Below, piece by piece: positions 1 through 64,000 of a stretch of 64,000 bases of DNA. The DNA comes from Psychrobacter sanguinis (GTDB lineage: Bacteria; Pseudomonadota; Gammaproteobacteria; Pseudomonadales; Moraxellaceae). The notes under the pieces were generated by a model. It had not been told where the DNA came from, did not search any database, and saw nothing but the letters and a program-made list of their open reading frames with translations. A program made the translations under genes and the position numbers. Where the stretch lies: positions 1,612,001 to 1,676,000 of the forward strand of contig NZ_CP085990.1 of the NCBI RefSeq assembly GCF_020736705.1, written 5' to 3'. Position 1 is the first letter of the stretch, and each line of letters starts with the position of its first letter.

Positions 1-331
1 CAACATTCCCAATGCTATTGCTCAGGCCAAACAACTGGCTGGGCATTTGATACCGATTGAAATTGAAGTAGATACTTTAGAGCAGTTGCAACAAGCCATT
101 GATGCCGGGGCAGAGTTGGTGCTATTAGACAATATGAGTCCTGACACTTTACGTCAAGCTGTGGCATTGTGCAAAAACCATCCTAGTGGCCGTATCAAAA
201 CCGAAGCTTCGGGTGGAATTACGCCTGACAGCGTGGTGGCAGTGGCAGAAACAGGTGTCGATTTTATTGCCATGGGTTATTTAACGCACAGTACCACAGC
301 GTTAGATATTGGTATGGATTTCTCTGCTTAG
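1..331 (+). CDS. nadC: Nicotinate-nucleotide pyrophosphorylase, C-terminal part (5' end outside window)
   Basis: This is the 3' end of nadC, quinolinate phosphoribosyltransferase, which makes nicotinate mononucleotide from quinolinate and PRPP in de novo NAD synthesis in the cytoplasm. The open frame runs into the window edge from position 2. Visible family motifs are IEIEVDTLEQ, LLDNMSPDTL, the KTEASGGI phosphate-binding segment and GVDFIAMGYLTHS near the C-terminus. About 109 of some 280 residues are present. A TTG at 47 lies inside the conserved barrel and is not the real start. The reading frame ends at TAG and looks intact. The family assignment is secure. Confidence 0.9.
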   Translation, partial: NIPNAIAQAKQLAGHLIPIEIEVDTLEQLQQAIDAGAELVLLDNMSPDTLRQAVALCKNHPSGRIKTEASGGITPDSVVAVAETGVDFIAMGYLTHSTTALDIGMDFSA

Positions 332-603
332 CCTATATTTTCCAGAGTAGCTTATATTTTTCAAATTAACTTATAGTTTAGGGGCTTTAACTTGATGTTA
401 TGGCCCTGATGCTTATTCTCTTACCCTTAAACGCCTATCCGTATTAAACTATATTGCTATGAAGGCCGGTCAATTTTTATTCCCTGTAATAATATGATAC
501 ATAGCCGGTACACAAAAGCTGTCTAAGCCTATAATATAGGGTTTTTGCGATTTGATGTGTGTGTTAGAATCGCCTGTTTTTTCTGCAAACTGAGGCGCCC
601 ATT

Positions 604-1245
604 ATGGACACTGAAATTGTCAAAATAATGATAGCGTTTATGGTGCTGATTAATCCTTTTAGTGCTCTAACCCTATTTTTAGATTCGACCAAAGGCTATA
701 GTATGACTGATAGGCGCCGTTTTGCGCGTATCAGTAGCTTAACTGTTTTTATTACCATTACCTTTTTCACTGTAGCCGGTGAAGGACTTTTAAGGGTATT
801 GGGTATCTCAGTAGGCTCGTTCCAAGTGGCAGGTGGTGTGCTGGTATTTTTAATTGCCATTAATATGATGAATGGCGATGGTAACCCAGCAAAACCGGAC
901 CAAGAAAATGTTGATTTTGATGACAGTGTTGAGAGTATTGGAAGCACAGCTGCCGCGGTAGTGCCTTTAGCGATTCCTATGATGGTAGGCCCTGGTGGTA
1001 TTTCTACAGTGATTATTTATTCCGCTCAAGTTACAAGCTGGCATCAAAGATTGGCCATTATCATTGCTGGTTTATTAATCTCTATTTTCTGTTATTTGGC
1101 ATTAATGGCCGCAGGTAGATTAAGCCGATTCTTAGGCGATACCGGACTAAATATTATCAGCCGAATTATGGGTATGTTATTGGCAGCAGTGGCGATCGAA
1201 ATCTTGGTGAGTGGTATTCGTACTATTTTTCCGAGCCTTGCATAA
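604..1245 (+). CDS. MarC/UPF0056-family inner membrane protein
   Basis: A 213-residue polytopic membrane protein with about six hydrophobic segments, matching the MarC/YchE (UPF0056) family in length and layout. Recognisable family features are the N-terminal MIAFMVLINPFSALTLFL segment and the central AIPMMVGPGGISTVI loop, typical of MarC proteins. The biochemical role of this family is not established; the old link to multiple antibiotic resistance in E. coli was not upheld. The start has a GAGG ribosome site about nine bases upstream. It appears monocistronic, followed by a strong hairpin terminator at 1363-1394. Family assignment is confident; function is unknown. Confidence 0.85.
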   Translation: MDTEIVKIMIAFMVLINPFSALTLFLDSTKGYSMTDRRRFARISSLTVFITITFFTVAGEGLLRVLGISVGSFQVAGGVLVFLIAINMMNGDGNPAKPDQENVDFDDSVESIGSTAAAVVPLAIPMMVGPGGISTVIIYSAQVTSWHQRLAIIIAGLLISIFCYLALMAAGRLSRFLGDTGLNIISRIMGMLLAAVAIEILVSGIRTIFPSLA

Positions 1246-1362
1246 TCATTTAGGTTTAAGATAGATTTCTATGCTTAAAGCAGCTAGCAAAGACTACGAT
1301 TTATCTAGTTGCCACCCCTACGTAGCTATTTAAGTCTGATTTAATTTTTGATTTAAATGATG

Positions 1363-1394
1363 AAAGGTCTCTATATTGGTAGAGACCTTTTTTT
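1363..1394. terminator. Rho-independent terminator after the marC-like gene
   Basis: An AAAGGTCTCT / AGAGACCTTT stem with an eight-base loop, followed by a T run. The stem is flanked by A and T runs, so it could also stop transcription from the convergent LysE-type gene. Confidence 0.85.
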
Positions 1395-1485
1395 ATGGAA
1401 ATGGGATTTGATAAAGGAATGATTAGGTAGTGGCTTGGTTTAACAGCTACATGGTTTGATAGTGGAATGGTTTAACTGTATATCG

Positions 1486-2079
1486 CTAGCTGCTGTATAA
1501 ATGCCACGCCAAATAAATCATTAATAATCCAACAAGAGCATCCAAAATATTCCAAGCTTTGGGTTTGGCAAAAAGCGGAGATAATAACCTTGCACCGTAG
1601 CCCAAACTAAAAAAGAACACAAATGAAGCGCTCACTGCCCCAATGCCAAACTGTAATTTACTAGCGGCTCCAGTGGATACCATGCCGACCAATACCAACG
1701 TATCTAAATAAACATGAGGGTTGAGCCAGGTAAAGCCAAAGCATAACAGCAAAGATTTTTTTAAACTACTAACCTGTTGATGGTCTTGTGTCAAAGCATG
1801 CGACTTAGTGGCACTGGCATATAGACTTTGTAGGCCATAAACCAATAAAAACAAAGCCCCTGCAATTTTTGCAATAAATACTGCGTTGGGATACCTTGTC
1901 GTTATTGCCCCAAATCCTGCTACCCCAGCAGAGATTAACAGCGCATCTGAGACCGCGCAGAATAGACATATGGCAAAAATATGCTGTTTTTTTAATCCTT
2001 GTTTCAAAATAAAAGCATTTTGCGAGCCTATGGCAAAGATAAGCGATAGACCCAACATAAAGCCTGATACATAATCCAT
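1486..2079 (-). CDS. LysE/ArgO-family amino acid exporter
   Basis: A 197-residue membrane protein with about six hydrophobic helices. The N-terminus contains the LysE-superfamily signature GSQNAFILKQGL (residues about 18-29), and a second conserved segment FTWLNPHVYLDTLVL lies near residues 115-130. These match the LysE/ArgO branch, which exports basic amino acids such as arginine or lysine across the inner membrane. The substrate cannot be fixed from sequence alone. No dedicated LysR-type regulator (ArgP/LysG) sits next to it. It converges with the MarC-like gene upstream in the window. The frame is intact and the length normal. Confidence 0.85.
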   Translation of the reverse strand: MDYVSGFMLGLSLIFAIGSQNAFILKQGLKKQHIFAICLFCAVSDALLISAGVAGFGAITTRYPNAVFIAKIAGALFLLVYGLQSLYASATKSHALTQDHQQVSSLKKSLLLCFGFTWLNPHVYLDTLVLVGMVSTGAASKLQFGIGAVSASFVFFFSLGYGARLLSPLFAKPKAWNILDALVGLLMIYLAWHLYSS

Positions 2080-2191
2080 CTAGTTATCTCAGGGTAAGTT
2101 ATTAAAATAGAAGTATAGCCAAAGCCATTATTAAGCGATCATTATAGATTATAAAAGCTTGATATAAGTTCTGACTGACCAATATAAATAG

Positions 2192-2207
2192 CTGAAGTTA
2201 CGCAAAG
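2192..2207 (+). repeat. Solo terminal repeat of the IS701-like element
   Basis: The 16 bases CTGAAGTTACGCAAAG are identical to the left terminal repeat of the IS701-like element at 17166. No transposase or second end is present in this 287-bp intergenic stretch, so this looks like a remnant left by an old insertion or deletion. Nothing else is recognisable between 2080 and 2366. Confidence 0.6.
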
Positions 2208-2366
2208 GTATAGACTATAGCGACTGGGTACTGGTATTGCTGGCTGTTATTTATTAGCTAGCGATATGGTAATACTAGAAGCTTGAAAAATAATCCCAGT
2301 CGTAGCACGCTTAAAAAGTCTTATAGGCGTAAGTTTAATAAATAATAAAAAACAAAAGGTGAATAT

Positions 2367-2966
2367 ATGACGCAAGCTACTGCAATGGTTCTGATGTTTA
2401 TACTATATGGGGTATTACCAGCTGCAGGTATTTATTTGGGCTATCGTGGCGTTAAAAAATTAACTCAGCCAAAGATGCTGGAATATAAAGCCATGCCACA
2501 ACTCGGTTATATCCCAGAAAAAAGTTTGCCAGCAGAGGTCAAGCAAAAGCTAGATATGATCAATGATAAAGGCGAGAAACTAAAAGGGCTGTATGGCGAT
2601 ACCAATAACGATGGGGTTATTGATGATAAGGACGCCGTTACTGAAACCTATATCATGATCAAGAACGTAATGGACAAACATATTCCAGAAGCGGTCGCTG
2701 ATTATCGACGCTTGCATGACCTAGATACCACGTCTAACAAAACGGTCGTGCTATCAGCGCAAAGTGATACGTCTAATAGCAATGAGCTAAGCCGCGCTGA
2801 TACTACTAAAATTAAGAACTCTAATATGACCGGCAAAGAAGCGCTATTAGAAGTGCTTGACACCGTAAATACTCAGTTTGATGGTTTATTAGATGCCGCT
2901 TACCATCAAGATGGTCAGAAACTGTTGGCCACCAATCGTTATCTACAACAGCGTTTTGAAAAATAG
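2367..2966 (+). CDS. Membrane-anchored hypothetical protein with an EF-hand-like loop
   Basis: A 199-residue protein I do not recognise by name. Residues about 5-27 form one N-terminal hydrophobic helix, followed by a soluble, mostly helical domain. Residues about 77-90 read DTNNDGVIDDKDAV, which fits the calcium-binding EF-hand consensus D-x-N-x-D-G-x-I-x-x-x-D. A serine/threonine/asparagine-rich linker (about 120-155) leads to a helical C-terminus ending LATNRYLQQRFEK. The gene 67 bp downstream encodes a protein of nearly the same length with the same layout and a similar ending (MRRYLQQRQ), so the two are likely a tandem duplication and co-transcribed. An AAGGTG ribosome site precedes the start. 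Function unknown. Confidence 0.7.
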   Translation: MTQATAMVLMFILYGVLPAAGIYLGYRGVKKLTQPKMLEYKAMPQLGYIPEKSLPAEVKQKLDMINDKGEKLKGLYGDTNNDGVIDDKDAVTETYIMIKNVMDKHIPEAVADYRRLHDLDTTSNKTVVLSAQSDTSNSNELSRADTTKIKNSNMTGKEALLEVLDTVNTQFDGLLDAAYHQDGQKLLATNRYLQQRFEK

Positions 2967-3033
2967 GCTGTCTAAAATTCTAATTTGAGTAGGCTATGAG
3001 CGGCAATTATTAAATAAGAGGACACTAAAGTAA

Positions 3034-3636
3034 ATGAGTGTGTTAATCGGAGCAGGGGTAGTGGCAGTAGTCGCAGCGGGATACGTAGGCCGCAAAGGCT
3101 GGCTGGCGCTCCATCGTGCTGTTGGCATCACCCCAGGTACGCTTAAATATGTTCCCCCCTCACAGTTGCCGCCGCCCCCCATGCTTCAGCTCACTTTAGC
3201 GGAGCCACAAATAAAAGACTTGCCGCCTGTGATTATGGAGCGTCTGTTGCGCATTGATGGTAAAGCGGATGTTTTTCAGCAATTGCGTACAGAGGCTATG
3301 GATGCTGGTCAAACTCCAGCAACGAGTGAAGATGAATTTGTGGTGAGTAAATTACTACAGACCCGTTTGCCTGAATTAATAAACAGCTATCAGCGCATCG
3401 CCCGCCAGGAAGCTTTGATACAACAAGCCAATCATAGAGCGGTATCAAGTCAGCATGCTAACAGTGCAGCTAGCACTAGTACGGAAATGAGTGAGAGTAA
3501 GGCACAGGCATTAGCAGTGCTATTAGAGGTGCTTATTACGATTGAAACTAAGCTTGATGCCTTACTTGAAAGGTACCAAAACGATGCCTTACAAGATATG
3601 CAAGTGATGCGGCGTTATCTACAACAACGACAGTAG
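3034..3636 (+). CDS. Membrane-anchored hypothetical protein, paralogue of the upstream gene
   Basis: A 200-residue protein with an N-terminal hydrophobic helix (residues 3-18), then GYVGRKGWLALHRA, a proline-rich stretch around 45-52, and a helical C-terminus ending MRRYLQQRQ. Layout, length and the closing motif match the protein encoded just upstream. It lacks the EF-hand-like loop: the equivalent region reads IDGKADVFQQL, which keeps one acidic position only. The conserved EALLEVLDTV / QALAVLLEVLITIETKLDALLE helix near the C-terminus is shared. A GAGG sits about 12 bases before the start. It probably forms a two-gene operon ended by the hairpin at 3691-3723. No function can be assigned. 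Confidence 0.65.
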   Translation: MSVLIGAGVVAVVAAGYVGRKGWLALHRAVGITPGTLKYVPPSQLPPPPMLQLTLAEPQIKDLPPVIMERLLRIDGKADVFQQLRTEAMDAGQTPATSEDEFVVSKLLQTRLPELINSYQRIARQEALIQQANHRAVSSQHANSAASTSTEMSESKAQALAVLLEVLITIETKLDALLERYQNDALQDMQVMRRYLQQRQ

Positions 3637-3690
3637 CTGGCTTATAATAAGATTTATTCCGTGCATTAACACAGCCCTTTCGCCCACTAA

Positions 3691-3723
3691 AAAAGCCCCT
3701 AGTTATTAACTAAGGGCTTTTTT
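3691..3723. terminator. Bidirectional rho-independent terminator
   Basis: An AAAAGCCCCTAG / CTAAGGGCTTTT hairpin with T and A runs on both sides, placed between two convergent genes (the membrane paralogue pair and rluB), so it probably serves both. Confidence 0.85.
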
Positions 3724-3753
3724 GTATCAGATAAACGTCGGCTTACACGCTAA

Positions 3754-4818
3754 TTAACGCTTAGAGCCTCTGTTACCTGTATCTCTACCGCGGGTATTGC
3801 TAGAGCTAGGATTAGAGTTTCTACCCGTAGCAGTAGTGCCAGCGCGTCCGCTTCTAGAGCTGGTGCGAATGGTACGAGCTTTCAAAGGTTTCTTCTGGAA
3901 ACGCTCTTTTTTCTCCTTCGCCTTACCATGGACACCCATATCTTCACGAGGACGGATACCTACTAGATCGATTAGACGGTGAATCTCTTTTCTGTCTAAT
4001 TCAATAAAGCGGCCAGTACGTAGCTCTTTAGGTAAGTCGACCGAACCATAACTGGTACGTAATAGACGGCTGACTTTAAGACCTTGTGATTCGATCAGAC
4101 GACGTACTTCACGGTTGCGACCTTCTTTAAGCTTAACGTGATACCACTTGTTGACGCCTTCACCGCCGCCTTGTCTAATGTCTTCAAACTTGGCTAAACC
4201 ATCTTCTAGCATCACGCCATCAGTTAGGTTGCGCATCATTTCTGGAGTCAATTCACCTAAGATACGTACCGCATATTCACGAACAATCTCGTTTGAGGGG
4301 TGCATCAAACGGTGAGCCAACTCGCCATCATTGGTGAATAACAATAGACCAGTAGAGTTGATATCTAAACGACCTACCATGATCCAACGGTCATGAGTCA
4401 GTTTAGGCAAACGCTCAAATACCGTGGTACGACCTTCAGGGTCATTGGCAGAACAAATCTCACCTTCTGGCTTATAGTAGGCCAAGACACGGCGACGTTT
4501 TTCACGTTCTGATTTGTATTTGATTAAACGACCGTCGACACGGATCTCATCGCTTTGCTCAACACGATCGCCAATGGTAGCAGGCTTTTGGTTAATCGAT
4601 ACACGGCCCGCTTTAATCACTTCTTCCATTTGACGACGTGAGCCTAGGCCCATACGTGCTAATGCTTTTTGAAGTTTTTCGGTACCGGCAGTGCTGGCTT
4701 GAGTGGTTGAAGAGGCGAATTGATAGTCACCATTATGATCGGTATAGACATCGCTTTCTTGAGTGGTATCAGGTTGATTTGACGAAATAGGGTGATTTGA
4801 TTGAGGCATGTTATGCAT
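3754..4818 (-). CDS. rluB: 23S rRNA pseudouridine synthase, RluB type
   Basis: A 354-residue member of the RsuA/RluB/RluE/RluF pseudouridine synthases. After a poorly conserved N-terminal 48 residues comes an S4-type RNA-binding domain (KLQKALARMGLGSRRQMEEVI, split here only by description), then the catalytic domain with GRLDINSTGLLLFTNDGEL, whose Asp is the catalytic residue. A basic, Ser/Arg/Gly-rich tail of about 50 residues closes the protein, as in many RluB proteins. RluB converts U2605 (E. coli numbering) of 23S rRNA. The gene is usually beside scpB; here it is on the same strand as scpAB but separated by about 3.3 kb of accessory genes. ATGs at 4818 and 4809 are both possible starts. 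Confidence 0.85.
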   Translation of the reverse strand: MHNMPQSNHPISSNQPDTTQESDVYTDHNGDYQFASSTTQASTAGTEKLQKALARMGLGSRRQMEEVIKAGRVSINQKPATIGDRVEQSDEIRVDGRLIKYKSEREKRRRVLAYYKPEGEICSANDPEGRTTVFERLPKLTHDRWIMVGRLDINSTGLLLFTNDGELAHRLMHPSNEIVREYAVRILGELTPEMMRNLTDGVMLEDGLAKFEDIRQGGGEGVNKWYHVKLKEGRNREVRRLIESQGLKVSRLLRTSYGSVDLPKELRTGRFIELDRKEIHRLIDLVGIRPREDMGVHGKAKEKKERFQKKPLKARTIRTSSRSGRAGTTATGRNSNPSSSNTRGRDTGNRGSKR

Positions 4819-5050
4819 CCTTGAATCGGTGAGTGGCTACATTTCACAATGTAGGTTATTCAGGTTTTAGAAGTAACGGGCACTATTCTACGCTATTTTT
4901 GCTAATTTATCGCTAGGCGTTTACAACTTTATGGTCGTTCAGAATACAATTAGCTATAAAAAGTTAGGTTGGCCCGTTTCCAGCAGGATTTATATGTTGA
5001 AAATAGTGCTAATAACCACTGCTTACTAATCCTAGGTGGAATAGTTTTTT

Positions 5051-5245
5051 TTATACATAGACTTCGTTAATAGTTAAATAGTCACACTCTCCAAATTCGA
5101 AAAAAATTCTTTTTAATACTGCACTATTAACTTTCTTTTTTTCAGATTCAAGATTAGGAATCACATTAATATCTTCAATAATAGACTTAATCTCTATAGG
5201 ACACAAAGCTGTTCCGTCCTTATTTGTTATACCCTGCAGAAATAT
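5051..5245 (-). pseudogene. Unidentified C-terminal coding fragment
   Basis: The minus strand is open for 65 codons, ending VNSAVLKRIFFEFG...NEVYV and a TAA, but has no convincing start: an in-frame TGA lies directly upstream at 5246-5248. The codon use and residue mix look like real protein. It sits right behind the secreted-protein gene. It may be a decayed 3' end of a lost gene, or a chance frame. I cannot name a family. Confidence 0.35.
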
Positions 5246-5248
5246 TCA

Positions 5249-5944
5249 TTATTGTTTTAGCTGACTAATACATAAGTATTGAATAAAGCTACGCAACTTC
5301 CCTGCATCGGCCTGTAATAACTGACTTTTTTGGGATAATATTGCTTGCTTTAGTTGTTGTTGAGTCGCGGTGTTATTTGAGTGAGCCTCTATTTTTTCAC
5401 TGATTAAGCGGCTAGGGCTGTTTTTAAATATTTGAATGTTAGCAAAGGTAGTTGTAAATTCATTGGGGTTTTGATAAATATTTGAATAATAATTAGTTAC
5501 AAAGTCAACATTAATACCATCGCTGCTGTCAAAATCCCGACAAATACCTTTGTTTGACATAAATATAGCAGACTCGATAATACCCTTACCAAACTCATAG
5601 AATTTGATGTTTTTTGCTTGGCTTAGGTTTTGGTAAGTTTTGTTATCAATACGATTAATGACTTTGTTAGTATCTAAATTTATTAAGCTGTATGACTTTT
5701 CATTATCATACTTAAAGATATCAATGTCTTGGTTAGATTGTGAGTGGTTAAAATAACCGATGTTATCGTTCGACTTAACCTGTGTACCTCTAGGCGTTTT
5801 TCGCTCCCAAAAAGAAAGGTTTTGTAGTGTGCCATCCGTTTCGTAGTAGGTTATTTTGGTCATATCGCCTGTACTAGCAAGTGAAGCGTTGCTAGAAAAA
5901 AGTAGGCATAAGCTTAAGCTGGTAGTTAATATAGATTTTTGCAT
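5249..5944 (-). CDS. Secreted hypothetical protein
   Basis: A 231-residue protein with a clear Sec signal peptide: MQKS, a hydrophobic core to about residue 19, and a likely cleavage after ASLAS near residue 24. The mature part is rich in Asn, Ser, Lys and Tyr with few hydrophobic segments, and contains two cysteines in CRDF and YLCISQ that could form a disulphide in the periplasm. I recognise no family. Base composition is AT-rich compared with the neighbouring scp and rlu genes, and it lies in the patch that separates scpB from rluB, so horizontal acquisition is plausible. The start is preceded by a weak GAGA ribosome site. Confidence 0.65.
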   Translation of the reverse strand: MQKSILTTSLSLCLLFSSNASLASTGDMTKITYYETDGTLQNLSFWERKTPRGTQVKSNDNIGYFNHSQSNQDIDIFKYDNEKSYSLINLDTNKVINRIDNKTYQNLSQAKNIKFYEFGKGIIESAIFMSNKGICRDFDSSDGINVDFVTNYYSNIYQNPNEFTTTFANIQIFKNSPSRLISEKIEAHSNNTATQQQLKQAILSQKSQLLQADAGKLRSFIQYLCISQLKQ

Positions 5945-6177
5945 TTTGATTTCTCGTGAACGGTATATATAGTCAAGTTTAATTTGGTGGGTGTAGCACT
6001 CCTTATTTATCCAAAGCTTACTACTCAGATATCACAACAACAATGCTTAATGAATAGCGCGCCAACGGTATGAGGTGTTAAATATATTCTACAAAACTAT
6101 TGTTCTTATACAGTGAAGCAGATGTCCTTAAATATGATTATCTAAACCCATTTAAATCGATACTAACTTAGACCGCA

Positions 6178-7197
6178 CTAACTATGCTTCTCAACCCAAT
6201 CTAACACTGTAGGCCAAACCTCTTTAGAAGCGTTGCGGCTTAAGAAAATACGAGTATGGTTGTAATCCTCCAAGTCGCCATTGGCAACAGAGAACTCACG
6301 CCATTGATTGTTTGAGTTTTTAAAAGCTTGTAGATACTTTAAAGTACCTCGAGGTGGGGCGACCCAATCACCAGCCGCGCAAATTGAGTAAATCGGTATG
6401 GTGATATTGGGCATTAGCGTACGATAATCGAGGGGTTGTGGGGTGGTTATGGTTTGCGACTTCCTACTTAAGCGTAGCCCTGTTTGTCTAAGTAATTGCT
6501 GTCTTATGGGCGTCGGTAAATAGCTGCTGAAGTTTTGATTTAAGTTCCAGTCCATCCACTGCGAGAGCAAATAGTAGCTCTCATTCATAGTGCCCAATTT
6601 CAAGCGTTTACCTTCTACATAACCTAGTTGACGGGTCACTGCTTTGAGAAATAGTAATTTGGCGTAGCTTGAAGGGGTGGTTGTGCCAGCAAAGACTTGG
6701 CAGGCCACCATGCAGATGCTTTTTATTTTGTCGTTAAATTCGGGGTAACGGGTCAAAAATAGGGTCAAACAAATACCACCGCCACTGTGAGTAATACAGT
6801 GCAAATTATCAAGCTTACGGTCATTCAATAGATAATCAAAAGTGGCTTTAACGTCGTAAAATGCGATGTCTTCTAAGTGATATTTGGTTTGCGGTTGACT
6901 ACTACTGCCGTGACCGCGCCATTCCATAACAAAGCATTGATGGCCCAATGAAGCGAAATAACTAACAATACCTAAGCAGACGGTCTTGTCCGAAAAGGCA
7001 CCATGCAGAAACAATAGGTTTTGTTTTTTATGAGCGCCTGTATTGCTATTAAACTCATTACTGTCGAGGGCTTCATTATCGCTATTGTTAACAGGGTTAA
7101 AGACTTCATCATCGATGATATGCCAGACGGCAACTTGTTGATGGTCTTTGGTGGTGATTAGATTTAGAGTTTGTTTTATCATTGTTTGAGATCTCAT
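6178..7197 (-). CDS. Alpha/beta-hydrolase fold protein
   Basis: A 339-residue cytoplasmic protein with the alpha/beta-hydrolase layout. NLLFLHGAFSDKTV (about residues 60-73) supplies the oxyanion HG motif, VMEWRGHGSS is the conserved strand-4 turn, CITHSGGG (about 138-145) is the nucleophile elbow with Ser as nucleophile, and the probable acid and base are the Asp of AAGDWVAPP and the His of DYNHTRIFL near the C-terminus. The elbow is T-H-S-G-G rather than the usual G-x-S-x-G, a small departure seen in some lipase/esterase relatives. Substrate unknown. No signal peptide. ATGs at 7197 and 7182 are both usable; the first has AAGG four bases upstream. Confidence 0.75.
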   Translation of the reverse strand: MRSQTMIKQTLNLITTKDHQQVAVWHIIDDEVFNPVNNSDNEALDSNEFNSNTGAHKKQNLLFLHGAFSDKTVCLGIVSYFASLGHQCFVMEWRGHGSSSQPQTKYHLEDIAFYDVKATFDYLLNDRKLDNLHCITHSGGGICLTLFLTRYPEFNDKIKSICMVACQVFAGTTTPSSYAKLLFLKAVTRQLGYVEGKRLKLGTMNESYYLLSQWMDWNLNQNFSSYLPTPIRQQLLRQTGLRLSRKSQTITTPQPLDYRTLMPNITIPIYSICAAGDWVAPPRGTLKYLQAFKNSNNQWREFSVANGDLEDYNHTRIFLSRNASKEVWPTVLDWVEKHS

Positions 7198-7283
7198 ATC
7201 CTTATGATGTTTATTTCCTTCAAACCTAGCTACTTTACACTTAGCGGTTTGATTAAGCTACTTACTTGAGCTATTTGCTTCAG

Positions 7284-8114
7284 CTATTTACTTAACTTTA
7301 GTATTCTAAAGGCGCCTTGAATAACTAAAGCAAATACGATGCTCCCAATAATTAAATCAGGGGTACTCGAGTGTAGCCAATTCACCAGAACACCTGCAAC
7401 AATCACCCCTAAATTGATAATCACATCGTTTGAAGTGAAAATCATACTGGCTTTCATATGAGCCTCTTCTTTACTCTTCGATTTTTGTAGTAAATAGAGG
7501 CAGATCGAGTTTGCAATCAGAGCAAGAATCGATATACCAATCATGGTAGAAAAGTCAGGTAACTGCTCATGTCCAAAGAAACGTCTTAGTACTTCTAAAA
7601 AGCCGAGAATCGCTAGCGTGATTTGAAAATACCCAGCAATTCTAGCAATACGTTTTTTCTTTACAACCGTTCCACCAACAGCAAACAAGCTGATTCCGTA
7701 CACGAAGCTATCTGCCAACATATCTAAGCTGTCGGCGACCAATCCCATTGAACGAGAAATCAGCCCAGTGCTCATTTCGATAATAAAGAAGGCAAAGTTA
7801 ATAACCAGCACTATCCACAGCAGTTTTCTTTGCTCAGCATCCTTTTTATGGCTAGAGTCAATATCAGTTTGAAAATTATTATTGGGATCTAGGGAGTCAA
7901 TAGTTTCGGTTGAAAGTAGGGTGTCGCCTAAATTTAGGTCATGAATAGCATGCTGTATATTCTCAACATCACCATGATGAAACACGGTTAATTTACGATT
8001 AGGAATGTCAAATTCAAGATATTCAATATCCGAATTGCCATCTAGCTTCATTCGGATTAGGTTCTCTTCCGAAGGGCAGTCCATTTTCGATATTTTAAAA
8101 GTTGTTTTATTCAT
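7284..8114 (-). CDS. Cation diffusion facilitator-like transporter with N-terminal metal-binding-like domain
   Basis: A 276-residue protein. Residues 1-75 resemble an HMA-type domain with the MDCPSEE motif, carrying one Cys instead of the usual CxxC pair. From about residue 95 come five to six membrane helices of a cation diffusion facilitator fold; TM2 has ADSLDMLADS, which keeps the two metal-site aspartates. In TM5 the usual His-x3-Asp is replaced by FTSND, so one of the tetrahedral metal ligands seems to be missing. The short C-terminus lacks the normal cytoplasmic dimerisation domain. It follows scpB by 29 bp on the same strand and may be co-transcribed. Metal specificity and activity are uncertain. 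Confidence 0.7.
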   Translation of the reverse strand: MNKTTFKISKMDCPSEENLIRMKLDGNSDIEYLEFDIPNRKLTVFHHGDVENIQHAIHDLNLGDTLLSTETIDSLDPNNNFQTDIDSSHKKDAEQRKLLWIVLVINFAFFIIEMSTGLISRSMGLVADSLDMLADSFVYGISLFAVGGTVVKKKRIARIAGYFQITLAILGFLEVLRRFFGHEQLPDFSTMIGISILALIANSICLYLLQKSKSKEEAHMKASMIFTSNDVIINLGVIVAGVLVNWLHSSTPDLIIGSIVFALVIQGAFRILKLSK

Positions 8115-8143
8115 AAAGGTATCTGTATCCGAACTATCACAAT

Positions 8144-8833
8144 TTAATCCTTCTGCGCGTTATTGCTGTCCAAATTCAAATCTGGCAAAGGCGGAAGTTG
8201 TTCTAAACTCTCAAGTCCAAAGGCATCCAAAAATTCAGGGGTAGTATGCAGAAGAGCAGGACGTCCTAAAGTTTCCCGATAGCCTTTTTCCATAATCCAG
8301 CCTTTATCAAATAACTGACGTAAGATATTACTCGATACGGTCACCCCGCGCACTTGTTCAATATCGCTACGGGTCACTGGCTGTTTATAAGCAATGACGC
8401 TTAATGTTTCAAGTAATGCCTGACTTAGAGTCTCCAAGCGCTGCGGAAACACTTTTTGGATAAGGCTACTATACTCACTGCGTATCTGTAAACGATAGCC
8501 ACTCGCTGACTCGCTTAACGTCAATACGCCAGTGGTTAGTCTTTGTTGTAGGACTACCAACGCGGTCTCTAACTCTTGCTTGGATAGAGATAAATACTTT
8601 CTCAACTGGCTGTCAGTTAAAGGTGATTCTGATGCGTGTAATAGCACTTCGATTCTACGACTTAATAAGTCATAGCGATTAAAAGTGCTTAGGTCAGAAT
8701 TTGTTGTGTTCTGCAGTTGTGAGTCGTCCGTGGAATTGGTAGCCACGGACTCTGATTCTGACAGTGTTGTGGTTATGCTATCGGATTCAGAATGACTATC
8801 GGCGACAGAAAGGATATGGGGCAGTTTTGGCAT
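8144..8833 (-). CDS. scpB: Segregation and condensation protein B
   Basis: A 229-residue ScpB, the winged-helix kleisin-interacting subunit of the SMC-ScpA-ScpB chromosome condensation complex. The body contains two winged-helix domains; family landmarks are LLSRRIEVLLHASESPLT at the start of the first and LLETLSVIAYKQPVTRSDIEQVRGV in the second, followed by GRPALLHTTPEFLDAFGL. The N-terminal 50 residues are Ser/Thr/Asp-rich and variable. It lies 100 bp downstream of scpA on the same strand, as is usual. Frame and length are normal. Confidence 0.92.
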   Translation of the reverse strand: MPKLPHILSVADSHSESDSITTTLSESESVATNSTDDSQLQNTTNSDLSTFNRYDLLSRRIEVLLHASESPLTDSQLRKYLSLSKQELETALVVLQQRLTTGVLTLSESASGYRLQIRSEYSSLIQKVFPQRLETLSQALLETLSVIAYKQPVTRSDIEQVRGVTVSSNILRQLFDKGWIMEKGYRETLGRPALLHTTPEFLDAFGLESLEQLPPLPDLNLDSNNAQKD

Positions 8834-8932
8834 GGAGGTTCACTAGATTTCAAATTAACAGTGATTAATATTCAAAGACACGGAACTAACTAAGCAGCTG
8901 ACTAAACAATAGATGCGGGGCTTACTAAATAA

Positions 8933-9796
8933 CTAGGCCACCCAGCGCAGCTTCAAATTAGACAAACTATAAGTATGTTGTGGGTCTGGAGTTGTCTCTT
9001 CGACTGGCTGCGGTTGATTATTCTCAGCGTCTATGACGTCAATAATTTGTCGTTTCATTAACTCTAAAACGGCAACGAAGCTGACCACCACCCCGAGTCG
9101 ACCTTGGCTTTGATCAAGCAATTCAATAAAAGCCCCTTCACCACGCTCACTCAATTGGCGACTGATACTGGCAATACGGTCAGACAACGGAATCGGGTCT
9201 ACTTTGATATTGTGCATCTGATAGTCAGGCTTCAGTTGCATTTTTAATAAGCTTTCTACCAACATTGTCGCAGGATAACTGGGTAACTCAGCGGCCATAA
9301 CTTCAGGGTCAGGCAGGCTAGCCATTGCTAAGAATACATCACGCTCTAAACGGATCAAGTTGTCCAAACGGCGCGCCGCTTCTTTGATTTGAGCGTAGTC
9401 TTCTAAACGAGAGATGAGTTCGGCTTTTGGATCTCGCTCATCTTCTACTTTCTCAGGTAAAGGCAACAGTAGCTCTGTCTTGATGGCAATTAGCGTAGAA
9501 GCCATTAGCAGATAGTCACCTGCCAGCTCAAAATGATCAGCATCAAGCTCATCGATATAGGCCAGATACTGCTCAGTAATCGGTAATATAGCGGTATCGG
9601 TAATATCAAAGTTATTCTTTTTGACCAAATATAATAAGAAGTCGAGAGGTCCCTCAAACTGCTCCAACCAAATAGCAAAGGCCTGAGGCGGCACATATAA
9701 GTCCTCAGGCAAAGCTTGAACAGGCGTGGTATAAATTCTTATACTGGCGCCTGCGTCGATTGAAGAGTCTGTTGAGGAAGTCACTGGGGTATTCAA
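8933..9796 (-). CDS. scpA: Segregation and condensation protein A
   Basis: A 287-residue ScpA kleisin that bridges SMC heads and binds ScpB. The N-terminal domain has the family signature FEGPLDFLLYLVKKNNFDI (about residues 49-67) and YLLMASTLIAIKTELLLP; the C-terminal winged helix follows from about residue 205. The gene starts 12 bp after the trpS stop codon, which suggests one transcript trpS-scpA-scpB. No defect is visible. Confidence 0.92.
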   Translation of the reverse strand: MNTPVTSSTDSSIDAGASIRIYTTPVQALPEDLYVPPQAFAIWLEQFEGPLDFLLYLVKKNNFDITDTAILPITEQYLAYIDELDADHFELAGDYLLMASTLIAIKTELLLPLPEKVEDERDPKAELISRLEDYAQIKEAARRLDNLIRLERDVFLAMASLPDPEVMAAELPSYPATMLVESLLKMQLKPDYQMHNIKVDPIPLSDRIASISRQLSERGEGAFIELLDQSQGRLGVVVSFVAVLELMKRQIIDVIDAENNQPQPVEETTPDPQHTYSLSNLKLRWVA

Positions 9797-9808
9797 AAAC
9801 CGCTGCCC

Positions 9809-10894
9809 TTATTTCAACTTAGCCAAAGGCTTGATGCCGATAGCACGACGTGTTTTATCCAATTGCTTTTGACTATGACGACGTGCTTTTTCTGCACCCA
9901 TCATTAAGATTTCTTCCAATTCTTTTGGATTGGCCATCAGCTCAGCATAACGCGCGCGGAAAGGGGCGATTTCATCATTAATTTTTTCAAATAAAATCTG
10001 TTTGGCATCTCCCCAAGCGATACCTGCTTCAAACTGGCCACGTAGATCAGCAATTTCAGCAGGCGTAGCAAATGCTTTATAGATTTCAAACACCACTGAG
10101 TCGTCTGGATTTTTTGGATCTTCAGGGGCTTGTGAGTTGGTCACAATCTGCATGATGGCTTTACGCAATTGTTTTTCTGGGTCAACTTGTGGATTACCGT
10201 CGCCAAATAAAGGAATGGTATTGCCATAACTCTTACTCATTTTACGGCCATCAAGACCGGTCAGTAACGCCACATTGTCATCAACCACAGCTGAGGGCAG
10301 GGTAAATAGTGGCTTGTATTTATGATTGAAAGTACCCGCAATGTCACGTGCCATCTCAACGTGTTGGATTTGGTCACGGCCGACAGGCACATGAGTGGCA
10401 TTGAACATCAAGATATCGGCAGCCATTAATACTGGATAGCCGAAAAGGCCCATAGTGACGTTGTGGTCGGCATCTACGTCATTGCTTAAGTTGGCATCAA
10501 CCGCAGCTTTGTAAGCATGGGCACGGTTCATCAAACCTTTAGAACATGAGCAGTTCAAAATCCAAGCCAGCTCTGGAATTTCTGGCACATCAGATTGACG
10601 GTAAAAAACCACTTTTTCAGGATCTAAACCGCAGGCAAGCCAAGTTGCGGCAATTGCTTTAGTAGACTCATGGACCTGTTTTGGGTCAGAGCATTTGATA
10701 ATGCTGTGATAGTCCGCCAAAAAGAAAAACGATTTGTCCTCTTCATTGTTGCTGTTTTGCGCCGATTGAATGGCAGGACGGATAGCGCCCACATAATTAC
10801 CTAAATGAGGAATCCCTGTGGTAGTTACGCCCGTCAAAGTACGTTTTGGCTGATTGTTTTCTACTAAGTTTGAATTGGCTTCTGATGCGCTCAT
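9809..10894 (-). CDS. trpS: Tryptophan--tRNA ligase
   Basis: A 361-residue class Ic aminoacyl-tRNA synthetase that charges tRNA-Trp. The HIGH-like motif is [16 protein letters not shown] (about residues 24-39) and the KMSKS loop is [15 protein letters not shown] (about 214-228). The [10 protein letters not shown] and [11 protein letters not shown] segments are characteristic of the tryptophanyl/tyrosyl group. The start ATG at 10894 sits upstream of an MSASEANSN tail; there is no alternative closer to the HIGH motif. It is first in the apparent trpS-scpA-scpB operon, with an AT-rich promoter region upstream. Confidence 0.92.
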
Positions 10895-11338
10895 AAATTA
10901 CTCGACTTTTAGGACTTTTGTGTTAAAGGGTATAGAGAATATTTTATCGGCTCAGTATAACAAATAATCACTGTTTTTTAGATTTATAGTGACGATTCGT
11001 CTGCTTTAAAGGTAGTGGGTCATTATGATTTTAGAAGTTATGGGTAAGAAGCTATGATTAAACCAATCATTAATTGTTATAAATGGCTCATTTCACTATT
11101 GCTATTTGATTAAATGTATAACATAATTTTTGGGATTCGCGTATTTAGGGATGAATTGCGTGAAAGAAATTCTATCCATCCTACCTCAAGCTTGGCTATT
11201 CAACGGCAACTCTACAGCCATTTATCACCAGTCGCCGTAAAACCACCCACTTCAGGGTGTGGATATAAGGCGACATACACTGTCGTAAGAAGCAGTTAAA
11301 GGGTTGTAAGTTAAAATTAATCTTGCCATACTGAATAT
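10895..11338. other. Intergenic region with the left end of an IS200/IS605-type element
   Basis: A 444-bp stretch between trpS and the tnpB 5' fragment. It should hold the divergent trpS promoter and, from somewhere after about 11160, the left end of the IS605-type element. The only clear structure is the hairpin at 11243-11262. A 61-codon open frame here has no protein-like features and overlaps the element end. Confidence 0.5.
11243..11262 (+). repeat. Subterminal hairpin of the IS200/IS605-type left end
   Basis: CACCC / GGGTG stem with an ACTTCA loop, about 77 bp before the tnpB start. Imperfect palindromes at this position are recognition structures for single-strand transposition in the IS200/IS605 family. 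No tnpA is present nearby, so the element would have needed a TnpA in trans. Confidence 0.55.
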
Positions 11339-11854
11339 ATGAAAACACTCAAACTACGCATCAAAGACAAACATGCAAACCAGCTAAACAAACTAGCTGG
11401 GAGTGTTAACTATGCGTGGAACTATGTTAATGCGTTAAGCTTTGAGCATTTAAGACGCACAGGTAAGTACTTTTCAGCTTATGATTTAAGCCAATACACC
11501 AAAGGTAGCGGTGAGTATTTAGGTCTACACAGCCAAACCTTACAAGCCATTAACGAGACTCATGCTAAATCTCGCAAGCAGTTTAAAAAAGCGAAACTTA
11601 ACTGGCGTACTAATAGACCTGATGCCAAGCGTAAATCATTGGGATGGATGCCTTTTAAGAAATCTGCTATCAAGTATTTGCAAACAAGGCAGACAGGTAA
11701 GAAGGCACTTAAATCAACCATACAGCTATCCTTATCTAAAGGTCAAAAGCTCATCATCGATGTATTCGATAGCTACAACCTAAGCCTATATCAAATTAAC
11801 ACCTTAGAGATAGTACAAGACAGTCGTAATCGTTGGTATGCGTGTATCACCGTT
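11339..11854 (+). pseudogene. tnpB: TnpB (IS605 OrfB), 5' part, cut by an IS4-family insertion
   Basis: The first 172 codons of an IS605-family OrfB/TnpB, the RNA-guided nuclease encoded by IS200/IS605 transposons. Family features are the N-terminal LKLRIKDKHANQL, NYAWNYVNALS and the later DSRNRWYACITV strand that precedes the RuvC domain. The frame is interrupted by the IS at 11855. The missing part is not across this IS but on the opposite strand at 26082-26672, behind the second copy of the same IS. Joining 11339-11854 to 26672-26082 gives 369 codons including the stop, in frame, with the 9-bp ATCACCGTT duplication counted once. This is direct evidence for the inversion described in the findings. 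Confidence 0.9.
11846..11854 (+). repeat. Target-site duplication half (ATCACCGTT)
   Basis: The nine bases before the IS are ATCACCGTT. The IS's own right flank (13038) does not repeat them. Their partner, as reverse complement AACGGTGAT, is at 26673-26681 beside the other IS copy. Confidence 0.9.
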
Positions 11855-13037
11855 CTCTGTACACGACAAAAACAAAAAAGCTGACTAAGGACAAGGCATA
11901 ATAGTAATTTTTCTTACGAACCACACTATGCCAAACCTTAATCAGCTCATAAATATATTATCGCAAAACCTAACCATGAACAAGGCAAGATTGACGTGTT
12001 TAGGCTTAATTACTCTAGCGATAATACAAGTACAAAGTAGTAACCTCAAACAAATAGCAAGAGGATTTGTCAAAGGTAGGACAAACAGTAATTACAGACG
12101 GCTACAACGCTTCTTTGCACAAGTTGACATAGACCAAGACCAGTTAGCCAAATTCATCTATCAACTCTTTGACTTAGACGAAGTCATCATCAGCATAGAC
12201 AGAACCAACTGGAAATGGGGTAAAAAGAACATTAACATCTTTTTGCTCAGCGTTGTTCATCAAGGAATCGCTATTCCCTTATACTGGACACTACTTGATA
12301 AAAAAGGTAACAGCAATAGTAATGAGAGATGTGAGCTCATACAAACGTTCATCAACACCTTTGGCGCAGACAAAATACAGTATGTATTAGCCGATAGAGA
12401 GTTTGTTGGCAAAGAGTGGTTTCAATGGCTAAATAAAGAGCAAATAAAGTTTTGCATTCGCATCAAACACAACACCCTAGTAGCCAATCATCAGGGTAAA
12501 TTGGTACAAATAAAGACATTGTTACGTCATCTATCCCCTCATGAAACGTTTATGTTAGCCAGAGCTGTTCCCGTATATGGCGTTAAAGTTCGTCTATTTG
12601 CAAAGCGTGATACTGACAACGATTATGTCATCATAGCGACCAACAATTTAGATCATACGGATGCTATGGCTCTTTATAGCAGACGCTGGGAGATTGAAAC
12701 CTTGTTTTCTTGTTTTAAAGGACGAGGGTTTAATCTTGAAGATACGCATCTTACACAGTTGGATCGGGTAAGTAAGTTAGTGGCGGTTTGTGCGCTAGCA
12801 TTTTGTTGGTCATATCGCATTGGGATTAAAACTGTACAGCAGCACCCTAAAAGACGAAAGCTTAAGAAACATGGTCGACCTCAGCAAAGTTTGTTTGCTA
12901 TTGGTTTGGATGTTTTGATTGATGGTTTGCGTGAGTATTTCTTTGCTGGCAATCGGCGTGTGTTTGAGGTTCTAATAAGTTATTTGTCTCCTAGTCCACG
13001 ACCTTTGAGACTTTGAGCATTTTTGTCGTGTACAGAG
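11855..13037 (+). mobile_element. IS4-family insertion sequence, copy A (ISAba1-like ends)
   Basis: A 1,183-bp element bounded by perfect inverted ends CTCTGTACACGACAAAAA and its complement. The terminal sequence resembles that of ISAba1, an IS4-family member (IS10 group) that makes 9-bp duplications. It encodes one full transposase. Copy B (26682-27864) has the same length, the opposite orientation and, wherever compared by eye, identical sequence. Left and right flanks here are unrelated (ATCACCGTT against ACATCAGCA), which is abnormal for a simple insertion and is explained by recombination between the copies. Confidence 0.95.
11928..13016 (+). CDS. IS4-family transposase (copy A)
   Basis: A 362-residue DDE transposase. 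Catalytic residues can be placed at SIDRTNWKWG (first Asp, about residue 88), VLADREFVG (second Asp, about 157) and the YREK-like YSRRWEIETLFSCFKGRG (Glu, about 260), followed by FNLEDTHLT. The full length and unbroken frame suggest it is active. The protein is identical in all residues to that of copy B on the opposite strand and clearly related to the frame-shifted copy at 16001-17096. The ATG lies 73 bp inside the left end. Confidence 0.93.
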   Translation: MPNLNQLINILSQNLTMNKARLTCLGLITLAIIQVQSSNLKQIARGFVKGRTNSNYRRLQRFFAQVDIDQDQLAKFIYQLFDLDEVIISIDRTNWKWGKKNINIFLLSVVHQGIAIPLYWTLLDKKGNSNSNERCELIQTFINTFGADKIQYVLADREFVGKEWFQWLNKEQIKFCIRIKHNTLVANHQGKLVQIKTLLRHLSPHETFMLARAVPVYGVKVRLFAKRDTDNDYVIIATNNLDHTDAMALYSRRWEIETLFSCFKGRGFNLEDTHLTQLDRVSKLVAVCALAFCWSYRIGIKTVQQHPKRRKLKKHGRPQQSLFAIGLDVLIDGLREYFFAGNRRVFEVLISYLSPSPRPLRL

Positions 13038-13046
13038 ACATCAGCA
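13038..13046 (-). repeat. Target-site duplication half (TGCTGATGT on the minus strand)
   Basis: The nine bases after the IS read ACATCAGCA, the complement of TGCTGATGT. The matching direct copy is at 27865-27873 beside IS copy B, not beside this copy's left end. Confidence 0.9.
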
Positions 13047-13204
13047 TCTACATAGGTATACACAGCTTCTGCATAGGTACCATCTTGAAAAAAGGCAGTG
13101 GTGTCTTGGCCTGAGCGGTCAAGGCCGGCGGCGTGAGATAAACTAGCTAAGGGTAAGGTTAAAAGAGCAAGCGTAAGCTTAGAGATAGGGAACTTTTGTG
13201 ACAT
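13038..13204 (-). pseudogene. FadL-type outer membrane protein, 5' part, cut by an IS4-family insertion
   Basis: The first 55 codons of a FadL/OmpP1-family outer membrane transporter: a signal peptide (MSQKF, hydrophobic core, cleavage near SHAAG) followed by the AGLDRSGQD plug-start motif shared with the intact paralogue at 14359-15732. GGAGG lies seven bases before the ATG at 13204. The frame runs into the IS end at 13037. Its continuation is at 27865 on the other strand: joining 13204-13047 to 27865-29299 gives 531 codons including the stop, in frame, with TGCTGATGT counted once. Confidence 0.88.
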
Positions 13205-13383
13205 TTGGAATCCTCCATGAAAAATTAATACCCAAATTTCTACTCTCATAGACAACTATGACGAGTTTGAATATTTGGCCATCCTGTGCCAGGAATACGG
13301 TATATTCTAAAATCTATGTCGTTATATTACAAGTGTGTAATACAGCGTATATACTTGTATTAATAATAGTTAATATTTCATAC

Positions 13384-14272
13384 TATAGTCATAGCCCCAT
13401 AAATAAGATACACTGATAAGATGGCATATTCAAAAGACTACAGACAAATGATATTAGACAAGCTTGACGAAGGTTACAGCTATCGAGAGCTTGCCGAAGA
13501 ATATCAAATCAGTACAACGACAATTCAGCGTTGGAAAAAGAACATTGAGCGTAAAGTTTACGTCTATACTGTTTACAAGGTGGATAGCGATCGGCTTAAA
13601 GCAGATGTTGAGCTTTACCCAGATGCTTATCAAATAGAACGAGCAAGACGTCTTAACTGTAGCCAAAGAAGCATCAGTCGTGCACTGAAGCGACTTGGTA
13701 TTATTCAAAAAAAAGACACTGCATCATCCTAAATCAGATGAAGAAAAACGTCAGTTATTCGCTGAGCAGTTAGCCCAGCATGAAAAAGACAACTGTCCTG
13801 TCGTTTACTTAGATGAAAGTGGCTTCAAGGCACATGATTACAGACCTTACGGCTATGCCAAAAAAGGTGAGAAGTGCTTTGGCGAGCATAACTGGCAACT
13901 AAAAAACCAAACCAATGCTATAGGTGCTATTTACAATAATCAGTTATTCGCAGTAGGTCTTTACGACTGTAGTGTTAATAGTGATGTATTCCATAGCTGG
14001 GCTCAGCAACTGTTATTACCACAACTTCCCCTTAATAGTGTGATCGTTATGGATAATGCAACTTTCCATAAGGGCCTTGATATTCAAAAAACCATTGAAG
14101 ATTCAGGACACACTATTCTATGGTTACCGCCTTATAGTCCTGACTTAAACCCTATTGAGCAAACTTGGGCTTGGGTTAAGAAAAAGCGTCAAGATTGGGG
14201 AATAGATTGTATCGATACGTTATTCTTCTATTTTCTTTGGCTGTGTGACTGTTTTTAAGGGCTATGACTATA
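13384..14272 (+). mobile_element. IS630-family element, copy 1
   Basis: Inverted ends TATAGTCATAGCCC (13384-13397) and GGGCTATGACTATA (14259-14272); the outermost TA pairs are probably the TA target duplication of this Tc1/mariner-like family. It encodes orfA and orfB in two frames. Once the inversion is undone it sits between the two fadL-type genes. Confidence 0.88.
13421..14258 (+). CDS. IS630-family transposase, orfA + orfB (copy 1)
   Basis: orfA (13421-13732, 103 aa) is a helix-turn-helix DNA-binding protein: SYRELAEEYQISTTTIQRWKK and a second helix pair RLNCSQRSISRALKRL. orfB (frame open to 14258) carries the DDE_3 catalytic domain: VYLDESGFKAHDYRPYG with the first Asp, VIVMDNATFHK with the second, and PPYSPDLNPIEQTWAW with the final Glu. 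The two frames overlap at an A8G run (13707-13714); orfB lies in the +1 (equivalently -2) frame. A fusion would give a protein of normal IS630 size. The same arrangement in two other copies suggests programmed slippage rather than damage. Confidence 0.88.
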
Positions 14273-14306
14273 AAGCAACCACTCTTTTGGCGATTTCTCA
14301 CAATAC

Positions 14307-14335
14307 AAAAAAAGCAGCCATAAGGCTGCTTTTTT
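14307..14335. terminator. Terminator after the intact fadL-type gene
   Basis: AAAAAAAGCAGCC / GGCTGCTTTTTT hairpin with A and T runs on both sides, 24 bp past the fadL-type stop codon; works in either direction. Confidence 0.88.
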
Positions 14336-14358
14336 ATAATTCGAAAAAAATCAAGTCT

Positions 14359-15732
14359 TTACTTATCTTGATAAGATAGCTTAACACCCAGTGCAAAACC
14401 GTCGTTATCTTCGAAGTTACCTACGATGTTATCGTTAGGGATTTTACCTTTGGCATCACCGAACATTAAGTATTTACCACCCGCTGAGACTGCCCAGTTT
14501 TTATTAAAGTCGTACTTAGCACCTAGACCCACACTATAGTAACCTTCAATTGGACCTAGTGAAGTAACTGGGTTGCCCGCACCACTGTCCCAACCTACTG
14601 TTCCAGATACAGCTAGGTTATCAGCCACACGCTTAGCCAGACCTAGCTCAACCTGCCATTGGTCATCAGCATAATCAACTAAGTTTAGACCTTCAGGATA
14701 AACACGCTTAGTAGATTGGTTGTAAACTGGTGGGGTAATCGCAAAGTCACTCCATGGCACCCAGCGTACTTTAGCGGTTGCTAACGTGGTTGGGTTAATA
14801 CCCGTTTGGAAGTCAAAGTTTACTGATTCTGGTGTAGTCACTTTCATTTTACTAACAGCACTTGATTCCTGACGAAGACGCTCTAGTAGAGGCATTGTTT
14901 CAGCAGCGTCTACGTTATGATCAATTTCAGAGCGGTAAGTTAATGCAGCCTTCAGGGCGATTTCAGGCTTACTGTATTGCAAACCTGCAACCCAACCATA
15001 ATCGGTATCTGGATTAACATTTAAGTTATAGCCTGTCGCAGCTTCATAGCCCATACCACGCAGTTTAACATCAGCTTTTAAGCGCTGAGCGACTGGACCA
15101 CCATAAACTTGAAACTCTTTGTTTTGACCAAACTTCATACCCACTAGACCAGTTAGGCTTTCGGTACGAACTTCAACTTTAGTCGCTTCACCTACAGTAT
15201 TTGCTTCAACTTCAGCAGCCCCTAAAACCGCACCTACCTGTGTTAAAGCGTCAGTTAACTCTTTAGGAGGCTTACGACCTGCAGCGATTTCAGCTTTAAC
15301 AGCTCCTTCAAGTTCACTATATTTCTGTTGCGCCTGAAGAGCATTCTCAAATTTACCACCAGAAATATGATTTACTGATGCATTCACATCACCTTGAGCA
15401 ACAAAGATGTTGTTACCAGAGTAATCAGCAGCGGCACCCCAAGGCTCATCATATAACACACCAATACTGAAAGTATCGTCGATGTCTGTTTTTACACCAT
15501 AGCGGAAGAAGTCATAGTCTTCAGCGATATCCTTGATCTTATTACCACGTACATCTTTACCAGTTACATCGGCATCAATATAGGTGTATACGGTTTCAGC
15601 ATAGGTACCGTCTTGTAAAAAGGCAGAGATATCTTGGCCAGAACGGTCAAGACCAGCAGCAGAAGCAACGCTTGCAACAGATAAAGCAGCAACGGCAGTA
15701 ACAAGAGGTTTGATAATAAAAGTAGAGCGCAT
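14359..15732 (-). CDS. FadL/OmpP1-family outer membrane transporter (intact paralogue)
   Basis: A 457-residue outer membrane beta-barrel of the FadL family, which moves long-chain fatty acids or other hydrophobic compounds across the outer membrane. The signal peptide ends near VASAAG; the mature start AGLDRSGQD is typical. A helical, Ala/Glu/Lys-rich insertion (about residues 105-175) separates the plug from barrel strands. DFFRYGVKTD, VGVLYDEPWGA and the SPITSLGPIEGYY-like strand recur in the second, broken paralogue. The C-terminus ends in a barrel strand, LGVKLSYQDK. An ATG at 15732 with GGAG upstream is preferred to a TTG at 15744. Substrate not determinable. Confidence 0.88.
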   Translation of the reverse strand: MRSTFIIKPLVTAVAALSVASVASAAGLDRSGQDISAFLQDGTYAETVYTYIDADVTGKDVRGNKIKDIAEDYDFFRYGVKTDIDDTFSIGVLYDEPWGAAADYSGNNIFVAQGDVNASVNHISGGKFENALQAQQKYSELEGAVKAEIAAGRKPPKELTDALTQVGAVLGAAEVEANTVGEATKVEVRTESLTGLVGMKFGQNKEFQVYGGPVAQRLKADVKLRGMGYEAATGYNLNVNPDTDYGWVAGLQYSKPEIALKAALTYRSEIDHNVDAAETMPLLERLRQESSAVSKMKVTTPESVNFDFQTGINPTTLATAKVRWVPWSDFAITPPVYNQSTKRVYPEGLNLVDYADDQWQVELGLAKRVADNLAVSGTVGWDSGAGNPVTSLGPIEGYYSVGLGAKYDFNKNWAVSAGGKYLMFGDAKGKIPNDNIVGNFEDNDGFALGVKLSYQDK

Positions 15733-15924
15733 TAACTTCTCCAAAATTCCATTTATAGGATGGGCACTAAGGTTTTATGATTAGGCTTTTCACGAAATGT
15801 GAAATCATAAAACAGAGGGATAGACACTAATTATTGTTGGGTTACATTTCAACCACTAAATAATTGATTACCAGCAATACTACTTAAAGAAGAAATAAAT
15901 TGCAACACTTTGATATATTTATAA

Positions 15925-17116
15925 CTCTGCACACGACAAAAAAAACAAAAAAGTCTATTAAAGCAAAGGCATAATAGTAATTTTTAAGACGAATCAGACC
16001 ATGCCAAACTTTAACAGACTTAGTGAAACTTTAACCCAAAACCTGAGCATGAACAAGGCAAGAATCAATTGTTTGAGCCTAATGATAATAGCCCTGATTA
16101 CTGCTCAAAGCAGTAATCTTAAAAAAAATAGCAAGACACCTTCCTAAGGGTGGCAAGACCGACAGCCACTATCGCAGACTACAGCGATTTTTTGCCGAAG
16201 CGAGGATAGACTACGATCAACTGGCTTTAATGATATATCGACTATTTGGACTAGGCAAAGTCACCTTAACCATTGACCGCACCAACTGGAAATGGGGTAA
16301 AAGTAACCTCAACATCTTTATGCTAGGGGTGGTATATAAAGGGATAGCCATCCCCTTATACTGGCAAATGCTAGATAAGCGAGGTAATACAAACCATCTT
16401 GAACGCTGTGAACTTATTGAGCGGTTTATCAAACAATTTGGCAAAGATAACCTTGAGATGATAGTAGCAGACAGAGAGTTTGTTGGCGAAAAATGGTTTA
16501 ACTGGCTCACCAATAATCACATACCCTTTGCCATACGGATTAAGAAGAACAGTAAAGTTAAGAATCATCATGGCAAGCTGGTACAGATTAAAGAGTTATT
16601 TCGCCATGTTAGCCATCAAGAAACATATCGACATGGGCGAATACTGACTGTCGATGGTTGTTTGGTTCGAGTATTTGCCAAGCGTGATAAAGACTACGGT
16701 TTAGTGATTGTCGCAACCAATCAACTAGAAACAGTGGATGCGATGACAAGCTATGCTAAGCGTTGGGAAATTGAGACTTTATTTGCTTGTCTAAAGGGCC
16801 GTGGCTTTAATCTTGAAGATACCCACTTAACCCATCTTGATCGGGTCAGTAAATTAGTTGCAGTGAACGCCTTAGCATTTTGTTGGGCTTATCATGTCGG
16901 TATTTATAAAGACAAAGATAAGCCGTTAAAACGCAAGTTGAAGGCAAACGCTCGACCTCAAGCCAGTTTGTTTGCGCTTGGCCTGGATGTGTTGATTGAA
17001 GGCCTTCGCTTGGTGTTTTTTAACAATGATAAGACTGTCTTTCGACAGTTAGTTAGCTTTTTACCCCCTAAACCTATGAAAATAGGGTGGGGATGATTTT
17101 TTTGTCGTGTGCAGAG
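15925..17116 (+). mobile_element. IS4-family insertion sequence, copy C (diverged, with intact 9-bp duplication)
   Basis: A 1,192-bp relative of copies A and B with ends CTCTGCACACGACAAAAA and its complement. It is flanked on both sides by TATTTATAA (15916-15924 and 17117-17125), so this insertion has not recombined. The flanks are normal, unlike those of copies A and B, which makes it a useful internal control for the 9-bp duplication rule. Its sequence is clearly diverged from A and B. Confidence 0.93.
16001..17096 (+). pseudogene. IS4-family transposase of copy C, single-base frameshift in an A8 run
   Basis: The frame opens at ATG 16001 (MPNFNRLSETL, aligned with copies A and B) and stops at codon 49. 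At 16121-16128 there is a run of eight A; with seven, the frame continues as KKIARHLPKGG and on to the stop at 17096, giving about 364 residues. The downstream frame keeps all three catalytic positions: TIDRTNWKWG, IVADREFVG and YAKRWEIETLFACLKGRG. Copies A and B have no A-run here. It may be a recent inactivating insertion, or the run may permit transcript slippage that restores some full-length protein. Confidence 0.85.
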
Positions 17117-17165
17117 TATTTATAATTATTTTCTACACAAGATCTTCTGACTTTTCATTAACTAA

Positions 17166-18269
17166 CTGAAGTTACGCAAAGACCTAAACAAACGCTATAC
17201 TACCACCATGAATAAAGACATGATTGACTTATACACAGACTATCAACTCAGTAGCTTTGGTCAAACCACAGCCACAGGCTTATCGGCGATGATGGAGGGT
17301 AGCATCAGTCATGATGCTGTGACCAGATTTTTAACAAATAGCGAGTACACTTCAAAGCATCTATGGCAACAGGTCAAACCGACCATACGTGATATAGAAA
17401 ACGAAGACGGTGTACTGATATTTGATGACACCATACAAGCAAAACCCCATACCAAAGAAAATGAGACAAATTGCTGGCACTATGACCATACGACAAACAC
17501 CGCAGTCAAAGGCATCAACTTACTGAACTTTTTGTACCATTGTGAGGGTGTCTCGATACCAATAGCCTTTCACATTGTCACCAAACCGATTTGCTACAGT
17601 GATATCAGTACTCGAAAAACCAAACGCAAAGCCACGATAACCAAGAATCAGTTGCTAAGAGACATGGTTGATACCGCTTGCCACAACCAAGTTAAGTTCC
17701 GTTATGTGCTGATGGATTCATGGTTTACCAGTAAACAGACATTAAAGCATATTCGCAAAAAAGATAAGCATGTAATCGCAGCCCTTAAATCCAATCGTTT
17801 AATCGCTCTGAATCTACAAGACAAAAAACAGTCTCGTTATCAGCGAATTAATGAGATAGGACTACCAGATAAAAAAACCATGACAGGCTATTTAAAAGAC
17901 TACCCACATGAGGTTGTCTTTATACGCCAAGTCTTTACAAACAAAGACGGTAGTTTAGGTGTGCTATATTTGGTATGTACTGATTCACAACTCCCTGCTG
18001 ATAAGATCATGAGTCTTCATGAAAAACGCTGGGCAATCGAAGTGTTTCATAAGTCACTCAAGCAAAATGCCAGTTTGGCTAAGTCGCCTGCCTATTCTAA
18101 ACGGGCAATGCACAATCATGTGTTTTTATCTATTTGTGCTACGGTTAAGCTTGAATGTTTGAAGTTAACCACTAAATTAAATCATTTCGCACTTAAAGCT
18201 AAACTTCTTGTCGCGGCTTCAAAAGCGGCTTTCGATGAGCTGACTTTGCTTAGGGCTGCGTAACTTCAG
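17166..18269 (+). mobile_element. IS701-like/IS4-superfamily insertion sequence
   Basis: A 1,104-bp element bounded by CTGAAGTTACGCA and TGCGTAACTTCAG, with a possible 7-bp duplication TAACTAA on each side (17159-17165, 18270-18276). It carries one transposase. A 16-bp piece identical to its left end occurs alone at 2192-2207. Confidence 0.85.
17208..18263 (+). CDS. IS701-like DDE transposase
   Basis: A 351-residue transposase with catalytic motifs LIFDDTIQ (first Asp, about residue 72), VLMDSWFTSK (second Asp, about 168) and the YREK-like EKRWAIEVFHKSLKQN (Glu, about 280). The N-terminus with ATGLSAMMEGSISHDAVTRFL is a helix-rich DNA-binding region. The frame is intact and almost fills the element. 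I assign it to IS701 from its N-terminal style; a placement elsewhere in the IS4 superfamily is possible. Confidence 0.82.
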   Translation: MNKDMIDLYTDYQLSSFGQTTATGLSAMMEGSISHDAVTRFLTNSEYTSKHLWQQVKPTIRDIENEDGVLIFDDTIQAKPHTKENETNCWHYDHTTNTAVKGINLLNFLYHCEGVSIPIAFHIVTKPICYSDISTRKTKRKATITKNQLLRDMVDTACHNQVKFRYVLMDSWFTSKQTLKHIRKKDKHVIAALKSNRLIALNLQDKKQSRYQRINEIGLPDKKTMTGYLKDYPHEVVFIRQVFTNKDGSLGVLYLVCTDSQLPADKIMSLHEKRWAIEVFHKSLKQNASLAKSPAYSKRAMHNHVFLSICATVKLECLKLTTKLNHFALKAKLLVAASKAAFDELTLLRAA

Positions 18270-18320
18270 TAACTAACTTAAATCCGCTATGAAGACAGAA
18301 TAAATCCTAAGCTGCGGCTA

Positions 18321-18569
18321 TCAATAGTGTGGTGGTACTTCTGAAGCAGCATCAAAAGGCGCTATGCCTGAGTCACTGATCCTATTTAATTGAGCATACA
18401 TTAGCTGCAATTGACGCTGCATATCTTGAATTTGCTTATCTTGTTTGGTGATCACCTGATCCAAACTATCTACCGTGAGCTCTAAGTAGGCCACGTTAGA
18501 CTGTAAATCGGCTATTTGCTGCTTTAAGTGATGAACACCCTCGCCGGGGTTCTGTGCTGAATTTGACAT
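18321..18569 (-). CDS. slyX: SlyX family protein
   Basis: An 82-residue protein matching SlyX in length, its heptad-rich middle (residues 15-60, HLKQQIADLQSNVAYLELTV as coiled coil) and the characteristic PPHY C-terminus. SlyX is a conserved small cytoplasmic protein of unknown role, often near slyD. No slyD is beside it here. It lies inside the inverted segment, divergent from uup. Confidence 0.85.
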   Translation of the reverse strand: MSNSAQNPGEGVHHLKQQIADLQSNVAYLELTVDSLDQVITKQDKQIQDMQRQLQLMYAQLNRISDSGIAPFDAASEVPPHY

Positions 18570-18779
18570 GGATTTCTTCTAAATATATAGATAAAAGAGG
18601 ACTGGCCCTACCCTTGTACAAAAACCTAATGACTTTAAACTCATGACAATTAAATACGCCAAAAGGGAGGCCAAATACGATGACAGGTTATGATTCGCTG
18701 TCTGCGTGATATACTGTACTCAATTTTAACATGTAGTAGTTAAGAACATAACTTATAAAATAATGGTAATGATACATTT

Positions 18780-20738
18780 ATGGCACTTATTAATTTAAAA
18801 AACATTCATTTAGCTTTTGGCGTTGCGCCTGTTCTTGATGGCGTCGACTTAAGTATTGAAGCCGGAGAGCGCGTCTGTTTGATTGGCCGCAATGGTGAAG
18901 GCAAATCTACTCTATTTAAACTTATTGATGGCAGAATCGTTCCAGATAGTGGCGAAGTAGTTATTAATAGCAGTGTCAAAGTTGCCATGCTTGAACAGGA
19001 TGTCCCTGAAAGCAGTGGCCGTATCCTAGACATCGTTATGGGTGGCGACAAAAAGACAGTAGATTTACTTATCGCCTATAACCAGAAGGCAGATGAATGT
19101 GCGTCCGGTGATATGGATGCCTGTGAAGCCATGTCCAATCTGCAGCATGATATTGATGCAGCACATGGTTGGGATTTAGAGCGTGAGGCCCGTCAAATTA
19201 TTACCACAATGGGTTTAGATCCTGAAGATGATTTGTCGTCACTCTCTGGGGGCCGTAAACGCCGTGTGCTTCTTGCCCGCTCTTTGGTTACTAAGCCTGA
19301 CATTTTATTACTCGATGAGCCAACCAACCATTTAGATGTGGCCAGTATTGAATGGCTAGAGCAATTCTTAAAAGATTGGCAAGGTTTAACGCTACTTTTC
19401 GTTACCCACGATAGGGCTTTCGTTGACAAACTGGCAACCCGCATTATTGAGTTAGACCGTGGTAAGTTGTCAAGCTATGACGTGACCCAAGGTGCTGGCG
19501 GCTATGCACGCTATCAAGAGCTAAAAGAACAGCAACTACTGGCTGAAGAGAAGAATAACGCCAACTTCGATAAAAAATTAGCGCAAGAAGAAGTTTGGAT
19601 TCGTCAAGGTATTAAAGCACGCCGCACCCGTAACGAAGGCCGCGTCCGTGAGTTGAAGCAGCTTCGTGAAGAACGTAGAAAACGCCGTGAGCAAGTAGGC
19701 AATGTCAACATTACCATGACCAGTGGTGATAAGAGTGGCAAACTGGTCTGTAAAGTTAAAGACCTACATCTTGAGTATGATGGTAATGTGTTGGTAGATA
19801 ACTTTAGCACTACCATTATTCGTGGCGATAAGATTGGTATCATTGGCCCTAATGGTGCGGGTAAAACTACCTTAATTAAAGCCATCTTAGGTGAGTCAGA
19901 TGATCAAGTTATTAAAAGAGGCACGGTCACTTTAGGTACCAACCTAAAAATTGCATTCTTTGATCAATTACGAGATCAGTTAGATTTAGAAGCCAGCGTG
20001 GCTCAAAACGTCTCTGAAGGTTCTGACTTTATTGAAGTGGGTGGCAAAAAGACCCATATCATGAGCTATTTGCAAGACTTCTTGTTTGCCCCAGAGCGCG
20101 CTCGCACTCCGGTTAAAGCATTATCTGGTGGTGAAAGAAACCGTGTATTATTGGCCAAGCAACTTCTTAAGCCTGCCAATATCATGGTACTTGATGAGCC
20201 CACAAACGATTTGGATATGGCAACGCTTGAGCTACTTGAAGAAGCGGTTGCTAGCTTCGACGGTACCATTCTTTTAATTAGCCATGACCGTGCCTTTATG
20301 GACAACGTGGTGACCTCGACTTGGGTATTTGACCAAGACGAAGAAGGCAATGGTATCGTTAAAGAGTATGTTGGCGGTTATCAAGATTATTTAATACAGA
20401 AAAAGCGTGAAAACAGCTTTGGCTCTAAGACGTCTGCTACAGCGAACAAATCCAATTCTGATAGAAAGTCCAGTAAAGATGAGGCCTCATTTACAGCTGA
20501 CAAAGCATCAACAGCGCCAAAGCGTAAGCTTAGCTATAATGAGCAAAGAGAGCTTGACACCCTACCTAAGCAAATTTCTCAATTAGAGAAAGAACAAGCC
20601 GAACTTCAACAAAAGCTGGCTGATGGCTCATGGTTTACAACAGACCTAGAAGCCGCGACTGCCGCCAGTGAACGACTTGCTGAGATAGATGAAGAGCTTA
20701 TGATTAAGTTAGAGCGCTGGGACGAGTTAGACAGCTAA
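18780..20738 (+). CDS. uup: ABC-F ATPase, Uup type
   Basis: A 652-residue soluble protein with two ABC ATPase domains and no membrane helices. Domain 1 has Walker A GRNGEGKST, signature LSGGRKRRVLLARSL and Walker B LLLDEPTNHLD. A charged linker (about residues 240-310) separates it from domain 2 with GPNGAGKTT, LSGGERNRVLLAKQLL and MVLDEPTNDLD. The C-terminal 80 residues form a lysine/glutamate-rich coiled coil, as in Uup, which binds DNA and ribosomes and limits transposon precise excision in E. coli. Its place among many transposons is probably coincidence. The frame is intact. Confidence 0.9.
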   Translation: MALINLKNIHLAFGVAPVLDGVDLSIEAGERVCLIGRNGEGKSTLFKLIDGRIVPDSGEVVINSSVKVAMLEQDVPESSGRILDIVMGGDKKTVDLLIAYNQKADECASGDMDACEAMSNLQHDIDAAHGWDLEREARQIITTMGLDPEDDLSSLSGGRKRRVLLARSLVTKPDILLLDEPTNHLDVASIEWLEQFLKDWQGLTLLFVTHDRAFVDKLATRIIELDRGKLSSYDVTQGAGGYARYQELKEQQLLAEEKNNANFDKKLAQEEVWIRQGIKARRTRNEGRVRELKQLREERRKRREQVGNVNITMTSGDKSGKLVCKVKDLHLEYDGNVLVDNFSTTIIRGDKIGIIGPNGAGKTTLIKAILGESDDQVIKRGTVTLGTNLKIAFFDQLRDQLDLEASVAQNVSEGSDFIEVGGKKTHIMSYLQDFLFAPERARTPVKALSGGERNRVLLAKQLLKPANIMVLDEPTNDLDMATLELLEEAVASFDGTILLISHDRAFMDNVVTSTWVFDQDEEGNGIVKEYVGGYQDYLIQKKRENSFGSKTSATANKSNSDRKSSKDEASFTADKASTAPKRKLSYNEQRELDTLPKQISQLEKEQAELQQKLADGSWFTTDLEAATAASERLAEIDEELMIKLERWDELDS

Positions 20739-20840
20739 GTCAGCCAACGCTAATAGCTACCCACAAACCATTCTTTTGGTTATTTTAGTTGCAGCCGGTT
20801 CGTTTAATACAGCCGGCTCTTCTAACTATGGTGATACTCT

Positions 20841-21995
20841 ATGAATGTTCCTATTCCCCCTGCTGATGACCCTAAACAACAAAAACCTAATAAGAGTTAT
20901 GTTAATTCATCAGTACAACATTACACCCCTCAAACAACAGCCAAACCTACTGCGTTAGAGACTCCCTTAACTTCTCAACCGCCTAAACCTGTGACTACTC
21001 TAGAAGGCATGCCAACCATCAGTGAGAACCACAAACAAACCTCAGTGGCTCCCAAAAAACCTTTTGAAATGGCATTTTTGGCCCCTCAATACTGGGGGAT
21101 TTGGCTACTCTTGGCGATGGTATTGCCGTTGATTTATTTACCGCTACGTATACAGTTCTGGATTGGGCGCAAGTTAGGCATTGCCCTTTATCATCTATCC
21201 AAAAGCCGTAGAAAGGATACTTTGGTCAACTTAGCATTGGCATTCCCAGAAAAAGCAGCTGAAGATCGTGAACTTATGGCCAAACAAGTATTCGTGAATC
21301 AAGGTATCGGAGTCTTTGAAACACTCTGTGCTTGGTTTCGTCCTGATGTCTTCACTCGCACTGTGTCTATTTCAGGATTACAGCATCTGATAGAGGCCAA
21401 AAAACAGGGCAAAGCGGTACTGTTATTGGGTGGTCATTATACGATGTTAGATTTAGGCGGTCGTTTATTTACTCAATTCTCTGCGGTCGATTGTGTCTAT
21501 CGTCCCCAAAACAACAAGTTATTAGATTGGTTTATTTATAATGGTCGTCGTCATATTTTTGATGAGCAAATTGACCATCATAATATGCGTAAGTTAGTAA
21601 GCCGTATTAGAGAGTCTCGTGTGGTTTGGTACTCACCTGATCAAGACTATGGTCTAAAACATGGGGTTATGGCCCCGTTTTTTGGGGTACCTGCCGCTAC
21701 GGTTACTGCGCCGAGACGATTGGCACGCATGGGAGATAAGTCTAATCCTCTAGCAGTAATGGCATTACATACTTATAGACAAACACCTGACAATCTGCCT
21801 CGAGGTAAACGTCCGCATTATCACTTGAGCATCACGCCAGTCATAGACAACTACCCTACTAATAATGAAGTGGCGGATGCGACGCGTATAAATGAGATAT
21901 TAGAAGGTCTAATTCGTATCGACCCCACTCAGTGGATGTGGTTTCATAGACGCTATAAGCATCAAGAAACAGGCCGTAATACTTATTATAAATAG
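20841..21995 (+). CDS. Lipid A biosynthesis acyltransferase, LpxL/LpxM type
   Basis: A 384-residue inner membrane acyltransferase of the HtrB/LpxL family. Residues 1-75 are a Pro/Thr/Lys-rich extension not typical of E. coli LpxL; a membrane helix follows (WGIWLLLAMVLPLIYLPL). The catalytic H-x4-D is GGHYTMLD (about residue 200), followed by VYRPQNNKLLDWFI and the SPDQDYG segment, both conserved in the family. It would add a secondary acyl chain to Kdo2-lipid A. LpxL versus LpxM cannot be separated by eye. It starts 102 bp after uup on the same strand. Confidence 0.85.
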   Translation: MNVPIPPADDPKQQKPNKSYVNSSVQHYTPQTTAKPTALETPLTSQPPKPVTTLEGMPTISENHKQTSVAPKKPFEMAFLAPQYWGIWLLLAMVLPLIYLPLRIQFWIGRKLGIALYHLSKSRRKDTLVNLALAFPEKAAEDRELMAKQVFVNQGIGVFETLCAWFRPDVFTRTVSISGLQHLIEAKKQGKAVLLLGGHYTMLDLGGRLFTQFSAVDCVYRPQNNKLLDWFIYNGRRHIFDEQIDHHNMRKLVSRIRESRVVWYSPDQDYGLKHGVMAPFFGVPAATVTAPRRLARMGDKSNPLAVMALHTYRQTPDNLPRGKRPHYHLSITPVIDNYPTNNEVADATRINEILEGLIRIDPTQWMWFHRRYKHQETGRNTYYK

Positions 21996-22100
21996 TAGTT
22001 TGATTGTTTAAATTAATTGGTTTAAGTTGAATTATTTAGCGAGTTCTGTTTACTATGATTTGGGTTGTGAAAACCATAAAAAAGCCGCCCTCATTGAGGG

Positions 22101-22120
22101 TAATACCAGTCAGTTAAGGC
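22101..22120 (+). repeat. Solo end of the IS4-group element
   Basis: TAATACCAGTCAGTTAAGGC differs by one base from the left end of the IS4-group element at 24231. E. coli IS4 ends have the same style. The bases just outside also resemble each other (AAAAAAG-CGCCCT), suggesting a duplicated or deleted IS4-group insertion next to the LpxL-type gene. Confidence 0.5.
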
Positions 22121-22141
22121 AAAAACTCAATAAAAGTAATA

Positions 22142-22174
22142 AAATAGCCCATCTAATAAGTAGATGGGCTATTT
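22142..22174. terminator. Hairpin with terminator character between the LpxL-type gene and the IS1-like element
   Basis: AAATAGCCCATCT / AGATGGGCTATTT stem with an AATAAGT loop, T-rich on the plus-strand side, directly against the IS1-like end at 22175. It may end either the LpxL-type transcript or the IS1-like transcript. Confidence 0.6.
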
Positions 22175-22888
22175 GGTGGTGGTTCAAAAAGTAGGCTAAC
22201 ATTAGACATACCCATGATTGATGTAAAAGAAAGCTAAATCAAAGGCTTTAAAGTGATTTTCCAGTTTTTTAGAAAAGTTACAACTTCGTCTAAATGCTCG
22301 CCTTACTCGATGTCTGATAGTGCAATTATTACCTTCAATGCCGACCGTGAAAAACTTGCCAATGACTTGGGTAAAGCCCTTAAAACCAGTAACAAAGCTA
22401 TCCCAGGTATCACTAGCGATTTTAGCACAACTTACGCCTAGCGCTTGCAGTTTAGCTTTAAGCTTTTTGACAGTGTTAAGGTCTCGTTTTCCCCACACAT
22501 AGGCAACAATTTCACCTGTTTCACGGTGATAGGCATAAATTAGCCATTGTTTGTTGGTCTTTTTACCTACGAATGTCCAAAGCTCATCGACTTCAAGACA
22601 GTCGTATTGCGTTTGCTTGGGGGTTATTTGGTAGTGACACTTTTTTAGGGTGGCTAGTACTTTGCCTTTGCTGATTCTCTCAACGCAAGCGATGTCTTTT
22701 ATGCCACTGCCTCGAACCATAAGATGTCGTATTTTGCTATCTTTTTGGGAGTGACAGCCTTGGTACGTTAAGGCATGGTCGCCAATAAACTGCCGCCTGC
22801 AGTCTTTGCATTTATAGTTTTGTTTACCTTAGCTTTTGAAACCATTTTTCTTTATATTGTTACTTAGACAGGCTGGGCATTTGATATA
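22175..22888 (-). mobile_element. IS1-family element, truncated by IS630 copy 2
   Basis: The terminal repeat GGTGGTGGTTCAAAAAGTAG begins at 22175. The other end is lost: the IS630 copy starts at 22889 within the 5' part of the transposase gene. The same terminal sequence caps the short repeat at 25558-25689. Confidence 0.75.
22202..22888 (-). pseudogene. IS1-family transposase, 5' truncated and with an internal stop
   Basis: A single-frame IS1-type transposase. From the truncated 5' end it reads KCPACLSNN (first zinc-ribbon pair), then a TAA at 22829-22831 where a sense codon is expected, then NYKCKDCRRQF (second Cys pair). The catalytic part (22202-22720) is intact: CLEVDELWTFVGKK, IASDTWDSF and IRHRVRRAFRRSCNFSK, which hold the DDE residues and the typical IS1 closing helix. 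Start codon and N-terminus are missing, so no active enzyme is expected. Confidence 0.8.
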
Positions 22889-23778
22889 TATAGTGAAAGA
22901 ACTTAAAAAATGTTACAAAGCCAAAGAAAATAAAAGAACAAAGTATCGATACACTGCAGACGCCAGTCTTTACGTTTACGCTTGATCCAAGCCCAGGCTT
23001 TTTCGATGGGATTTAAATCTGGGCTATAAGGTGGTAGCCATAAAATACAGTGTCCTGCATCATTAATAAGCTCTTGAATATCAAGTCTTTTATGGAAGGT
23101 GGCGTTGTCCATAACAACAACGCTGTTCTTAGGGAGGTTTGGCAGTAGCAATTGTGTCACCCAGCTATAGAAGACGTCGGCATTGACATTACAATCATAA
23201 AGGCCAATGGCGAATAGTTGATTATTGTGAATAGCACCGATAGCATTGGTTTGATTCTTTAGTTGCCAGTTATAACTGCCAAAGCACGGTTTGCCTTTAT
23301 AGGAATAGCCGTGTGGTCGGTTCTCATGAGACTTAAAACCACTTTCGTCTAAATAAATAATAGCTCTATCGCTTTCTTCAAACTCAGACAGTTGTTCAAG
23401 AAATAGACGCCTTAGATCGTCATCTGCTTTAGGGTGATTTAGTGTCTTTTTTTTGAGTAATGCCGAGACGCTTGAGAGCTTTTCCTATGCCTCTGTCGCT
23501 ACAGTTAAATCGCCTTGCTCGTTCATAATGATAGTCATCAGGATAGGCTTTGACATCTGCTATAAGGGCATCGTTGTCTATCTTACTAGGGATTCGTTTG
23601 CATTGTTTGCGCTCAAGCCGTTTCTTCCAGTTTTGTATATTGGTTGGGCTAATTTGATACTCTTCGGCTAATTCCCGAAAGCTGTAGCCTTCGTCAAGTT
23701 TGCTAAGAATCATTTGTCGGTAGTCTTTTGAATATGCCCTAAGTTTTAGTGGACCACTTTATTCGTTCTTTGACTATA
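22889..23778 (-). mobile_element. IS630-family element, copy 2
   Basis: Ends TATAGTGAAAGAAC (22889) and GTTCTTTGACTATA (to 23778), one mismatch apart as inverted repeats. Left of it is a truncated IS1-family element, right of it the remnant of a different gene, so the copy bridges two unrelated broken sequences, as after an IS-mediated deletion or exchange. Confidence 0.85.
22903..23713 (-). CDS. IS630-family transposase, orfA + orfB (copy 2)
   Basis: orfA is open from 23713 to 23429; orfB continues in the +1 frame to 22903 after the A8G run (23447-23454 on the plus strand as T8). orfA has the helix-turn-helix SFRELAEEYQISPTNIQNWKK; orfB has YLDESGFKSHENRP, VVMDNATFHK and PPYSPDLNPIEKAWAW. 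At the codon aligned with the orfA start of copies 1 and 3 this copy has AGG (23738-23740) instead of ATG, so translation would need the internal ATG at 23713, removing nine residues before the first helix. It may be inactive. Confidence 0.8.
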
Positions 23779-24174
23779 GATTTCAATAATGATACAGGGC
23801 AATCGCACTACAAATCAATTTTAGCCACATTTTAATTAATTATTGACCTTTTGCAGATGTTGTTAGCTGCCAATAATAAAAATACAAGATATATAAAAGG
23901 ATTTTAGTTATATTCCCTAACTTTTTACTTGCTTTAATTTAGCAAATCTAATTTAAAACGAGTATTTTCTATAGTGCGATTGCCCTGAATAATGACATCG
24001 GCTATAGCGATGTTATTGAACTCTCATCTTCTTTATTCCAAAGCGCTATGGACTTAGCGAGCTCATCCCATTCAATCAAAGAGCGATGTGATTGTTAGCC
24101 TATCTTCGACCGAATATCTAACCGTTTTAAACTCAACGATAGATGATGTACTTAGCTCCTCAGTTATTATTTAA
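23779..24174 (+). pseudogene. C-terminal remnant of a secreted repeat-type protein, split by a MITE and frameshifted
   Basis: Skipping the MITE at 23795-23987, the plus strand reads DFNNDIGYSDVIELSSSLFQ and on to a stop; shifting frame near 24060-24075 it continues as DVIVSLSSTEYLTVLNSTI and ends SSSVII with TAA at 24172-24174. This Asp/Ser-rich style resembles the C-terminal secretion region of RTX or other calcium-binding secreted proteins of this group. The 5' part is lost at the IS630 copy. The frame change and MITE show long-term decay. Which gene it came from is open; the lipase-like fragment at 25690-26050 is one candidate. Confidence 0.5.
23795..23987. mobile_element. MITE-like repeat with CAGGGCAATCGCACTA ends
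   Basis: A 193-bp, AT-rich element without coding capacity. Its 16-bp terminal inverted repeat is CAGGGCAATCGCACTA at both ends. It interrupts the repeat-protein remnant; flanks AATAATGATA and AATAATGACA agree at nine of ten positions, consistent with a target duplication. The first 109 bp recur at 29421-29529. Confidence 0.8.
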
Positions 24175-24230
24175 ACAATAATACGTTAAACAGAAGATAA
24201 AATAGCTATAAAAAAGACGCCCTTAATGAG

Positions 24231-25557
24231 TAATGCCAGTCAGTTAAGGCTGACTGGTATTTTTTTTGGGATATTTTTGTGGTTTACCCTTAACCACCCT
24301 CGGGCAAGATCGCTTTCTGCGTTCAGGAATGACAAACAACTTTCCTTCCTCTAAAAGTGTATCTAACAACTTAGGGAAGAGTCCTGCAGCCTGTAAAGGT
24401 GCAAACCGTAACAGATCAACAATCGTAATAGACGCCATATGAAAGCTAATTCGTAGAGGGCTAACGTTAGCTCTAAGGGCCATATATCGCATCAAACGTC
24501 TTATTAGATTATAAGCAATCATGAGCGCCCAGAATTCTTGTAAAACAAGCTGTGGCAGCTTACTTCTTAGCAACAGCCCCTGCTGTAGATCAGAGTTAAT
24601 CTCTCGATACGCCTTCTCAATCTCCCAACGCTGCAAGTAAAGCTGTGCCACTTTATCCTTAGTAAATCGTTTATCATCTATTAAAGAGGTGATGTATCGT
24701 CTTGTCTTACCCTCATAACGACACTCAATTAATCGAGCTTGCCAAGTATCGGGTAGGTTTGGATTTTTCTTTTGAGCTTGGGGAGAGACGGGCATTTGTA
24801 TTAAGTAGTCCCCTTCGCTGAAGGTTTCAATCACAGTGTAACGCAGATTATCTTTAGCCCGCATAAGCCAGTGACTGTTTGGATAGGCTTGTTGCCAACT
24901 AATCAGTAGGTCTGCTGAGAAATAGGCTCTATCAAAGAGCGTAATGCTATTGTCTTGAATATTTAGCTGACGGGCTAAGGCGATCTCTCCTTGACCCATA
25001 TTTCCAAGGGTTGTGTCAATGATCTCATGCGTGTCAGTATTGATCAGACATACCGAACGCATTTGGGGATAGGGCGCCTCTTTAGTTCTGCCTTTGCTTG
25101 AGCTAAATTGCTGAAGGTTCTCATCAGTGTATGGGAGTGAGTATACGACGCCATCTACAGCGTGGACGCTAAGTCCCATGAAGTCTTGCTGCTGGGCTCG
25201 TGATTCTGTTTGGTAGTGAGCACTTAGTTGATGAAATAGCTGCTTTAGAGGCTCATGCCCGAGGCGTTGTCTTGCTTGTACCACAGCACTGGGTACGCAG
25301 GCCTGTGAGTCTATATTAAGCCGCATCTGCTCTGTGATGTACCAAATTGAACGGTTACGATATAAAGCTGTGCCGATGACTATTCAAACAACGTGTTCGG
25401 CAGGTAGCTTACGTCTTCTAATGCTCGCTTTGCCGGTATACTCTAAAGCCTGCTGTATCCACTCAGGGTCTATTAATTCACTAAATTGTTCTAGAGTGTC
25501 TGTGATCCTTTTATGCGTCTCATTAATAGCGTCTTGTAGTCTCATAGTAAAATAGCC
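24231..25557 (-). mobile_element. IS4-group element, right end missing
   Basis: The left end TAATGCCAGTCAGTTAAGGC at 24231 resembles the ends of E. coli IS4. A hairpin CCAGTCA / TGACTGG follows inside it. On the right only 12 bp remain beyond the transposase start before a different repeat begins at 25558, so the matching end has been lost. Confidence 0.7.
24244..25545 (-). pseudogene. IS4-group transposase with a nonsense codon
   Basis: From ATG 25545 the frame reads [20 protein letters not shown] and on through LPAEHVV, then TGA at 25384-25386, then IVIGTALYRNRSIWYITEQ and continues unbroken to 24244 (434 codons in all). The TGA most likely replaced TGG. The catalytic domain is present: VHAVDGVVYSLP (first Asp), ITLFDRAYFSADLL (second Asp) and LQRWEIEKAYREIN (Glu, YREK-type). 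The remaining 360-codon frame lacks the N-terminal domain. Together with the lost right end, this copy is probably dead. Confidence 0.85.
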
Positions 25558-25689
25558 GGTGGTGGTTCAAAAAGTAGGCTGATTAAAATTTGAACAATTT
25601 TTGAAGGTTTGAAAGCCATATAGAACCAGAGAACTTAGCATAGACTTCCTATTGACTTTTAGCGTCAGCCTACTTTTTAGAACACCACC
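25558..25689. mobile_element. Short IS1-related MITE-like repeat
   Basis: A 132-bp element bounded by GGTGGTGGTTCAAAAAGTAG and the complement of GGTGGTGTTCTAAAAAGTAG. The same end caps the IS1-family element at 22175. It has no coding capacity, so it looks like a non-autonomous derivative mobilised by an IS1-family transposase. It truncates the lipase-like gene on its right. Confidence 0.7.
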
Positions 25690-26050
25690 TAAAATTAATC
25701 CGAACCAGTTCTTCTGCTTCATTATATTGACCAAATATCTTAGCTTGCGGACCAGGTACAGCCGTTCCAGTGTATAGGCTTGGAATAGTAAAATAGCCTA
25801 CTTTATCGACCATACTATCACTGACGCCAAAGTCTACTGGTTTCAGTTCTTTCCAACCCTCTGGAATACTTACATTGATACTTGTGGGAAATAGGTTACC
25901 GCTAATTTGCCCTAATACATTAAGAGCATCCGCACCAGGTATGAAGTCAAAAAAATTGTATGCATTGGTAAAAGCGGAAAGACGGCTGGTATCTTCTACT
26001 AATTTAGCCGCTTCTTGTTGAGTGTAGTTTTTATAATCGAACATACCCAT
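25690..26050 (-). pseudogene. Lipase-like protein, N-terminal fragment
   Basis: About 120 residues starting MGMFDYKNYTQQEAAKLVED, open until the MITE-like repeat at 25689; the last five codons of the open frame (WCSKK) already belong to the repeat. It resembles the N-terminus of large lipase or polyurethanase-type secreted enzymes in Moraxellaceae (IPEGWKELKP, YFTIPSLYTG, ELVRINF before the hydrolase core), judged from memory. No signal peptide, as expected for a type I-secreted enzyme. The catalytic core is absent. The IS605-type right end lies directly upstream and could have displaced its promoter. Confidence 0.55.
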
Positions 26051-26074
26051 ACACTTATATCCTTTTGACCTCCT

Positions 26075-26094
26075 CCCCTCGCTAAACCGAGGGG
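26075..26094 (-). repeat. Right-end hairpin of the IS200/IS605-type element
   Basis: CCCCTCG / CGAGGGG stem with a CTAAAC loop, overlapping the tnpB stop codon at 26082-26084. In IS200/IS605 elements this region is both the transposition right end and the 3' part of the guide (omega) RNA. The element probably ends near 26066 in a TCAA-type sequence, just upstream of the lipase-like start. Confidence 0.6.
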
Positions 26095-26672
26095 ATTCCT
26101 ACCGCTAGACGGTCAAGCCCGACCGCGAGGATGTTCTTAGCGGCATTGATATCTCTATCATGCCATGTGCCACACTCAGCACACCTCCATCCTCTTATTC
26201 GCAAGCCTGCTCTACCTTTCGGACTACTGTCACTTATTTTAAGGCAGTACGAGCAGGTCTGGGTAGTGTAACTTTCATTTACCATCTCAAACTGACAACC
26301 TGCATACTTGCATTTATATTCCAGTTGTCGTTTAAGCTCAAACCATCCTGCATCGTATGTCGATTTAGCTAGCTTGTTTTTTTTATTGGTAAATGAGCGT
26401 GATTTAACATCACCAACCACAATTAAAGCATTATCTTGAACAAGCTTGGTGGTGAATTTATGAATTAAGTCTAACCTTGTATTTTTTATTTTTGCGTGGA
26501 TTGCTTTGACACGATTTTTATTGCTAGCACGCTGGGCGATAGCAAGCTTTTTAGCCCATTTTTGGGTCTGCTTAATAGTAAGTTTATCACCCATTGAGGT
26601 AGTAGCAGACTCTTTTAAGCCCAAATCAATTCCAATGCTGCCCTTACCACTTACTTGCTTAGGAAAGTCTTT
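26082..26672 (-). pseudogene. tnpB: TnpB (IS605 OrfB), 3' part, on the opposite strand from its 5' part
   Basis: The C-terminal 196 residues of TnpB. RuvC motif I is SIGIDLGLKES (Asp), the zinc finger is CSYC and CAEC, and RuvC motif III is HDRDINAAKNIL (Asp). Motif II, normally an Ile-x-Glu-Asp strand, reads ALIVVGDVKSRS with Gly at the expected Glu, followed by the conserved KSTYDAGWFELKRQLEYK helix. The fragment completes the 5' part at 11339 across the two IS copies. It retains the right-end hairpin. Residues before KDFPKQ (ITV) are encoded by the 9-bp duplication. Confidence 0.88.
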
Positions 26673-26681
26673 AACGGTGAT
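26673..26681 (-). repeat. Target-site duplication half (ATCACCGTT on the minus strand)
   Basis: AACGGTGAT, the complement of ATCACCGTT at 11846-11854. It codes for ITV in tnpB on both sides, so the insertion was in frame at a 9-bp duplication. Confidence 0.9.
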
Positions 26682-27864
26682 CTCTGTACACGACAAAAAT
26701 GCTCAAAGTCTCAAAGGTCGTGGACTAGGAGACAAATAACTTATTAGAACCTCAAACACACGCCGATTGCCAGCAAAGAAATACTCACGCAAACCATCAA
26801 TCAAAACATCCAAACCAATAGCAAACAAACTTTGCTGAGGTCGACCATGTTTCTTAAGCTTTCGTCTTTTAGGGTGCTGCTGTACAGTTTTAATCCCAAT
26901 GCGATATGACCAACAAAATGCTAGCGCACAAACCGCCACTAACTTACTTACCCGATCCAACTGTGTAAGATGCGTATCTTCAAGATTAAACCCTCGTCCT
27001 TTAAAACAAGAAAACAAGGTTTCAATCTCCCAGCGTCTGCTATAAAGAGCCATAGCATCCGTATGATCTAAATTGTTGGTCGCTATGATGACATAATCGT
27101 TGTCAGTATCACGCTTTGCAAATAGACGAACTTTAACGCCATATACGGGAACAGCTCTGGCTAACATAAACGTTTCATGAGGGGATAGATGACGTAACAA
27201 TGTCTTTATTTGTACCAATTTACCCTGATGATTGGCTACTAGGGTGTTGTGTTTGATGCGAATGCAAAACTTTATTTGCTCTTTATTTAGCCATTGAAAC
27301 CACTCTTTGCCAACAAACTCTCTATCGGCTAATACATACTGTATTTTGTCTGCGCCAAAGGTGTTGATGAACGTTTGTATGAGCTCACATCTCTCATTAC
27401 TATTGCTGTTACCTTTTTTATCAAGTAGTGTCCAGTATAAGGGAATAGCGATTCCTTGATGAACAACGCTGAGCAAAAAGATGTTAATGTTCTTTTTACC
27501 CCATTTCCAGTTGGTTCTGTCTATGCTGATGATGACTTCGTCTAAGTCAAAGAGTTGATAGATGAATTTGGCTAACTGGTCTTGGTCTATGTCAACTTGT
27601 GCAAAGAAGCGTTGTAGCCGTCTGTAATTACTGTTTGTCCTACCTTTGACAAATCCTCTTGCTATTTGTTTGAGGTTACTACTTTGTACTTGTATTATCG
27701 CTAGAGTAATTAAGCCTAAACACGTCAATCTTGCCTTGTTCATGGTTAGGTTTTGCGATAATATATTTATGAGCTGATTAAGGTTTGGCATAGTGTGGTT
27801 CGTAAGAAAAATTACTATTATGCCTTGTCCTTAGTCAGCTTTTTTGTTTTTGTCGTGTACAGAG
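26682..27864 (-). mobile_element. IS4-family insertion sequence, copy B (ISAba1-like ends)
   Basis: A 1,183-bp element with the same CTCTGTACACGACAAAAA ends as copy A, reversed in orientation. Flanks are AACGGTGAT (left) and TGCTGATGT (right), which do not match each other but match copy A's flanks crosswise. The transposase frame is intact. Confidence 0.95.
26703..27791 (-). CDS. IS4-family transposase (copy B)
   Basis: A 362-residue DDE transposase, residue for residue the same as copy A's product, with SIDRTNWKWG, VLADREFVG and YSRRWEIETLF catalytic segments. With no visible difference from copy A, the two elements are recent or have been homogenised by recombination, which keeps inverted-repeat exchange efficient. 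Confidence 0.93.
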   Translation of the reverse strand: MPNLNQLINILSQNLTMNKARLTCLGLITLAIIQVQSSNLKQIARGFVKGRTNSNYRRLQRFFAQVDIDQDQLAKFIYQLFDLDEVIISIDRTNWKWGKKNINIFLLSVVHQGIAIPLYWTLLDKKGNSNSNERCELIQTFINTFGADKIQYVLADREFVGKEWFQWLNKEQIKFCIRIKHNTLVANHQGKLVQIKTLLRHLSPHETFMLARAVPVYGVKVRLFAKRDTDNDYVIIATNNLDHTDAMALYSRRWEIETLFSCFKGRGFNLEDTHLTQLDRVSKLVAVCALAFCWSYRIGIKTVQQHPKRRKLKKHGRPQQSLFAIGLDVLIDGLREYFFAGNRRVFEVLISYLSPSPRPLRL

Positions 27865-27873
27865 TGCTGATGT
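27865..27873 (+). repeat. Target-site duplication half (TGCTGATGT)
   Basis: Direct partner of the complement at 13038-13046; codes for part of ADV in the fadL-type gene. Confidence 0.9.
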
Positions 27874-29299
27874 TACTGGTGTTGATAACAAAGGCAATAA
27901 AACCGGTGATATTGCTGAAGCTTATGACTTCTTCCGCTATGGTGTAAAAACCGATGTGAATGATAGATTCAGTGTTGGTGTATTATATGATGAGCCATGG
28001 GGAGCTGCTGCTAAATATAGAGGTGATAACGAGTTTACAGGGGTAGCAGGTGATGTTGGTGTAGGTGCTATTTTAGGGGTTGCCGAAGGTGCTATAGCAA
28101 AAACACAGGGTAAAATTAATGACTTTAACAAACAAATAGAGGCTATTGATAAAGAGCTAGAAGATGAAGATTTAACTCCTGAACGGGGAGGCGTTTTAGC
28201 TCTTAACAAGTTCGTTTTAGAGAAGGGTATAGGAGGTCTTGAAGAAGCAGTTGATAGATTTGAGACACTGGGCAAGCCAGAAAACGCTACACTTGAGGAA
28301 TATAATGCTTTAATTGAAACGACTCGTGGGAAGATTGAAGAATTAGAAGGGACGCTGGAACAGATGGCACCTTTCTTACCCGAGGAAACTAAGCAGCTAG
28401 CACAGGGTCTGCTAGATGGTAATAAGGCAGATTTAGCACAAACTGAAGGTGCACGTGATGCGGTTGCGAATCTTCTAAGTATTGATGAAGCAACGAATGT
28501 AGAAGTTCGCTCTAACACGCTATCTTTGATTGGTGGTGCGAAGTTTGGTGCAAACAATCAGTTTCAGATTTATGGTGGTCCAGTAGCGCAGCGCTTAAAA
28601 GCAGATGTAAAGTTACGTGGTAACGCCTATCAAGGCGCTACAGGATATAACGCCCATGTTGCCCCAGATATTGATTATGGTTATCTGTTAGGTTTTTCTT
28701 ATAGCAAGCCAGAAATTGCTCTAAAAGCGGCATTAACTTATCGTTCTGAGATTGATCACTCTTTAGCAGCTTATGAGAACTTCCCTGCACTTGCAATCAA
28801 AGGTCAAAATCCAGAAAGCTATAATAAATTTGAAGTAACAACGCCGGAGTCTGTAAACTTTGATTTCCAAACGGGTATCAACCCAACCACATTAGCAACG
28901 GCCAAAGTTCGCTGGGTACCATGGAGTGACTTTAAGATTTCACCACCAGTATATAGTGGTGCAGCCCAAGTACCTCTAGTTGACTATAGTGATGACCAAT
29001 GGGTTGTAGAACTGGGCTTAGGTAAGCGTCTAGCAGATAATTTAGCGGTATCAGGATCAATCGGCTGGGATAGTGGTGCCGGTGATCCAACATCATCATT
29101 AGGTCCTATTGAGGGCTACTACAGTGTTGGCTTGGGTGCTAAATATGATGTGACTAAGAACTGGGCAGTATCTGCAGGTGGTAAATACTTATGGTTCGGT
29201 GATGCAAAAGGTTCACTACCTACTGGTGATATCGTCTCTAACTTCGAAGATAACGAAGGTTACATTGTAGGTGTTAAGCTGTCTTACCAAGACAAATAA
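27865..29299 (+). pseudogene. FadL-type outer membrane protein, 3' part (second paralogue)
   Basis: The remaining 475 codons of the broken fadL-type gene. From the duplication TGCTGATGT the frame reads ADVTGVDNKGNK, then DFFRYGVKTDVND and VGVLYDEPWGA as in the intact paralogue. A helical, Glu/Lys/Leu-rich insertion (27.99-28.49 kb) is longer than and different from the equivalent insertion in paralogue 1, while the barrel that follows (RLKADVKLRG, IALKAALTYRSEIDH, LGPIEGYYSVGLGAKYD) is nearly the same. It ends VGVKLSYQDK. Its 5' 55 codons and promoter are at 13038-13204 on the other strand, so no normal protein can be made in the present arrangement. Confidence 0.88.
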
Positions 29300-29361
29300 C
29301 TTTAAGTTTGTAACTTTATCAGTTTAGACAGCTGATACAACCTTAAAAAGTATATTGAAAT

Positions 29362-29400
29362 CAAAACCTGTAAGTTGATAATTCAACTTACAGGTTTTTT
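29362..29400 (+). terminator. Terminator after the broken fadL-type gene
   Basis: AAACCTGTAAGTTGA / TCAACTTACAGGTTT long perfect stem followed by a T run, 60 bp past the stop codon. Confidence 0.9.
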
Positions 29401-29420
29401 GTGTCTAAATTAAGATGATG

Positions 29421-29529
29421 CAGGGCAATCGCACTACAAATCAATTTTAGCTATGTTTTAATTAATTATTAACCTTTTACAGATGTTATTTGCAATTCTT
29501 AGCTGGCGATGATAAAAACACAAGATATA
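29421..29529. mobile_element. Half of the CAGGGCAATCGCAC MITE-like repeat
   Basis: CAGGGCAATCGCACTACAAA begins here and follows the first ~109 bp of the repeat at 23795 with scattered differences. It is cut by IS630 copy 3 at a TA inside the ATATATA stretch. The other half is not found beyond the IS630 copy, so sequence has been deleted or exchanged. Confidence 0.7.
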
Positions 29530-30381
29530 TATAGTAAATTCACAGCAAAACCACCACAAATCCAAAGGAAGTAAAAAAACAAAGTATCGACACAATCAAG
29601 TTGCCATTCTTTACGTTTTTGTTTGACCCAAGCCCATGCTTTTTCGATGGGATTCAGATCAGGACTGTAAGGTGGCAGCCACAATATTGTATGCCCAGCA
29701 TCTCCAATAAGCTCTTTAGTTTCTTGTCTTTTATGAAAACTAGCATTATCCATCACTATAACGCTATTACTTGGTATCTCTACGAGTAATAACTGTTCAA
29801 CCCAACTATGGAAAATATCACTGTTAATACTACAATCATATAAGCCAACCGCGAATAGCTCATTATCGTGAATAGCGCCAATAGCATTTGTTTTATTCTT
29901 TAACTGCCAGTTGCACTTACCAAAACACTTTTCCCCTTTTTTAGCGTAGCCATAAGGTCTGTAATCATGAGACTTAAAACCACTTTCGTCTATATAAATA
30001 ATTGGTCTAGCTGTCGCTTCAAACTGCTTGAGTTGTTCGAGAAATTCAATACGCTTCTGTTTATCAGCTTTCGGATGATTTAGTGTCTTTTTTTTGAGTG
30101 ATGCCTAAGCGTTTTAAAGCAGTACATATACCCGACGTACTACATTTAAGACGTTGGGCCCTCTCATATTGGTAGGCATCTGGATAGTCTTCAATGTCTT
30201 TTAAAAGAAGCTCAGTGTCTATTTTAAAAGGCTTGAAAACACGTCTTTTTCTTTCAGGTGATTTTTTCCAAGTTTGGAGTGTACGTGTACTTATCTCGAA
30301 GTATTCGGCTGTCTCTCTAATGGAGTAGCCTTCGTCAAGTTTCTGTAATGCTAATTGTCTATAATCTTGTGAGTATGCCAT
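29499..30381 (-). CDS. IS630-family transposase, orfA + orfB (copy 3)
   Basis: orfA spans 30381-30064 (105 aa; helix-turn-helix SIRETAEYFEISTRTLQTWKK). orfB is in the +1 frame after the A8G run (30088-30095 as T8 on the plus strand) and stays open through YIDESGFKSHDYRP, VIVMDNASFHK and PPYSPDLNPIEKAWAW. No ordinary start codon precedes the DDE domain in the orfB frame until a GTG at 29756, so orfB can only be made in full by frame switching. The stop codon at 29499 lies about 30 bp outside the IS end, adding a short host-encoded tail. Confidence 0.85.
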
Positions 30382-30418
30382 TTTTATAGTGTAGTACTTT
30401 TTATGTGATTTTACTATA
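29530..30418 (-). mobile_element. IS630-family element, copy 3
   Basis: Ends TATAGTAAATTCACA (29530) and TGTGATTTTACTATA (to 30418), one mismatch as inverted repeats. It is inserted in a MITE-like repeat. Sequence is clearly diverged from copies 1 and 2. Confidence 0.87.
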
Positions 30419-30541
30419 GTATTTGATTATGAGAAAACCTCAAGTAACTTTAAATACTATGATGATCACGATGACAAAAAGGCCACTATCTTACTGACTA
30501 AGTCATTTTAATTAAGTTTTTAAAGCAGTAGTTATAGCCAT

Positions 30542-30572
30542 AAAAAAACCTCGCACGTGCGAGGTTTTTTTT
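30542..30572. terminator. Terminator downstream of putP
   Basis: AAAAAAACCTCGCACG / CGTGCGAGGTTTTTTTT perfect palindromic stem, bidirectional, 29 bp beyond the putP stop. Confidence 0.9.
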
Positions 30573-30600
30573 ATTATCAGAGTTTATTTACAAGCCGTTA

Positions 30601-32097
30601 TTAAAGATTGGTTTCCATCTCTTCAAACTTCGCTTTGATATGAGGACTTGGCTCAAGTGTCGCTAGACTACTAATAACAATAGCGATTGAGCTTAAGATA
30701 AAGCCTGGAATGATGGCATATAACCAGTCATTTAAAGGAACACCGGCTGATGTCTCAAAGCCGCCGTATACCCAAAGAATAACAGTTATGGCACCGACAA
30801 TCATGCCTACTAAGGCACCATTACGGTTCATGCGCTTCCACATAAGGCTAATAACCACCAAGGGTCCAAAGGCTGCACCGAAGCCGGCCCAAGCGTTAGA
30901 TACCAGAGCTAATACTGAGCTATCAGGATCAGACGCTAAGAAAATAGCTACCACTGCCACCAATACTACTGAAATACGGCCAATCATTACTTGACGTGTT
31001 TCTGAAGCTTCTCTATCAAAGAATAACTTGTATACATCACGAGTAAGCGAGCTTGATACCACTAATAGCTGTGATGAAATGGTACTCATAATAGCCGCTA
31101 AAATCGCCGCTAATAAGAAGCCTGAAACTAAGGGATGGAATAAAAAGTTGGTAAATACTAGGAAAATAGTTTCTGGGTCATCTAAGGTCATGGCTGTTTT
31201 TTGGACATAAGCACGACCCGCAAAACCTGTCATTAGCGCACCGATCAAGCTTACAATCATCCAACTCATACCAATTCTACGGGCTGTTGGCACATCTTTT
31301 ACAGAGCGAATGGCCATGAAGCGCACGATAATATGAGGCTGACCGAAATAACCCAAGCCCCAGGCCAATAATGACAAGATACCTAAGAAGGTCATGCCGC
31401 TAAAGATATTTAGCATTTCTGGGTCAATATTGCGAATGGCAGTGGTTGTTGCGCCAACACCGCCAAGATCTGTAAAGGCAACCAAAGGCACGATAATCAT
31501 AGCCAATAGCATGATAACGCCCTGCACAAAGTCAGTGGTTGATACGGCAAGGAAGCCACCGAATAGGGTATAGATAACAACCACACCAGCAGTAACCCAA
31601 AGTCCGGTGCTATAAGACATACCTAGAGCACTATCAAACAATTTACCACCACCGGCTAAGCTTGCTGCGGTGTATACAGTAAAGAATAAGATAATAACGA
31701 TGGCTGAAATAACACGCAGTAGATGCGACTTATCTTCAAAGCGGTTGGCGAAATAGTCAGGAAGAGTAATCGCATTGTCAGCGATTTCGGTATAGACACG
31801 TAGTCTTGGTGCTACCAATAGGTAGTTGGCAAAGGCACCGATGGTCAAGCCTAAGGCAATCCAAATACTGACCACACCAGAGCTGTACATATAACCGGGA
31901 AGACCCAGTAATAACCAGCCTGACATGTCAGAGGCACCGGCTGATAAAGCGGCTACACCAGGGCTCAAGTTACGACCACCCAACATATAACCTGCAGAGT
32001 CGTTATCGGCTTTAAAGTAAGCCCAAACACCAATTGCAATCATTAATAAGAAATATAGAGCGAGCGATATGAGCACTCCTGTTTCAATTCCATTCAT
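30601..32097 (-). CDS. putP: Sodium/proline symporter
   Basis: A 498-residue sodium:solute symporter (SSS family) with about 13 membrane helices; imports proline with Na+ across the inner membrane. Landmarks: GYMLGGRNLSPGVAALSAGA with ASDMSGWLLLGLPGYMYSSG early in the protein (sodium and proline site helices), GGFLAVSTTDFVQG, and LGYFGQPHIIVRFMAI (about residue 250). ATG 32097 is chosen because AAGGA lies eight bases upstream and the family usually starts just before helix 1; an upstream start at 32172 would add 25 unusual residues. No putA is nearby. Terminator at 30542-30572. Confidence 0.9.
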   Translation of the reverse strand: MNGIETGVLISLALYFLLMIAIGVWAYFKADNDSAGYMLGGRNLSPGVAALSAGASDMSGWLLLGLPGYMYSSGVVSIWIALGLTIGAFANYLLVAPRLRVYTEIADNAITLPDYFANRFEDKSHLLRVISAIVIILFFTVYTAASLAGGGKLFDSALGMSYSTGLWVTAGVVVIYTLFGGFLAVSTTDFVQGVIMLLAMIIVPLVAFTDLGGVGATTTAIRNIDPEMLNIFSGMTFLGILSLLAWGLGYFGQPHIIVRFMAIRSVKDVPTARRIGMSWMIVSLIGALMTGFAGRAYVQKTAMTLDDPETIFLVFTNFLFHPLVSGFLLAAILAAIMSTISSQLLVVSSSLTRDVYKLFFDREASETRQVMIGRISVVLVAVVAIFLASDPDSSVLALVSNAWAGFGAAFGPLVVISLMWKRMNRNGALVGMIVGAITVILWVYGGFETSAGVPLNDWLYAIIPGFILSSIAIVISSLATLEPSPHIKAKFEEMETNL

Positions 32098-32485
32098 AAC
32101 ATAATCCTTATGTAATATATTTTTGAACATAAAAAAACCATTATGTGACTTGTAGCATAATGGTTCTTTCACAAAAACTAAAAGAATATTAAAAGAAGTT
32201 TTAAGATTTCGTTTTATAGGCCTTAACCATCAGAGTTTTTACATGCCTAACGTATTAGTTACAAGAGGTTAACTTTTGGCAACATGCTTGCATTATAGAG
32301 TAAAAATTTAGCGATTACGAATACAATTAAAATTAGAAACTTATTAGAAATTTAGAATGGACTTTAAATTGAGGGGATAATGCTAATAAAAACTTGCTGA
32401 AGAAGCCGAATAAAAAATGCTTTGACTCTTATTGAAGTCAAAGCATTTTTTAGGTAACAACACAAGCAAAATAGCCAATCGAGAC
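32098..32485. other. Intergenic region upstream of putP
   Basis: A 388-bp AT-rich stretch containing the putP promoter region and the terminator of the LysR-type gene. I see no other gene or repeat in it. Confidence 0.6.
32411..32451 (-). terminator. Terminator of the LysR-type gene
   Basis: AAAAAATGCTTTGACT / AGTCAAAGCATTTTTT long stem, 35 bp past the LysR-type stop codon. Confidence 0.88.
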
Positions 32486-33358
32486 TTATTCAATAGGCGC
32501 CAACATCTGCATTAAAGCATCGACACTAGCAGAACGCGTTAAGCTTGGGTTAATAACCGCACCCAAGTAGCGTTGCAGCTCTAAGTCTTTGGCCATATCA
32601 ATGGTAGCCAGTTCATGATTGATTAAAGTTTGAGGTAGCACTGACCAACCTAGACCGACAGAGACCAACATACGAATAGACTCAAGAGGGTTGGTGGTCA
32701 TAGTGGCATATGGCTTTAAGTTTTGTTTGGCAAATTCAGCCAAAGTAATCTGACTGGTAAAGGTATTAGCTGCCGGTAAGATAGCTGAATAATGTGCCAA
32801 CTGCTCTAAAGTTACATTTGATTTTTTTGCTAAAGGAGACAGAGTGCCCGTCACGAAGAATAAGGGATCTGACCAAAGGGTGTGGTAAGTCAAACGCTTG
32901 TCATATACAGGTGGCAAAGTTAAAAAGGCTAGAGACAGTTCGCCATCCAATACCGCTTTATGCGCTGCCTCTGAGTCCACAAAATGAACTTCTAGCTGCA
33001 CTGACGGATACATTTGAATAAATTGTTTTAGAACAGGCGGTAAATGATGTAGTCCAATATGATGGCTGGTACCAATAACCAATTTACCTGAAATAGTCTG
33101 CTGGGAGTTTTGAATATTTATTTTGAAATTATCATAGTCATCAAGCCAACGTTTGGCATGCGGTAATAGTTCATTGGCGGCAGCAGTGGGGACGATACCT
33201 CGACCAAGTGTATCGAATAGGGTGACCTTAAATTCGTCTTCAAGATTCTTAATCCGTTTACTAACGGCAGGCTGAGTAATAAAAAGCTTTTCAGCTGCAC
33301 CGGAAATACTGCCTGTTTGCATTACAGTGATAAATGTTGTCAAATTTGTGGTATTCAT
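32486..33358 (-). CDS. LysR-type transcriptional regulator, divergent from leuC
   Basis: A 290-residue LysR-type regulator: N-terminal winged helix-turn-helix (LTTFITVMQTGSISGAAEKL then TQPAVSKRIKNLEDEF, residues 5-45) and a periplasmic-binding-like effector domain from about residue 90 (LVIGTSHHIGLHHLPPVL). It is transcribed away from leuC, the arrangement typical of a regulator acting on its divergent neighbour, so control of leuCDB by a branched-chain pathway intermediate is a reasonable inference but not shown. A palindrome ATGATAAAAATCAT lies between the genes at 33420-33433. Frame and length are normal. Confidence 0.85.
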   Translation of the reverse strand: MNTTNLTTFITVMQTGSISGAAEKLFITQPAVSKRIKNLEDEFKVTLFDTLGRGIVPTAAANELLPHAKRWLDDYDNFKINIQNSQQTISGKLVIGTSHHIGLHHLPPVLKQFIQMYPSVQLEVHFVDSEAAHKAVLDGELSLAFLTLPPVYDKRLTYHTLWSDPLFFVTGTLSPLAKKSNVTLEQLAHYSAILPAANTFTSQITLAEFAKQNLKPYATMTTNPLESIRMLVSVGLGWSVLPQTLINHELATIDMAKDLELQRYLGAVINPSLTRSASVDALMQMLAPIE

Positions 33359-33797
33359 GGTCAGCCTAAAACTATCAAAAGAAATGGTAAATATTCAATT
33401 ATAATATAAAGTTTGGTTTATGATAAAAATCATCAATTATTATTATATAACTTAGCTGTTATAATCTCAATAGACAAAGCAAGTTCAGTCATCATTATTA
33501 TATATAATATTGGCAATTAAACTTGATTAAATATTTCAATTTTATTAAATATTTTAATTTAATCTATAGTAACCAGTAATAACCTGTTTAATTCTAGTAA
33601 TAGACAAGTAAATGAATGGCAAGGCAACCACATATAAGTATTGCTTTACAAAGATAAATACTACTCTATTAGGTTTAACAAGGTTAACGCTTTAATTTTT
33701 TATCCTGACTATAACTATAGATAAACCATAGACAATTACGTTTCTCAATATTTTTATTTATACTCATAAACATTATAAGCCAGCAAGGGACTACTCC
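33359..33797. promoter_or_regulatory. Divergent control region between the LysR-type gene and leuC
   Basis: A 439-bp AT-rich region. The only clear dyad is ATGAT-AAAA-ATCAT at 33420-33433, close to the T-N11-A form of LysR-type operators. No leucine-rich leader peptide with a terminator hairpin is evident before leuC, so classical leucine attenuation is not supported by what I see. Confidence 0.45.
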
Positions 33798-35234
33798 ATG
33801 TCAGCAACACAGTCTAATACCGCCAAAACTTTATACGATAAACTTTGGGACGCTCACTTGGTTAGCCAACGTGATGATGGTTCAAGTCTGATTTATATTG
33901 ACCGTCACTTATTGCATGAAGTGACCAGCCCTCAAGCATTTGAAGGACTGGCTTTGGCCAATCGTGAGCCATGGCGTTTGTCAGCCAATATTGCAACACC
34001 AGATCATAACGTTCCGACAGTACGCAAAGAGCGTTTAGAAGGGGTTGTTGGTATTAAAGACGAGGTATCACGTCTTCAGGTAAAAACATTAGATGACAAC
34101 TGTGCTAAATTTAATATCGCAGAATTTACCATCAATGATGTACGTCAAGGTATCGTTCATGTGGTCGGTCCAGAGCAGGGCTTAGTATTGCCTGGTATGA
34201 CTGTGGTTTGTGGTGACTCGCACACTGCGACTCATGGTGCGCTAGGCTGTTTAGCCCATGGCATCGGTACCTCAGAAGTTGAGCATGTGTTGGCCACTCA
34301 GTGTTTGGTTCAGAAAAAATCTAAAAACATGCTAATTCGAGTCAATGGTCAGCTTGGAGAAGGGGTCACTGCCAAAGATGTGGTGCTGGCTATTATTGCC
34401 AAAATTGGTACAGCGGGCGGTACCGGTTATGCCATCGAGTTTGCCGGTGAAGTATTTGAAAATATGAGCATGGAAGGCCGTATGACGGTCTGTAATATGG
34501 CCATTGAAGCCGGTGCTCGTGTGGGTATGGTCGGTGTGGATGACACCACTATCGAATATGTTAAAGGCCGTCCCTTTGCACCAAAAGGTGAGCAATGGGA
34601 TCAAGCGGTTGAATACTGGAATACCTTACATTCAGATGAAGGCGCACACTTTGATGCGATCGTTGAACTAGATGCCAGCGACATTGCGCCACAAGTGTCT
34701 TGGGGCACCTCTCCAGAAATGGTAGTAGATGTGACTCAAAAAGTGCCCACCTTAGCTCAGGCAAAAGATGAAGTACAGGCGGAGGCATGGGAGCGCGCTT
34801 ATCAATATATGGGTCTCGAGCAGGGCCAACCGATTACCGATATTAAGCTTGATCGTATCTTTATTGGCTCGTGCACCAATTCTCGTATTGAGGACTTGCG
34901 CTCAGCGGCATCAGTTATCAAAGGCCGTAAAGTAGCAGACAACGTTAAAGAAGCGATCGTAGTTGCTGGCTCGGGTCAAGTTAAAAAGCAAGCGGAAGAA
35001 GAGGGCTTAGATAAGCTATTTGTAGAAGCAGGATTTGAATGGCGCGAGCCTGGCTGCTCAATGTGCTTGGCGATGAATGCCGATAAGCTACAACCACAAG
35101 AGCACTGTGCCTCGACCTCAAACCGTAACTTTGAGGGACGTCAAGGCAATGGCGGTCGCACCCATTTGGTAAGCCCAGCGATGGCAGCTGCCGCGGCATT
35201 GGCCGGTCACTTTGTGGATGTGCGTAGCTTTTAA
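33798..35234 (+). CDS. leuC: 3-isopropylmalate dehydratase large subunit
   Basis: A 478-residue aconitase-superfamily protein that with LeuD isomerises 2- to 3-isopropylmalate in leucine synthesis. The [4Fe-4S] ligands are the Cys of FIGSCTNSR (about residue 358) and the two of GCSMCLAMN (about 418-421). [15 protein letters not shown] and the N-terminal [12 protein letters not shown] are typical. It is first in a leuC-leuD-leuB cluster on one strand; leuA is not in the window. Confidence 0.95.
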
Positions 35235-35291
35235 TATTCGTTGAAAGCCAGAACCCGTTTTACCAGATACCCTATTGTTAAGGAACCAATA

Positions 35292-35942
35292 ATGCAAGCT
35301 TATAACACCCAAACCGGCATCGTCTGCCCTCTTGATCGCTCAAATGTGGATACCGATCAAATTATCCCTAAGCAGTTTTTAAAATCTATCAAACGCACAG
35401 GTTTTGGCGTTAACCTATTTGATGACTGGCGCTATTTGGATGAAGGTTTCCCAGGCCAAGATCATACCAAGCGTCCTATCAATCCAGACTTTGTGTTAAA
35501 TAAGCCACGTTATCAAGGTGCCACTATCTTATTAGCACGCAGCAATTTTGGCTGTGGTTCAAGCCGTGAGCATGCGCCGTGGGCTTTATCAGAATATGGC
35601 TTCCGCACCGTTATTGCGCCAAGCTTTGCTGATATTTTTTATAACAACTGCTTCAAAAACGGTATGCTGCCCATAGTATTACCTGAAGAACAAGTTGATG
35701 AGCTGTTTGAAGCGTGCTTTGCCAACGAAGGCTATGAGTTAACCGCAGACCTAGAGCGTCAGGTAGTTATAACGCCTGAAGGCAAAGAATTTGCTTTTGA
35801 GGTAGACGAGTTTCGCAAACATTGTTTGTTAAATGGCTTAGACGATATTGGTTTAACCTTGCAGCAAAGCGATGCGATTAAAGCCTATGAAGAAAAAATG
35901 CAGCAAAAAACGCCTTGGATTTTTCAGGAAGTTAAAGCATAA
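35292..35942 (+). CDS. leuD: 3-isopropylmalate dehydratase small subunit
   Basis: A 216-residue swivel-domain subunit partnering LeuC. Family motifs: [19 protein letters not shown] (residues about 12-30) and [17 protein letters not shown] (about 76-92). The ATG at 35292 is chosen because AGGA sits nine bases upstream and the protein then starts MQAYNTQTG as homologues do; an upstream TTG at 35241 would only add a basic tail. The start is 57 bp after leuC. Confidence 0.94.
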
Positions 35943-36067
35943 ATCAAGCAAGATAGGCTATCATGCCTTACTCCATTCGTTACTTATTAACGGATGGCCA
36001 CCTTGAAAAGCTAATAACCTCGAAAAGCAAATAAAAACTTTAAAATAACAGTTTAGGAAGACAGTGT

Positions 36068-37171
36068 ATGGCAACCGTATTGACCCTTGCAGGCGATGGT
36101 ATTGGTCCTGAAATTATGACTCAAGCCGTTGACGTATTAAAAGCGGTGAATGAAAAATTTGATTTAGGTATTACGCTAGAAGCTGCTGATATTGGTGGTA
36201 TCGCTATTGATAATGCAGGTGTGCCTTTGCCAGATGAGACCTTGGCCAAAGCACGTGCAGCCGATGCAGTATTATTGGGCGCCGTTGGCGGTCCTAAATG
36301 GGATAGTATTGAGCGTAGTATCCGTCCAGAGCGTGGTCTATTGAAGATTCGCAGTGAGCTAGGCTTATTTGCTAACTTACGGGTAGCGAAACTTTATCCA
36401 CAATTGGCCAATGCTTCAAGCCTAAAGCCAGAAATTATTTCAGGATTAGATTTGCTGATCGTTCGCGAACTGACTGGGGGGATCTACTTTGGTGAGCCTC
36501 GCGGTATTCGCACCCTAGAGAATGGGGAACAGCAAGGCTATAACACTATGGTTTACAAGACCTCAGAGATTGAGCGTATTGGTAAAGTAGCATTTGAATT
36601 GGCCAAGGTTCGTGCTAAGGCTACTGGTAACCCTGCCAAAATTTGTTCAGTGGACAAAGCCAACGTGTTAGAAGTCACCGAACTTTGGAAGCAGACCATG
36701 ATTAAGCTACAAGAGTCTGAGTATAACGATGTGGCCTTAAGCCATATGTATGCCGATAATGCGTGTATGCAGTTGGTCAAAAATCCTAAACAGTTTGATG
36801 TGATGGTCACCGGTAATATGTTTGGCGACATCTTATCAGATGAAGCTGCGATGTTGACTGGCTCTATTGGTATGTTGCCATCAGCAAGCTTAGATGAAAA
36901 TGGTAAAGGCATGTACGAGCCTTGTCACGGTAGTGCACCTGATATTGCAGGTCAAGACAAAGCAAATCCTCTTGCCACTATTTTATCAGTGGCAATGATG
37001 CTACGTTATACCTTTAAGCATGAAGCGTCAGCTGCTGCCATTGAGCAGGCGGTAAGCGATGTGTTATATGATGGTCTACGTACCGGTGACATCATGGATT
37101 CTGATGAAACAGGCTTGACACTAGTGGGCTGTAAACAAATGGGTGAGGCCGTATTGGCTAAGCTGAGTTAG
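36068..37171 (+). CDS. leuB: 3-isopropylmalate dehydrogenase
   Basis: A 367-residue NAD-dependent decarboxylating dehydrogenase, third step of leucine synthesis. Motifs: [11 protein letters not shown] at the N-terminus, [14 protein letters not shown] (about 139-152), and [20 protein letters not shown] (about 251-270) with the metal-binding aspartates; [18 protein letters not shown] closes the NAD site. AGGAAG precedes the start. There are 125 bp between leuD and leuB, a somewhat wide gap that holds no hairpin of note. Ended by the hairpin at 37268-37300. Confidence 0.95.
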
Positions 37172-37267
37172 GCAAGACAAAACACTAGGATTGATTTTAA
37201 AACCTCTATGATTAAAATAATTGATATTTAACCGTATTCTTAAAGTTAATCGATAAAGATGATTTCT

Positions 37268-37300
37268 AAAAAACCCAAATCTTAGGATTTGGGTTTTTTA
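37268..37300 (+). terminator. Terminator after leuB
   Basis: AAAAAACCCAAATC / GATTTGGGTTTTTT hairpin. The rest of the 400-bp gap before the next gene (to 37571) is AT-rich and shows only a probable promoter area. Confidence 0.88.
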
Positions 37301-37571
37301 TTTTGTTATTGTTGTTCTTTCTATTGTCGATACATTAAGAATTTTGCACATAGTTCATCCTGTCTCTGGGCATTGTTTATAAAGGCCCATTTTATCTTAC
37401 TGACAGCAGTTTATACTTAGATGATATATACATAATTTTGCATAACATAACCAATACTCTGTTAACCAAATTGCTAAAAAATAGTATAGTTAAGGTCAAA
37501 TTTTATAGCGAAAACAACAGTCTAATTATAATAATAGACACAATAAAAAGTGATAAAGATAAGGAGCATTC

Positions 37572-38939
37572 ATGCTTACTCAGACTTCAAATATTATTTC
37601 CAAAAGCCTTTCTAATAAAGACCATGCTCACAGCAACTGCACTAAAAAAGGTAGCTTAAAATCAGGGCTTACTTTAAAGCAACTAACCTTGGCAGTATCT
37701 ACCATATTGGCAACGAGCTTGGCTCTAGCACAAACCCCAAATACTGTAGATAGTAGTGCTCAAGCCATCAATAAATCTTTGGCAGTTCGAGTAGCAGAAG
37801 CCGCTGAGCAGAACAATCTGCAAACTGAAGAGGCGAATACAGAAGCTGAATCGACTGAAGATACAGCCAATGAAAATGTGGCTGATAGTTTTACTAGCAG
37901 CGCACCGGCACAGAACGCACCATCACAAACTACGTCTTCACAGAACACTTCGTCAGCAGCAACGACAGGCAATCAAGTGACTGGCCAAACAGCAGTTGGT
38001 CAAACTGCAACTGGTCAAAACAATTCAGGTCAAACAGCGACTAACCCAACAAGCGCTCCGTTGTCAGCTATCGCCCAAAAGGTAAATAGCAGCGAATGGC
38101 AGCCCGGCGTTAAGATGACTCAAGCGGTGGGTACCAAAGTGCAAGCGTTATTAAACTGGAACTATCATGGTGTCGGGGCAGTGGATGGTTGGTGGGGTAA
38201 AAATACCCAAAAAGCGATGCAAGCTTTTCAGCAAGCCAAAGGGTTACCCGTTACCAATGAGTTGGACCAAAAGACATGGGAAGCGTTAAAAAGTGGCGAA
38301 TTTGCAACTAAGCCAGTACTCATTAGCTACACCTTAACCGATTCTGATGTCAATATTAAGACCACTAAGATACCAGAAGGGGCGGAAGCCAAATCGAAGT
38401 TAGAAGGTATGTACTACGAAAGTGTGGCGGAAGCCATGGCTGAGAAGTTTCATATGGACATAAGCTATCTAAAGCAGCTTAATCCCAACGCAAGTTTCAA
38501 GGCTGGCGAGACCTTGACAGTATATAACCCTGGTCGAGCCAATAAGACCACGGTAACTCGAGTAGTGGCAGATAAAAACAGTCAAACTTTATATGCGTAT
38601 GATAAACAAGATAAGCTTGTCGCCAGCTATCCTACCACGGTAGGCAGTACCGCCACTCCTTCACCAACGGGCACACATAAGGTACAAACCAAAGTCAGCG
38701 ACCCCAACTACACGCATACTGATGGTGATGGTAAGCAAACCATTATCCCCCCAGGTCCAAACAACCCGGTAGGCCGAGTGTGGATTGGATTGTCCAAACC
38801 TTCTTATGGCATTCATGGTTCACCCGACCCTGAGCGTATCAGTCGCCAAGCTTCAGCGGGCTGCATACGTTTGACCAACTGGGATGCGTTGGCGTTACTG
38901 AATATTATTGATAATGATGCCACGGTTGAAATTAAATAG
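37572..38939 (+). CDS. L,D-transpeptidase with a peptidoglycan-binding domain
   Basis: A 455-residue exported protein. A long n-region and hydrophobic stretch (about residues 32-55, cleavage near LALAQ) form the signal. Residues 70-160 are low-complexity Gln/Ser/Thr with a TGQTA repeat. A PG_binding_1 domain (about 185-235, GAVDGWWGKNTQKAMQAFQ) and a LysM-like segment (about 285-315) precede the YkuD catalytic domain ending in YGIHGSPDPE and SAGCIRLTNWD, which holds the His and the catalytic Cys. It should make 3-3 cross-links or attach proteins to peptidoglycan in the periplasm. AAGGAG lies six bases before the ATG. Confidence 0.88.
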   Translation: MLTQTSNIISKSLSNKDHAHSNCTKKGSLKSGLTLKQLTLAVSTILATSLALAQTPNTVDSSAQAINKSLAVRVAEAAEQNNLQTEEANTEAESTEDTANENVADSFTSSAPAQNAPSQTTSSQNTSSAATTGNQVTGQTAVGQTATGQNNSGQTATNPTSAPLSAIAQKVNSSEWQPGVKMTQAVGTKVQALLNWNYHGVGAVDGWWGKNTQKAMQAFQQAKGLPVTNELDQKTWEALKSGEFATKPVLISYTLTDSDVNIKTTKIPEGAEAKSKLEGMYYESVAEAMAEKFHMDISYLKQLNPNASFKAGETLTVYNPGRANKTTVTRVVADKNSQTLYAYDKQDKLVASYPTTVGSTATPSPTGTHKVQTKVSDPNYTHTDGDGKQTIIPPGPNNPVGRVWIGLSKPSYGIHGSPDPERISRQASAGCIRLTNWDALALLNIIDNDATVEIK

Positions 38940-39100
38940 AATAGGGGTGACAGCAGTAACCACTAACGATGATAATAGTGTATCTTAGCTTAGCTATATA
39001 AATGTCTGAGCTGCTATAGTCATAGATGAGGTAGATAGTGACAGCATCCACTCTACCTCGCTAACTCTTTTACAACTAAATCTTTACTAACAAGCAAACG

Positions 39101-39138
39101 AAAAAAACCGCTACTCTTTTACAGGTAGCGGTTTTTTT
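39101..39138. terminator. Bidirectional terminator
   Basis: AAAAAACCGCTAC / GTAGCGGTTTTTTT hairpin between the L,D-transpeptidase and infA (convergent). The 369-bp gap from 38940 to 39308 holds nothing else recognisable. Confidence 0.85.
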
Positions 39139-39308
39139 ATGACTGTCATATTTATAAGGGGTCAAAAACGATCAGAAGGAAATGAGGTGAGGATTTACGA
39201 AAGATAAACTCTCTCATCATTACCAAATAAACTTGACTCTCCCCTCAAATAAAACAGTTTGCAGTATATACCTAGCTGTGGTTCTTAAAACCCTAGCTTA
39301 CTGGGCTA

Positions 39309-39533
39309 TTAGGTTTTACCACGGTAAGTAATACGACCTTTTGATAGGTCATACGGCGTCATCTCAACTTTAACTTTATCACCAGTTAAGATACGGATAT
39401 AGTGTTTGCGCATTTTACCTGAAATATGAGCGATGATTTCATGCCCATTCTCAAGGCGCACTTTAAAAAGTGTGTTAGGAAGGGTGTCAATGACTTCGCC
39501 TTCAAATTCAATAATGTCGTCTTTTTTTGCCAT
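39309..39533 (-). CDS. infA: Translation initiation factor IF-1
   Basis: A 74-residue S1-fold protein that binds the ribosomal A site during initiation. The family sequence is unmistakable: [32 protein letters not shown] and [18 protein letters not shown]. The start is set at the MAKKDDIIE methionine (39533), since homologues begin there; eight upstream codons are not conserved. No strong ribosome site is visible. Convergent with the L,D-transpeptidase. Confidence 0.95.
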
Positions 39534-39698
39534 AATTATTTGGGTTAACCCGTTCAAATAGAATTGTAGGACGTTATTATACGCATAAAAGCATCATTAA
39601 GCAAATTTTACAAGCGAATGACTTGATAAAATAGCCTTAATTTGCTAGCTAAATAACAGATAGCTAGCGATTAAAATCATGCTCATCTACTAAAATTA

Positions 39699-40643
39699 CT
39701 AATCAGCTAGGTTTAACCATTGCGGTGCCAATGGCAGATTGGGCAATAAGTCTTGGTAGGGCTGAGGGTAATAAGCATTGATAAAATATAAGCCATCGGG
39801 AGAAGCTGTTGGCGGAGCAATAGTACGGTCTTTGGCTTCCAATATTCGCAGATAATCCATCGGTTGTAATTCTCCTTTACCTATCGCAAATAGAGTCCCC
39901 ATTAGGTTTCTGACCATATGATGTAAAAAACCATCGGCTTGAATGTCGAACACAATAAATTGTCCATGCTGAAACAGCTTGGCATGGTGAATGTTTCTAA
40001 CCGGCTGATTTGACTGACAAGCAGCTGCTCTAAAGCTACTAAAATCATGCTGTCCGACAATGTGTGCTGCCGCTTGCTGCATTTTTGCTAAGTCTAATGG
40101 CTCATGGATATGGGTGACTAAATGATTAAGGACGGCAGGGCGCTGTGGTTGATTGAGGGTAATATAACGATAACGACGGGCAATGGCCCCAAAACGGGCA
40201 TGGAAATCATCTGGCATCGGCTGTATCCAGCGTATGGCGATGTCATCGGGTAACAGACTGTTGGCACCGCGCAGCCAATTATAAACTCCGCGATTGGCAC
40301 TGGTCTTAAAGTGAGCCAACATATTACCGCCATGCACCCCCGCATCGGTACGTCCTGCTGCCACCACTTCGATTGGCTCATTGGCAATCTTACTTAAGGT
40401 CTCCTCAAGCACTTGCTGTACGCACAATACCTCTTGTTGTCTTTGCCAACCGCGATAATTAGACCCATTGAACTCTATACCGAGCGCATAGGTTTGCAAT
40501 TGATCTGAAGGATCTTTAGCTTGCGCGACTAACTTTGAATCAGGTTCAAAAGCAGGTGCGACACCCTGAGTATTTGACGTTGACGGATCAGTGGTTAGGG
40601 CATTGAGAGTAACAGGCGATGCGGTATCTTGATCTTGGGTCAT
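39699..40643 (-). CDS. truA: tRNA pseudouridine(38-40) synthase
   Basis: A 314-residue TruA. The catalytic Asp lies in AAGRTDAGVHG (about residue 100); GIEFNGSNYRGWQRQ opens the domain and FLHHMVRNLMGTL is the conserved C-terminal helix. The first 45 residues are a Gln/Thr/Ser-rich extension. It modifies the anticodon arm of several tRNAs. Downstream of the asparaginase and FimV-like genes on the same strand, echoing the fimV-truA neighbourhood of pseudomonads. Confidence 0.93.
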   Translation of the reverse strand: MTQDQDTASPVTLNALTTDPSTSNTQGVAPAFEPDSKLVAQAKDPSDQLQTYALGIEFNGSNYRGWQRQQEVLCVQQVLEETLSKIANEPIEVVAAGRTDAGVHGGNMLAHFKTSANRGVYNWLRGANSLLPDDIAIRWIQPMPDDFHARFGAIARRYRYITLNQPQRPAVLNHLVTHIHEPLDLAKMQQAAAHIVGQHDFSSFRAAACQSNQPVRNIHHAKLFQHGQFIVFDIQADGFLHHMVRNLMGTLFAIGKGELQPMDYLRILEAKDRTIAPPTASPDGLYFINAYYPQPYQDLLPNLPLAPQWLNLAD

Positions 40644-40728
40644 GAACTAAGCCAAATTTTGTTATGAATAAATAAGCATTAAGCGCCGTATTATAAGCAC
40701 TTATTACGCTGAGTCCTAATGAACTTTA

Positions 40729-41832
40729 TCAGTGCTTGCCCACGCTATAACTCCAACGTTGACGACGGCGGGCTGGAGTATCAAAGGCTAAATGTAACCA
40801 AAGCAGACGGGCATAGACTGCAGGTACGGTTAGTCGGCCCGCGGATAAAACATGGTGTTGATACTGCCAACTGCCTGCTGCATAAGCTTCACTGACCCCG
40901 CCATATGGACACTGGGTGGTGCAGACCACGATGTGACCGTGTTGATATAGCTTGTCCAGGGTGTTTTCTAGCTGTTCGCTATAAGGAATATTGCCTGCAC
41001 CAAAGCCCATTAGTATTACCCCAGTAGGCGGCAAATCAAGTAACGCCGTTAATTGGGTGCTTAACCATTCTCCACTGTTTGGGACACAGTAAACAGTAGG
41101 AATGATAACATTTTGCGAGTGAGCCATGATGTCTGACAGTTTTGCCTCAGTGTCTTCAATCCAGTTTTTACGGCGGCCCACAGGCAAGGATTTGACATAG
41201 CTGTTGGCAGGATAGCCGGCACGAGTATGACCGGTAAAGGCCATTAGATCATGGCTGTGTATCTTTTGTACCGTTTGAGCGGGCCAAGACTCGCCTGCGA
41301 AAGTGACAACTACGCCAGACTCTCCGTGGGCAGCCAAACCAATTGCCTCTGATAAGTTACCCCACGCATCGCTATGAGGGTCGATGCTGTAATTGTGAAT
41401 ATCATTGGCATCGAATAGGGGACGCATGCTGGCGGTTAAGGCCAATGAGACATCAGAGCCGGCAAATGCTTCTGCCAAAAATGATCCCAAATAACTTAAA
41501 GTATCAGTGCCGGTAATTAGGACAAAATGACGATAGCCTTGGGCATAACAGTTTAAAATCAGCTGAAAAAAGTGGCTGAAATCAGCCGGTGATAACTGAC
41601 TACTGTCTTTAACACAGCTGTTTTCAAGCACCTCTATATTGGTAGTAATATTTTGAGTTATCTTATCCATTAATAACGGTAAGAAGGTGTCTGCTGGCAG
41701 GGCAGCGAGTGGTCTGCCGTAGCTGCCAAAGGTGCCGCCGGCATAGATAAGTTGTACTTTATTTGAGGTGGCATTTGAAGACGCTGAGTCTAGTATCTTT
41801 TCATTTGTGCTAAAGGTTTGGCTTGAGGTCAT
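40729..41832 (-). CDS. L-asparaginase family protein
   Basis: A 367-residue asparaginase/glutaminase-fold enzyme, no signal peptide, so probably the cytoplasmic type. The nucleophile Thr is in LIYAGGTFGSYG (about residue 33) and the second catalytic Thr-Asp pair in LITGTDTLSYLG (about 105). SMRPLFDANDIHNY and the MGFGAGNIP segment are typical. The GGTFG form and length fit AnsA-like enzymes that hydrolyse asparagine to aspartate. The window gives no sign of its regulation. Confidence 0.82.
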   Translation of the reverse strand: MTSSQTFSTNEKILDSASSNATSNKVQLIYAGGTFGSYGRPLAALPADTFLPLLMDKITQNITTNIEVLENSCVKDSSQLSPADFSHFFQLILNCYAQGYRHFVLITGTDTLSYLGSFLAEAFAGSDVSLALTASMRPLFDANDIHNYSIDPHSDAWGNLSEAIGLAAHGESGVVVTFAGESWPAQTVQKIHSHDLMAFTGHTRAGYPANSYVKSLPVGRRKNWIEDTEAKLSDIMAHSQNVIIPTVYCVPNSGEWLSTQLTALLDLPPTGVILMGFGAGNIPYSEQLENTLDKLYQHGHIVVCTTQCPYGGVSEAYAAGSWQYQHHVLSAGRLTVPAVYARLLWLHLAFDTPARRRQRWSYSVGKH

Positions 41833-41896
41833 GATAGGTGTCTATAAATAAGTGTTAGTTGATTGGTGTTTTGGAAGTAGTAGAAGTGATTAAGCG

Positions 41897-42472
41897 CTAG
41901 GGCAGACGGTCTAAAATTGACTGGGCAAAGGCCTTTTGTTCATCACTGCCGTCTCCTTCAATGACTTCTTGTGCTAAGCGTTTGGCACTGTCATAGTTGC
42001 CCGTGTCTAAATAATGCTGTGCTAAGTCTAACGTCAACTGGACGCTGTTCAACGGTTCAATAAACTCAAACGGCGGCATGCTGTTGTCTTGTGCGGTTTG
42101 AGCAAGGCCTTCTTCTGTCTCAGAATCGGTCTCGTCTAGCATTTCTAATATTTCTTGCAGCTCATCGTCATCCAGTAAAGGCTGTACAGACAGTTCAGAA
42201 CGATGGTGGGTATTAATAGGATCGAGCGTTTCAATATTTTTTTCTATCGTTTCTGCGTCTTCTATAGACTGATTCTCTTCCATGTTTGCACTACCCACCC
42301 AGTTATCGTGTCTCTGTGGTTTAGTCAGACGGGAACTGTTATTGAGATTAGGTTTATTCGACGCAGGCAGGCTAGGCGATTTACAGGCCGTGTTTTCCTT
42401 GCGAAAAATAATAAAAAATAGAGCCGCTATCAAAACAATCAGAACAAGGGCAATAATGATTTTTAAGCTCAT
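41897..42472 (-). CDS. Short FimV-like membrane protein
   Basis: A 191-residue protein with one N-terminal membrane helix (residues 3-23) and an acidic middle (about 70-125). The C-terminal 45 residues match the FimV C-terminal motif: LTLDLAQHYLDTGNYDSAKRL followed by GDGSDEQKAFAQSILDRL, a TPR-like cap. Full FimV proteins are 500-1,000 residues with a LysM domain; that part is absent here. FimV sits beside truA in Pseudomonas, and truA is two genes downstream here, so this is probably a reduced FimV that may act in type IV pilus or polar functions. No break in the frame explains the shortness. Confidence 0.75.
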   Translation of the reverse strand: MSLKIIIALVLIVLIAALFFIIFRKENTACKSPSLPASNKPNLNNSSRLTKPQRHDNWVGSANMEENQSIEDAETIEKNIETLDPINTHHRSELSVQPLLDDDELQEILEMLDETDSETEEGLAQTAQDNSMPPFEFIEPLNSVQLTLDLAQHYLDTGNYDSAKRLAQEVIEGDGSDEQKAFAQSILDRLP

Positions 42473-44042
<1,570 letters not shown>

Positions 44043-44076
44043 GTCAATCCACTGGTTTGAACAATTTAAAGACCGT

Positions 44077-44108
44077 AAAGGCAGAATCATTTGATTCTGC
44101 CTTTTTTT
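44077..44108 (+). terminator. Terminator after tgt
   Basis: AAAGGCAGAATCA / TGATTCTGCCTTT hairpin with a T run. The rest of the 321-bp gap to 44363 carries TATTAAG-type short repeats near 44231-44290 and the promoter of the next gene. Confidence 0.85.
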
Positions 44109-44363
44109 GGGTAAATTTTATAAGCTGAAACGTCCATGATGCACAGTATTCCTTTTTTAAAGGAGATTTAGCGTAAGTTAGGAGGCAACTGGGATAAAGC
44201 TATGATAGAAATAATTATCGGTGGTTGTTAAGCGATATTAAGAGATATTAAGGGGTATTAAGGTTTGTTGAGGAGTGCTAAAGGGGCGTTAAGGATAAAA
44301 ATAAACAAAGGGGATTTGATAGAACTGGTATAGAATGAAGGCAATAGCTGATTACTACAGGGA

Positions 44364-45449
44364 ATGATTATGAGCTGTCTAACAAACCCAACAATGATGT
44401 CAACAAATCCTAATTTTAAAGCAGGATTATTGTCTATCATCACCGCATTATCGTTACCGTTCTTAACGACGCAGCAAGCCGCTGCCAGCTCTTATCAACA
44501 AGTCTATGACGTGGTATTTAATAACAGCTTAAACCCTGAAACTGATACAGATAATCAGCAAGCAAAACAGGAAAGAGCCGTTTATCAGTCTGGCCAATTA
44601 CCAAAGTATCAAGTGACCGCAAGTAAGTTTAACAAGGCGGTTAGAGAGCAATTGGCCACTCGCACTGAGCAAACCTTAAATCAAGATGTCGATTACTACG
44701 ACCGGTTAGACAAGTTGGTACATAGTAATGGTATCTGCATGGCAGGCACTTGGGAAATGACCGAAGATGTCAAAAACAGTGACGGTCAAAGCTACACCGG
44801 AATGTTTGCTAAAGAGGCAAAGTCCTTGTTTATTGGCCGGCTGTCTGTGGCATTATCTGATACTAAGCAAGGAGAGTATCAGGCCTTTGGTATGGCCGGC
44901 AAGATTTTCGGGACTGATAAAGCCAATGCCAACGTTACCACTGAGAATTTCTTTGTGGCCGATGTGTTAACTGGGGCAAAACGTGACAGTGTCTATGATG
45001 CTCCTATGACCAATAACCCAAAAGTGGGTTTTCGATTTAATGTGATCAGCTTGGGTCTAAAGATAGGCCCTATCTTTAGAAAAGCGGACAAAGAAGCGAC
45101 GATGCGTCCTGTCGATGGTATTGCTGCGATGGGGATTAACGCTAATAATAAAACGATTGGCAATGAGGAAAAAGCAGGCGTGGTTTCACCAAAATACATG
45201 ATGATTGCACCGGTTAAACCAGTAAACTATGTGATAACGCCTGGCATTGATTTTCGCAATGAGTTTGCGCTAACACCAGAAGAGAAGGCCAAAGGCATAA
45301 CTCGAGATTTTGAGGTCTATGTGTCAGATACTGCCAATAAGCCAGAGGACTCAGGTTGGCAGCATATAGGACATATTAAAGCCGATAAGACAGCAGTATC
45401 GTATGGCTGTGATCGTCAGCTGCACTTTGCGCATCCTAAAGCGTCTTAA
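44364..45449 (+). CDS. Secreted catalase-like fold protein
   Basis: A 361-residue protein with a signal peptide (hydrophobic core about residues 20-35, cleavage near AAASS). The middle resembles the catalase fold: SNGICMAGTWEMTED, YTGMFAKEAKSLFIGRLSVA, QAFGMAGKIFGT and TTENFFVADVLTG follow the order of catalase motifs. The His of the catalase distal site is replaced (HSNGICMAG), and the proximal R-x3-Y-x-D-T heme-ligand motif is not visible in the C-terminal part, so true catalase activity is doubtful. Comparable catalase-related heme proteins exist in the family. No partner gene is evident. Confidence 0.65.
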   Translation: MIMSCLTNPTMMSTNPNFKAGLLSIITALSLPFLTTQQAAASSYQQVYDVVFNNSLNPETDTDNQQAKQERAVYQSGQLPKYQVTASKFNKAVREQLATRTEQTLNQDVDYYDRLDKLVHSNGICMAGTWEMTEDVKNSDGQSYTGMFAKEAKSLFIGRLSVALSDTKQGEYQAFGMAGKIFGTDKANANVTTENFFVADVLTGAKRDSVYDAPMTNNPKVGFRFNVISLGLKIGPIFRKADKEATMRPVDGIAAMGINANNKTIGNEEKAGVVSPKYMMIAPVKPVNYVITPGIDFRNEFALTPEEKAKGITRDFEVYVSDTANKPEDSGWQHIGHIKADKTAVSYGCDRQLHFAHPKAS

Positions 45450-45462
45450 TATTGTCTGAAAC

Positions 45463-45494
45463 TAAAAAGCAGAGTCATATGACTCTGCTTTTTT
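45463..45494. terminator. Bidirectional terminator
   Basis: AAAAAGCAGAGTCAT / ATGACTCTGCTTTTT palindromic hairpin between convergent genes. Confidence 0.87.
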
Positions 45495-45522
45495 ACGCCT
45501 ATTAATTTGGCTATTGATTTGG

Positions 45523-46005
45523 CTATCTAAGCAGTTGGACCAACTGCTCAAGGTACTCGGCATCAACCTCATCAAACGTGGCTAATTCATCTGAATCAAT
45601 ATCTAACACAGCGATAACTTCACCATCTTTATTCCTCACCGGCACCACAATCTCTGACTGCGATAGTGACGAGCACGCAATATGATTGGGATGAGCATTC
45701 ACATCGGCCACAATTTGAGTAGTTGCTGTGGCCCAAACTTCACCACACACCCCTCTACCATGATCAATACGAGTACAGGCTAATGGCCCTTGAAATGGGC
45801 CGAGAATTAGCTGATTGGCCTTACTATCGACACGATAAAAGCCAATCCAAAACCAACCAAAAGTATCTTTTAATAAAGCAGTTAAATTGGCCATATTGGC
45901 AATTAAATCAGACTCACTACTTAAGATGGCATCGGCTTGTTTTATGAGTAGCTCGTATTTTTCAGATTTATTGGCAGAAGCATCAATCGGGGTTACAGCA
46001 TGCAT
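45523..46005 (-). CDS. msrC: GAF-domain free methionine-(R)-sulfoxide reductase
   Basis: A 160-residue GAF-fold enzyme of the fRMsr/YebR family that reduces free methionine-R-sulfoxide. The cysteines sit where expected: PLACTRI, GRGVCGEV and HIACSS (catalytic relay), with WFWIGFYRV and VLDIDSDELATFDEVD as fold markers. The ATG at 46005 (GAGAG seven bases upstream) is preferred over a TTG at 46029. Single gene, convergent with the catalase-like gene, which also points to oxidative stress, though no joint control is visible. Confidence 0.86.
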   Translation of the reverse strand: MHAVTPIDASANKSEKYELLIKQADAILSSESDLIANMANLTALLKDTFGWFWIGFYRVDSKANQLILGPFQGPLACTRIDHGRGVCGEVWATATTQIVADVNAHPNHIACSSLSQSEIVVPVRNKDGEVIAVLDIDSDELATFDEVDAEYLEQLVQLLR

Positions 46006-46158
46006 ATTGTTCTCTCGTTTATCGTTCAAGCTTCAATCATAAAGCTATAAAAAGTGTATTATAAAATTAAGTCTAGAAGGTTTGGTTTTAAGCATTCTGG
46101 TTTTAAACTATTTCGTTTAAAGTCTCAGGTCTAAGCCCCGTGGTTTGGGCTTTAACGA

Positions 46159-47343
46159 TTATGCTTCGTTGCGCTCTAATAGCATTGCATCACCATAGCT
46201 AAAGAAGCGGTACTTTTGCTTAATGGCATGTTGATAAGCCTGTTCAATATTAGACTTGCCAGCAAAAGCGGAAACCAGCATAAGCAGCGTAGACTTCGGC
46301 AGATGGAAGTTAGTCAATAGGGTATCAATGACCCCAAACTTAAAGCCTGGGTAGATAAAGATATCAGTATCGCCGGACCAAGCAGACACATTACCTTGCT
46401 CATCTGCGGTCTTTTGATACGCCGTCTCTAGTACACGAGTCACAGTAGTCCCAATGGCGATGACCTTATTACCGTTTTTATGAGTTTGATTAATTAGCTC
46501 TGCCGTTTCTTGTGGCAAGTTGGCATATTCACTGTGCATGGTGTGATTGAGTAAGTTATCGGTCTTCACAGGGGCAAAAGTACCGGCACCCACATGCAAA
46601 GTGACATAGGCGGTGTTGATACCTTTGTCTGCTAGCTCGCCCAAGACTTTATCATCAAAGTGTAAACTGGCAGTCGGGGCAGCCACGCTGGCAAGTTTGG
46701 CAGGATCATGAAACACAGTTTGGTAACGCACATTATCGGTTTCATCGGCATGACGCTCGAAGTAGGGCGGAATCGGCAACTCACCATACTGTTCTAAATC
46801 CGGTAGAATCGGGTTTTTAAAACTTAAAATAAACAAGTTCTCATGACGGCCAATCATCTGACATTCAATGTTGCCATCTCCCAATAACAGAGTCTGACCA
46901 AGCTTAGGCGCTTTGCTGGCCCGCACATGACACAAGGCTACATTGTCATGACTTTGACCGTCTGCATCCTGAGTGAATTGGACGTCGTCGGTTAAACGCT
47001 CAACCAACGCTTCTACTTTGCCGCCGGTGTCTTTTTGTCCAAAAAGGCGGGCTTTCATCACTTTGGTGTCATTGAACACAATTAAATCGCCTGCCTGTAA
47101 TAACTCAGGCAATTGGGCAAACTGCTTGTCTTGCACCTCAAAATGACCGTTTGCATGGGCTGGCAAGTACATAAGACGCGAGGCGCTACGCTGCTCTAGG
47201 GGATAGCGGGCAATATAGTCATCAGGCAGGTCGTAATCATAGTCATTAACACTAAGATAGCCTTCTGTGGGGGCGGTAGAGGTATTGTCGATAGTCGAGT
47301 CGTTTGAATTGTGTTGTTGGTCTTGAGAGGTGGACTGAGTCAT
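46159..47343 (-). CDS. queA: S-adenosylmethionine:tRNA ribosyltransferase-isomerase
   Basis: A 394-residue QueA that transfers the ribosyl part of SAM to preQ1-tRNA, making epoxyqueuosine. Landmarks: DYDYDLPDDYIARYPLEQRS at the start, DLIVFNDTKVMKARLFGQK, ASVAAPTASLHFD, YVTLHVGAGTFAPV and LLTNFHLPKSTLLMLVSAF. The N-terminal 30 residues are a Gln/Ser/Thr-rich tail. With tgt at 42891 this covers two steps of queuosine synthesis, in separate transcripts. Confidence 0.94.
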   Translation of the reverse strand: MTQSTSQDQQHNSNDSTIDNTSTAPTEGYLSVNDYDYDLPDDYIARYPLEQRSASRLMYLPAHANGHFEVQDKQFAQLPELLQAGDLIVFNDTKVMKARLFGQKDTGGKVEALVERLTDDVQFTQDADGQSHDNVALCHVRASKAPKLGQTLLLGDGNIECQMIGRHENLFILSFKNPILPDLEQYGELPIPPYFERHADETDNVRYQTVFHDPAKLASVAAPTASLHFDDKVLGELADKGINTAYVTLHVGAGTFAPVKTDNLLNHTMHSEYANLPQETAELINQTHKNGNKVIAIGTTVTRVLETAYQKTADEQGNVSAWSGDTDIFIYPGFKFGVIDTLLTNFHLPKSTLLMLVSAFAGKSNIEQAYQHAIKQKYRFFSYGDAMLLERNEA

Positions 47344-47512
47344 AAGATGTCTTTAATCGGTTCAAAATAAGAAGAGGGTTTGCCGTACGTTAAGGTGGTC
47401 AGCAATGGCGAGTAGTTTAACAGAAATGCGAGTTTTTTGAGTTGGGTTTTGATTCAAATTATATAGCTAACATTGGATTTCCGCTGTCGTTATGGATCAA
47501 AAAGGCTATGGA

Positions 47513-48625
47513 TTACAAGCCAAACAAATCAGGCTGAGAGCTAATGGCTTCAGGTGTGGTCAAATTAGAGTAAGTGACGCCTACTAACCGTATTGGTAAA
47601 TGACGTGGTACATCAGCCAATAGTTTTTCTAGCCAATAGTGAGCTGATTCTGCAGTGGGAAACGGTGTGTGCAGAGTATGTGAGCGGGTAATCTGCGTAA
47701 AGTCAGAGTATTTAATTTTAAGGGTGATGGTATGACCCAATCGTCCTTTTTTGGCAAGTTGGGTAAAAGCATCGGCATTTTGTTCAAATATCTGTATCAG
47801 TAGGCTATCGGTGTCTCTAATATTATCGCGAAAGGTGGTCTCACTGCCCACTGACTTGTGTTTGCGTTCTGCTTTCACGGGGCGAGTGTCATTGCCATGG
47901 GCAATCTCTGAATAAAAGCGTCCTCGCTTGCCAAATTCATGTTCCAGATTATCGACAGGCATAGCCTTTAAATCAGCGCCGGTATAAATACCCATTTCAT
48001 GCAAACGCTTGGCAGTGGCTTTACCAATACCGTGAAAACGCTCAATAGGCAGTGTTGCAATGAAGTCGTCCGCTTGCTCAGGGGTAATGACCGCAATGCC
48101 ATTCGGCTTATTAATATCTGAAGCAATTTTAGCCAGCATCTTATTAAACGACACCCCAGCAGACGCTCGCAGATGCGTTTTCTCATAGATTTCAGCGCGT
48201 AACCAGTTGGCCATTAAGGTCGCAGAACCGTGGTGTTCCTTAATACCAGTAACGTCAAGATAGGCCTCATCCAAAGATAACGGCTCGACCAAATCGGTCA
48301 GACTCAGCATAATCGCTCGAATTTCTTGACTGACTTGACGATATACTTCAAATCTTGGGCGCACAAATATCGCTTCTGGGCAGCGCTTTTTTGCTTCATA
48401 ACACGACATAGCAGAACGCACCCCAAATTTACGTATTTCGTAGCTGGCGGCTGCTACTACACCACGGCCACTAGGATCGCCACCCACGACCAATGGCTTT
48501 CCTCGAAGCTCGGGAAAGTCACGCTGCTCGACACTGGCATAAAAGGCATCCATATCTAGATGGATGATTTTTCGCTGTGGTTGAGTGTCTTCTATAAGGC
48601 TTTTACTATCGTTGGAAGTGGTCAT
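47513..48625 (-). CDS. dinB: DNA polymerase IV
   Basis: A 370-residue Y-family translesion polymerase. Catalytic acidic residues lie in IIHLDMDAFYASVEQRD (about residue 26) and SLDEAYLDVTG (about 120); the steric-gate segment follows DAFY. The thumb has two helix-hairpin-helix motifs (LPIERFHGIGKATAKRLHEMG) and the C-terminal little-finger domain from about residue 250. The final residues DLFGL end in a likely sliding-clamp binding QPDLFGL motif. No LexA-type box was confirmed upstream. Confidence 0.93.
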   Translation of the reverse strand: MTTSNDSKSLIEDTQPQRKIIHLDMDAFYASVEQRDFPELRGKPLVVGGDPSGRGVVAAASYEIRKFGVRSAMSCYEAKKRCPEAIFVRPRFEVYRQVSQEIRAIMLSLTDLVEPLSLDEAYLDVTGIKEHHGSATLMANWLRAEIYEKTHLRASAGVSFNKMLAKIASDINKPNGIAVITPEQADDFIATLPIERFHGIGKATAKRLHEMGIYTGADLKAMPVDNLEHEFGKRGRFYSEIAHGNDTRPVKAERKHKSVGSETTFRDNIRDTDSLLIQIFEQNADAFTQLAKKGRLGHTITLKIKYSDFTQITRSHTLHTPFPTAESAHYWLEKLLADVPRHLPIRLVGVTYSNLTTPEAISSQPDLFGL

Positions 48626-48716
48626 ATAAAAGCAAAACGTTGTATTTAAAATTGGCTGTAAATGACAGTGAACTACAACTGCCGATATTAGACTATTGAT
48701 TATAACAGGAGCTAAA

Positions 48717-48747
48717 CAAAAGACCCCCTACTAAAAGTAGGAGGTCA
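48717..48747 (-). terminator. Terminator of the PepSY-domain gene
   Basis: GACCTCCTAC / GTAGGGGGTC stem (one mismatch) with a TTTTA loop, followed by a T run on the minus strand. Confidence 0.75.
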
Positions 48748-48844
48748 AGTAAAAGCTTATGAGGAGAACATATTGTTTCTAAAGCAATTTATCGGGTTAA
48801 TCTAGCTTTAGCCAGTTTAACCTTAACCCTTTTAATGCTAATAA

Positions 48845-49387
48845 TTAGTCTAGTTTGGTTTTGATCACTTTACCGGTATTAACGTCCACATAAACTTTAT
48901 GTTTCTCACCTGCTTTCACAATCTTAACTTCATATACTGGCTGCCCGTTTTCAGTATCAAATTCAGCCTCAGTCACTTGACCTTTCACGGTGTTATTTGC
49001 ATTTTTTAGGGCTTGAGTCAGCGATACCTTAGCATTGGTTAATGGGGCATACTTTTGGGTATCACTGGTACTCAATTTCTTTTGTTTTGACTTAACAATT
49101 TTACCTGTGCTGGCATCAAGTTCGACTTTATAATTTGTAGTACCCGATACTAGCTCTACCTCATATTGGTTATCATCGCTATCGAATTCCACACTTTTTA
49201 CCACGCCTTGAGCATTGCGTTTGGCGATATTGATAGCCTGATCAATGCTAATAGTCGATTGTGCCACTTTAGTTTGCGCAGTCTGAGTTTGAGTGTTTTG
49301 TGTCGGTGTGGCACTAAACGCTAAAGTTGAAGTTGTCGCACCAAGAGTAAGTAGGGTAGAGGTAGCTAATACTGATAATAATTTCAT
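48845..49387 (-). CDS. Secreted protein with two PepSY domains
   Basis: A 180-residue exported protein: signal peptide (MKLLSVLATSTLLTLGA, cleavage near ATSTLAFSA), a Gln/Thr-rich linker, then two tandem PepSY repeats. Each has the pattern ISIDQAINIAKRNAQG...VEFDSDDNQYEVELVSG...YKVELDASTGKIVK, the second reading VSLTQALKNANNTVKG...YEVKIVKAGEKHKVYVD. PepSY domains often inhibit proteases or sense extracytoplasmic signals. AGAGGA lies about nine bases before the start. Single gene. Confidence 0.83.
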   Translation of the reverse strand: MKLLSVLATSTLLTLGATTSTLAFSATPTQNTQTQTAQTKVAQSTISIDQAINIAKRNAQGVVKSVEFDSDDNQYEVELVSGTTNYKVELDASTGKIVKSKQKKLSTSDTQKYAPLTNAKVSLTQALKNANNTVKGQVTEAEFDTENGQPVYEVKIVKAGEKHKVYVDVNTGKVIKTKLD

Positions 49388-49718
49388 ATTTTAATCCTCT
49401 TTAATTATTAATTTAAGTTCTAAGTTAAGGTGTTTCTTCTCGCTTTATTAATATTGGTCTCGCGAGCAACTACTTGATATGACTATCATTATTAAAGATA
49501 TTTAGCCTGATTTCGCTTGGTGTTATGTAAGATATACAGGAGAGATGTAAAAGAAACTGAATTCGCGTTAGTAAGTGTATTGTTACTATTTCAACTTTAT
49601 TAATGACCTAAATATAGTATTAAGCGACCTATAAGTAACATCGCCTATTCGAGGTTTATGGTATATAACGTACAATATTAAGAAATTTTTATTAAATATT
49701 TTGAGAGATTTGAAGGCT
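49388..49718. other. AT-rich region upstream of the NUDIX/helicase locus
   Basis: 331 bp, markedly AT-rich near 49490-49700. It should hold the promoter of the NUDIX gene and that of the PepSY gene. No RNA gene, att-like repeat or further frame is recognisable. Confidence 0.5.
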
Positions 49719-50117
49719 ATGAAAGAAATCAAAGTTTCAGCAGCAATTATTATCAATAAAGGAAAAATATTGTGTGTTCAGAGAGGGGTAAACAAATTTG
49801 AATATATTTCGAACAAGTTCGAGTTTCCAGGCGGAAAAATTGAAGAGGGAGAGCAGCCATCGGATACAGTGATTAGAGAAATTCATGAAGAGTTAAAAAT
49901 GGACATTTTAGTTGAAAAAGAATTTTTAACAGTTAACCATGAGTACCCAGATTTTAAAATCCAAATGCATTCCTTCATCTGTTCTACACCAACCAGAGAG
50001 CTTGAGTTGTCAGAGCATATATCTTTCAAGTGGCTAGATATTACTGAGCTTAATACCTTAGATTGGGCAGCTGCTGATATTCCTATCGTTGTTAAGCTTG
50101 TTACGGAGTTAGCCTAA
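49719..50117 (+). CDS. NUDIX hydrolase (MutT/8-oxo-dGTPase-like)
   Basis: A 132-residue NUDIX protein. The NUDIX box is GGKIEEGEQPSDTVIREIHEEL (two halves shown here as one motif, residues about 39-60), matching G-x5-E-x7-REUxEExGU with Met-Asp at the end. IIINKGKILCVQRG and FEFPGG are typical of MutT-like nucleotide pyrophosphatases. The ATG at 49719 is used; a TTG at 49701 is possible. Its stop codon overlaps the next start by one base (TAATG), so it is translationally coupled to the PLD/helicase gene. Small NUDIX genes paired with such helicases are familiar, but their role is not settled. Confidence 0.85.
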   Translation: MKEIKVSAAIIINKGKILCVQRGVNKFEYISNKFEFPGGKIEEGEQPSDTVIREIHEELKMDILVEKEFLTVNHEYPDFKIQMHSFICSTPTRELELSEHISFKWLDITELNTLDWAAADIPIVVKLVTELA

Positions 50118-50643
50118 TGGGTGAAATAAACTCTCTGAGTCAAAGTCTGCAGCAAAGTTTTATTAATAAAGCACAAAATGCCAATAAAAATTACCAAGCT
50201 GCTTTACTGACCAATGATAAAAAAGAAGGAAAGAAATTTCTTTCTACGCTGCTAAAAGAGTTGGGCCAGTGTGATGAGTTTTTTATTTCTGTTGCCTTTG
50301 TGACCAATAGTGGTGTTGCAACCATTATTAACAGTCTACAAGAGCTTGAGAAAAATAATATCAAAGGTAAAGTTTTGATGTCTCAGTATCTTAACTTTAC
50401 AGAGCCTGATGCACTAAGAAAGCTATCTAAATTTCAAAATATTGTTTTAAAAATTGCTACTAATGATTTTCATTCAAAAGGGTATTTATTTAGACACGGT
50501 AATATCAACAATATAATTATTGGAAGCAGTAATCTTACGGCAAATGCACTATGTTCTAATAAAGAGTGGAATTTAAAGGTTTCAAGTACTAAGGATGGGC
50601 TACTTTATGAGCAAGTGATCAACGAGTTTGATAAGGTAAGGTA
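50117..50643 (+). pseudogene. PLD-nuclease/SF2 helicase, 5' part, cut by an IS3-family element
   Basis: The first 175 codons of a large phospholipase-D-superfamily/helicase protein. ELGQCDEFFISVAFVTNSGV and the HSKGYLF...IIIGSSNLTANAL motif form one PLD half-site (His and Lys, then the GSSN segment) as in PLD-type nucleases. The frame enters the IS3-family element at 50644. Joining 50117-50643 to 51907-54235 gives 952 codons including the stop in one frame, with a TA counted once. After the break only a truncated N-terminal protein can be made. Confidence 0.85.
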
Positions 50644-50667
50644 CTCCCCAATGTCTAGACCAAATTA

Positions 50668-51570
50668 TCATAAAATTAAGATAGAATTGGGTTGATAAAA
50701 CGATTTATTATCCGAACTATTGTTAGCCAGATAAACCTGTGCAGGAGTATGGTAATCGAGCGACTGATGTAAACGCTCATGATTGTAAAACTCGAAATAC
50801 TCTTTCAAACCTGCTCTTGCCTGACTGACTGTCTCAAACTGTCGCAAATACACGCATTCATACTTCACTGATCGCCAAAGCCTTTCCACAAAGATATTAT
50901 CCAGTGCCCTACCGCGACCATCCATACTGATGGCAATACCCTGCTCAATGAGCGGTCTGGTAAATCTTGGGCTGGTAAACTGAGAGCCTTGATCCGTATT
51001 AAAAATCTCACAGCGTAACCCATTGTGCAGTAAGCTACTTACCGTATCAACGCAGAAATCCGCCTCAAGCGTGGTAGATAGCGACCAGTCTAGAACATAA
51101 CGACTGTACCAATCTATCACCGCCATCAAATACACGAAGCCCTTGGCTAAGCGAATATAGGTGATATCAGTACTCCATACTTGATTACAACGGCTAATCG
51201 GTACATGCCTAAGCAAGTACGGGTAAACTTGATGCTCAGAGTTAGGCTTACTCGTGTTAGGATGCTGATAAATAGCGTCTAGCCCCATTTGCCGTAGTAA
51301 GCGCCTAACTCGATCTTCTCCCACTTGATAGCCTAGTTGCCTCAAATACGCTGTCATGCGTTTAACCCCATAAAATGGGGTCTTGGTGTACTGCTGGTCA
51401 AGCAGGTTCATCAGGGTAATATCAAGCTCGCTGATGGGCTTTGGCTGATAGTACAGACTTGAGCGGTTGATACTGAGTAATTCACATTGCTTACGAACAC
51501 TAAAATCCTTGTTATCAGGTTCTAGCAGTTGTTTACGAGTGCTCAGGGTAGCTGTAAGGACTTTTTTTTA
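50668..51570 (-). CDS. IS3-family transposase orfB
   Basis: The catalytic part, translated as an OrfAB fusion by -1 frameshifting in A8G. It has an HTH_21 segment (YGVKRMTAYLRQLG...RVRRLLRQMGL) and an rve integrase core: VWSTDITYIRLAKG (Asp), FNTDQGSQFTSPRF (Asp) and LDNIFVERLWRSVKYECVYL (Glu 35 residues later). The frame is intact, so the element may be active. It ends near 50668 inside the left inverted repeat. Confidence 0.87.
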
Positions 51571-51833
51571 AGCCAGTCTCTTTCACTGATGACTTGCCCT
51601 AGCTGCCTATGTAGTTCATCGATAATAGCTTGCTGGGCTTGTTCGTTGGCTTGCTGTTTGGTATTGAATGCAGTAGGGATAACTGCCAAAGCCTGCTTTT
51701 TCCAGTTGCTGATTTGGGTTGCATGAACCCCATATTCTGCGGTTAACTCGTTGAGGGTTTTGTGTTCTTTGATGGCTTCAACGGCGACTTTGCTTTTAAA
51801 TTCAGCATTGTGACGCTTACGTACTTTTGTCAT
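51543..51833 (-). CDS. IS3-family transposase orfA
   Basis: A 96-residue OrfA: helix-turn-helix (FKSKVAVEAIKEHKTLNELT then YGVHATQISNWKKQ) and a leucine-zipper-like helix that follows. It ends at the A8G run where orfB takes over in the -1 frame, the classical IS3-family programmed frameshift. It binds the IS ends. Confidence 0.87.
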   Translation of the reverse strand: MTKVRKRHNAEFKSKVAVEAIKEHKTLNELTAEYGVHATQISNWKKQALAVIPTAFNTKQQANEQAQQAIIDELHRQLGQVISERDWLKKKSLQLP

Positions 51834-51904
51834 TAGATAGACCTCTTTTTCTAAAGGTTATTCTATCTTATTTGCTACAATTTTTTGGTCTAGTTTTCCG
51901 GGAG

Positions 51905-54235
51905 TATTATAAGGAGCTTGCCAATGCTAAAGACGTCACAGCCGATTTTATTAATGAATATACAGAAATATGGAATAAAGCAAAACAGTTTAGAAAACAA
52001 AATAATATTGCAGCGCAAACGGCTTTAAGTAAATTTGTCACACCGAACCAGATGCAAAGTGAAGCACTAAAGAACCTTAATGATTTACGAAAAAGTGGTA
52101 AGAATAAAGCTTTGATCATCTCGGCAACGGGTACTGGGAAAACTTATTTATCCGCTTTTGATGTTCAGCAATATAAGCCTAAAAAATTCTTATTTATCGT
52201 ACATAGAAGAACAATTGCAGAAGAAGCTATGAATACCTTTAGGAGTTTACTAGGCTCTGAGATATCTATGGGGTTATTCTCCGGTCAATTTAAAGAACTT
52301 AATTGTGACTATCTATTCTCAACGGTACAAACCTTATCGAAACAAGAAAACTTGCAGTTATTTAATCAAGAGCACTTTGATTATATTGTGATAGATGAAA
52401 CGCATAGAGCAGGAGCGCAGTCTTACAAGACGATATTGGACTACTTTAAACCTGGGTTTTTATTGGGGATGACGGCAACACCTGAGCGTACAGATGGCAC
52501 CAATATCTTTGAGCTCTTTGATTACAACTTAGCGTATGAAATTAGACTGCATCGTGCGCTTGATGAAGGTATGTTGTCCTCCTTTCACTATTATGGTGTA
52601 ACAGACATTACCGTTAACAATGAGGTAGTGGATGAGTATTCAGATTTTAATAAACTTACTAGCAATGAAAGAGTAAATCATATACTCGCTAAGTCTGAGT
52701 TCTATGGGACTGATTCTGGAGAAATCAGAGGTCTAGTATTTTGCTCGAATAATAAAGTCTCATTACAATTGGCTGAAGCTTTTAACCAAAAGGGTTATAA
52801 GGCTATAGCGTTATCTGGAGCGAGCTCAGAAGAGGCAAGATTAGAGGCTATTAAACGACTGGAAAGTACAGGTAGCGATAAGATTGACTATATCTTTACC
52901 GTAGATATTTTTAACGAAGGTATTGATATTCCTAGTGTGAATCAAATTATTATGCTCAGACCGACTCAATCAGCGATTGTTTTTGTCCAACAGTTGGGTA
53001 GGGGGCTCAGAAAGACAGACGGCAAAGAATATTTAACCGTTATAGATTTTATCGGCAACTATAATAATAACTATCTGGTACCGATCGCCTTATATGGTGA
53101 CAGATCTTTCAACAAGGATACCATTCGAAAGTTGATTAGAAGTGGTAGTAATTTAATTCCAGGTGCTTCAACAGTCAATTTCGATGAAATAGCACGAGAA
53201 AAGATATTCGAGTCCATCAAAAATGCCAATATGCAAAAGTTAGCAGACTTAAAAAAAGATTATGAAGACTTAAAGCATAAGACTGGCAAAATTCCGATGA
53301 TGATAGATTTCATTAAGTATGGGTCAAGAGACCCTTGGTTATTTGCCTCATATGCGAAATCTTATTTGAACTTTATTAATAGAGTTGAGGACAATTATAA
53401 AGGTACTGTTCCCCCTGACTTTTTACAGCTTCTAGAGCTGTTTACACTCAATATAAATAATGGTAAGCGTGTTGAAGAAAGTCTATTACTGCGACAATTA
53501 CTTGAAGTAGGTCATCTGAATAAAACAGACTTTATAAATGAAATACAAAGCTTGTATGGCTATGACATTAACGAGGAAACGCTTCAATCGCTTCTGATCA
53601 ATATCAACTTTAATTTTATTCGAGAAGGATACGATAATATTAGGTTAGAAAATGGCAGCTTTAGCTTAGGAAGTAACTTAATAAGTGCATTAGGTAATGA
53701 CACTTTTAATAAGTTTTTTGCTGACTCAATTGATTATTCTATTGCTGCTTTTAATGAAAGTTTTTCAAAAGAAAATTACCTTGACGGCTTAATAAGATAT
53801 AACAAATACAGTAGAAAAGATGTCTGTAGATTGCTTAACTGGGAGCAAGATATCAGTAGTACGGTTTATGGTTATAGAACAAAAAACGGGGTCACACCTT
53901 GCTTTGTTACTTATCATAAGTCTGATGAATTAGAAGGCGATATAAACTATAACGACCATTTTATTAACCCCGCTGAGTTCGCCTGGGAGTCAAGATCGAA
54001 CAGGAAGCTTAGCAGTGCTGAGATAAAAAATGTTATTGAGTCTAAGAGAATTCTTTTATTTGTAAAAAAAGAAGATGGAGAAGGGACTGACTTTTATTAT
54101 TTGGGCAATGTTTCAATAGCAGCTGATTCAATTGAACAAGGTGTCACCGATAAAGGCCAACCCGTTGTTCATTTTAGGTTCTTACTAGATAAGCCAGTTG
54201 AAGATACTCTTTATGACTATTTAGTTCAGCAATAG
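51905..54235 (+). pseudogene. PLD-nuclease/SF2 helicase with C-terminal DUF3427-type region, 3' part
   Basis: The remaining ~776 codons. The helicase has Walker A SATGTGKTYLSAF, DEAH-type box IVIDETHRAG, GMTATPERTDG and the motif VI QQLGRGLRKTDGK. The C-terminal ~450 residues resemble DUF3427, the family partner of these PLD helicases (DLKKDYEDLKHKTGKIPMMI, LNWEQDISSTVYGYR, SNRKLSSAEIKNVI). A start codon at 51827 lies in the IS end, so an ATP-dependent helicase without its PLD part could be made from an IS-borne promoter. In its complete form this protein resembles nucleic-acid-targeting defence helicases; that role is inferred from domain content only. Confidence 0.85.
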
Positions 54236-54268
54236 AAGCACTTCAAAGTAAGCACTGATAAAGCAACA

Positions 54269-54302
54269 AAAAAGCCGCAGGCAGAACCCGCGGCATTTTT
54301 AT
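54269..54302. terminator. Terminator between the helicase gene and hupE
   Basis: AAAAAGCCGC / GCGGCATTTTT stem with a long inner loop and A/T runs; serves the convergent genes. Confidence 0.75.
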
Positions 54303-54326
54303 TGCTAATTGAATCTGACAGTTAGA

Positions 54327-54917
54327 TTAACTGGCAGCCATAAAGCCACCGATAACAGCGACCACACCACCTAAAGCACGAGTGATACGGTTGTCTGATT
54401 TTTGCATAGCTGCGCCTAAAGCACGACCACCAAAAGTAATCACAAGCGTAGCGGCCACAAAGCCGATCATATAAGTCATGATATTAGAGCCGGCTGCCAT
54501 CTCAGCACCATGCGCATAGCCATGAGCGATCATAAATAGAGCAACCAAGGTACCACCAATCGCTGTCGGCAATTTAGCCAATGTTGCAATCAATACCCCA
54601 GCCAGTAGAACTGACATAGCGATACCAGTCTCGATACCGGCTAAGTTAACGCCAGCCCAAGCAATTGCTGCACCCAATACCATACCACCCACTACGAATA
54701 ATGGCGTACCACGTTTCATAGTGTCATTTTGACGCATACTCCAAAAGCCAATAGCGGCCATAGCCAATAAGTGATCAAGCCCCATAAATGGGTGCATTAA
54801 TCCGCTCAAAAAAGCATTTTGAGTGTGCAGTACATCACCATGGCCTGGGTGAGCTAGCGCAAGGCTAGCCGTTAGCATTAGGCCGGCGGTAAGCATGAAT
54901 TTAGACAAGTTTTTCAT
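54327..54917 (-). CDS. HupE/UreJ-family nickel permease
   Basis: A 196-residue membrane protein with a signal-like first helix (cleavage near SLALAH), then AHPGHGD, GLMHPFMGLDHLLAMAAIG (the HX4DH signature, about residues 41-47) and about six helices. HupE/UreJ proteins bring nickel into the cell for hydrogenase or urease. It is the last gene of the urease run, 130 bp downstream of ureG. Confidence 0.88.
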   Translation of the reverse strand: MKNLSKFMLTAGLMLTASLALAHPGHGDVLHTQNAFLSGLMHPFMGLDHLLAMAAIGFWSMRQNDTMKRGTPLFVVGGMVLGAAIAWAGVNLAGIETGIAMSVLLAGVLIATLAKLPTAIGGTLVALFMIAHGYAHGAEMAAGSNIMTYMIGFVAATLVITFGGRALGAAMQKSDNRITRALGGVVAVIGGFMAAS

Positions 54918-55046
54918 GAGTTTATTCCTTGAGTTATTTGATGGTTTTATGAGGGTTATTAGATAATTATTTGACGGTTGTTTGATTTTTTAGTTATAAA
55001 GACAACCGTCTTTTGTTATGACTACCAGCAAGTCCAATATGGCTAA

Positions 55047-55685
55047 TTAAGCGTTTGCGTTCTGCTTACCGGGACGGCGCTCAGGCAGCATACCTTTGTC
55101 TAAGATAAAGCTGATAATTTCTTCTACGCCCACACCGTCATATAAATTGGTGAAAATAAACGGACGCTCGCCACGCATTTTTTTAGAGTCACGTTCCATC
55201 ACCTCAAGCGAGGCATGTACTGCTTCTGCAATATCAATCTTGTTGATGATTAATAAGTCAGACTTGGTAATACCAGGACCGCCTTTACGAGGAATCTTAT
55301 CTCCCGCAGCCACGTCAATAACGTATAAAGTTAAATCAGACAGCTCTGGGCTGAAGGTCGCAGCTAAGTTATCACCGCCAGACTCGACCAATACCAGCTC
55401 TAAGTCAGGATGACGCTGCTGCAAGTCATCAATAGCCGCTAAGTTCATTGAAGCATCTTCACGAATGGCGGTGTGTGGACAGCCTCCAGTTTCAACACCG
55501 ATGATACGATCGGCGGGCAGAGCATCATGCTTTAATAAGAAATCGGCATCTTCACGGGTGTAGATGTCATTGGTCACCACAGCAATGTTGTAATGGTCTT
55601 TTAAGGCGCTACATAATTGGCGCAATAAGGCTGTTTTGCCAGACCCTACTGGGCCACCAACGCCAACTCGTAAACAATGTTTCAT
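55047..55685 (-). CDS. ureG: Urease accessory GTPase
   Basis: A 212-residue SIMIBI GTPase that delivers nickel to urease with UreDF/UreE. P-loop [14 protein letters not shown] (residues about 8-21), the CPH nickel motif in [13 protein letters not shown] (about 75), [15 protein letters not shown], and base-specific NKID. The ATG at 55685 has AGGAAG upstream; a start at 55727 would add a non-conserved tail. Confidence 0.94.
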
Positions 55686-55785
55686 AACGTCGTCTTCCTT
55701 ATAATCGAGACACTGTGCGTCATACACAGGCTATAAAAGTAAAATTAAAAATCTAACTGTCAAAGCTGAAATAGGAGATAGACTA

Positions 55786-56493
55786 TTAGCTTCTAAACAG
55801 TCGTGAGTATTGAGTTTCGTGCTGTGCACTGCCTAGCGCTAAGCCTGGCATAATTGGGCCTAATTGCTCATCGCTTAGGCTCAGTGCAGTATCAACAGCG
55901 AATACCAATTTGGGTCGTAATTGTTCATTTAAGCGCTGCGCAGCGGTATGTCCTAAAGGCATTGCCTTACAAGCCGCCGCCAGCTGATTTTCTAGCCATG
56001 CCCAAGCAAAACCTAGTAAACTTTGGCGTATCGGAACATGACGAGTGTGGGCGGTCCAAGCAAATACGGTAACATAGCCGGGCTCTGGCGGCATAACAGC
56101 ATCGCCATTCTCAGGCTTGGGCTCAATGTCTAAGCTGCCAAGTAACCGAGTCAACGCTAGACCCAAGCGAATGTCTTCATCGCTAAGCTCTGCGGTCTCT
56201 CGGTTGGCATGAATCCAGTTATTCCAGTAGACCAAGCCTTCACTGTCATTGGTTTCCCAACAGTGTTGTAATCTGGCCAAGACTGGCAGTTCGCAACGGG
56301 TAAGACCATCTGCCAGCACGCCCTCTAGCCAATGAGCAAGCTGCTGTTCATTGGTGACCCAACCCAATTCGAATGAGCTTTCTAGTCCTTGCGACCACGC
56401 AAAAGCCCCAATGGGCAAAGCTGGGCTGATAAGCTGCATCAATCCCAATAATGCCAAGTCGCTAATTGCACTGGTCGGCTCTTTAGTGAGCAT
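55786..56493 (-). CDS. ureF: Urease accessory protein
   Basis: A 235-residue UreF, the GTPase-regulator-like partner of UreD and UreG. LMQLISPALPIGAFAWSQGLE (split by its place after the N-terminal Ser/Ala stretch), HWLEGVLADGL and LGQTAAQR-type HTAAQRLNEQL segments match the family. The start is uncertain: ATG 56493 overlaps the ureE stop by 11 bases; ATG 56505 is also possible. The longer open frame upstream is only the third-frame reading of the ureE His-repeat. Confidence 0.9.
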   Translation of the reverse strand: MLTKEPTSAISDLALLGLMQLISPALPIGAFAWSQGLESSFELGWVTNEQQLAHWLEGVLADGLTRCELPVLARLQHCWETNDSEGLVYWNNWIHANRETAELSDEDIRLGLALTRLLGSLDIEPKPENGDAVMPPEPGYVTVFAWTAHTRHVPIRQSLLGFAWAWLENQLAAACKAMPLGHTAAQRLNEQLRPKLVFAVDTALSLSDEQLGPIMPGLALGSAQHETQYSRLFRS

Positions 56494-57058
56494 GGCTATG
56501 TCCATCTTGGTGGCCACTATCTTCATGAGAGTGGCTGTGATCGTGCGAATGGCCATGACTATGACTATGACTATGATCATGACTATGAGCATGGCTGTGT
56601 GCATGTTCACGGCCCGCCTGAGCATAAGCGCCAGATTCAGGGTCGAAGGGAGCATCATGGTGGGTCAGAGTAGCCCCCAATAATTCTGCCAACTCTTCTA
56701 GGACATGGTCGGGTGGAAAACGTACCCAATGACGGCCATCTTCATCAAAGCCAATCGCGAGTGACACATGACGGTTGCCTAAGTGGTAGCACAATCTGGC
56801 TAGGGATAGGCCATTTTCGATATAAGCGGTGGCCACAGGCTCATCGGCCGCCAGTACTTGAACAATTTCGCCGGTAGATGCTTTCAATAAATCGCCACTG
56901 CGCAACACAGGGCCACGGTCTAAAAATAAGCCCACTTCGTGGCCATTGTCGGTCTCTGCTTTTAAACGGCCGCGAATACGCAACTCATAAGGCAGGGTTA
57001 ACGTATCAAATATCTCAGCGGTATCGCTACTATCGAGTCTTTCTATTAATTGAATCAT
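56483..57058 (-). CDS. ureE: Urease nickel metallochaperone with His-rich tail
   Basis: A 191-residue UreE. Residues 1-75 are the peptide-binding-like domain (ELRIRGRLKAETDNGHEVGLFLDRG), then the metal-binding domain with YHLGNRHVSLAI (conserved His). The last ~45 residues are a His-rich tail of HSH/HDH repeats, encoded by a CATAGTCATAGTC-like DNA repeat, giving large nickel-binding capacity. ureF overlaps its end. Confidence 0.93.
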   Translation of the reverse strand: MIQLIERLDSSDTAEIFDTLTLPYELRIRGRLKAETDNGHEVGLFLDRGPVLRSGDLLKASTGEIVQVLAADEPVATAYIENGLSLARLCYHLGNRHVSLAIGFDEDGRHWVRFPPDHVLEELAELLGATLTHHDAPFDPESGAYAQAGREHAHSHAHSHDHSHSHSHGHSHDHSHSHEDSGHQDGHSHAH

Positions 57059-57079
57059 GGGGTGGTTCCTATTAGTGAT

Positions 57080-58783
57080 TTAAAACAAGTGATAACGCTG
57101 AGCCAGTGGCACTTCGGCTAAAGGCTCACAAGTTAATAACTCACCATCTGAGCGCACTTCATAAGTTTCTGGATCTACGGTTAAGTTCGGGCAGACATCG
57201 TTTAGTTTCATGTCTTTTTTGCGCATATTGCGAACGTTTTTACACGCCACCAATCGGCTTTTTAGCCCTAATTTTTCCTCAAGCCCCGTATCCATTGCCG
57301 CTTGGCTAACGAAGGTGATACGAGTAGCAGACACCGCACGACCTAAGGCACCAAACATACGGCGATAATGCACCGGCTGTGGGGTCGAAATAGCGGCATT
57401 AGGATCTCCCATTGCCGCGCCAGCAATCATACCGCCTTTAATAATGATTGAGGGCTTAACCCCAAAGAAAGCCGGGCGCCATAATACCAAGTCTGCTAAC
57501 TTTCCGATTTCTACTGAACCCACTTCATGGGATACGCCGTGGGTAATAGCAGGGTTGATGGTGTATTTGGCAATATAGCGTTTTACTCGGAAGTTATCGG
57601 TACCACGCTCTTGGTCTTCAGGTAGCAAGCCACGCTGGATACGCATTTTGTGTGCTGTTTGCCACGTACGGCATACCACTTCACCGATACGGCCCATGGC
57701 TTGAGAGTCCGACGAAATCATTGAGATGGCACCAATATCATGCAGGATATCTTCTGCAGCGATGGTCTCACGGCGAATGCGCGAGTCAGCGAAAGCCACA
57801 TCTTCTGGGATATTGGGATCTAAGTGGTGACACTCCATCAGCATGTCTAAGTGCTCATCTACAGTGTTGATGGTATAAGGACGTGTGGGGTTGGTCGATG
57901 AGGGTAATACGTTTGGCTCACCGCAAGCGACGATAATATCAGGAGCATGACCGCCACCCGCACCTTCAGTATGGTAAGAGTGGATACAACGGTCTTTAAA
58001 GGCTTCTAGAGTGTCTTTGACGAAGCCTGACTCGTTTAAACTGTCGGCATGAAGTGCGACTTGAATATCGTAACGGTCGGCGACATCTAAAGCATTACTA
58101 ATGGTGGCGGGGGTTGCCGCCCAGTCTTCATGAATTTTTAAGCTCATTACCCCTGCTTTGACTTGCTCTTCAAGCGCGTCAGGAGTACTGGCACTGCCTT
58201 TGCCCAAAAATCCGATGTTAACTGGCAAATCATCCACCGCTTGCATCATTTTGCCAATATGCCAAGGCCCAGGCGTATTAGTGGTGGCTACTGTCCCCGT
58301 TGCAGGACCTGTACCGCCACCAATCATAGTGGTTAAGCCACTCATTAATGCTTCGTCAACTTGCTGCGGACAGATAAAGTGGACGTGAGTATCTACCCCA
58401 CCAGCAGTTAAGATTTGGTTTTCACCAGCAATAATCTCAGTACCCGCTCCGATAATAATATCGACATCAGGCTGAGTATCTGGGTTACCTGCTTTACCAA
58501 TGGCCGCAATACGACCATCTTTGATACCCACATCCGCTTTTACGATGCCCCACCAATCAATAATAATGGCGTTGGTAATCACGGTGTCCATTACTGAGTC
58601 TGAGCACAGCTGGCTTTGACCCATACCATCACGAATGACTTTACCACCCCCAAATACCACTTCTTCACCATAATGGGTGTGGTCTTTTTCAATCTCAATC
58701 CAAAGCTCGGTATCGCCCAAACGGATGCGATCCCCAGTGGTAGGCCCATACATACTGGCATAGGCATCGCGAGATATTTTCAT
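57080..58783 (-). CDS. ureC: Urease subunit alpha
   Basis: The 567-residue catalytic subunit that hydrolyses urea at a dinickel site. Metal ligands can be placed: the two His of [12 protein letters not shown] (about 134-136), the carbamylated Lys of SLKIHEDW (about 217), His of ALHADSLNE (about 246) and of GGGHAPD (about 272), and Asp of [10 protein letters not shown] (about 360). The flap has [13 protein letters not shown] with the catalytic His. Starts with ATGA overlapping the ureB stop (4 bp). Confidence 0.97.
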
Positions 58784-59115
58784 CGTGTTTCTCCTGAATC
58801 TGAATTGGCGTCTAACGCGCCCATTACCTCACCTCTAAAGCCAAATATGCGGCGCAATCCGGCATAAGGCAATAACGATACCTCACGCTTTTGACCTGGC
58901 TCAAAACGAATCGCAGTCCCGGCAGGGATCGCCAGACGGTGACCATACGCTTTTTCACGATCAAAACTTAGAGCGCTGTTGGTTTCGGCAAAGTGATAGT
59001 GTGAACCGACTTGAATAGGGCGGTCTCCTAGATTGGCCACCTCAATAACGAAGCTATCGCGGTCTGCACACAGTTCAATATCATCCTTTCTTAATTGATA
59101 TTCACCAGGAATCAT
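58780..59115 (-). CDS. ureB: Urease subunit beta
   Basis: A 111-residue beta subunit starting MIPGEYQL (ATG 59115; AAGGAGAA upstream), with [17 protein letters not shown] and [16 protein letters not shown], the family core. A longer upstream reading frame is not conserved. Overlaps ureC by 4 bp. Confidence 0.95.
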
Positions 59116-59143
59116 TATGTTCTCCTTAAGCTTTAGGCTCTTA

Positions 59144-59446
59144 TTAGATAATAGGACTGTGAACAGTGACCAGTTTTGTGCCATCTGGGAAAGTGGCTTC
59201 AACCTGAATGCTTTCAATCATTTCAGGGACACCTTCCATGACGTCATCGCGGGTCAATACTTCACGACCGGCGCTCATCATTTCTGCCACAGTACGTCCT
59301 TCTCGTGCACCTTCCATAATTGCACAGCTTATTAAGGCAATCGCTTCTGGATAATTTAATTTTAGCCCTTTGGCTTTGCGGCGCTCTGCCAGCAGTCCTG
59401 CTGTAAAGAGCAATAATTTGTCTTTGTCTCTAGGGGTTAGTTCCAT
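59144..59446 (-). CDS. ureA: Urease subunit gamma
   Basis: A 100-residue gamma subunit: [43 protein letters not shown] and [14 protein letters not shown]. It lies 28 bp before ureB. Together ureA-B-C form the urease core. Confidence 0.96.
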
Positions 59447-59541
59447 TGGTTGCTCCGTTTCTTATTGCTTTTGTTGTTAAAGTCTTATGCCAAGCGTGAC
59501 ATAAGTGAATCTTAGAATTATAAGGTTGGCCAAATGCACGA

Positions 59542-60450
59542 TTAGGTTAGCCAGATGCGCGGTGTAACCGCTTCAACACCAACCAATCTTGGTCTTAGGA
59601 CGTCTCGTGCTTGTTGCAATAGATCCCATGCTTCGTTTCGCTCCATGCCCAAATAACGCAGTAGCAATACACCACGGCGATAGGTAACGGCCCAGTTATG
59701 GCTGGCAGGTATCTTATCGCGTAACTCGGCAATAGTATCCGTAGGATCGCTGAGTCCCACCGCCCATAGAGTAGCATGAACCGTGGCACCGCCTTGTCCC
59801 CATTTACCCAAGAATCTAGGATGAGTGGGGTCAATAGCTTGGCGCTCTAACCACAGAGGTTGGCCATTTTGAGTCAGCTGAAAACGCTGTTCGATTATAC
59901 CGCTGGTATAAGGTAGGTCACTGGCAGGACGGCCAAGACCAATAATCTCCCAACCTAAGCACTTGGCGGTCTCAGCCAAGTCGATAATCACTACTTGCTT
60001 ACCACGCGAGCCATCAAAAGCCAATGTTTCTTGGGGTAACCATTCGAGTGTGGCACCCTCTTCAATTTTGAGGTGTGTGTGCTGTGCCCAAGCGACACCA
60101 TTGCTGTCAGCTCGATATAGCTTATTGGCAGCAGGGGTGGTCAATAGAGTATGCGCATTTTCGGATACGGTAACATCAATGGTTAATGAGTCACCACTGG
60201 CAATACCACCAGGAGGGTGTAGCAGGTAGACATGGCAGCAGCCATCTCGGCCTTCAGGATAGAAGGCACGCTGTACGCGGAGCGGACCATAGTGGCGGGC
60301 CACATTCATACGGGTAATAAGGGTGTCTGCTTCTGGATAGGCTGCAAACCCTAACGTTAAGGAGGCAGGCCAGTGACGACCGGCATCAAAACGATGCCCA
60401 TAGTCACCGGTATCCCCATGGATTTGGGGAGAGGTAGATAAACTTGTCAT
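59542..60450 (-). CDS. ureD: Urease accessory protein
   Basis: A 302-residue UreD, the scaffold that holds UreF/UreG to apo-urease. GPLRVQRAFYPEG, CHVYLLHPPGGIASGD and TTPAANKLYRAD are family motifs. It is the first gene of the operon ureD-A-B-C-E-F-G-hupE, all on the minus strand. Confidence 0.92.
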   Translation of the reverse strand: MTSLSTSPQIHGDTGDYGHRFDAGRHWPASLTLGFAAYPEADTLITRMNVARHYGPLRVQRAFYPEGRDGCCHVYLLHPPGGIASGDSLTIDVTVSENAHTLLTTPAANKLYRADSNGVAWAQHTHLKIEEGATLEWLPQETLAFDGSRGKQVVIIDLAETAKCLGWEIIGLGRPASDLPYTSGIIEQRFQLTQNGQPLWLERQAIDPTHPRFLGKWGQGGATVHATLWAVGLSDPTDTIAELRDKIPASHNWAVTYRRGVLLLRYLGMERNEAWDLLQQARDVLRPRLVGVEAVTPRIWLT

Positions 60451-61160
60451 GCCGTAAAAGACCTGTTGGTATGAGCACAGCTCGTTTCATCGCTGTGCGA
60501 GTTTATATAGAGTAATCGTAAGTTGTAGATTGCTATTGGTTATACTAATTATTACTTAGACACTGAGTTTAAGGCACTCAGAAGATAACGGGAGGTTATC
60601 GGAATAGAGAGGCATCCCGTCTTTATTTATATGGCATTCTTTATAAAACATGGTTTATAAAACATTAGTTATAAAGTATTGCAAATTTTATGCCATAAAA
60701 AAGCGCAGCGGCTTGGATAAAGAGGGAAGATAAATATAAGTAAGTAAAAAATGTCGTATAAATAACGATTAGCGTAGATAACTGGAGTCTAACAATAGGT
60801 AGCGCTATAAAGCAGCGCCAACGTGAGTATATCAATAATTAATGATGCTTTTATAATACTTAATTTAGGATGGGTCAAGTAATTTTTTCAACTAAAAAAC
60901 CTGTCAAAAGATTATTATTAATTGTCTTTTAAATTGCTTTTTACACTGTGTATTACACTATCTCTTACCTAAGCTTTTAGACTGGCTGCTACTTAAAGTA
61001 ATGCAGATTAAAGTAATGCACAATAATTTAAAAGACAGCGCAATTTAAAAAAAAGACAGTGTCAAAGAATCATCCTGATTTTAATAAGATACAACACACG
61101 TTCGATTTTATTTGGTTGTTATTTATCTCTATTTGGTTGTTATTGATCGCTACTTAGTTG
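60451..61160. promoter_or_regulatory. Long non-coding region upstream of the urease operon
   Basis: 710 bp, AT-rich, no open frame of note. It should hold the urease promoter. A 13-bp inverted repeat TGTCTTTTAAATT (60923-60935) / AATTTAAAAGACA (61025-61037) is present, with two TTAAAGTAATGCA-like direct repeats at about 60995-61021. A small hairpin GATAACGGGAGGTTATC occurs near 60584-60600. No riboswitch or RNA gene is recognisable. Confidence 0.45.
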
Positions 61161-61814
61161 TTATTTATCACCCAGTGCTGCTTTGAAAGCAGGGGGGAGA
61201 TAAGTCTCCTTCTTGGCTTCAATTTCTTTTCTTATTTTATCTTCGTTTGCTAATAGCTCTTTTGCTTCCTGCACTTTTTGGTCAAACTTTCTGAGTTCCT
61301 CATCAATCGAATTTAGTTTCTTTTGTACCACCTCGAAGTATAGTTCATCACTAATCTCTATATCATTATCAGGACTAATATAAGGGACATCGACTGAATT
61401 TGAGCTGGTCTCTATAGACGCTTCACTATTGACAGCATTATCTTGTCTCCAACTGTCTATGGTACCTGTATTGATATTATGATGTATGGCCAATGCTTTT
61501 TTACTCATTGTTAGGTTATAGCCTTGATCTAACAACTCATTAAATTGAGCTAAGATTTTATCTTCATCCTCTGGACTATATACACTTTTACCCGATTCTG
61601 TGGTATCGATAGGGGTGAATTTTGCCATATTTCGCAGCATATCTTCATTGGCTTTGGTAGCCGCTTTGGGATTAATAGGATGAATATCGACTGCATCACT
61701 GACACTTGATTTACTGTCTACATTAGCATTTACGGTACTGTCATTTACAGTATTGCTATTTAAAGTATTGTTATTGGGGACAGAAGTTGAAGAGGCAGGG
61801 TTAACATTCGACAT
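61161..61814 (-). CDS. Hypothetical protein with a helix-turn-helix-like part and a C-terminal coiled coil
   Basis: A 217-residue soluble protein I do not recognise. Residues 1-45 are an Asn/Ser/Thr-rich low-complexity start. About 80-130 holds LAQFNELLDQGYNLTMSKKA followed by HHNINTGTIDSWRQ, which looks like a helix-turn-helix. About 165-205 is a heptad-rich charged helix (LNSIDEELRKFDQKVQEAKE). The ATG at 61814 has AAGGAA seven bases upstream and is preferred to a start at 61880. Possible DNA-binding role, not established. It is isolated between the urease and cyd operons. Confidence 0.6.
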   Translation of the reverse strand: MSNVNPASSTSVPNNNTLNSNTVNDSTVNANVDSKSSVSDAVDIHPINPKAATKANEDMLRNMAKFTPIDTTESGKSVYSPEDEDKILAQFNELLDQGYNLTMSKKALAIHHNINTGTIDSWRQDNAVNSEASIETSSNSVDVPYISPDNDIEISDELYFEVVQKKLNSIDEELRKFDQKVQEAKELLANEDKIRKEIEAKKETYLPPAFKAALGDK

Positions 61815-62080
61815 ACTGAAATTCCTTAGTGGCAAAAGTTTACTTTCAATTAGACTAATCTTTAGTACATAACGAGTCAATCAGGTTTACTGAGCGATTA
61901 CTTTTATACTGTCTTTGGTTACTTTGAAACCTGTTAGTCTAATACCGTCTGTGAGTCAAAGGGTTTTAGTACCCTTTAAGCTTTAAGACTGTATATTCTT
62001 GATAACTATAAAAATCATAATAACTTTAAAATAACCGAAATTATTACCTTCAACTTCATTTTGTTAATCATCAGCCCATA

Positions 62081-62113
62081 AAAAACCCTCGCAGATTATC
62101 GGCAAGGGTTTAG
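62081..62113 (-). terminator. Terminator of the cyd operon
   Basis: AAACCCTTGCCGA / TCTGCGAGGGTTT hairpin followed by a T run on the minus strand, 54 bp after the DUF2474-type gene. The region from 61815 to 62166 shows nothing else. Confidence 0.8.
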
Positions 62114-62166
62114 TAAATAAGGTATGAGATTGATACAGATTGTTAGGCGTATGTTGTGTCTAAAAC

Positions 62167-62358
62167 TTAGATGCCCATCGCCCATTTAATCAATTTGGCA
62201 ATGATAAAAACGGTGAGAAATCCTGCTAAATAAAGTCCCAAGAACCACGCCCATTGTGATTGTTTTTTAGACAATCCTTTAATGGGTTTGGTATTCGAAG
62301 CAGAATATCTTTCGTCTGTATGCGTCTTGGGATGCGTTTCTGCATTTTTCATAGTCAT
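62167..62358 (-). CDS. Small DUF2474-type membrane protein of the cyd operon
   Basis: A 63-residue protein with one membrane helix (WAWFLGLYLAGFLTVFIIAKL, residues about 36-56) after a polar N-terminus. The WAWF start of the helix is typical of DUF2474, small proteins encoded right after cydB that probably act as an extra cytochrome bd subunit like CydX. Nine bp from cydB. Confidence 0.8.
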   Translation of the reverse strand: MTMKNAETHPKTHTDERYSASNTKPIKGLSKKQSQWAWFLGLYLAGFLTVFIIAKLIKWAMGI

Positions 62359-62366
62359 CTACCTTA

Positions 62367-63383
62367 TTAATAAAGGTGTTCGTGTGAGCTTTTGCCTTTG
62401 AACACATAGTAGCCATAAGCGGTGTAGCTTAAAATAATTGGCAACATAATCGCTGCACCAATTAACATAAATGACAGCGACGTATCTGCTGCGGCCGCCT
62501 CATGCATGGTCATGGCGTAAGGCACGATATAAGGGAATACCGCAGAACAAATACCAATATAACCCATCAAAAATAACAGTATCGTCAATAGGAAAGGACG
62601 GTATTCATGTTCACCATGTAAGTCTTTGCGCATAAAATAAAACAAGGCAATGGCTATCAATGGGATAGGGGCGAGATACAGGAGCGTGGGTAACTCAAAC
62701 CAATGCGTAGTCGCTTCAACGCCTAAGAAGAACATAGAAACTGTGACTACTGCCATTGCAACCATTAACGCAATAAGCATTCGATAAGCCACTTTGCGTG
62801 CCCAATTTTGTAGCTTGTCCTCAGATTTAATAATCAGCCAAGTTGCGCCTAATAATGCGTAGCCGATAATCATGGCAATACCGCAGACGAAGGCGAATGG
62901 GGTTAACCAGTCAAACTGACCACCAGCAAACAATCGGTCTTTAACCTCTAATCCTTGGACCAATGCCGCTAACATCACCCCTTGCATGAAGGCAGCGACT
63001 ACGGATCCAATATGAAAGCAAACGTCCCAAATATAACGGCGCTGCTCAGCTTTAAAGCGAAACTCAAAGGCCACACCGCGTAATATTAGCCCGAATAGCA
63101 TAAAGGTAACGGGCAAATAGAGCCCTGTCATAATGATGCCGTAAGCCGCTGGAAACGCAGCAAATAGTCCGCCACCGCCCAATACTAACCAGGTTTCATT
63201 ACCGTCCCAGAAAGGAGCAATAGAGTTCATGATGCGACTGCGGTTTTTATCTGATCCTGCAAAAGGGAATAAGATACCGCAGCCTAAGTCAAAGCCATCA
63301 AGCAACACATAAACAAAAACAGCCAGTGCAATTAAACCACCCCAAATGAGTGGTAAGTCGAGTACATCCCCAAAATTCATCAT
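62367..63383 (-). CDS. cydB: Cytochrome bd oxidase subunit II
   Basis: A 338-residue subunit with about eight membrane helices. WGGLIALAVFVYVLLDGFDLG at the N-terminus, SIAPFWDGNETWLVLGGG (quinol-side loop) and FRFKAEQRR are family marks. Its ATG overlaps the cydA stop by one base. It partners CydA in the inner membrane, reducing oxygen with quinol. Confidence 0.93.
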   Translation of the reverse strand: MMNFGDVLDLPLIWGGLIALAVFVYVLLDGFDLGCGILFPFAGSDKNRSRIMNSIAPFWDGNETWLVLGGGGLFAAFPAAYGIIMTGLYLPVTFMLFGLILRGVAFEFRFKAEQRRYIWDVCFHIGSVVAAFMQGVMLAALVQGLEVKDRLFAGGQFDWLTPFAFVCGIAMIIGYALLGATWLIIKSEDKLQNWARKVAYRMLIALMVAMAVVTVSMFFLGVEATTHWFELPTLLYLAPIPLIAIALFYFMRKDLHGEHEYRPFLLTILLFLMGYIGICSAVFPYIVPYAMTMHEAAAADTSLSFMLIGAAIMLPIILSYTAYGYYVFKGKSSHEHLY

Positions 63384-64000
63384 TAGCGTAACCCTTTATC
63401 AGAGTCATCAGCAGGCGTTGAGAGATCCTCTGACTCTTTAGTATGTTCTTCTGGATTGGTATCGCCACTTAAGCTGCGACCTTGACCTTCAGTGATTGAA
63501 TGCTCGAAGAAGTTATCCTCAGAGACCTCTTCAAACGGCTGTGGTCCTTTGGCAATAAGGCGCAAAATATAAATCGTTGCTGATCCAAAAATGAAGGTAT
63601 AAACAATAATAAACCCAATTAAAGTAGTGGCAATTTGCGAACTAATTAAAGGGGAGGCGCTGTCTGCGGTGCGCAGTACCCCATAAACCGTATAAGGCTG
63701 ACGACCAGTCTCAGTCACAAACCAACCGGCCAATAGTGCCACAAAACCAAGCGGCGTCATCGCCATCCACGCATAGTGAAATAATTTATTGTCCGTATCA
63801 AAATGGCGCTTCTTAAAGTAATTATAGGCACTTAATAGCCCCACAATAATCATCAGGAATCCAATACCCACCATGATTCTAAACGCCCAGAAAACAATGA
63901 TAACGTGTGGTTGATCTTCAGGCGCCCAGTTTTTGAGCCCTTTTATCTCTTCATCTAATGAATGGGTGAGAATAAGCCCAGACACATAAGGAATGGCAAT
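63383..64000 (-). CDS. cydA: Cytochrome bd oxidase subunit I, C-terminal part
   Basis: The last ~205 residues of CydA; the gene continues beyond the window edge. Membrane helices read VGIGFLMIIVGLLSAYNYF, GFVALLAGWFVTETGRQPYTVYGVLRT (conserved quinol-site-proximal loop GRQPW/Y) and IGFIIVYTFIFGSATIY. The start codon is not in view. Confidence 0.92.
   Translation of the reverse strand: MAIPYVSGLILTHSLDEEIKGLKNWAPEDQPHVIIVFWAFRIMVGIGFLMIIVGLLSAYNYFKKRHFDTDNKLFHYAWMAMTPLGFVALLAGWFVTETGRQPYTVYGVLRTADSASPLISSQIATTLIGFIIVYTFIFGSATIYILRLIAKGPQPFEEVSEDNFFEHSITEGQGRSLSGDTNPEEHTKESEDLSTPADDSDKGLR

Follow-up and report, generated by a model that had tools for sequence, protein, structure and literature searches.

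A 13,644-bp segment of the Psychrobacter sanguinis chromosome (13038..26681 of the window, the 64,000-nucleotide stretch of DNA analysed here) is inverted, as judged from the orientation of its genes relative to those of related genomes. We take the inversion to be a real and derived state within one Psychrobacter lineage, with a probability of about 0.93. The segment is bounded by two copies of one insertion sequence (IS), copy A (11855..13037, + strand) and copy B (26682..27864, − strand), which lie in opposite orientation, are each 1183 bp long and are 100% identical, with no mismatch in a pairwise comparison.

The 9-bp target repeats of the two copies have been exchanged. Target repeat a, ATCACCGTT (11846..11854, + strand), has its reverse complement at 26673-26681, and target repeat b, ACATCAGCA (13038..13046, + strand), has its reverse complement, TGCTGATGT, at 27865-27873. 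The flanks thus read ATCACCGTT-A-ACATCAGCA and AACGGTGAT-B-TGCTGATGT, so that the left flank of A is the reverse complement of the left flank of B, and likewise on the right. Same-length opposite copies with crosswise-paired flanks had been described in a first-pass annotation, and the description is exact to the base for both copies and both repeats.

Split genes and ancestral gene order

Two genes are split at the IS copies. The 5′ part of a TnpB gene (11339..11854, + strand), cut by copy A, has no Pfam match of its own in a profile search; in three intact relatives it is continuous with 26681-26082 of the − strand. This 3′ part (26082..26681, − strand) matches NF040570 with 178 bits (cut-off 100). 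The three intact genes that span the break, two of them on contig C4 and one in P. piechaudii (L055), each give an overlap of exactly 9 bp. The second gene, fadL1, is of the fadL type. Its 5′ part lies inside the inverted segment (13038..13204, − strand) and matches 19687-19521 of genome G038, and its 3′ part (27865..29299, + strand) matches PF03349 with 29.1 bits, just under the cut-off of 29.7. The gene is continuous in G038, the one genome with an intact copy across the break, where the 3′ part begins at 19529 and again gives a 9-bp overlap.

When the halves are rejoined, tnpB has 369 codons with its sole stop at the end, confirming the in-frame repair that had been claimed. Read from 13249, the rejoined fadL1 has 546 codons and meets no stop before the last; an ATG at 13204, in the same frame and 15 codons further on, gives by arithmetic the 531 codons of the earlier claim. 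The fadL join is neither confirmed nor refuted by two further sequences, namely the P. pasteurii gene that follows fadL2 (L112 2864-4300), which matches the 5′ piece no further than base 138 and the 3′ piece in later parts alone, and the fadL2 paralogue of G038, which aligns only partially at the break.

The comparison of gene order with relatives, for which the first-pass annotation had called, gives the direction of the change. The lpxL gene is found upstream of trpS, within 5 kb and in the same orientation, in 75 of the 79 other sampled Psychrobacter genomes, an order that is therefore taken as ancestral, and the P. sanguinis state as derived; the matches fall on different contigs in the other four, which are uninformative. 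Against these 79, the two genes are opposed only in the P. sanguinis genome studied. The order in G035 and G038 is trpS, a small gene, lpxL, uup, fadL2 and putP, a block that is reversed relative to the window, with the outsides matching the window at both ends.

Gene order relative to these relatives also bears out the claim that core genes have switched orientation. Of the predicted content, slyX (18321..18569, − strand) is upheld by PF04102 (63 bits, cut-off 30). The uup and LpxL-type assignments are supported too, but neither reaches the NCBIfam cut-off of its best model: the uup-like ABC-F ATPase gene (18780..20738, + strand) scores 797 bits against 900 for NF050005 and is placed by synteny, and the lpxL/htrB-type lipid A acyltransferase gene (20841..21995, + strand) scores 276 against 297.8 bits for TIGR02207, with 215.8 bits for PF03279 (cut-off 22.3). 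The segment also carries a second fadL-type gene, fadL2 (14359..15744, − strand; PF03349 37.6 bits, cut-off 29.7), and a conserved small gene (25670..26050, − strand) that neighbours trpS in relatives and is now about 14.8 kb from it.

The insertion sequences

The transposase of copy A (11928-13016, + strand) is a protein of 362 amino acids in a single frame that matches the IS4-type model NF033591 with 264.6 bits (cut-off 152) and contains a complete YREK signature at residue 250 (YSRRWEIETLFSCFK). The element has 18-bp terminal inverted repeats (CTCTGTACACGACAAAAA) and ends that start with CT (CTCTGTACACG), and the lone chromosomal copies of this element, here called IS A, are flanked by 9-bp direct repeats in four of four cases (L002, L003, L004 and L007). 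In the description of the IS10 subgroup of the IS4 family, the YREK signature is accompanied by a typical size of 1200-1350 bp (PMC2266710). IS A resembles this subgroup in its CT ends, YREK motif and 9-bp target repeats, and differs in being, at 1183 bp, 17 bp below a range that is given as typical and not as a limit. From these features and the NF033591 match, copies A and B are probably IS10-type members of the IS4 family.

A related IS, copy C (15925..17116, + strand; 1192 bp), lies within the inverted segment between direct 9-bp repeats (TATTTATAA). Its best BLAST stretch against copy A is 71% identical, which makes it a different IS, and its transposase reading frame appears, from frames read by eye, to be interrupted. 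Copy C also forms one end of a 5262-bp unit (11855..17116, + strand) composed of IS A, the fadL1 stub, an IS630-type element, fadL2 and copy C. The same unit is found on the 32-kb contig C2, with 100% identity over a 5265-bp aligned stretch, and is bounded there on both sides by its own 9-bp repeats (TGGTATTTT). This suggests that two different IS types may serve as opposite ends of a single transposon. The fadL2 carried as a passenger in this unit is 95% identical to the fadL2 that adjoins uup in G005. Copy C had been offered as a control; its duplications are indeed normal, but as a different IS at one end of a mobile unit it provides a partial control only. It was discarded as a same-IS control and a tally of all fetched IS A copies was used instead.

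Origin of the inversion

We give about an even chance to an origin by recombination between two earlier IS insertions. One IS10-type copy would have inserted into a chromosomal tnpB and duplicated 9 bp there, and another, in opposite orientation, would have done the same in a fadL-type gene 13.6 kb away. The segment would then have been flipped by homologous recombination between the two copies, leaving tnpB and fadL1 split and slyX, uup, lpxL and fadL2 reversed. We infer the recombination step and its timing from the IS copies, the swapped repeats, the intact relatives and the ancestral order. Recombination is favoured by the identical opposite copies with exchanged repeats, by the ancestral gene order together with the 9-bp overlaps against intact tnpB and fadL1, and by the cut-and-paste transposition ascribed to IS4-family elements (PMC2266710) together with the direct repeats at all four lone copies.

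Inversions in Bordetella pertussis have been explained by recombination between inverted IS481 copies (PMC4888882). The P. sanguinis segment is likewise bounded by inverted IS copies, but it is small (13.6 kb), involves an IS10-type element and retains target repeats from which both insertion sites can be reconstructed. The Galileo inversion 2z3 of Drosophila buzzatii (PMC2775673) shares the two opposite copies and the swapped target repeats. There, chimeric copies settled the case for recombination, whereas copies A and B are identical, so that a crossover mosaic of the Galileo kind would be invisible, which counts against recombination here.

The crosswise repeats had been said to prove the inversion. 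They do support the inversion, whose derived state is seen from the relatives, but they do not prove recombination between two earlier insertions as its cause, since the exchanged repeats fit recombination and a single intramolecular transposition step equally well. Nor need the two 9-bp duplications be independent, as had been claimed, because one-step transposition in trans gives the same structure. In this second explanation, a single IS copy, in either tnpB or the fadL-type gene, attacks the other site on its own chromosome; in a variant, the ends of two sister copies are used together after replication. Either way, a second inverted copy, swapped 9-bp repeats and a flipped segment would arise at once. 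Taken together, the two versions are judged to be somewhat less probable than recombination.

An identical end structure, with swapped flanks, is drawn for intramolecular transposition in trans in the legend of Fig. 6 of a review of IS6 elements (PMC7986276), and the legend of Figure S1 of the Galileo paper (PMC2775673) describes how copies on sister chromatids or homologues lead to an inversion with two copies. IS26 inversions and the 9-bp repeats of ISAba1 are dealt with in PMC10434200. In the review, however, the one-step route is that of replicative IS26/IS6-type elements, whereas the P. sanguinis IS bears the signature of the IS4 family, which is described as cut-and-paste; this argues against a single step.

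The genome also contains a second exchanged pair of IS A copies (L005 and L008), which bounds about 5.0 kb and is newly reported here, as is the 5262-bp unit on C2. This pair is a further point in favour of a single step. Two disjoint inverted pairs within 15 kb would be improbable among eight randomly placed copies (p = 0.004, post hoc), and exchanged pairs make up 2 of the 15 inverted chromosomal pairs of IS A as against none of 66 in the C family (Fisher p = 0.032, with pairs that share copies and are not independent). Both comparisons weigh towards one step and against recombination; the C family includes an uncrossed inverted pair 8 kb apart, from which recombination between IS copies does not appear to be rampant here. 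All of these pair numbers are post hoc and small, and deletion may have removed close direct pairs. The counts cover eight chromosomal IS A copies, leaving out partial copies and L006 and L009, which repeat L005 and L008 at the opposite end of the contig, and, for pairs, the copies on C2 and C4.

The sequences of the second pair favour neither route. L005 and L008 differ at 22 variable columns and, by raw differences, are not each other's nearest copies, fewer differences separating L005 from copy A (14) and L008 from the WB2 copy (19). Bootstrapping groups the two as sisters in only 44% of replicates, and trees that lack this grouping are just as short, which speaks against a single step. Swapping the halves of the pair did not shorten the tree, which speaks against recombination, although this is a weak test in which swaps for other pairs gave 0 to −2 steps. 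Copies A and B are identical also to L002 and L003. Among 10 genomes, one has the lipoprotein-like gene that neighbours the second pair and one has a close (99%) relative of the ADH-like gene, to which all 10 have distant matches; hence the evidence for this inversion is the exchanged repeats themselves. Of 94 genomes of the genus, two gave IS A-like DNA, namely the P. sanguinis studied and, as a 91% partial copy, G062 (E-value limit 1e-300, completeness at least 99, at most four candidates scored per genome). With the default E-value limit, a look at 19 genomes gave only 68% relatives, in one of them.

That a cut-and-paste IS10-type element inverts DNA locally in one step, duplicating itself, and does so often enough to leave two scars (13.6 kb and 5.0 kb) among eight chromosomal copies is a tentative proposal, to which we give slightly less credence than to a single-step origin of the present inversion.

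An assembly artefact, in which a wrong resolution of the 1183-bp inverted repeats hides a segment that really lies in the ancestral orientation, is improbable. A perfect inverted repeat unspanned by reads would produce exactly such exchanged repeats, and the ends of contig C1 overlap untrimmed, with 19 mismatches and 42 gap positions over 12.8 kb. Indirect evidence points the other way: the assembly places all five 16S genes found in C1, where three lie 6-7 kb from one another, and 34 matches to IS A and its relatives in four contigs, which suggests read lengths well in excess of 1.2 kb. The second pair moreover has the same flanks at the two contig ends, up to the point where the second version runs out, L009 being cut by the contig end. 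Chance likeness, or independent insertion without inversion, has nothing found in its favour and can be discarded, since a pair of 9-mers drawn at random from the window has a probability of 7.6e-6 of being reverse complements, or about 6e-11 for both sides, in keeping with the earlier view that chance was very unlikely, and the gene order of relatives contradicts plain insertion.

Significance

IS copies are known to give rise to inversions between them, as part of everyday genome change. The present inversion is a clean, base-exact case of IS elements rearranging core genes, for which the ancestral order is known from relatives. It is also a caution and a test case, as swapped repeats may be interpreted as a sign of recombination, although the same scar is left by a one-step route. 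The genome holds two such scars for IS A; the 66 inverted chromosomal pairs of a related IS contain none. If IS10-type elements do invert DNA in one step, swapped target repeats would be no sign of recombination for such elements.

Inversion of a segment between two IS copies

The 13,644-bp segment between two IS4-family elements, copy A (11855-13037, forward strand) and copy B (26682-27864, reverse strand), is inverted, as the first-pass annotation had proposed, and the gene order of related genomes supports both the inversion and its polarity. Best matches to lpxL and trpS were compared in 80 genomes of the genus, this one included, taken as an even sample from a larger group. lpxL is upstream of trpS in 75/79 of the other genomes, with both genes on one strand and within 5 kb, and in 4/79 the matches are on separate contigs (G021, one of those four, has only a distant acyltransferase as its lpxL match). 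Only in this genome are the two genes on opposite strands, 9.9 kb apart.

The local neighbourhood was compared in regions from nine relatives. In G035 and G038, trpS and scpA flank one side and putP and lysR the other, all oriented relative to one another as they are in the window (so too leuC, on the putP/lysR side in G035), and the block formed by a small gene, lpxL, uup and fadL2 is turned relative to the window. The small gene (25670-26050) has trpS as its neighbour, on the opposite strand, in G035, G038, G023, G062 and G005, and the same holds for its first part in G056. G069 has the two genes on separate contigs, and the compared stretches of G078 and G021 contain no match to the small gene. 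Within the inverted segment, 22202-25326 carries further mobile genes or remnants, namely IS1-type, IS630-type and another IS4-type transposase.

The coordinates, identity and exchanged 9-bp flanks first reported for copies A and B are all exact, the copies being identical at 1183/1183 positions. The element, IS A, has CTCTGTACACG ends with 18-bp inverted repeats, and its 362-residue transposase scores above the cut-off of the IS4 model NF033591 and contains the complete YREK motif. By the IS10-subgroup criteria in PMC2266710, IS A would fit that subgroup of the IS4 family on its signatures, at 17 bp short of the typical size given there.

The halves of the two split genes, tnpB and the fadL-type gene fadL1, now lie 14.8 kb apart but rejoin as originally claimed. 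Intact relatives are continuous over both breaks with an overlap of exactly 9 bp, as a 9-bp target duplication demands, so each gene was whole before an insertion. Contig C4 of the same genome contains two intact tnpB copies and P. piechaudii one, and intact fadL1 is found in G038, adjoining fadL2 (14359-15744 in the window, reverse strand). The P. pasteurii fadL2 paralogue has the same 9-bp overlap at the break; two further fadL genes align only partially there and are uninformative in either direction.

Assembly of the chromosome

Five 16S genes are placed in a single contig. Three of these, spaced 6-7 kb, fall within 15 kb (C1:1196283-1211204), so the rRNA operons there are probably in tandem. 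At the two ends of the chromosome contig C1 (L053, L054) the overlap has been left untrimmed; the offset of matching copies puts it at about 25 kb, and a direct alignment of 12.8 kb gave 99.5% with indel differences. The five 16S genes in one contig and the overlapping ends with indels point, indirectly, to a long-read assembly, which would span a 1.2-kb repeat. The first ~16 kb of C1 also contains a tandem repeat of ~2.43 kb.

A second exchanged pair

IS A has nine full-length matches of at least 98.6% in this genome, of which one is on contig C2 and one is duplicated at the overlapping contig ends (17727 and 3307286). Counting 17727 once gives seven distinct chromosomal copies; eight are used in the counts, the additional one being interrupted by an IS630-type element. 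Direct 9-bp repeats flank 4/4 lone copies (L002, L003, L004 and L007), and the remaining four form two close inverted pairs, both with exchanged repeats. The second pair (C1:17727-26002; L005, L008, L111) consists of oppositely oriented copies at C1:17727-18909 and C1:23933-26002, 5.0 kb apart, with GGAAACATT and GTTTAAAAT swapped. It is one of these copies that the IS630-type element interrupts, and the intervening 5.0 kb includes a gene identified by eye as alcohol dehydrogenase-like.

In 12% of random placements of eight copies there were one or more inverted pairs within 15 kb, and 0.4% had two disjoint pairs of this kind. A local process is favoured by this, but the test is post hoc, the contig has an IS-rich start, and direct pairs may have been deleted. 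The copies of the second pair have diverged from each other; their grouping as sisters is not firm (bootstrap 0.44), and swapping their parts as putative chimeras gave no gain in the tree, in a weak test where swaps in other pairs brought tree changes of 0 to -2 steps.

Copy C (15925-17116, forward strand) belongs to a related but different IS, of which 17/20 copies (16/19 fetched, plus that in the window) have direct repeats, the exceptions being L020 (one end of a unit on C2), L022 and L024. Exchanged repeats occur in 0/66 inverted pairs among the 17 chromosomal copies, one pair 8 kb apart included. The flanks of L022 (C1:3030904-3031980) and L024 (C4) match neither each other nor any other fetched copy, possibly through adjacent deletions.

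IS copies of 99% identity are also found next to sul2, in plasmids from Psychrobacter sp. WB2 and van23A (L113, L114, L115). The first 133 bp of the IS is matched (96%) in 15 of the best 25 of 74 PLSDB records, those 15 all being from Escherichia, Salmonella or Shigella.

A unit shared with contig C2

The 5262-bp stretch spanning copies A and C (11855-17116) recurs at 100% identity on the 32,179-bp contig C2 (25266-30530), flanked on both sides by its own 9-bp repeat, TGGTATTTT. It is apparently a hybrid composite transposon with two different IS types as ends and fadL-type cargo. The ends of IS A and copy C are identical at 17/18 positions, and one transposase could use both; the reading frame of copy C appears, by eye, to be interrupted. 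The outer flanks of the chromosomal unit are unlike each other, copy C there has its own repeats, and in G005 fadL2 lies between uup and another fadL; the natural reading is therefore that the unit moved from the chromosome to C2.

C2 itself is probably a plasmid, judging from a comparison of about half of it (L029, 16,100/32,179 bases). This stretch matches 206 known-plasmid records, with no record covering more than 80% of it at a single place. Its bases 11636-16100 show complete identity to plasmid DNA whose annotation includes tet(H).

Mechanism

The window sequence by itself is no proof of recombination between the two IS copies, since transposition gives the same end structure. The Fig. 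6 legend of the IS6 review (PMC7986276) describes a one-step intramolecular transposition that also yields this structure, and a cut-and-paste reaction using the ends of two sister copies would give the same product as recombination; a route via two sister copies is mentioned in the Figure S1 legend of the paper on Galileo, a Drosophila element (PMC2775673). The mechanism of the inversion is thus not proven. The inversion adds one more case of a known process, and the interest of the case lies in the second exchanged IS pair and in the unit common to the chromosome and C2.
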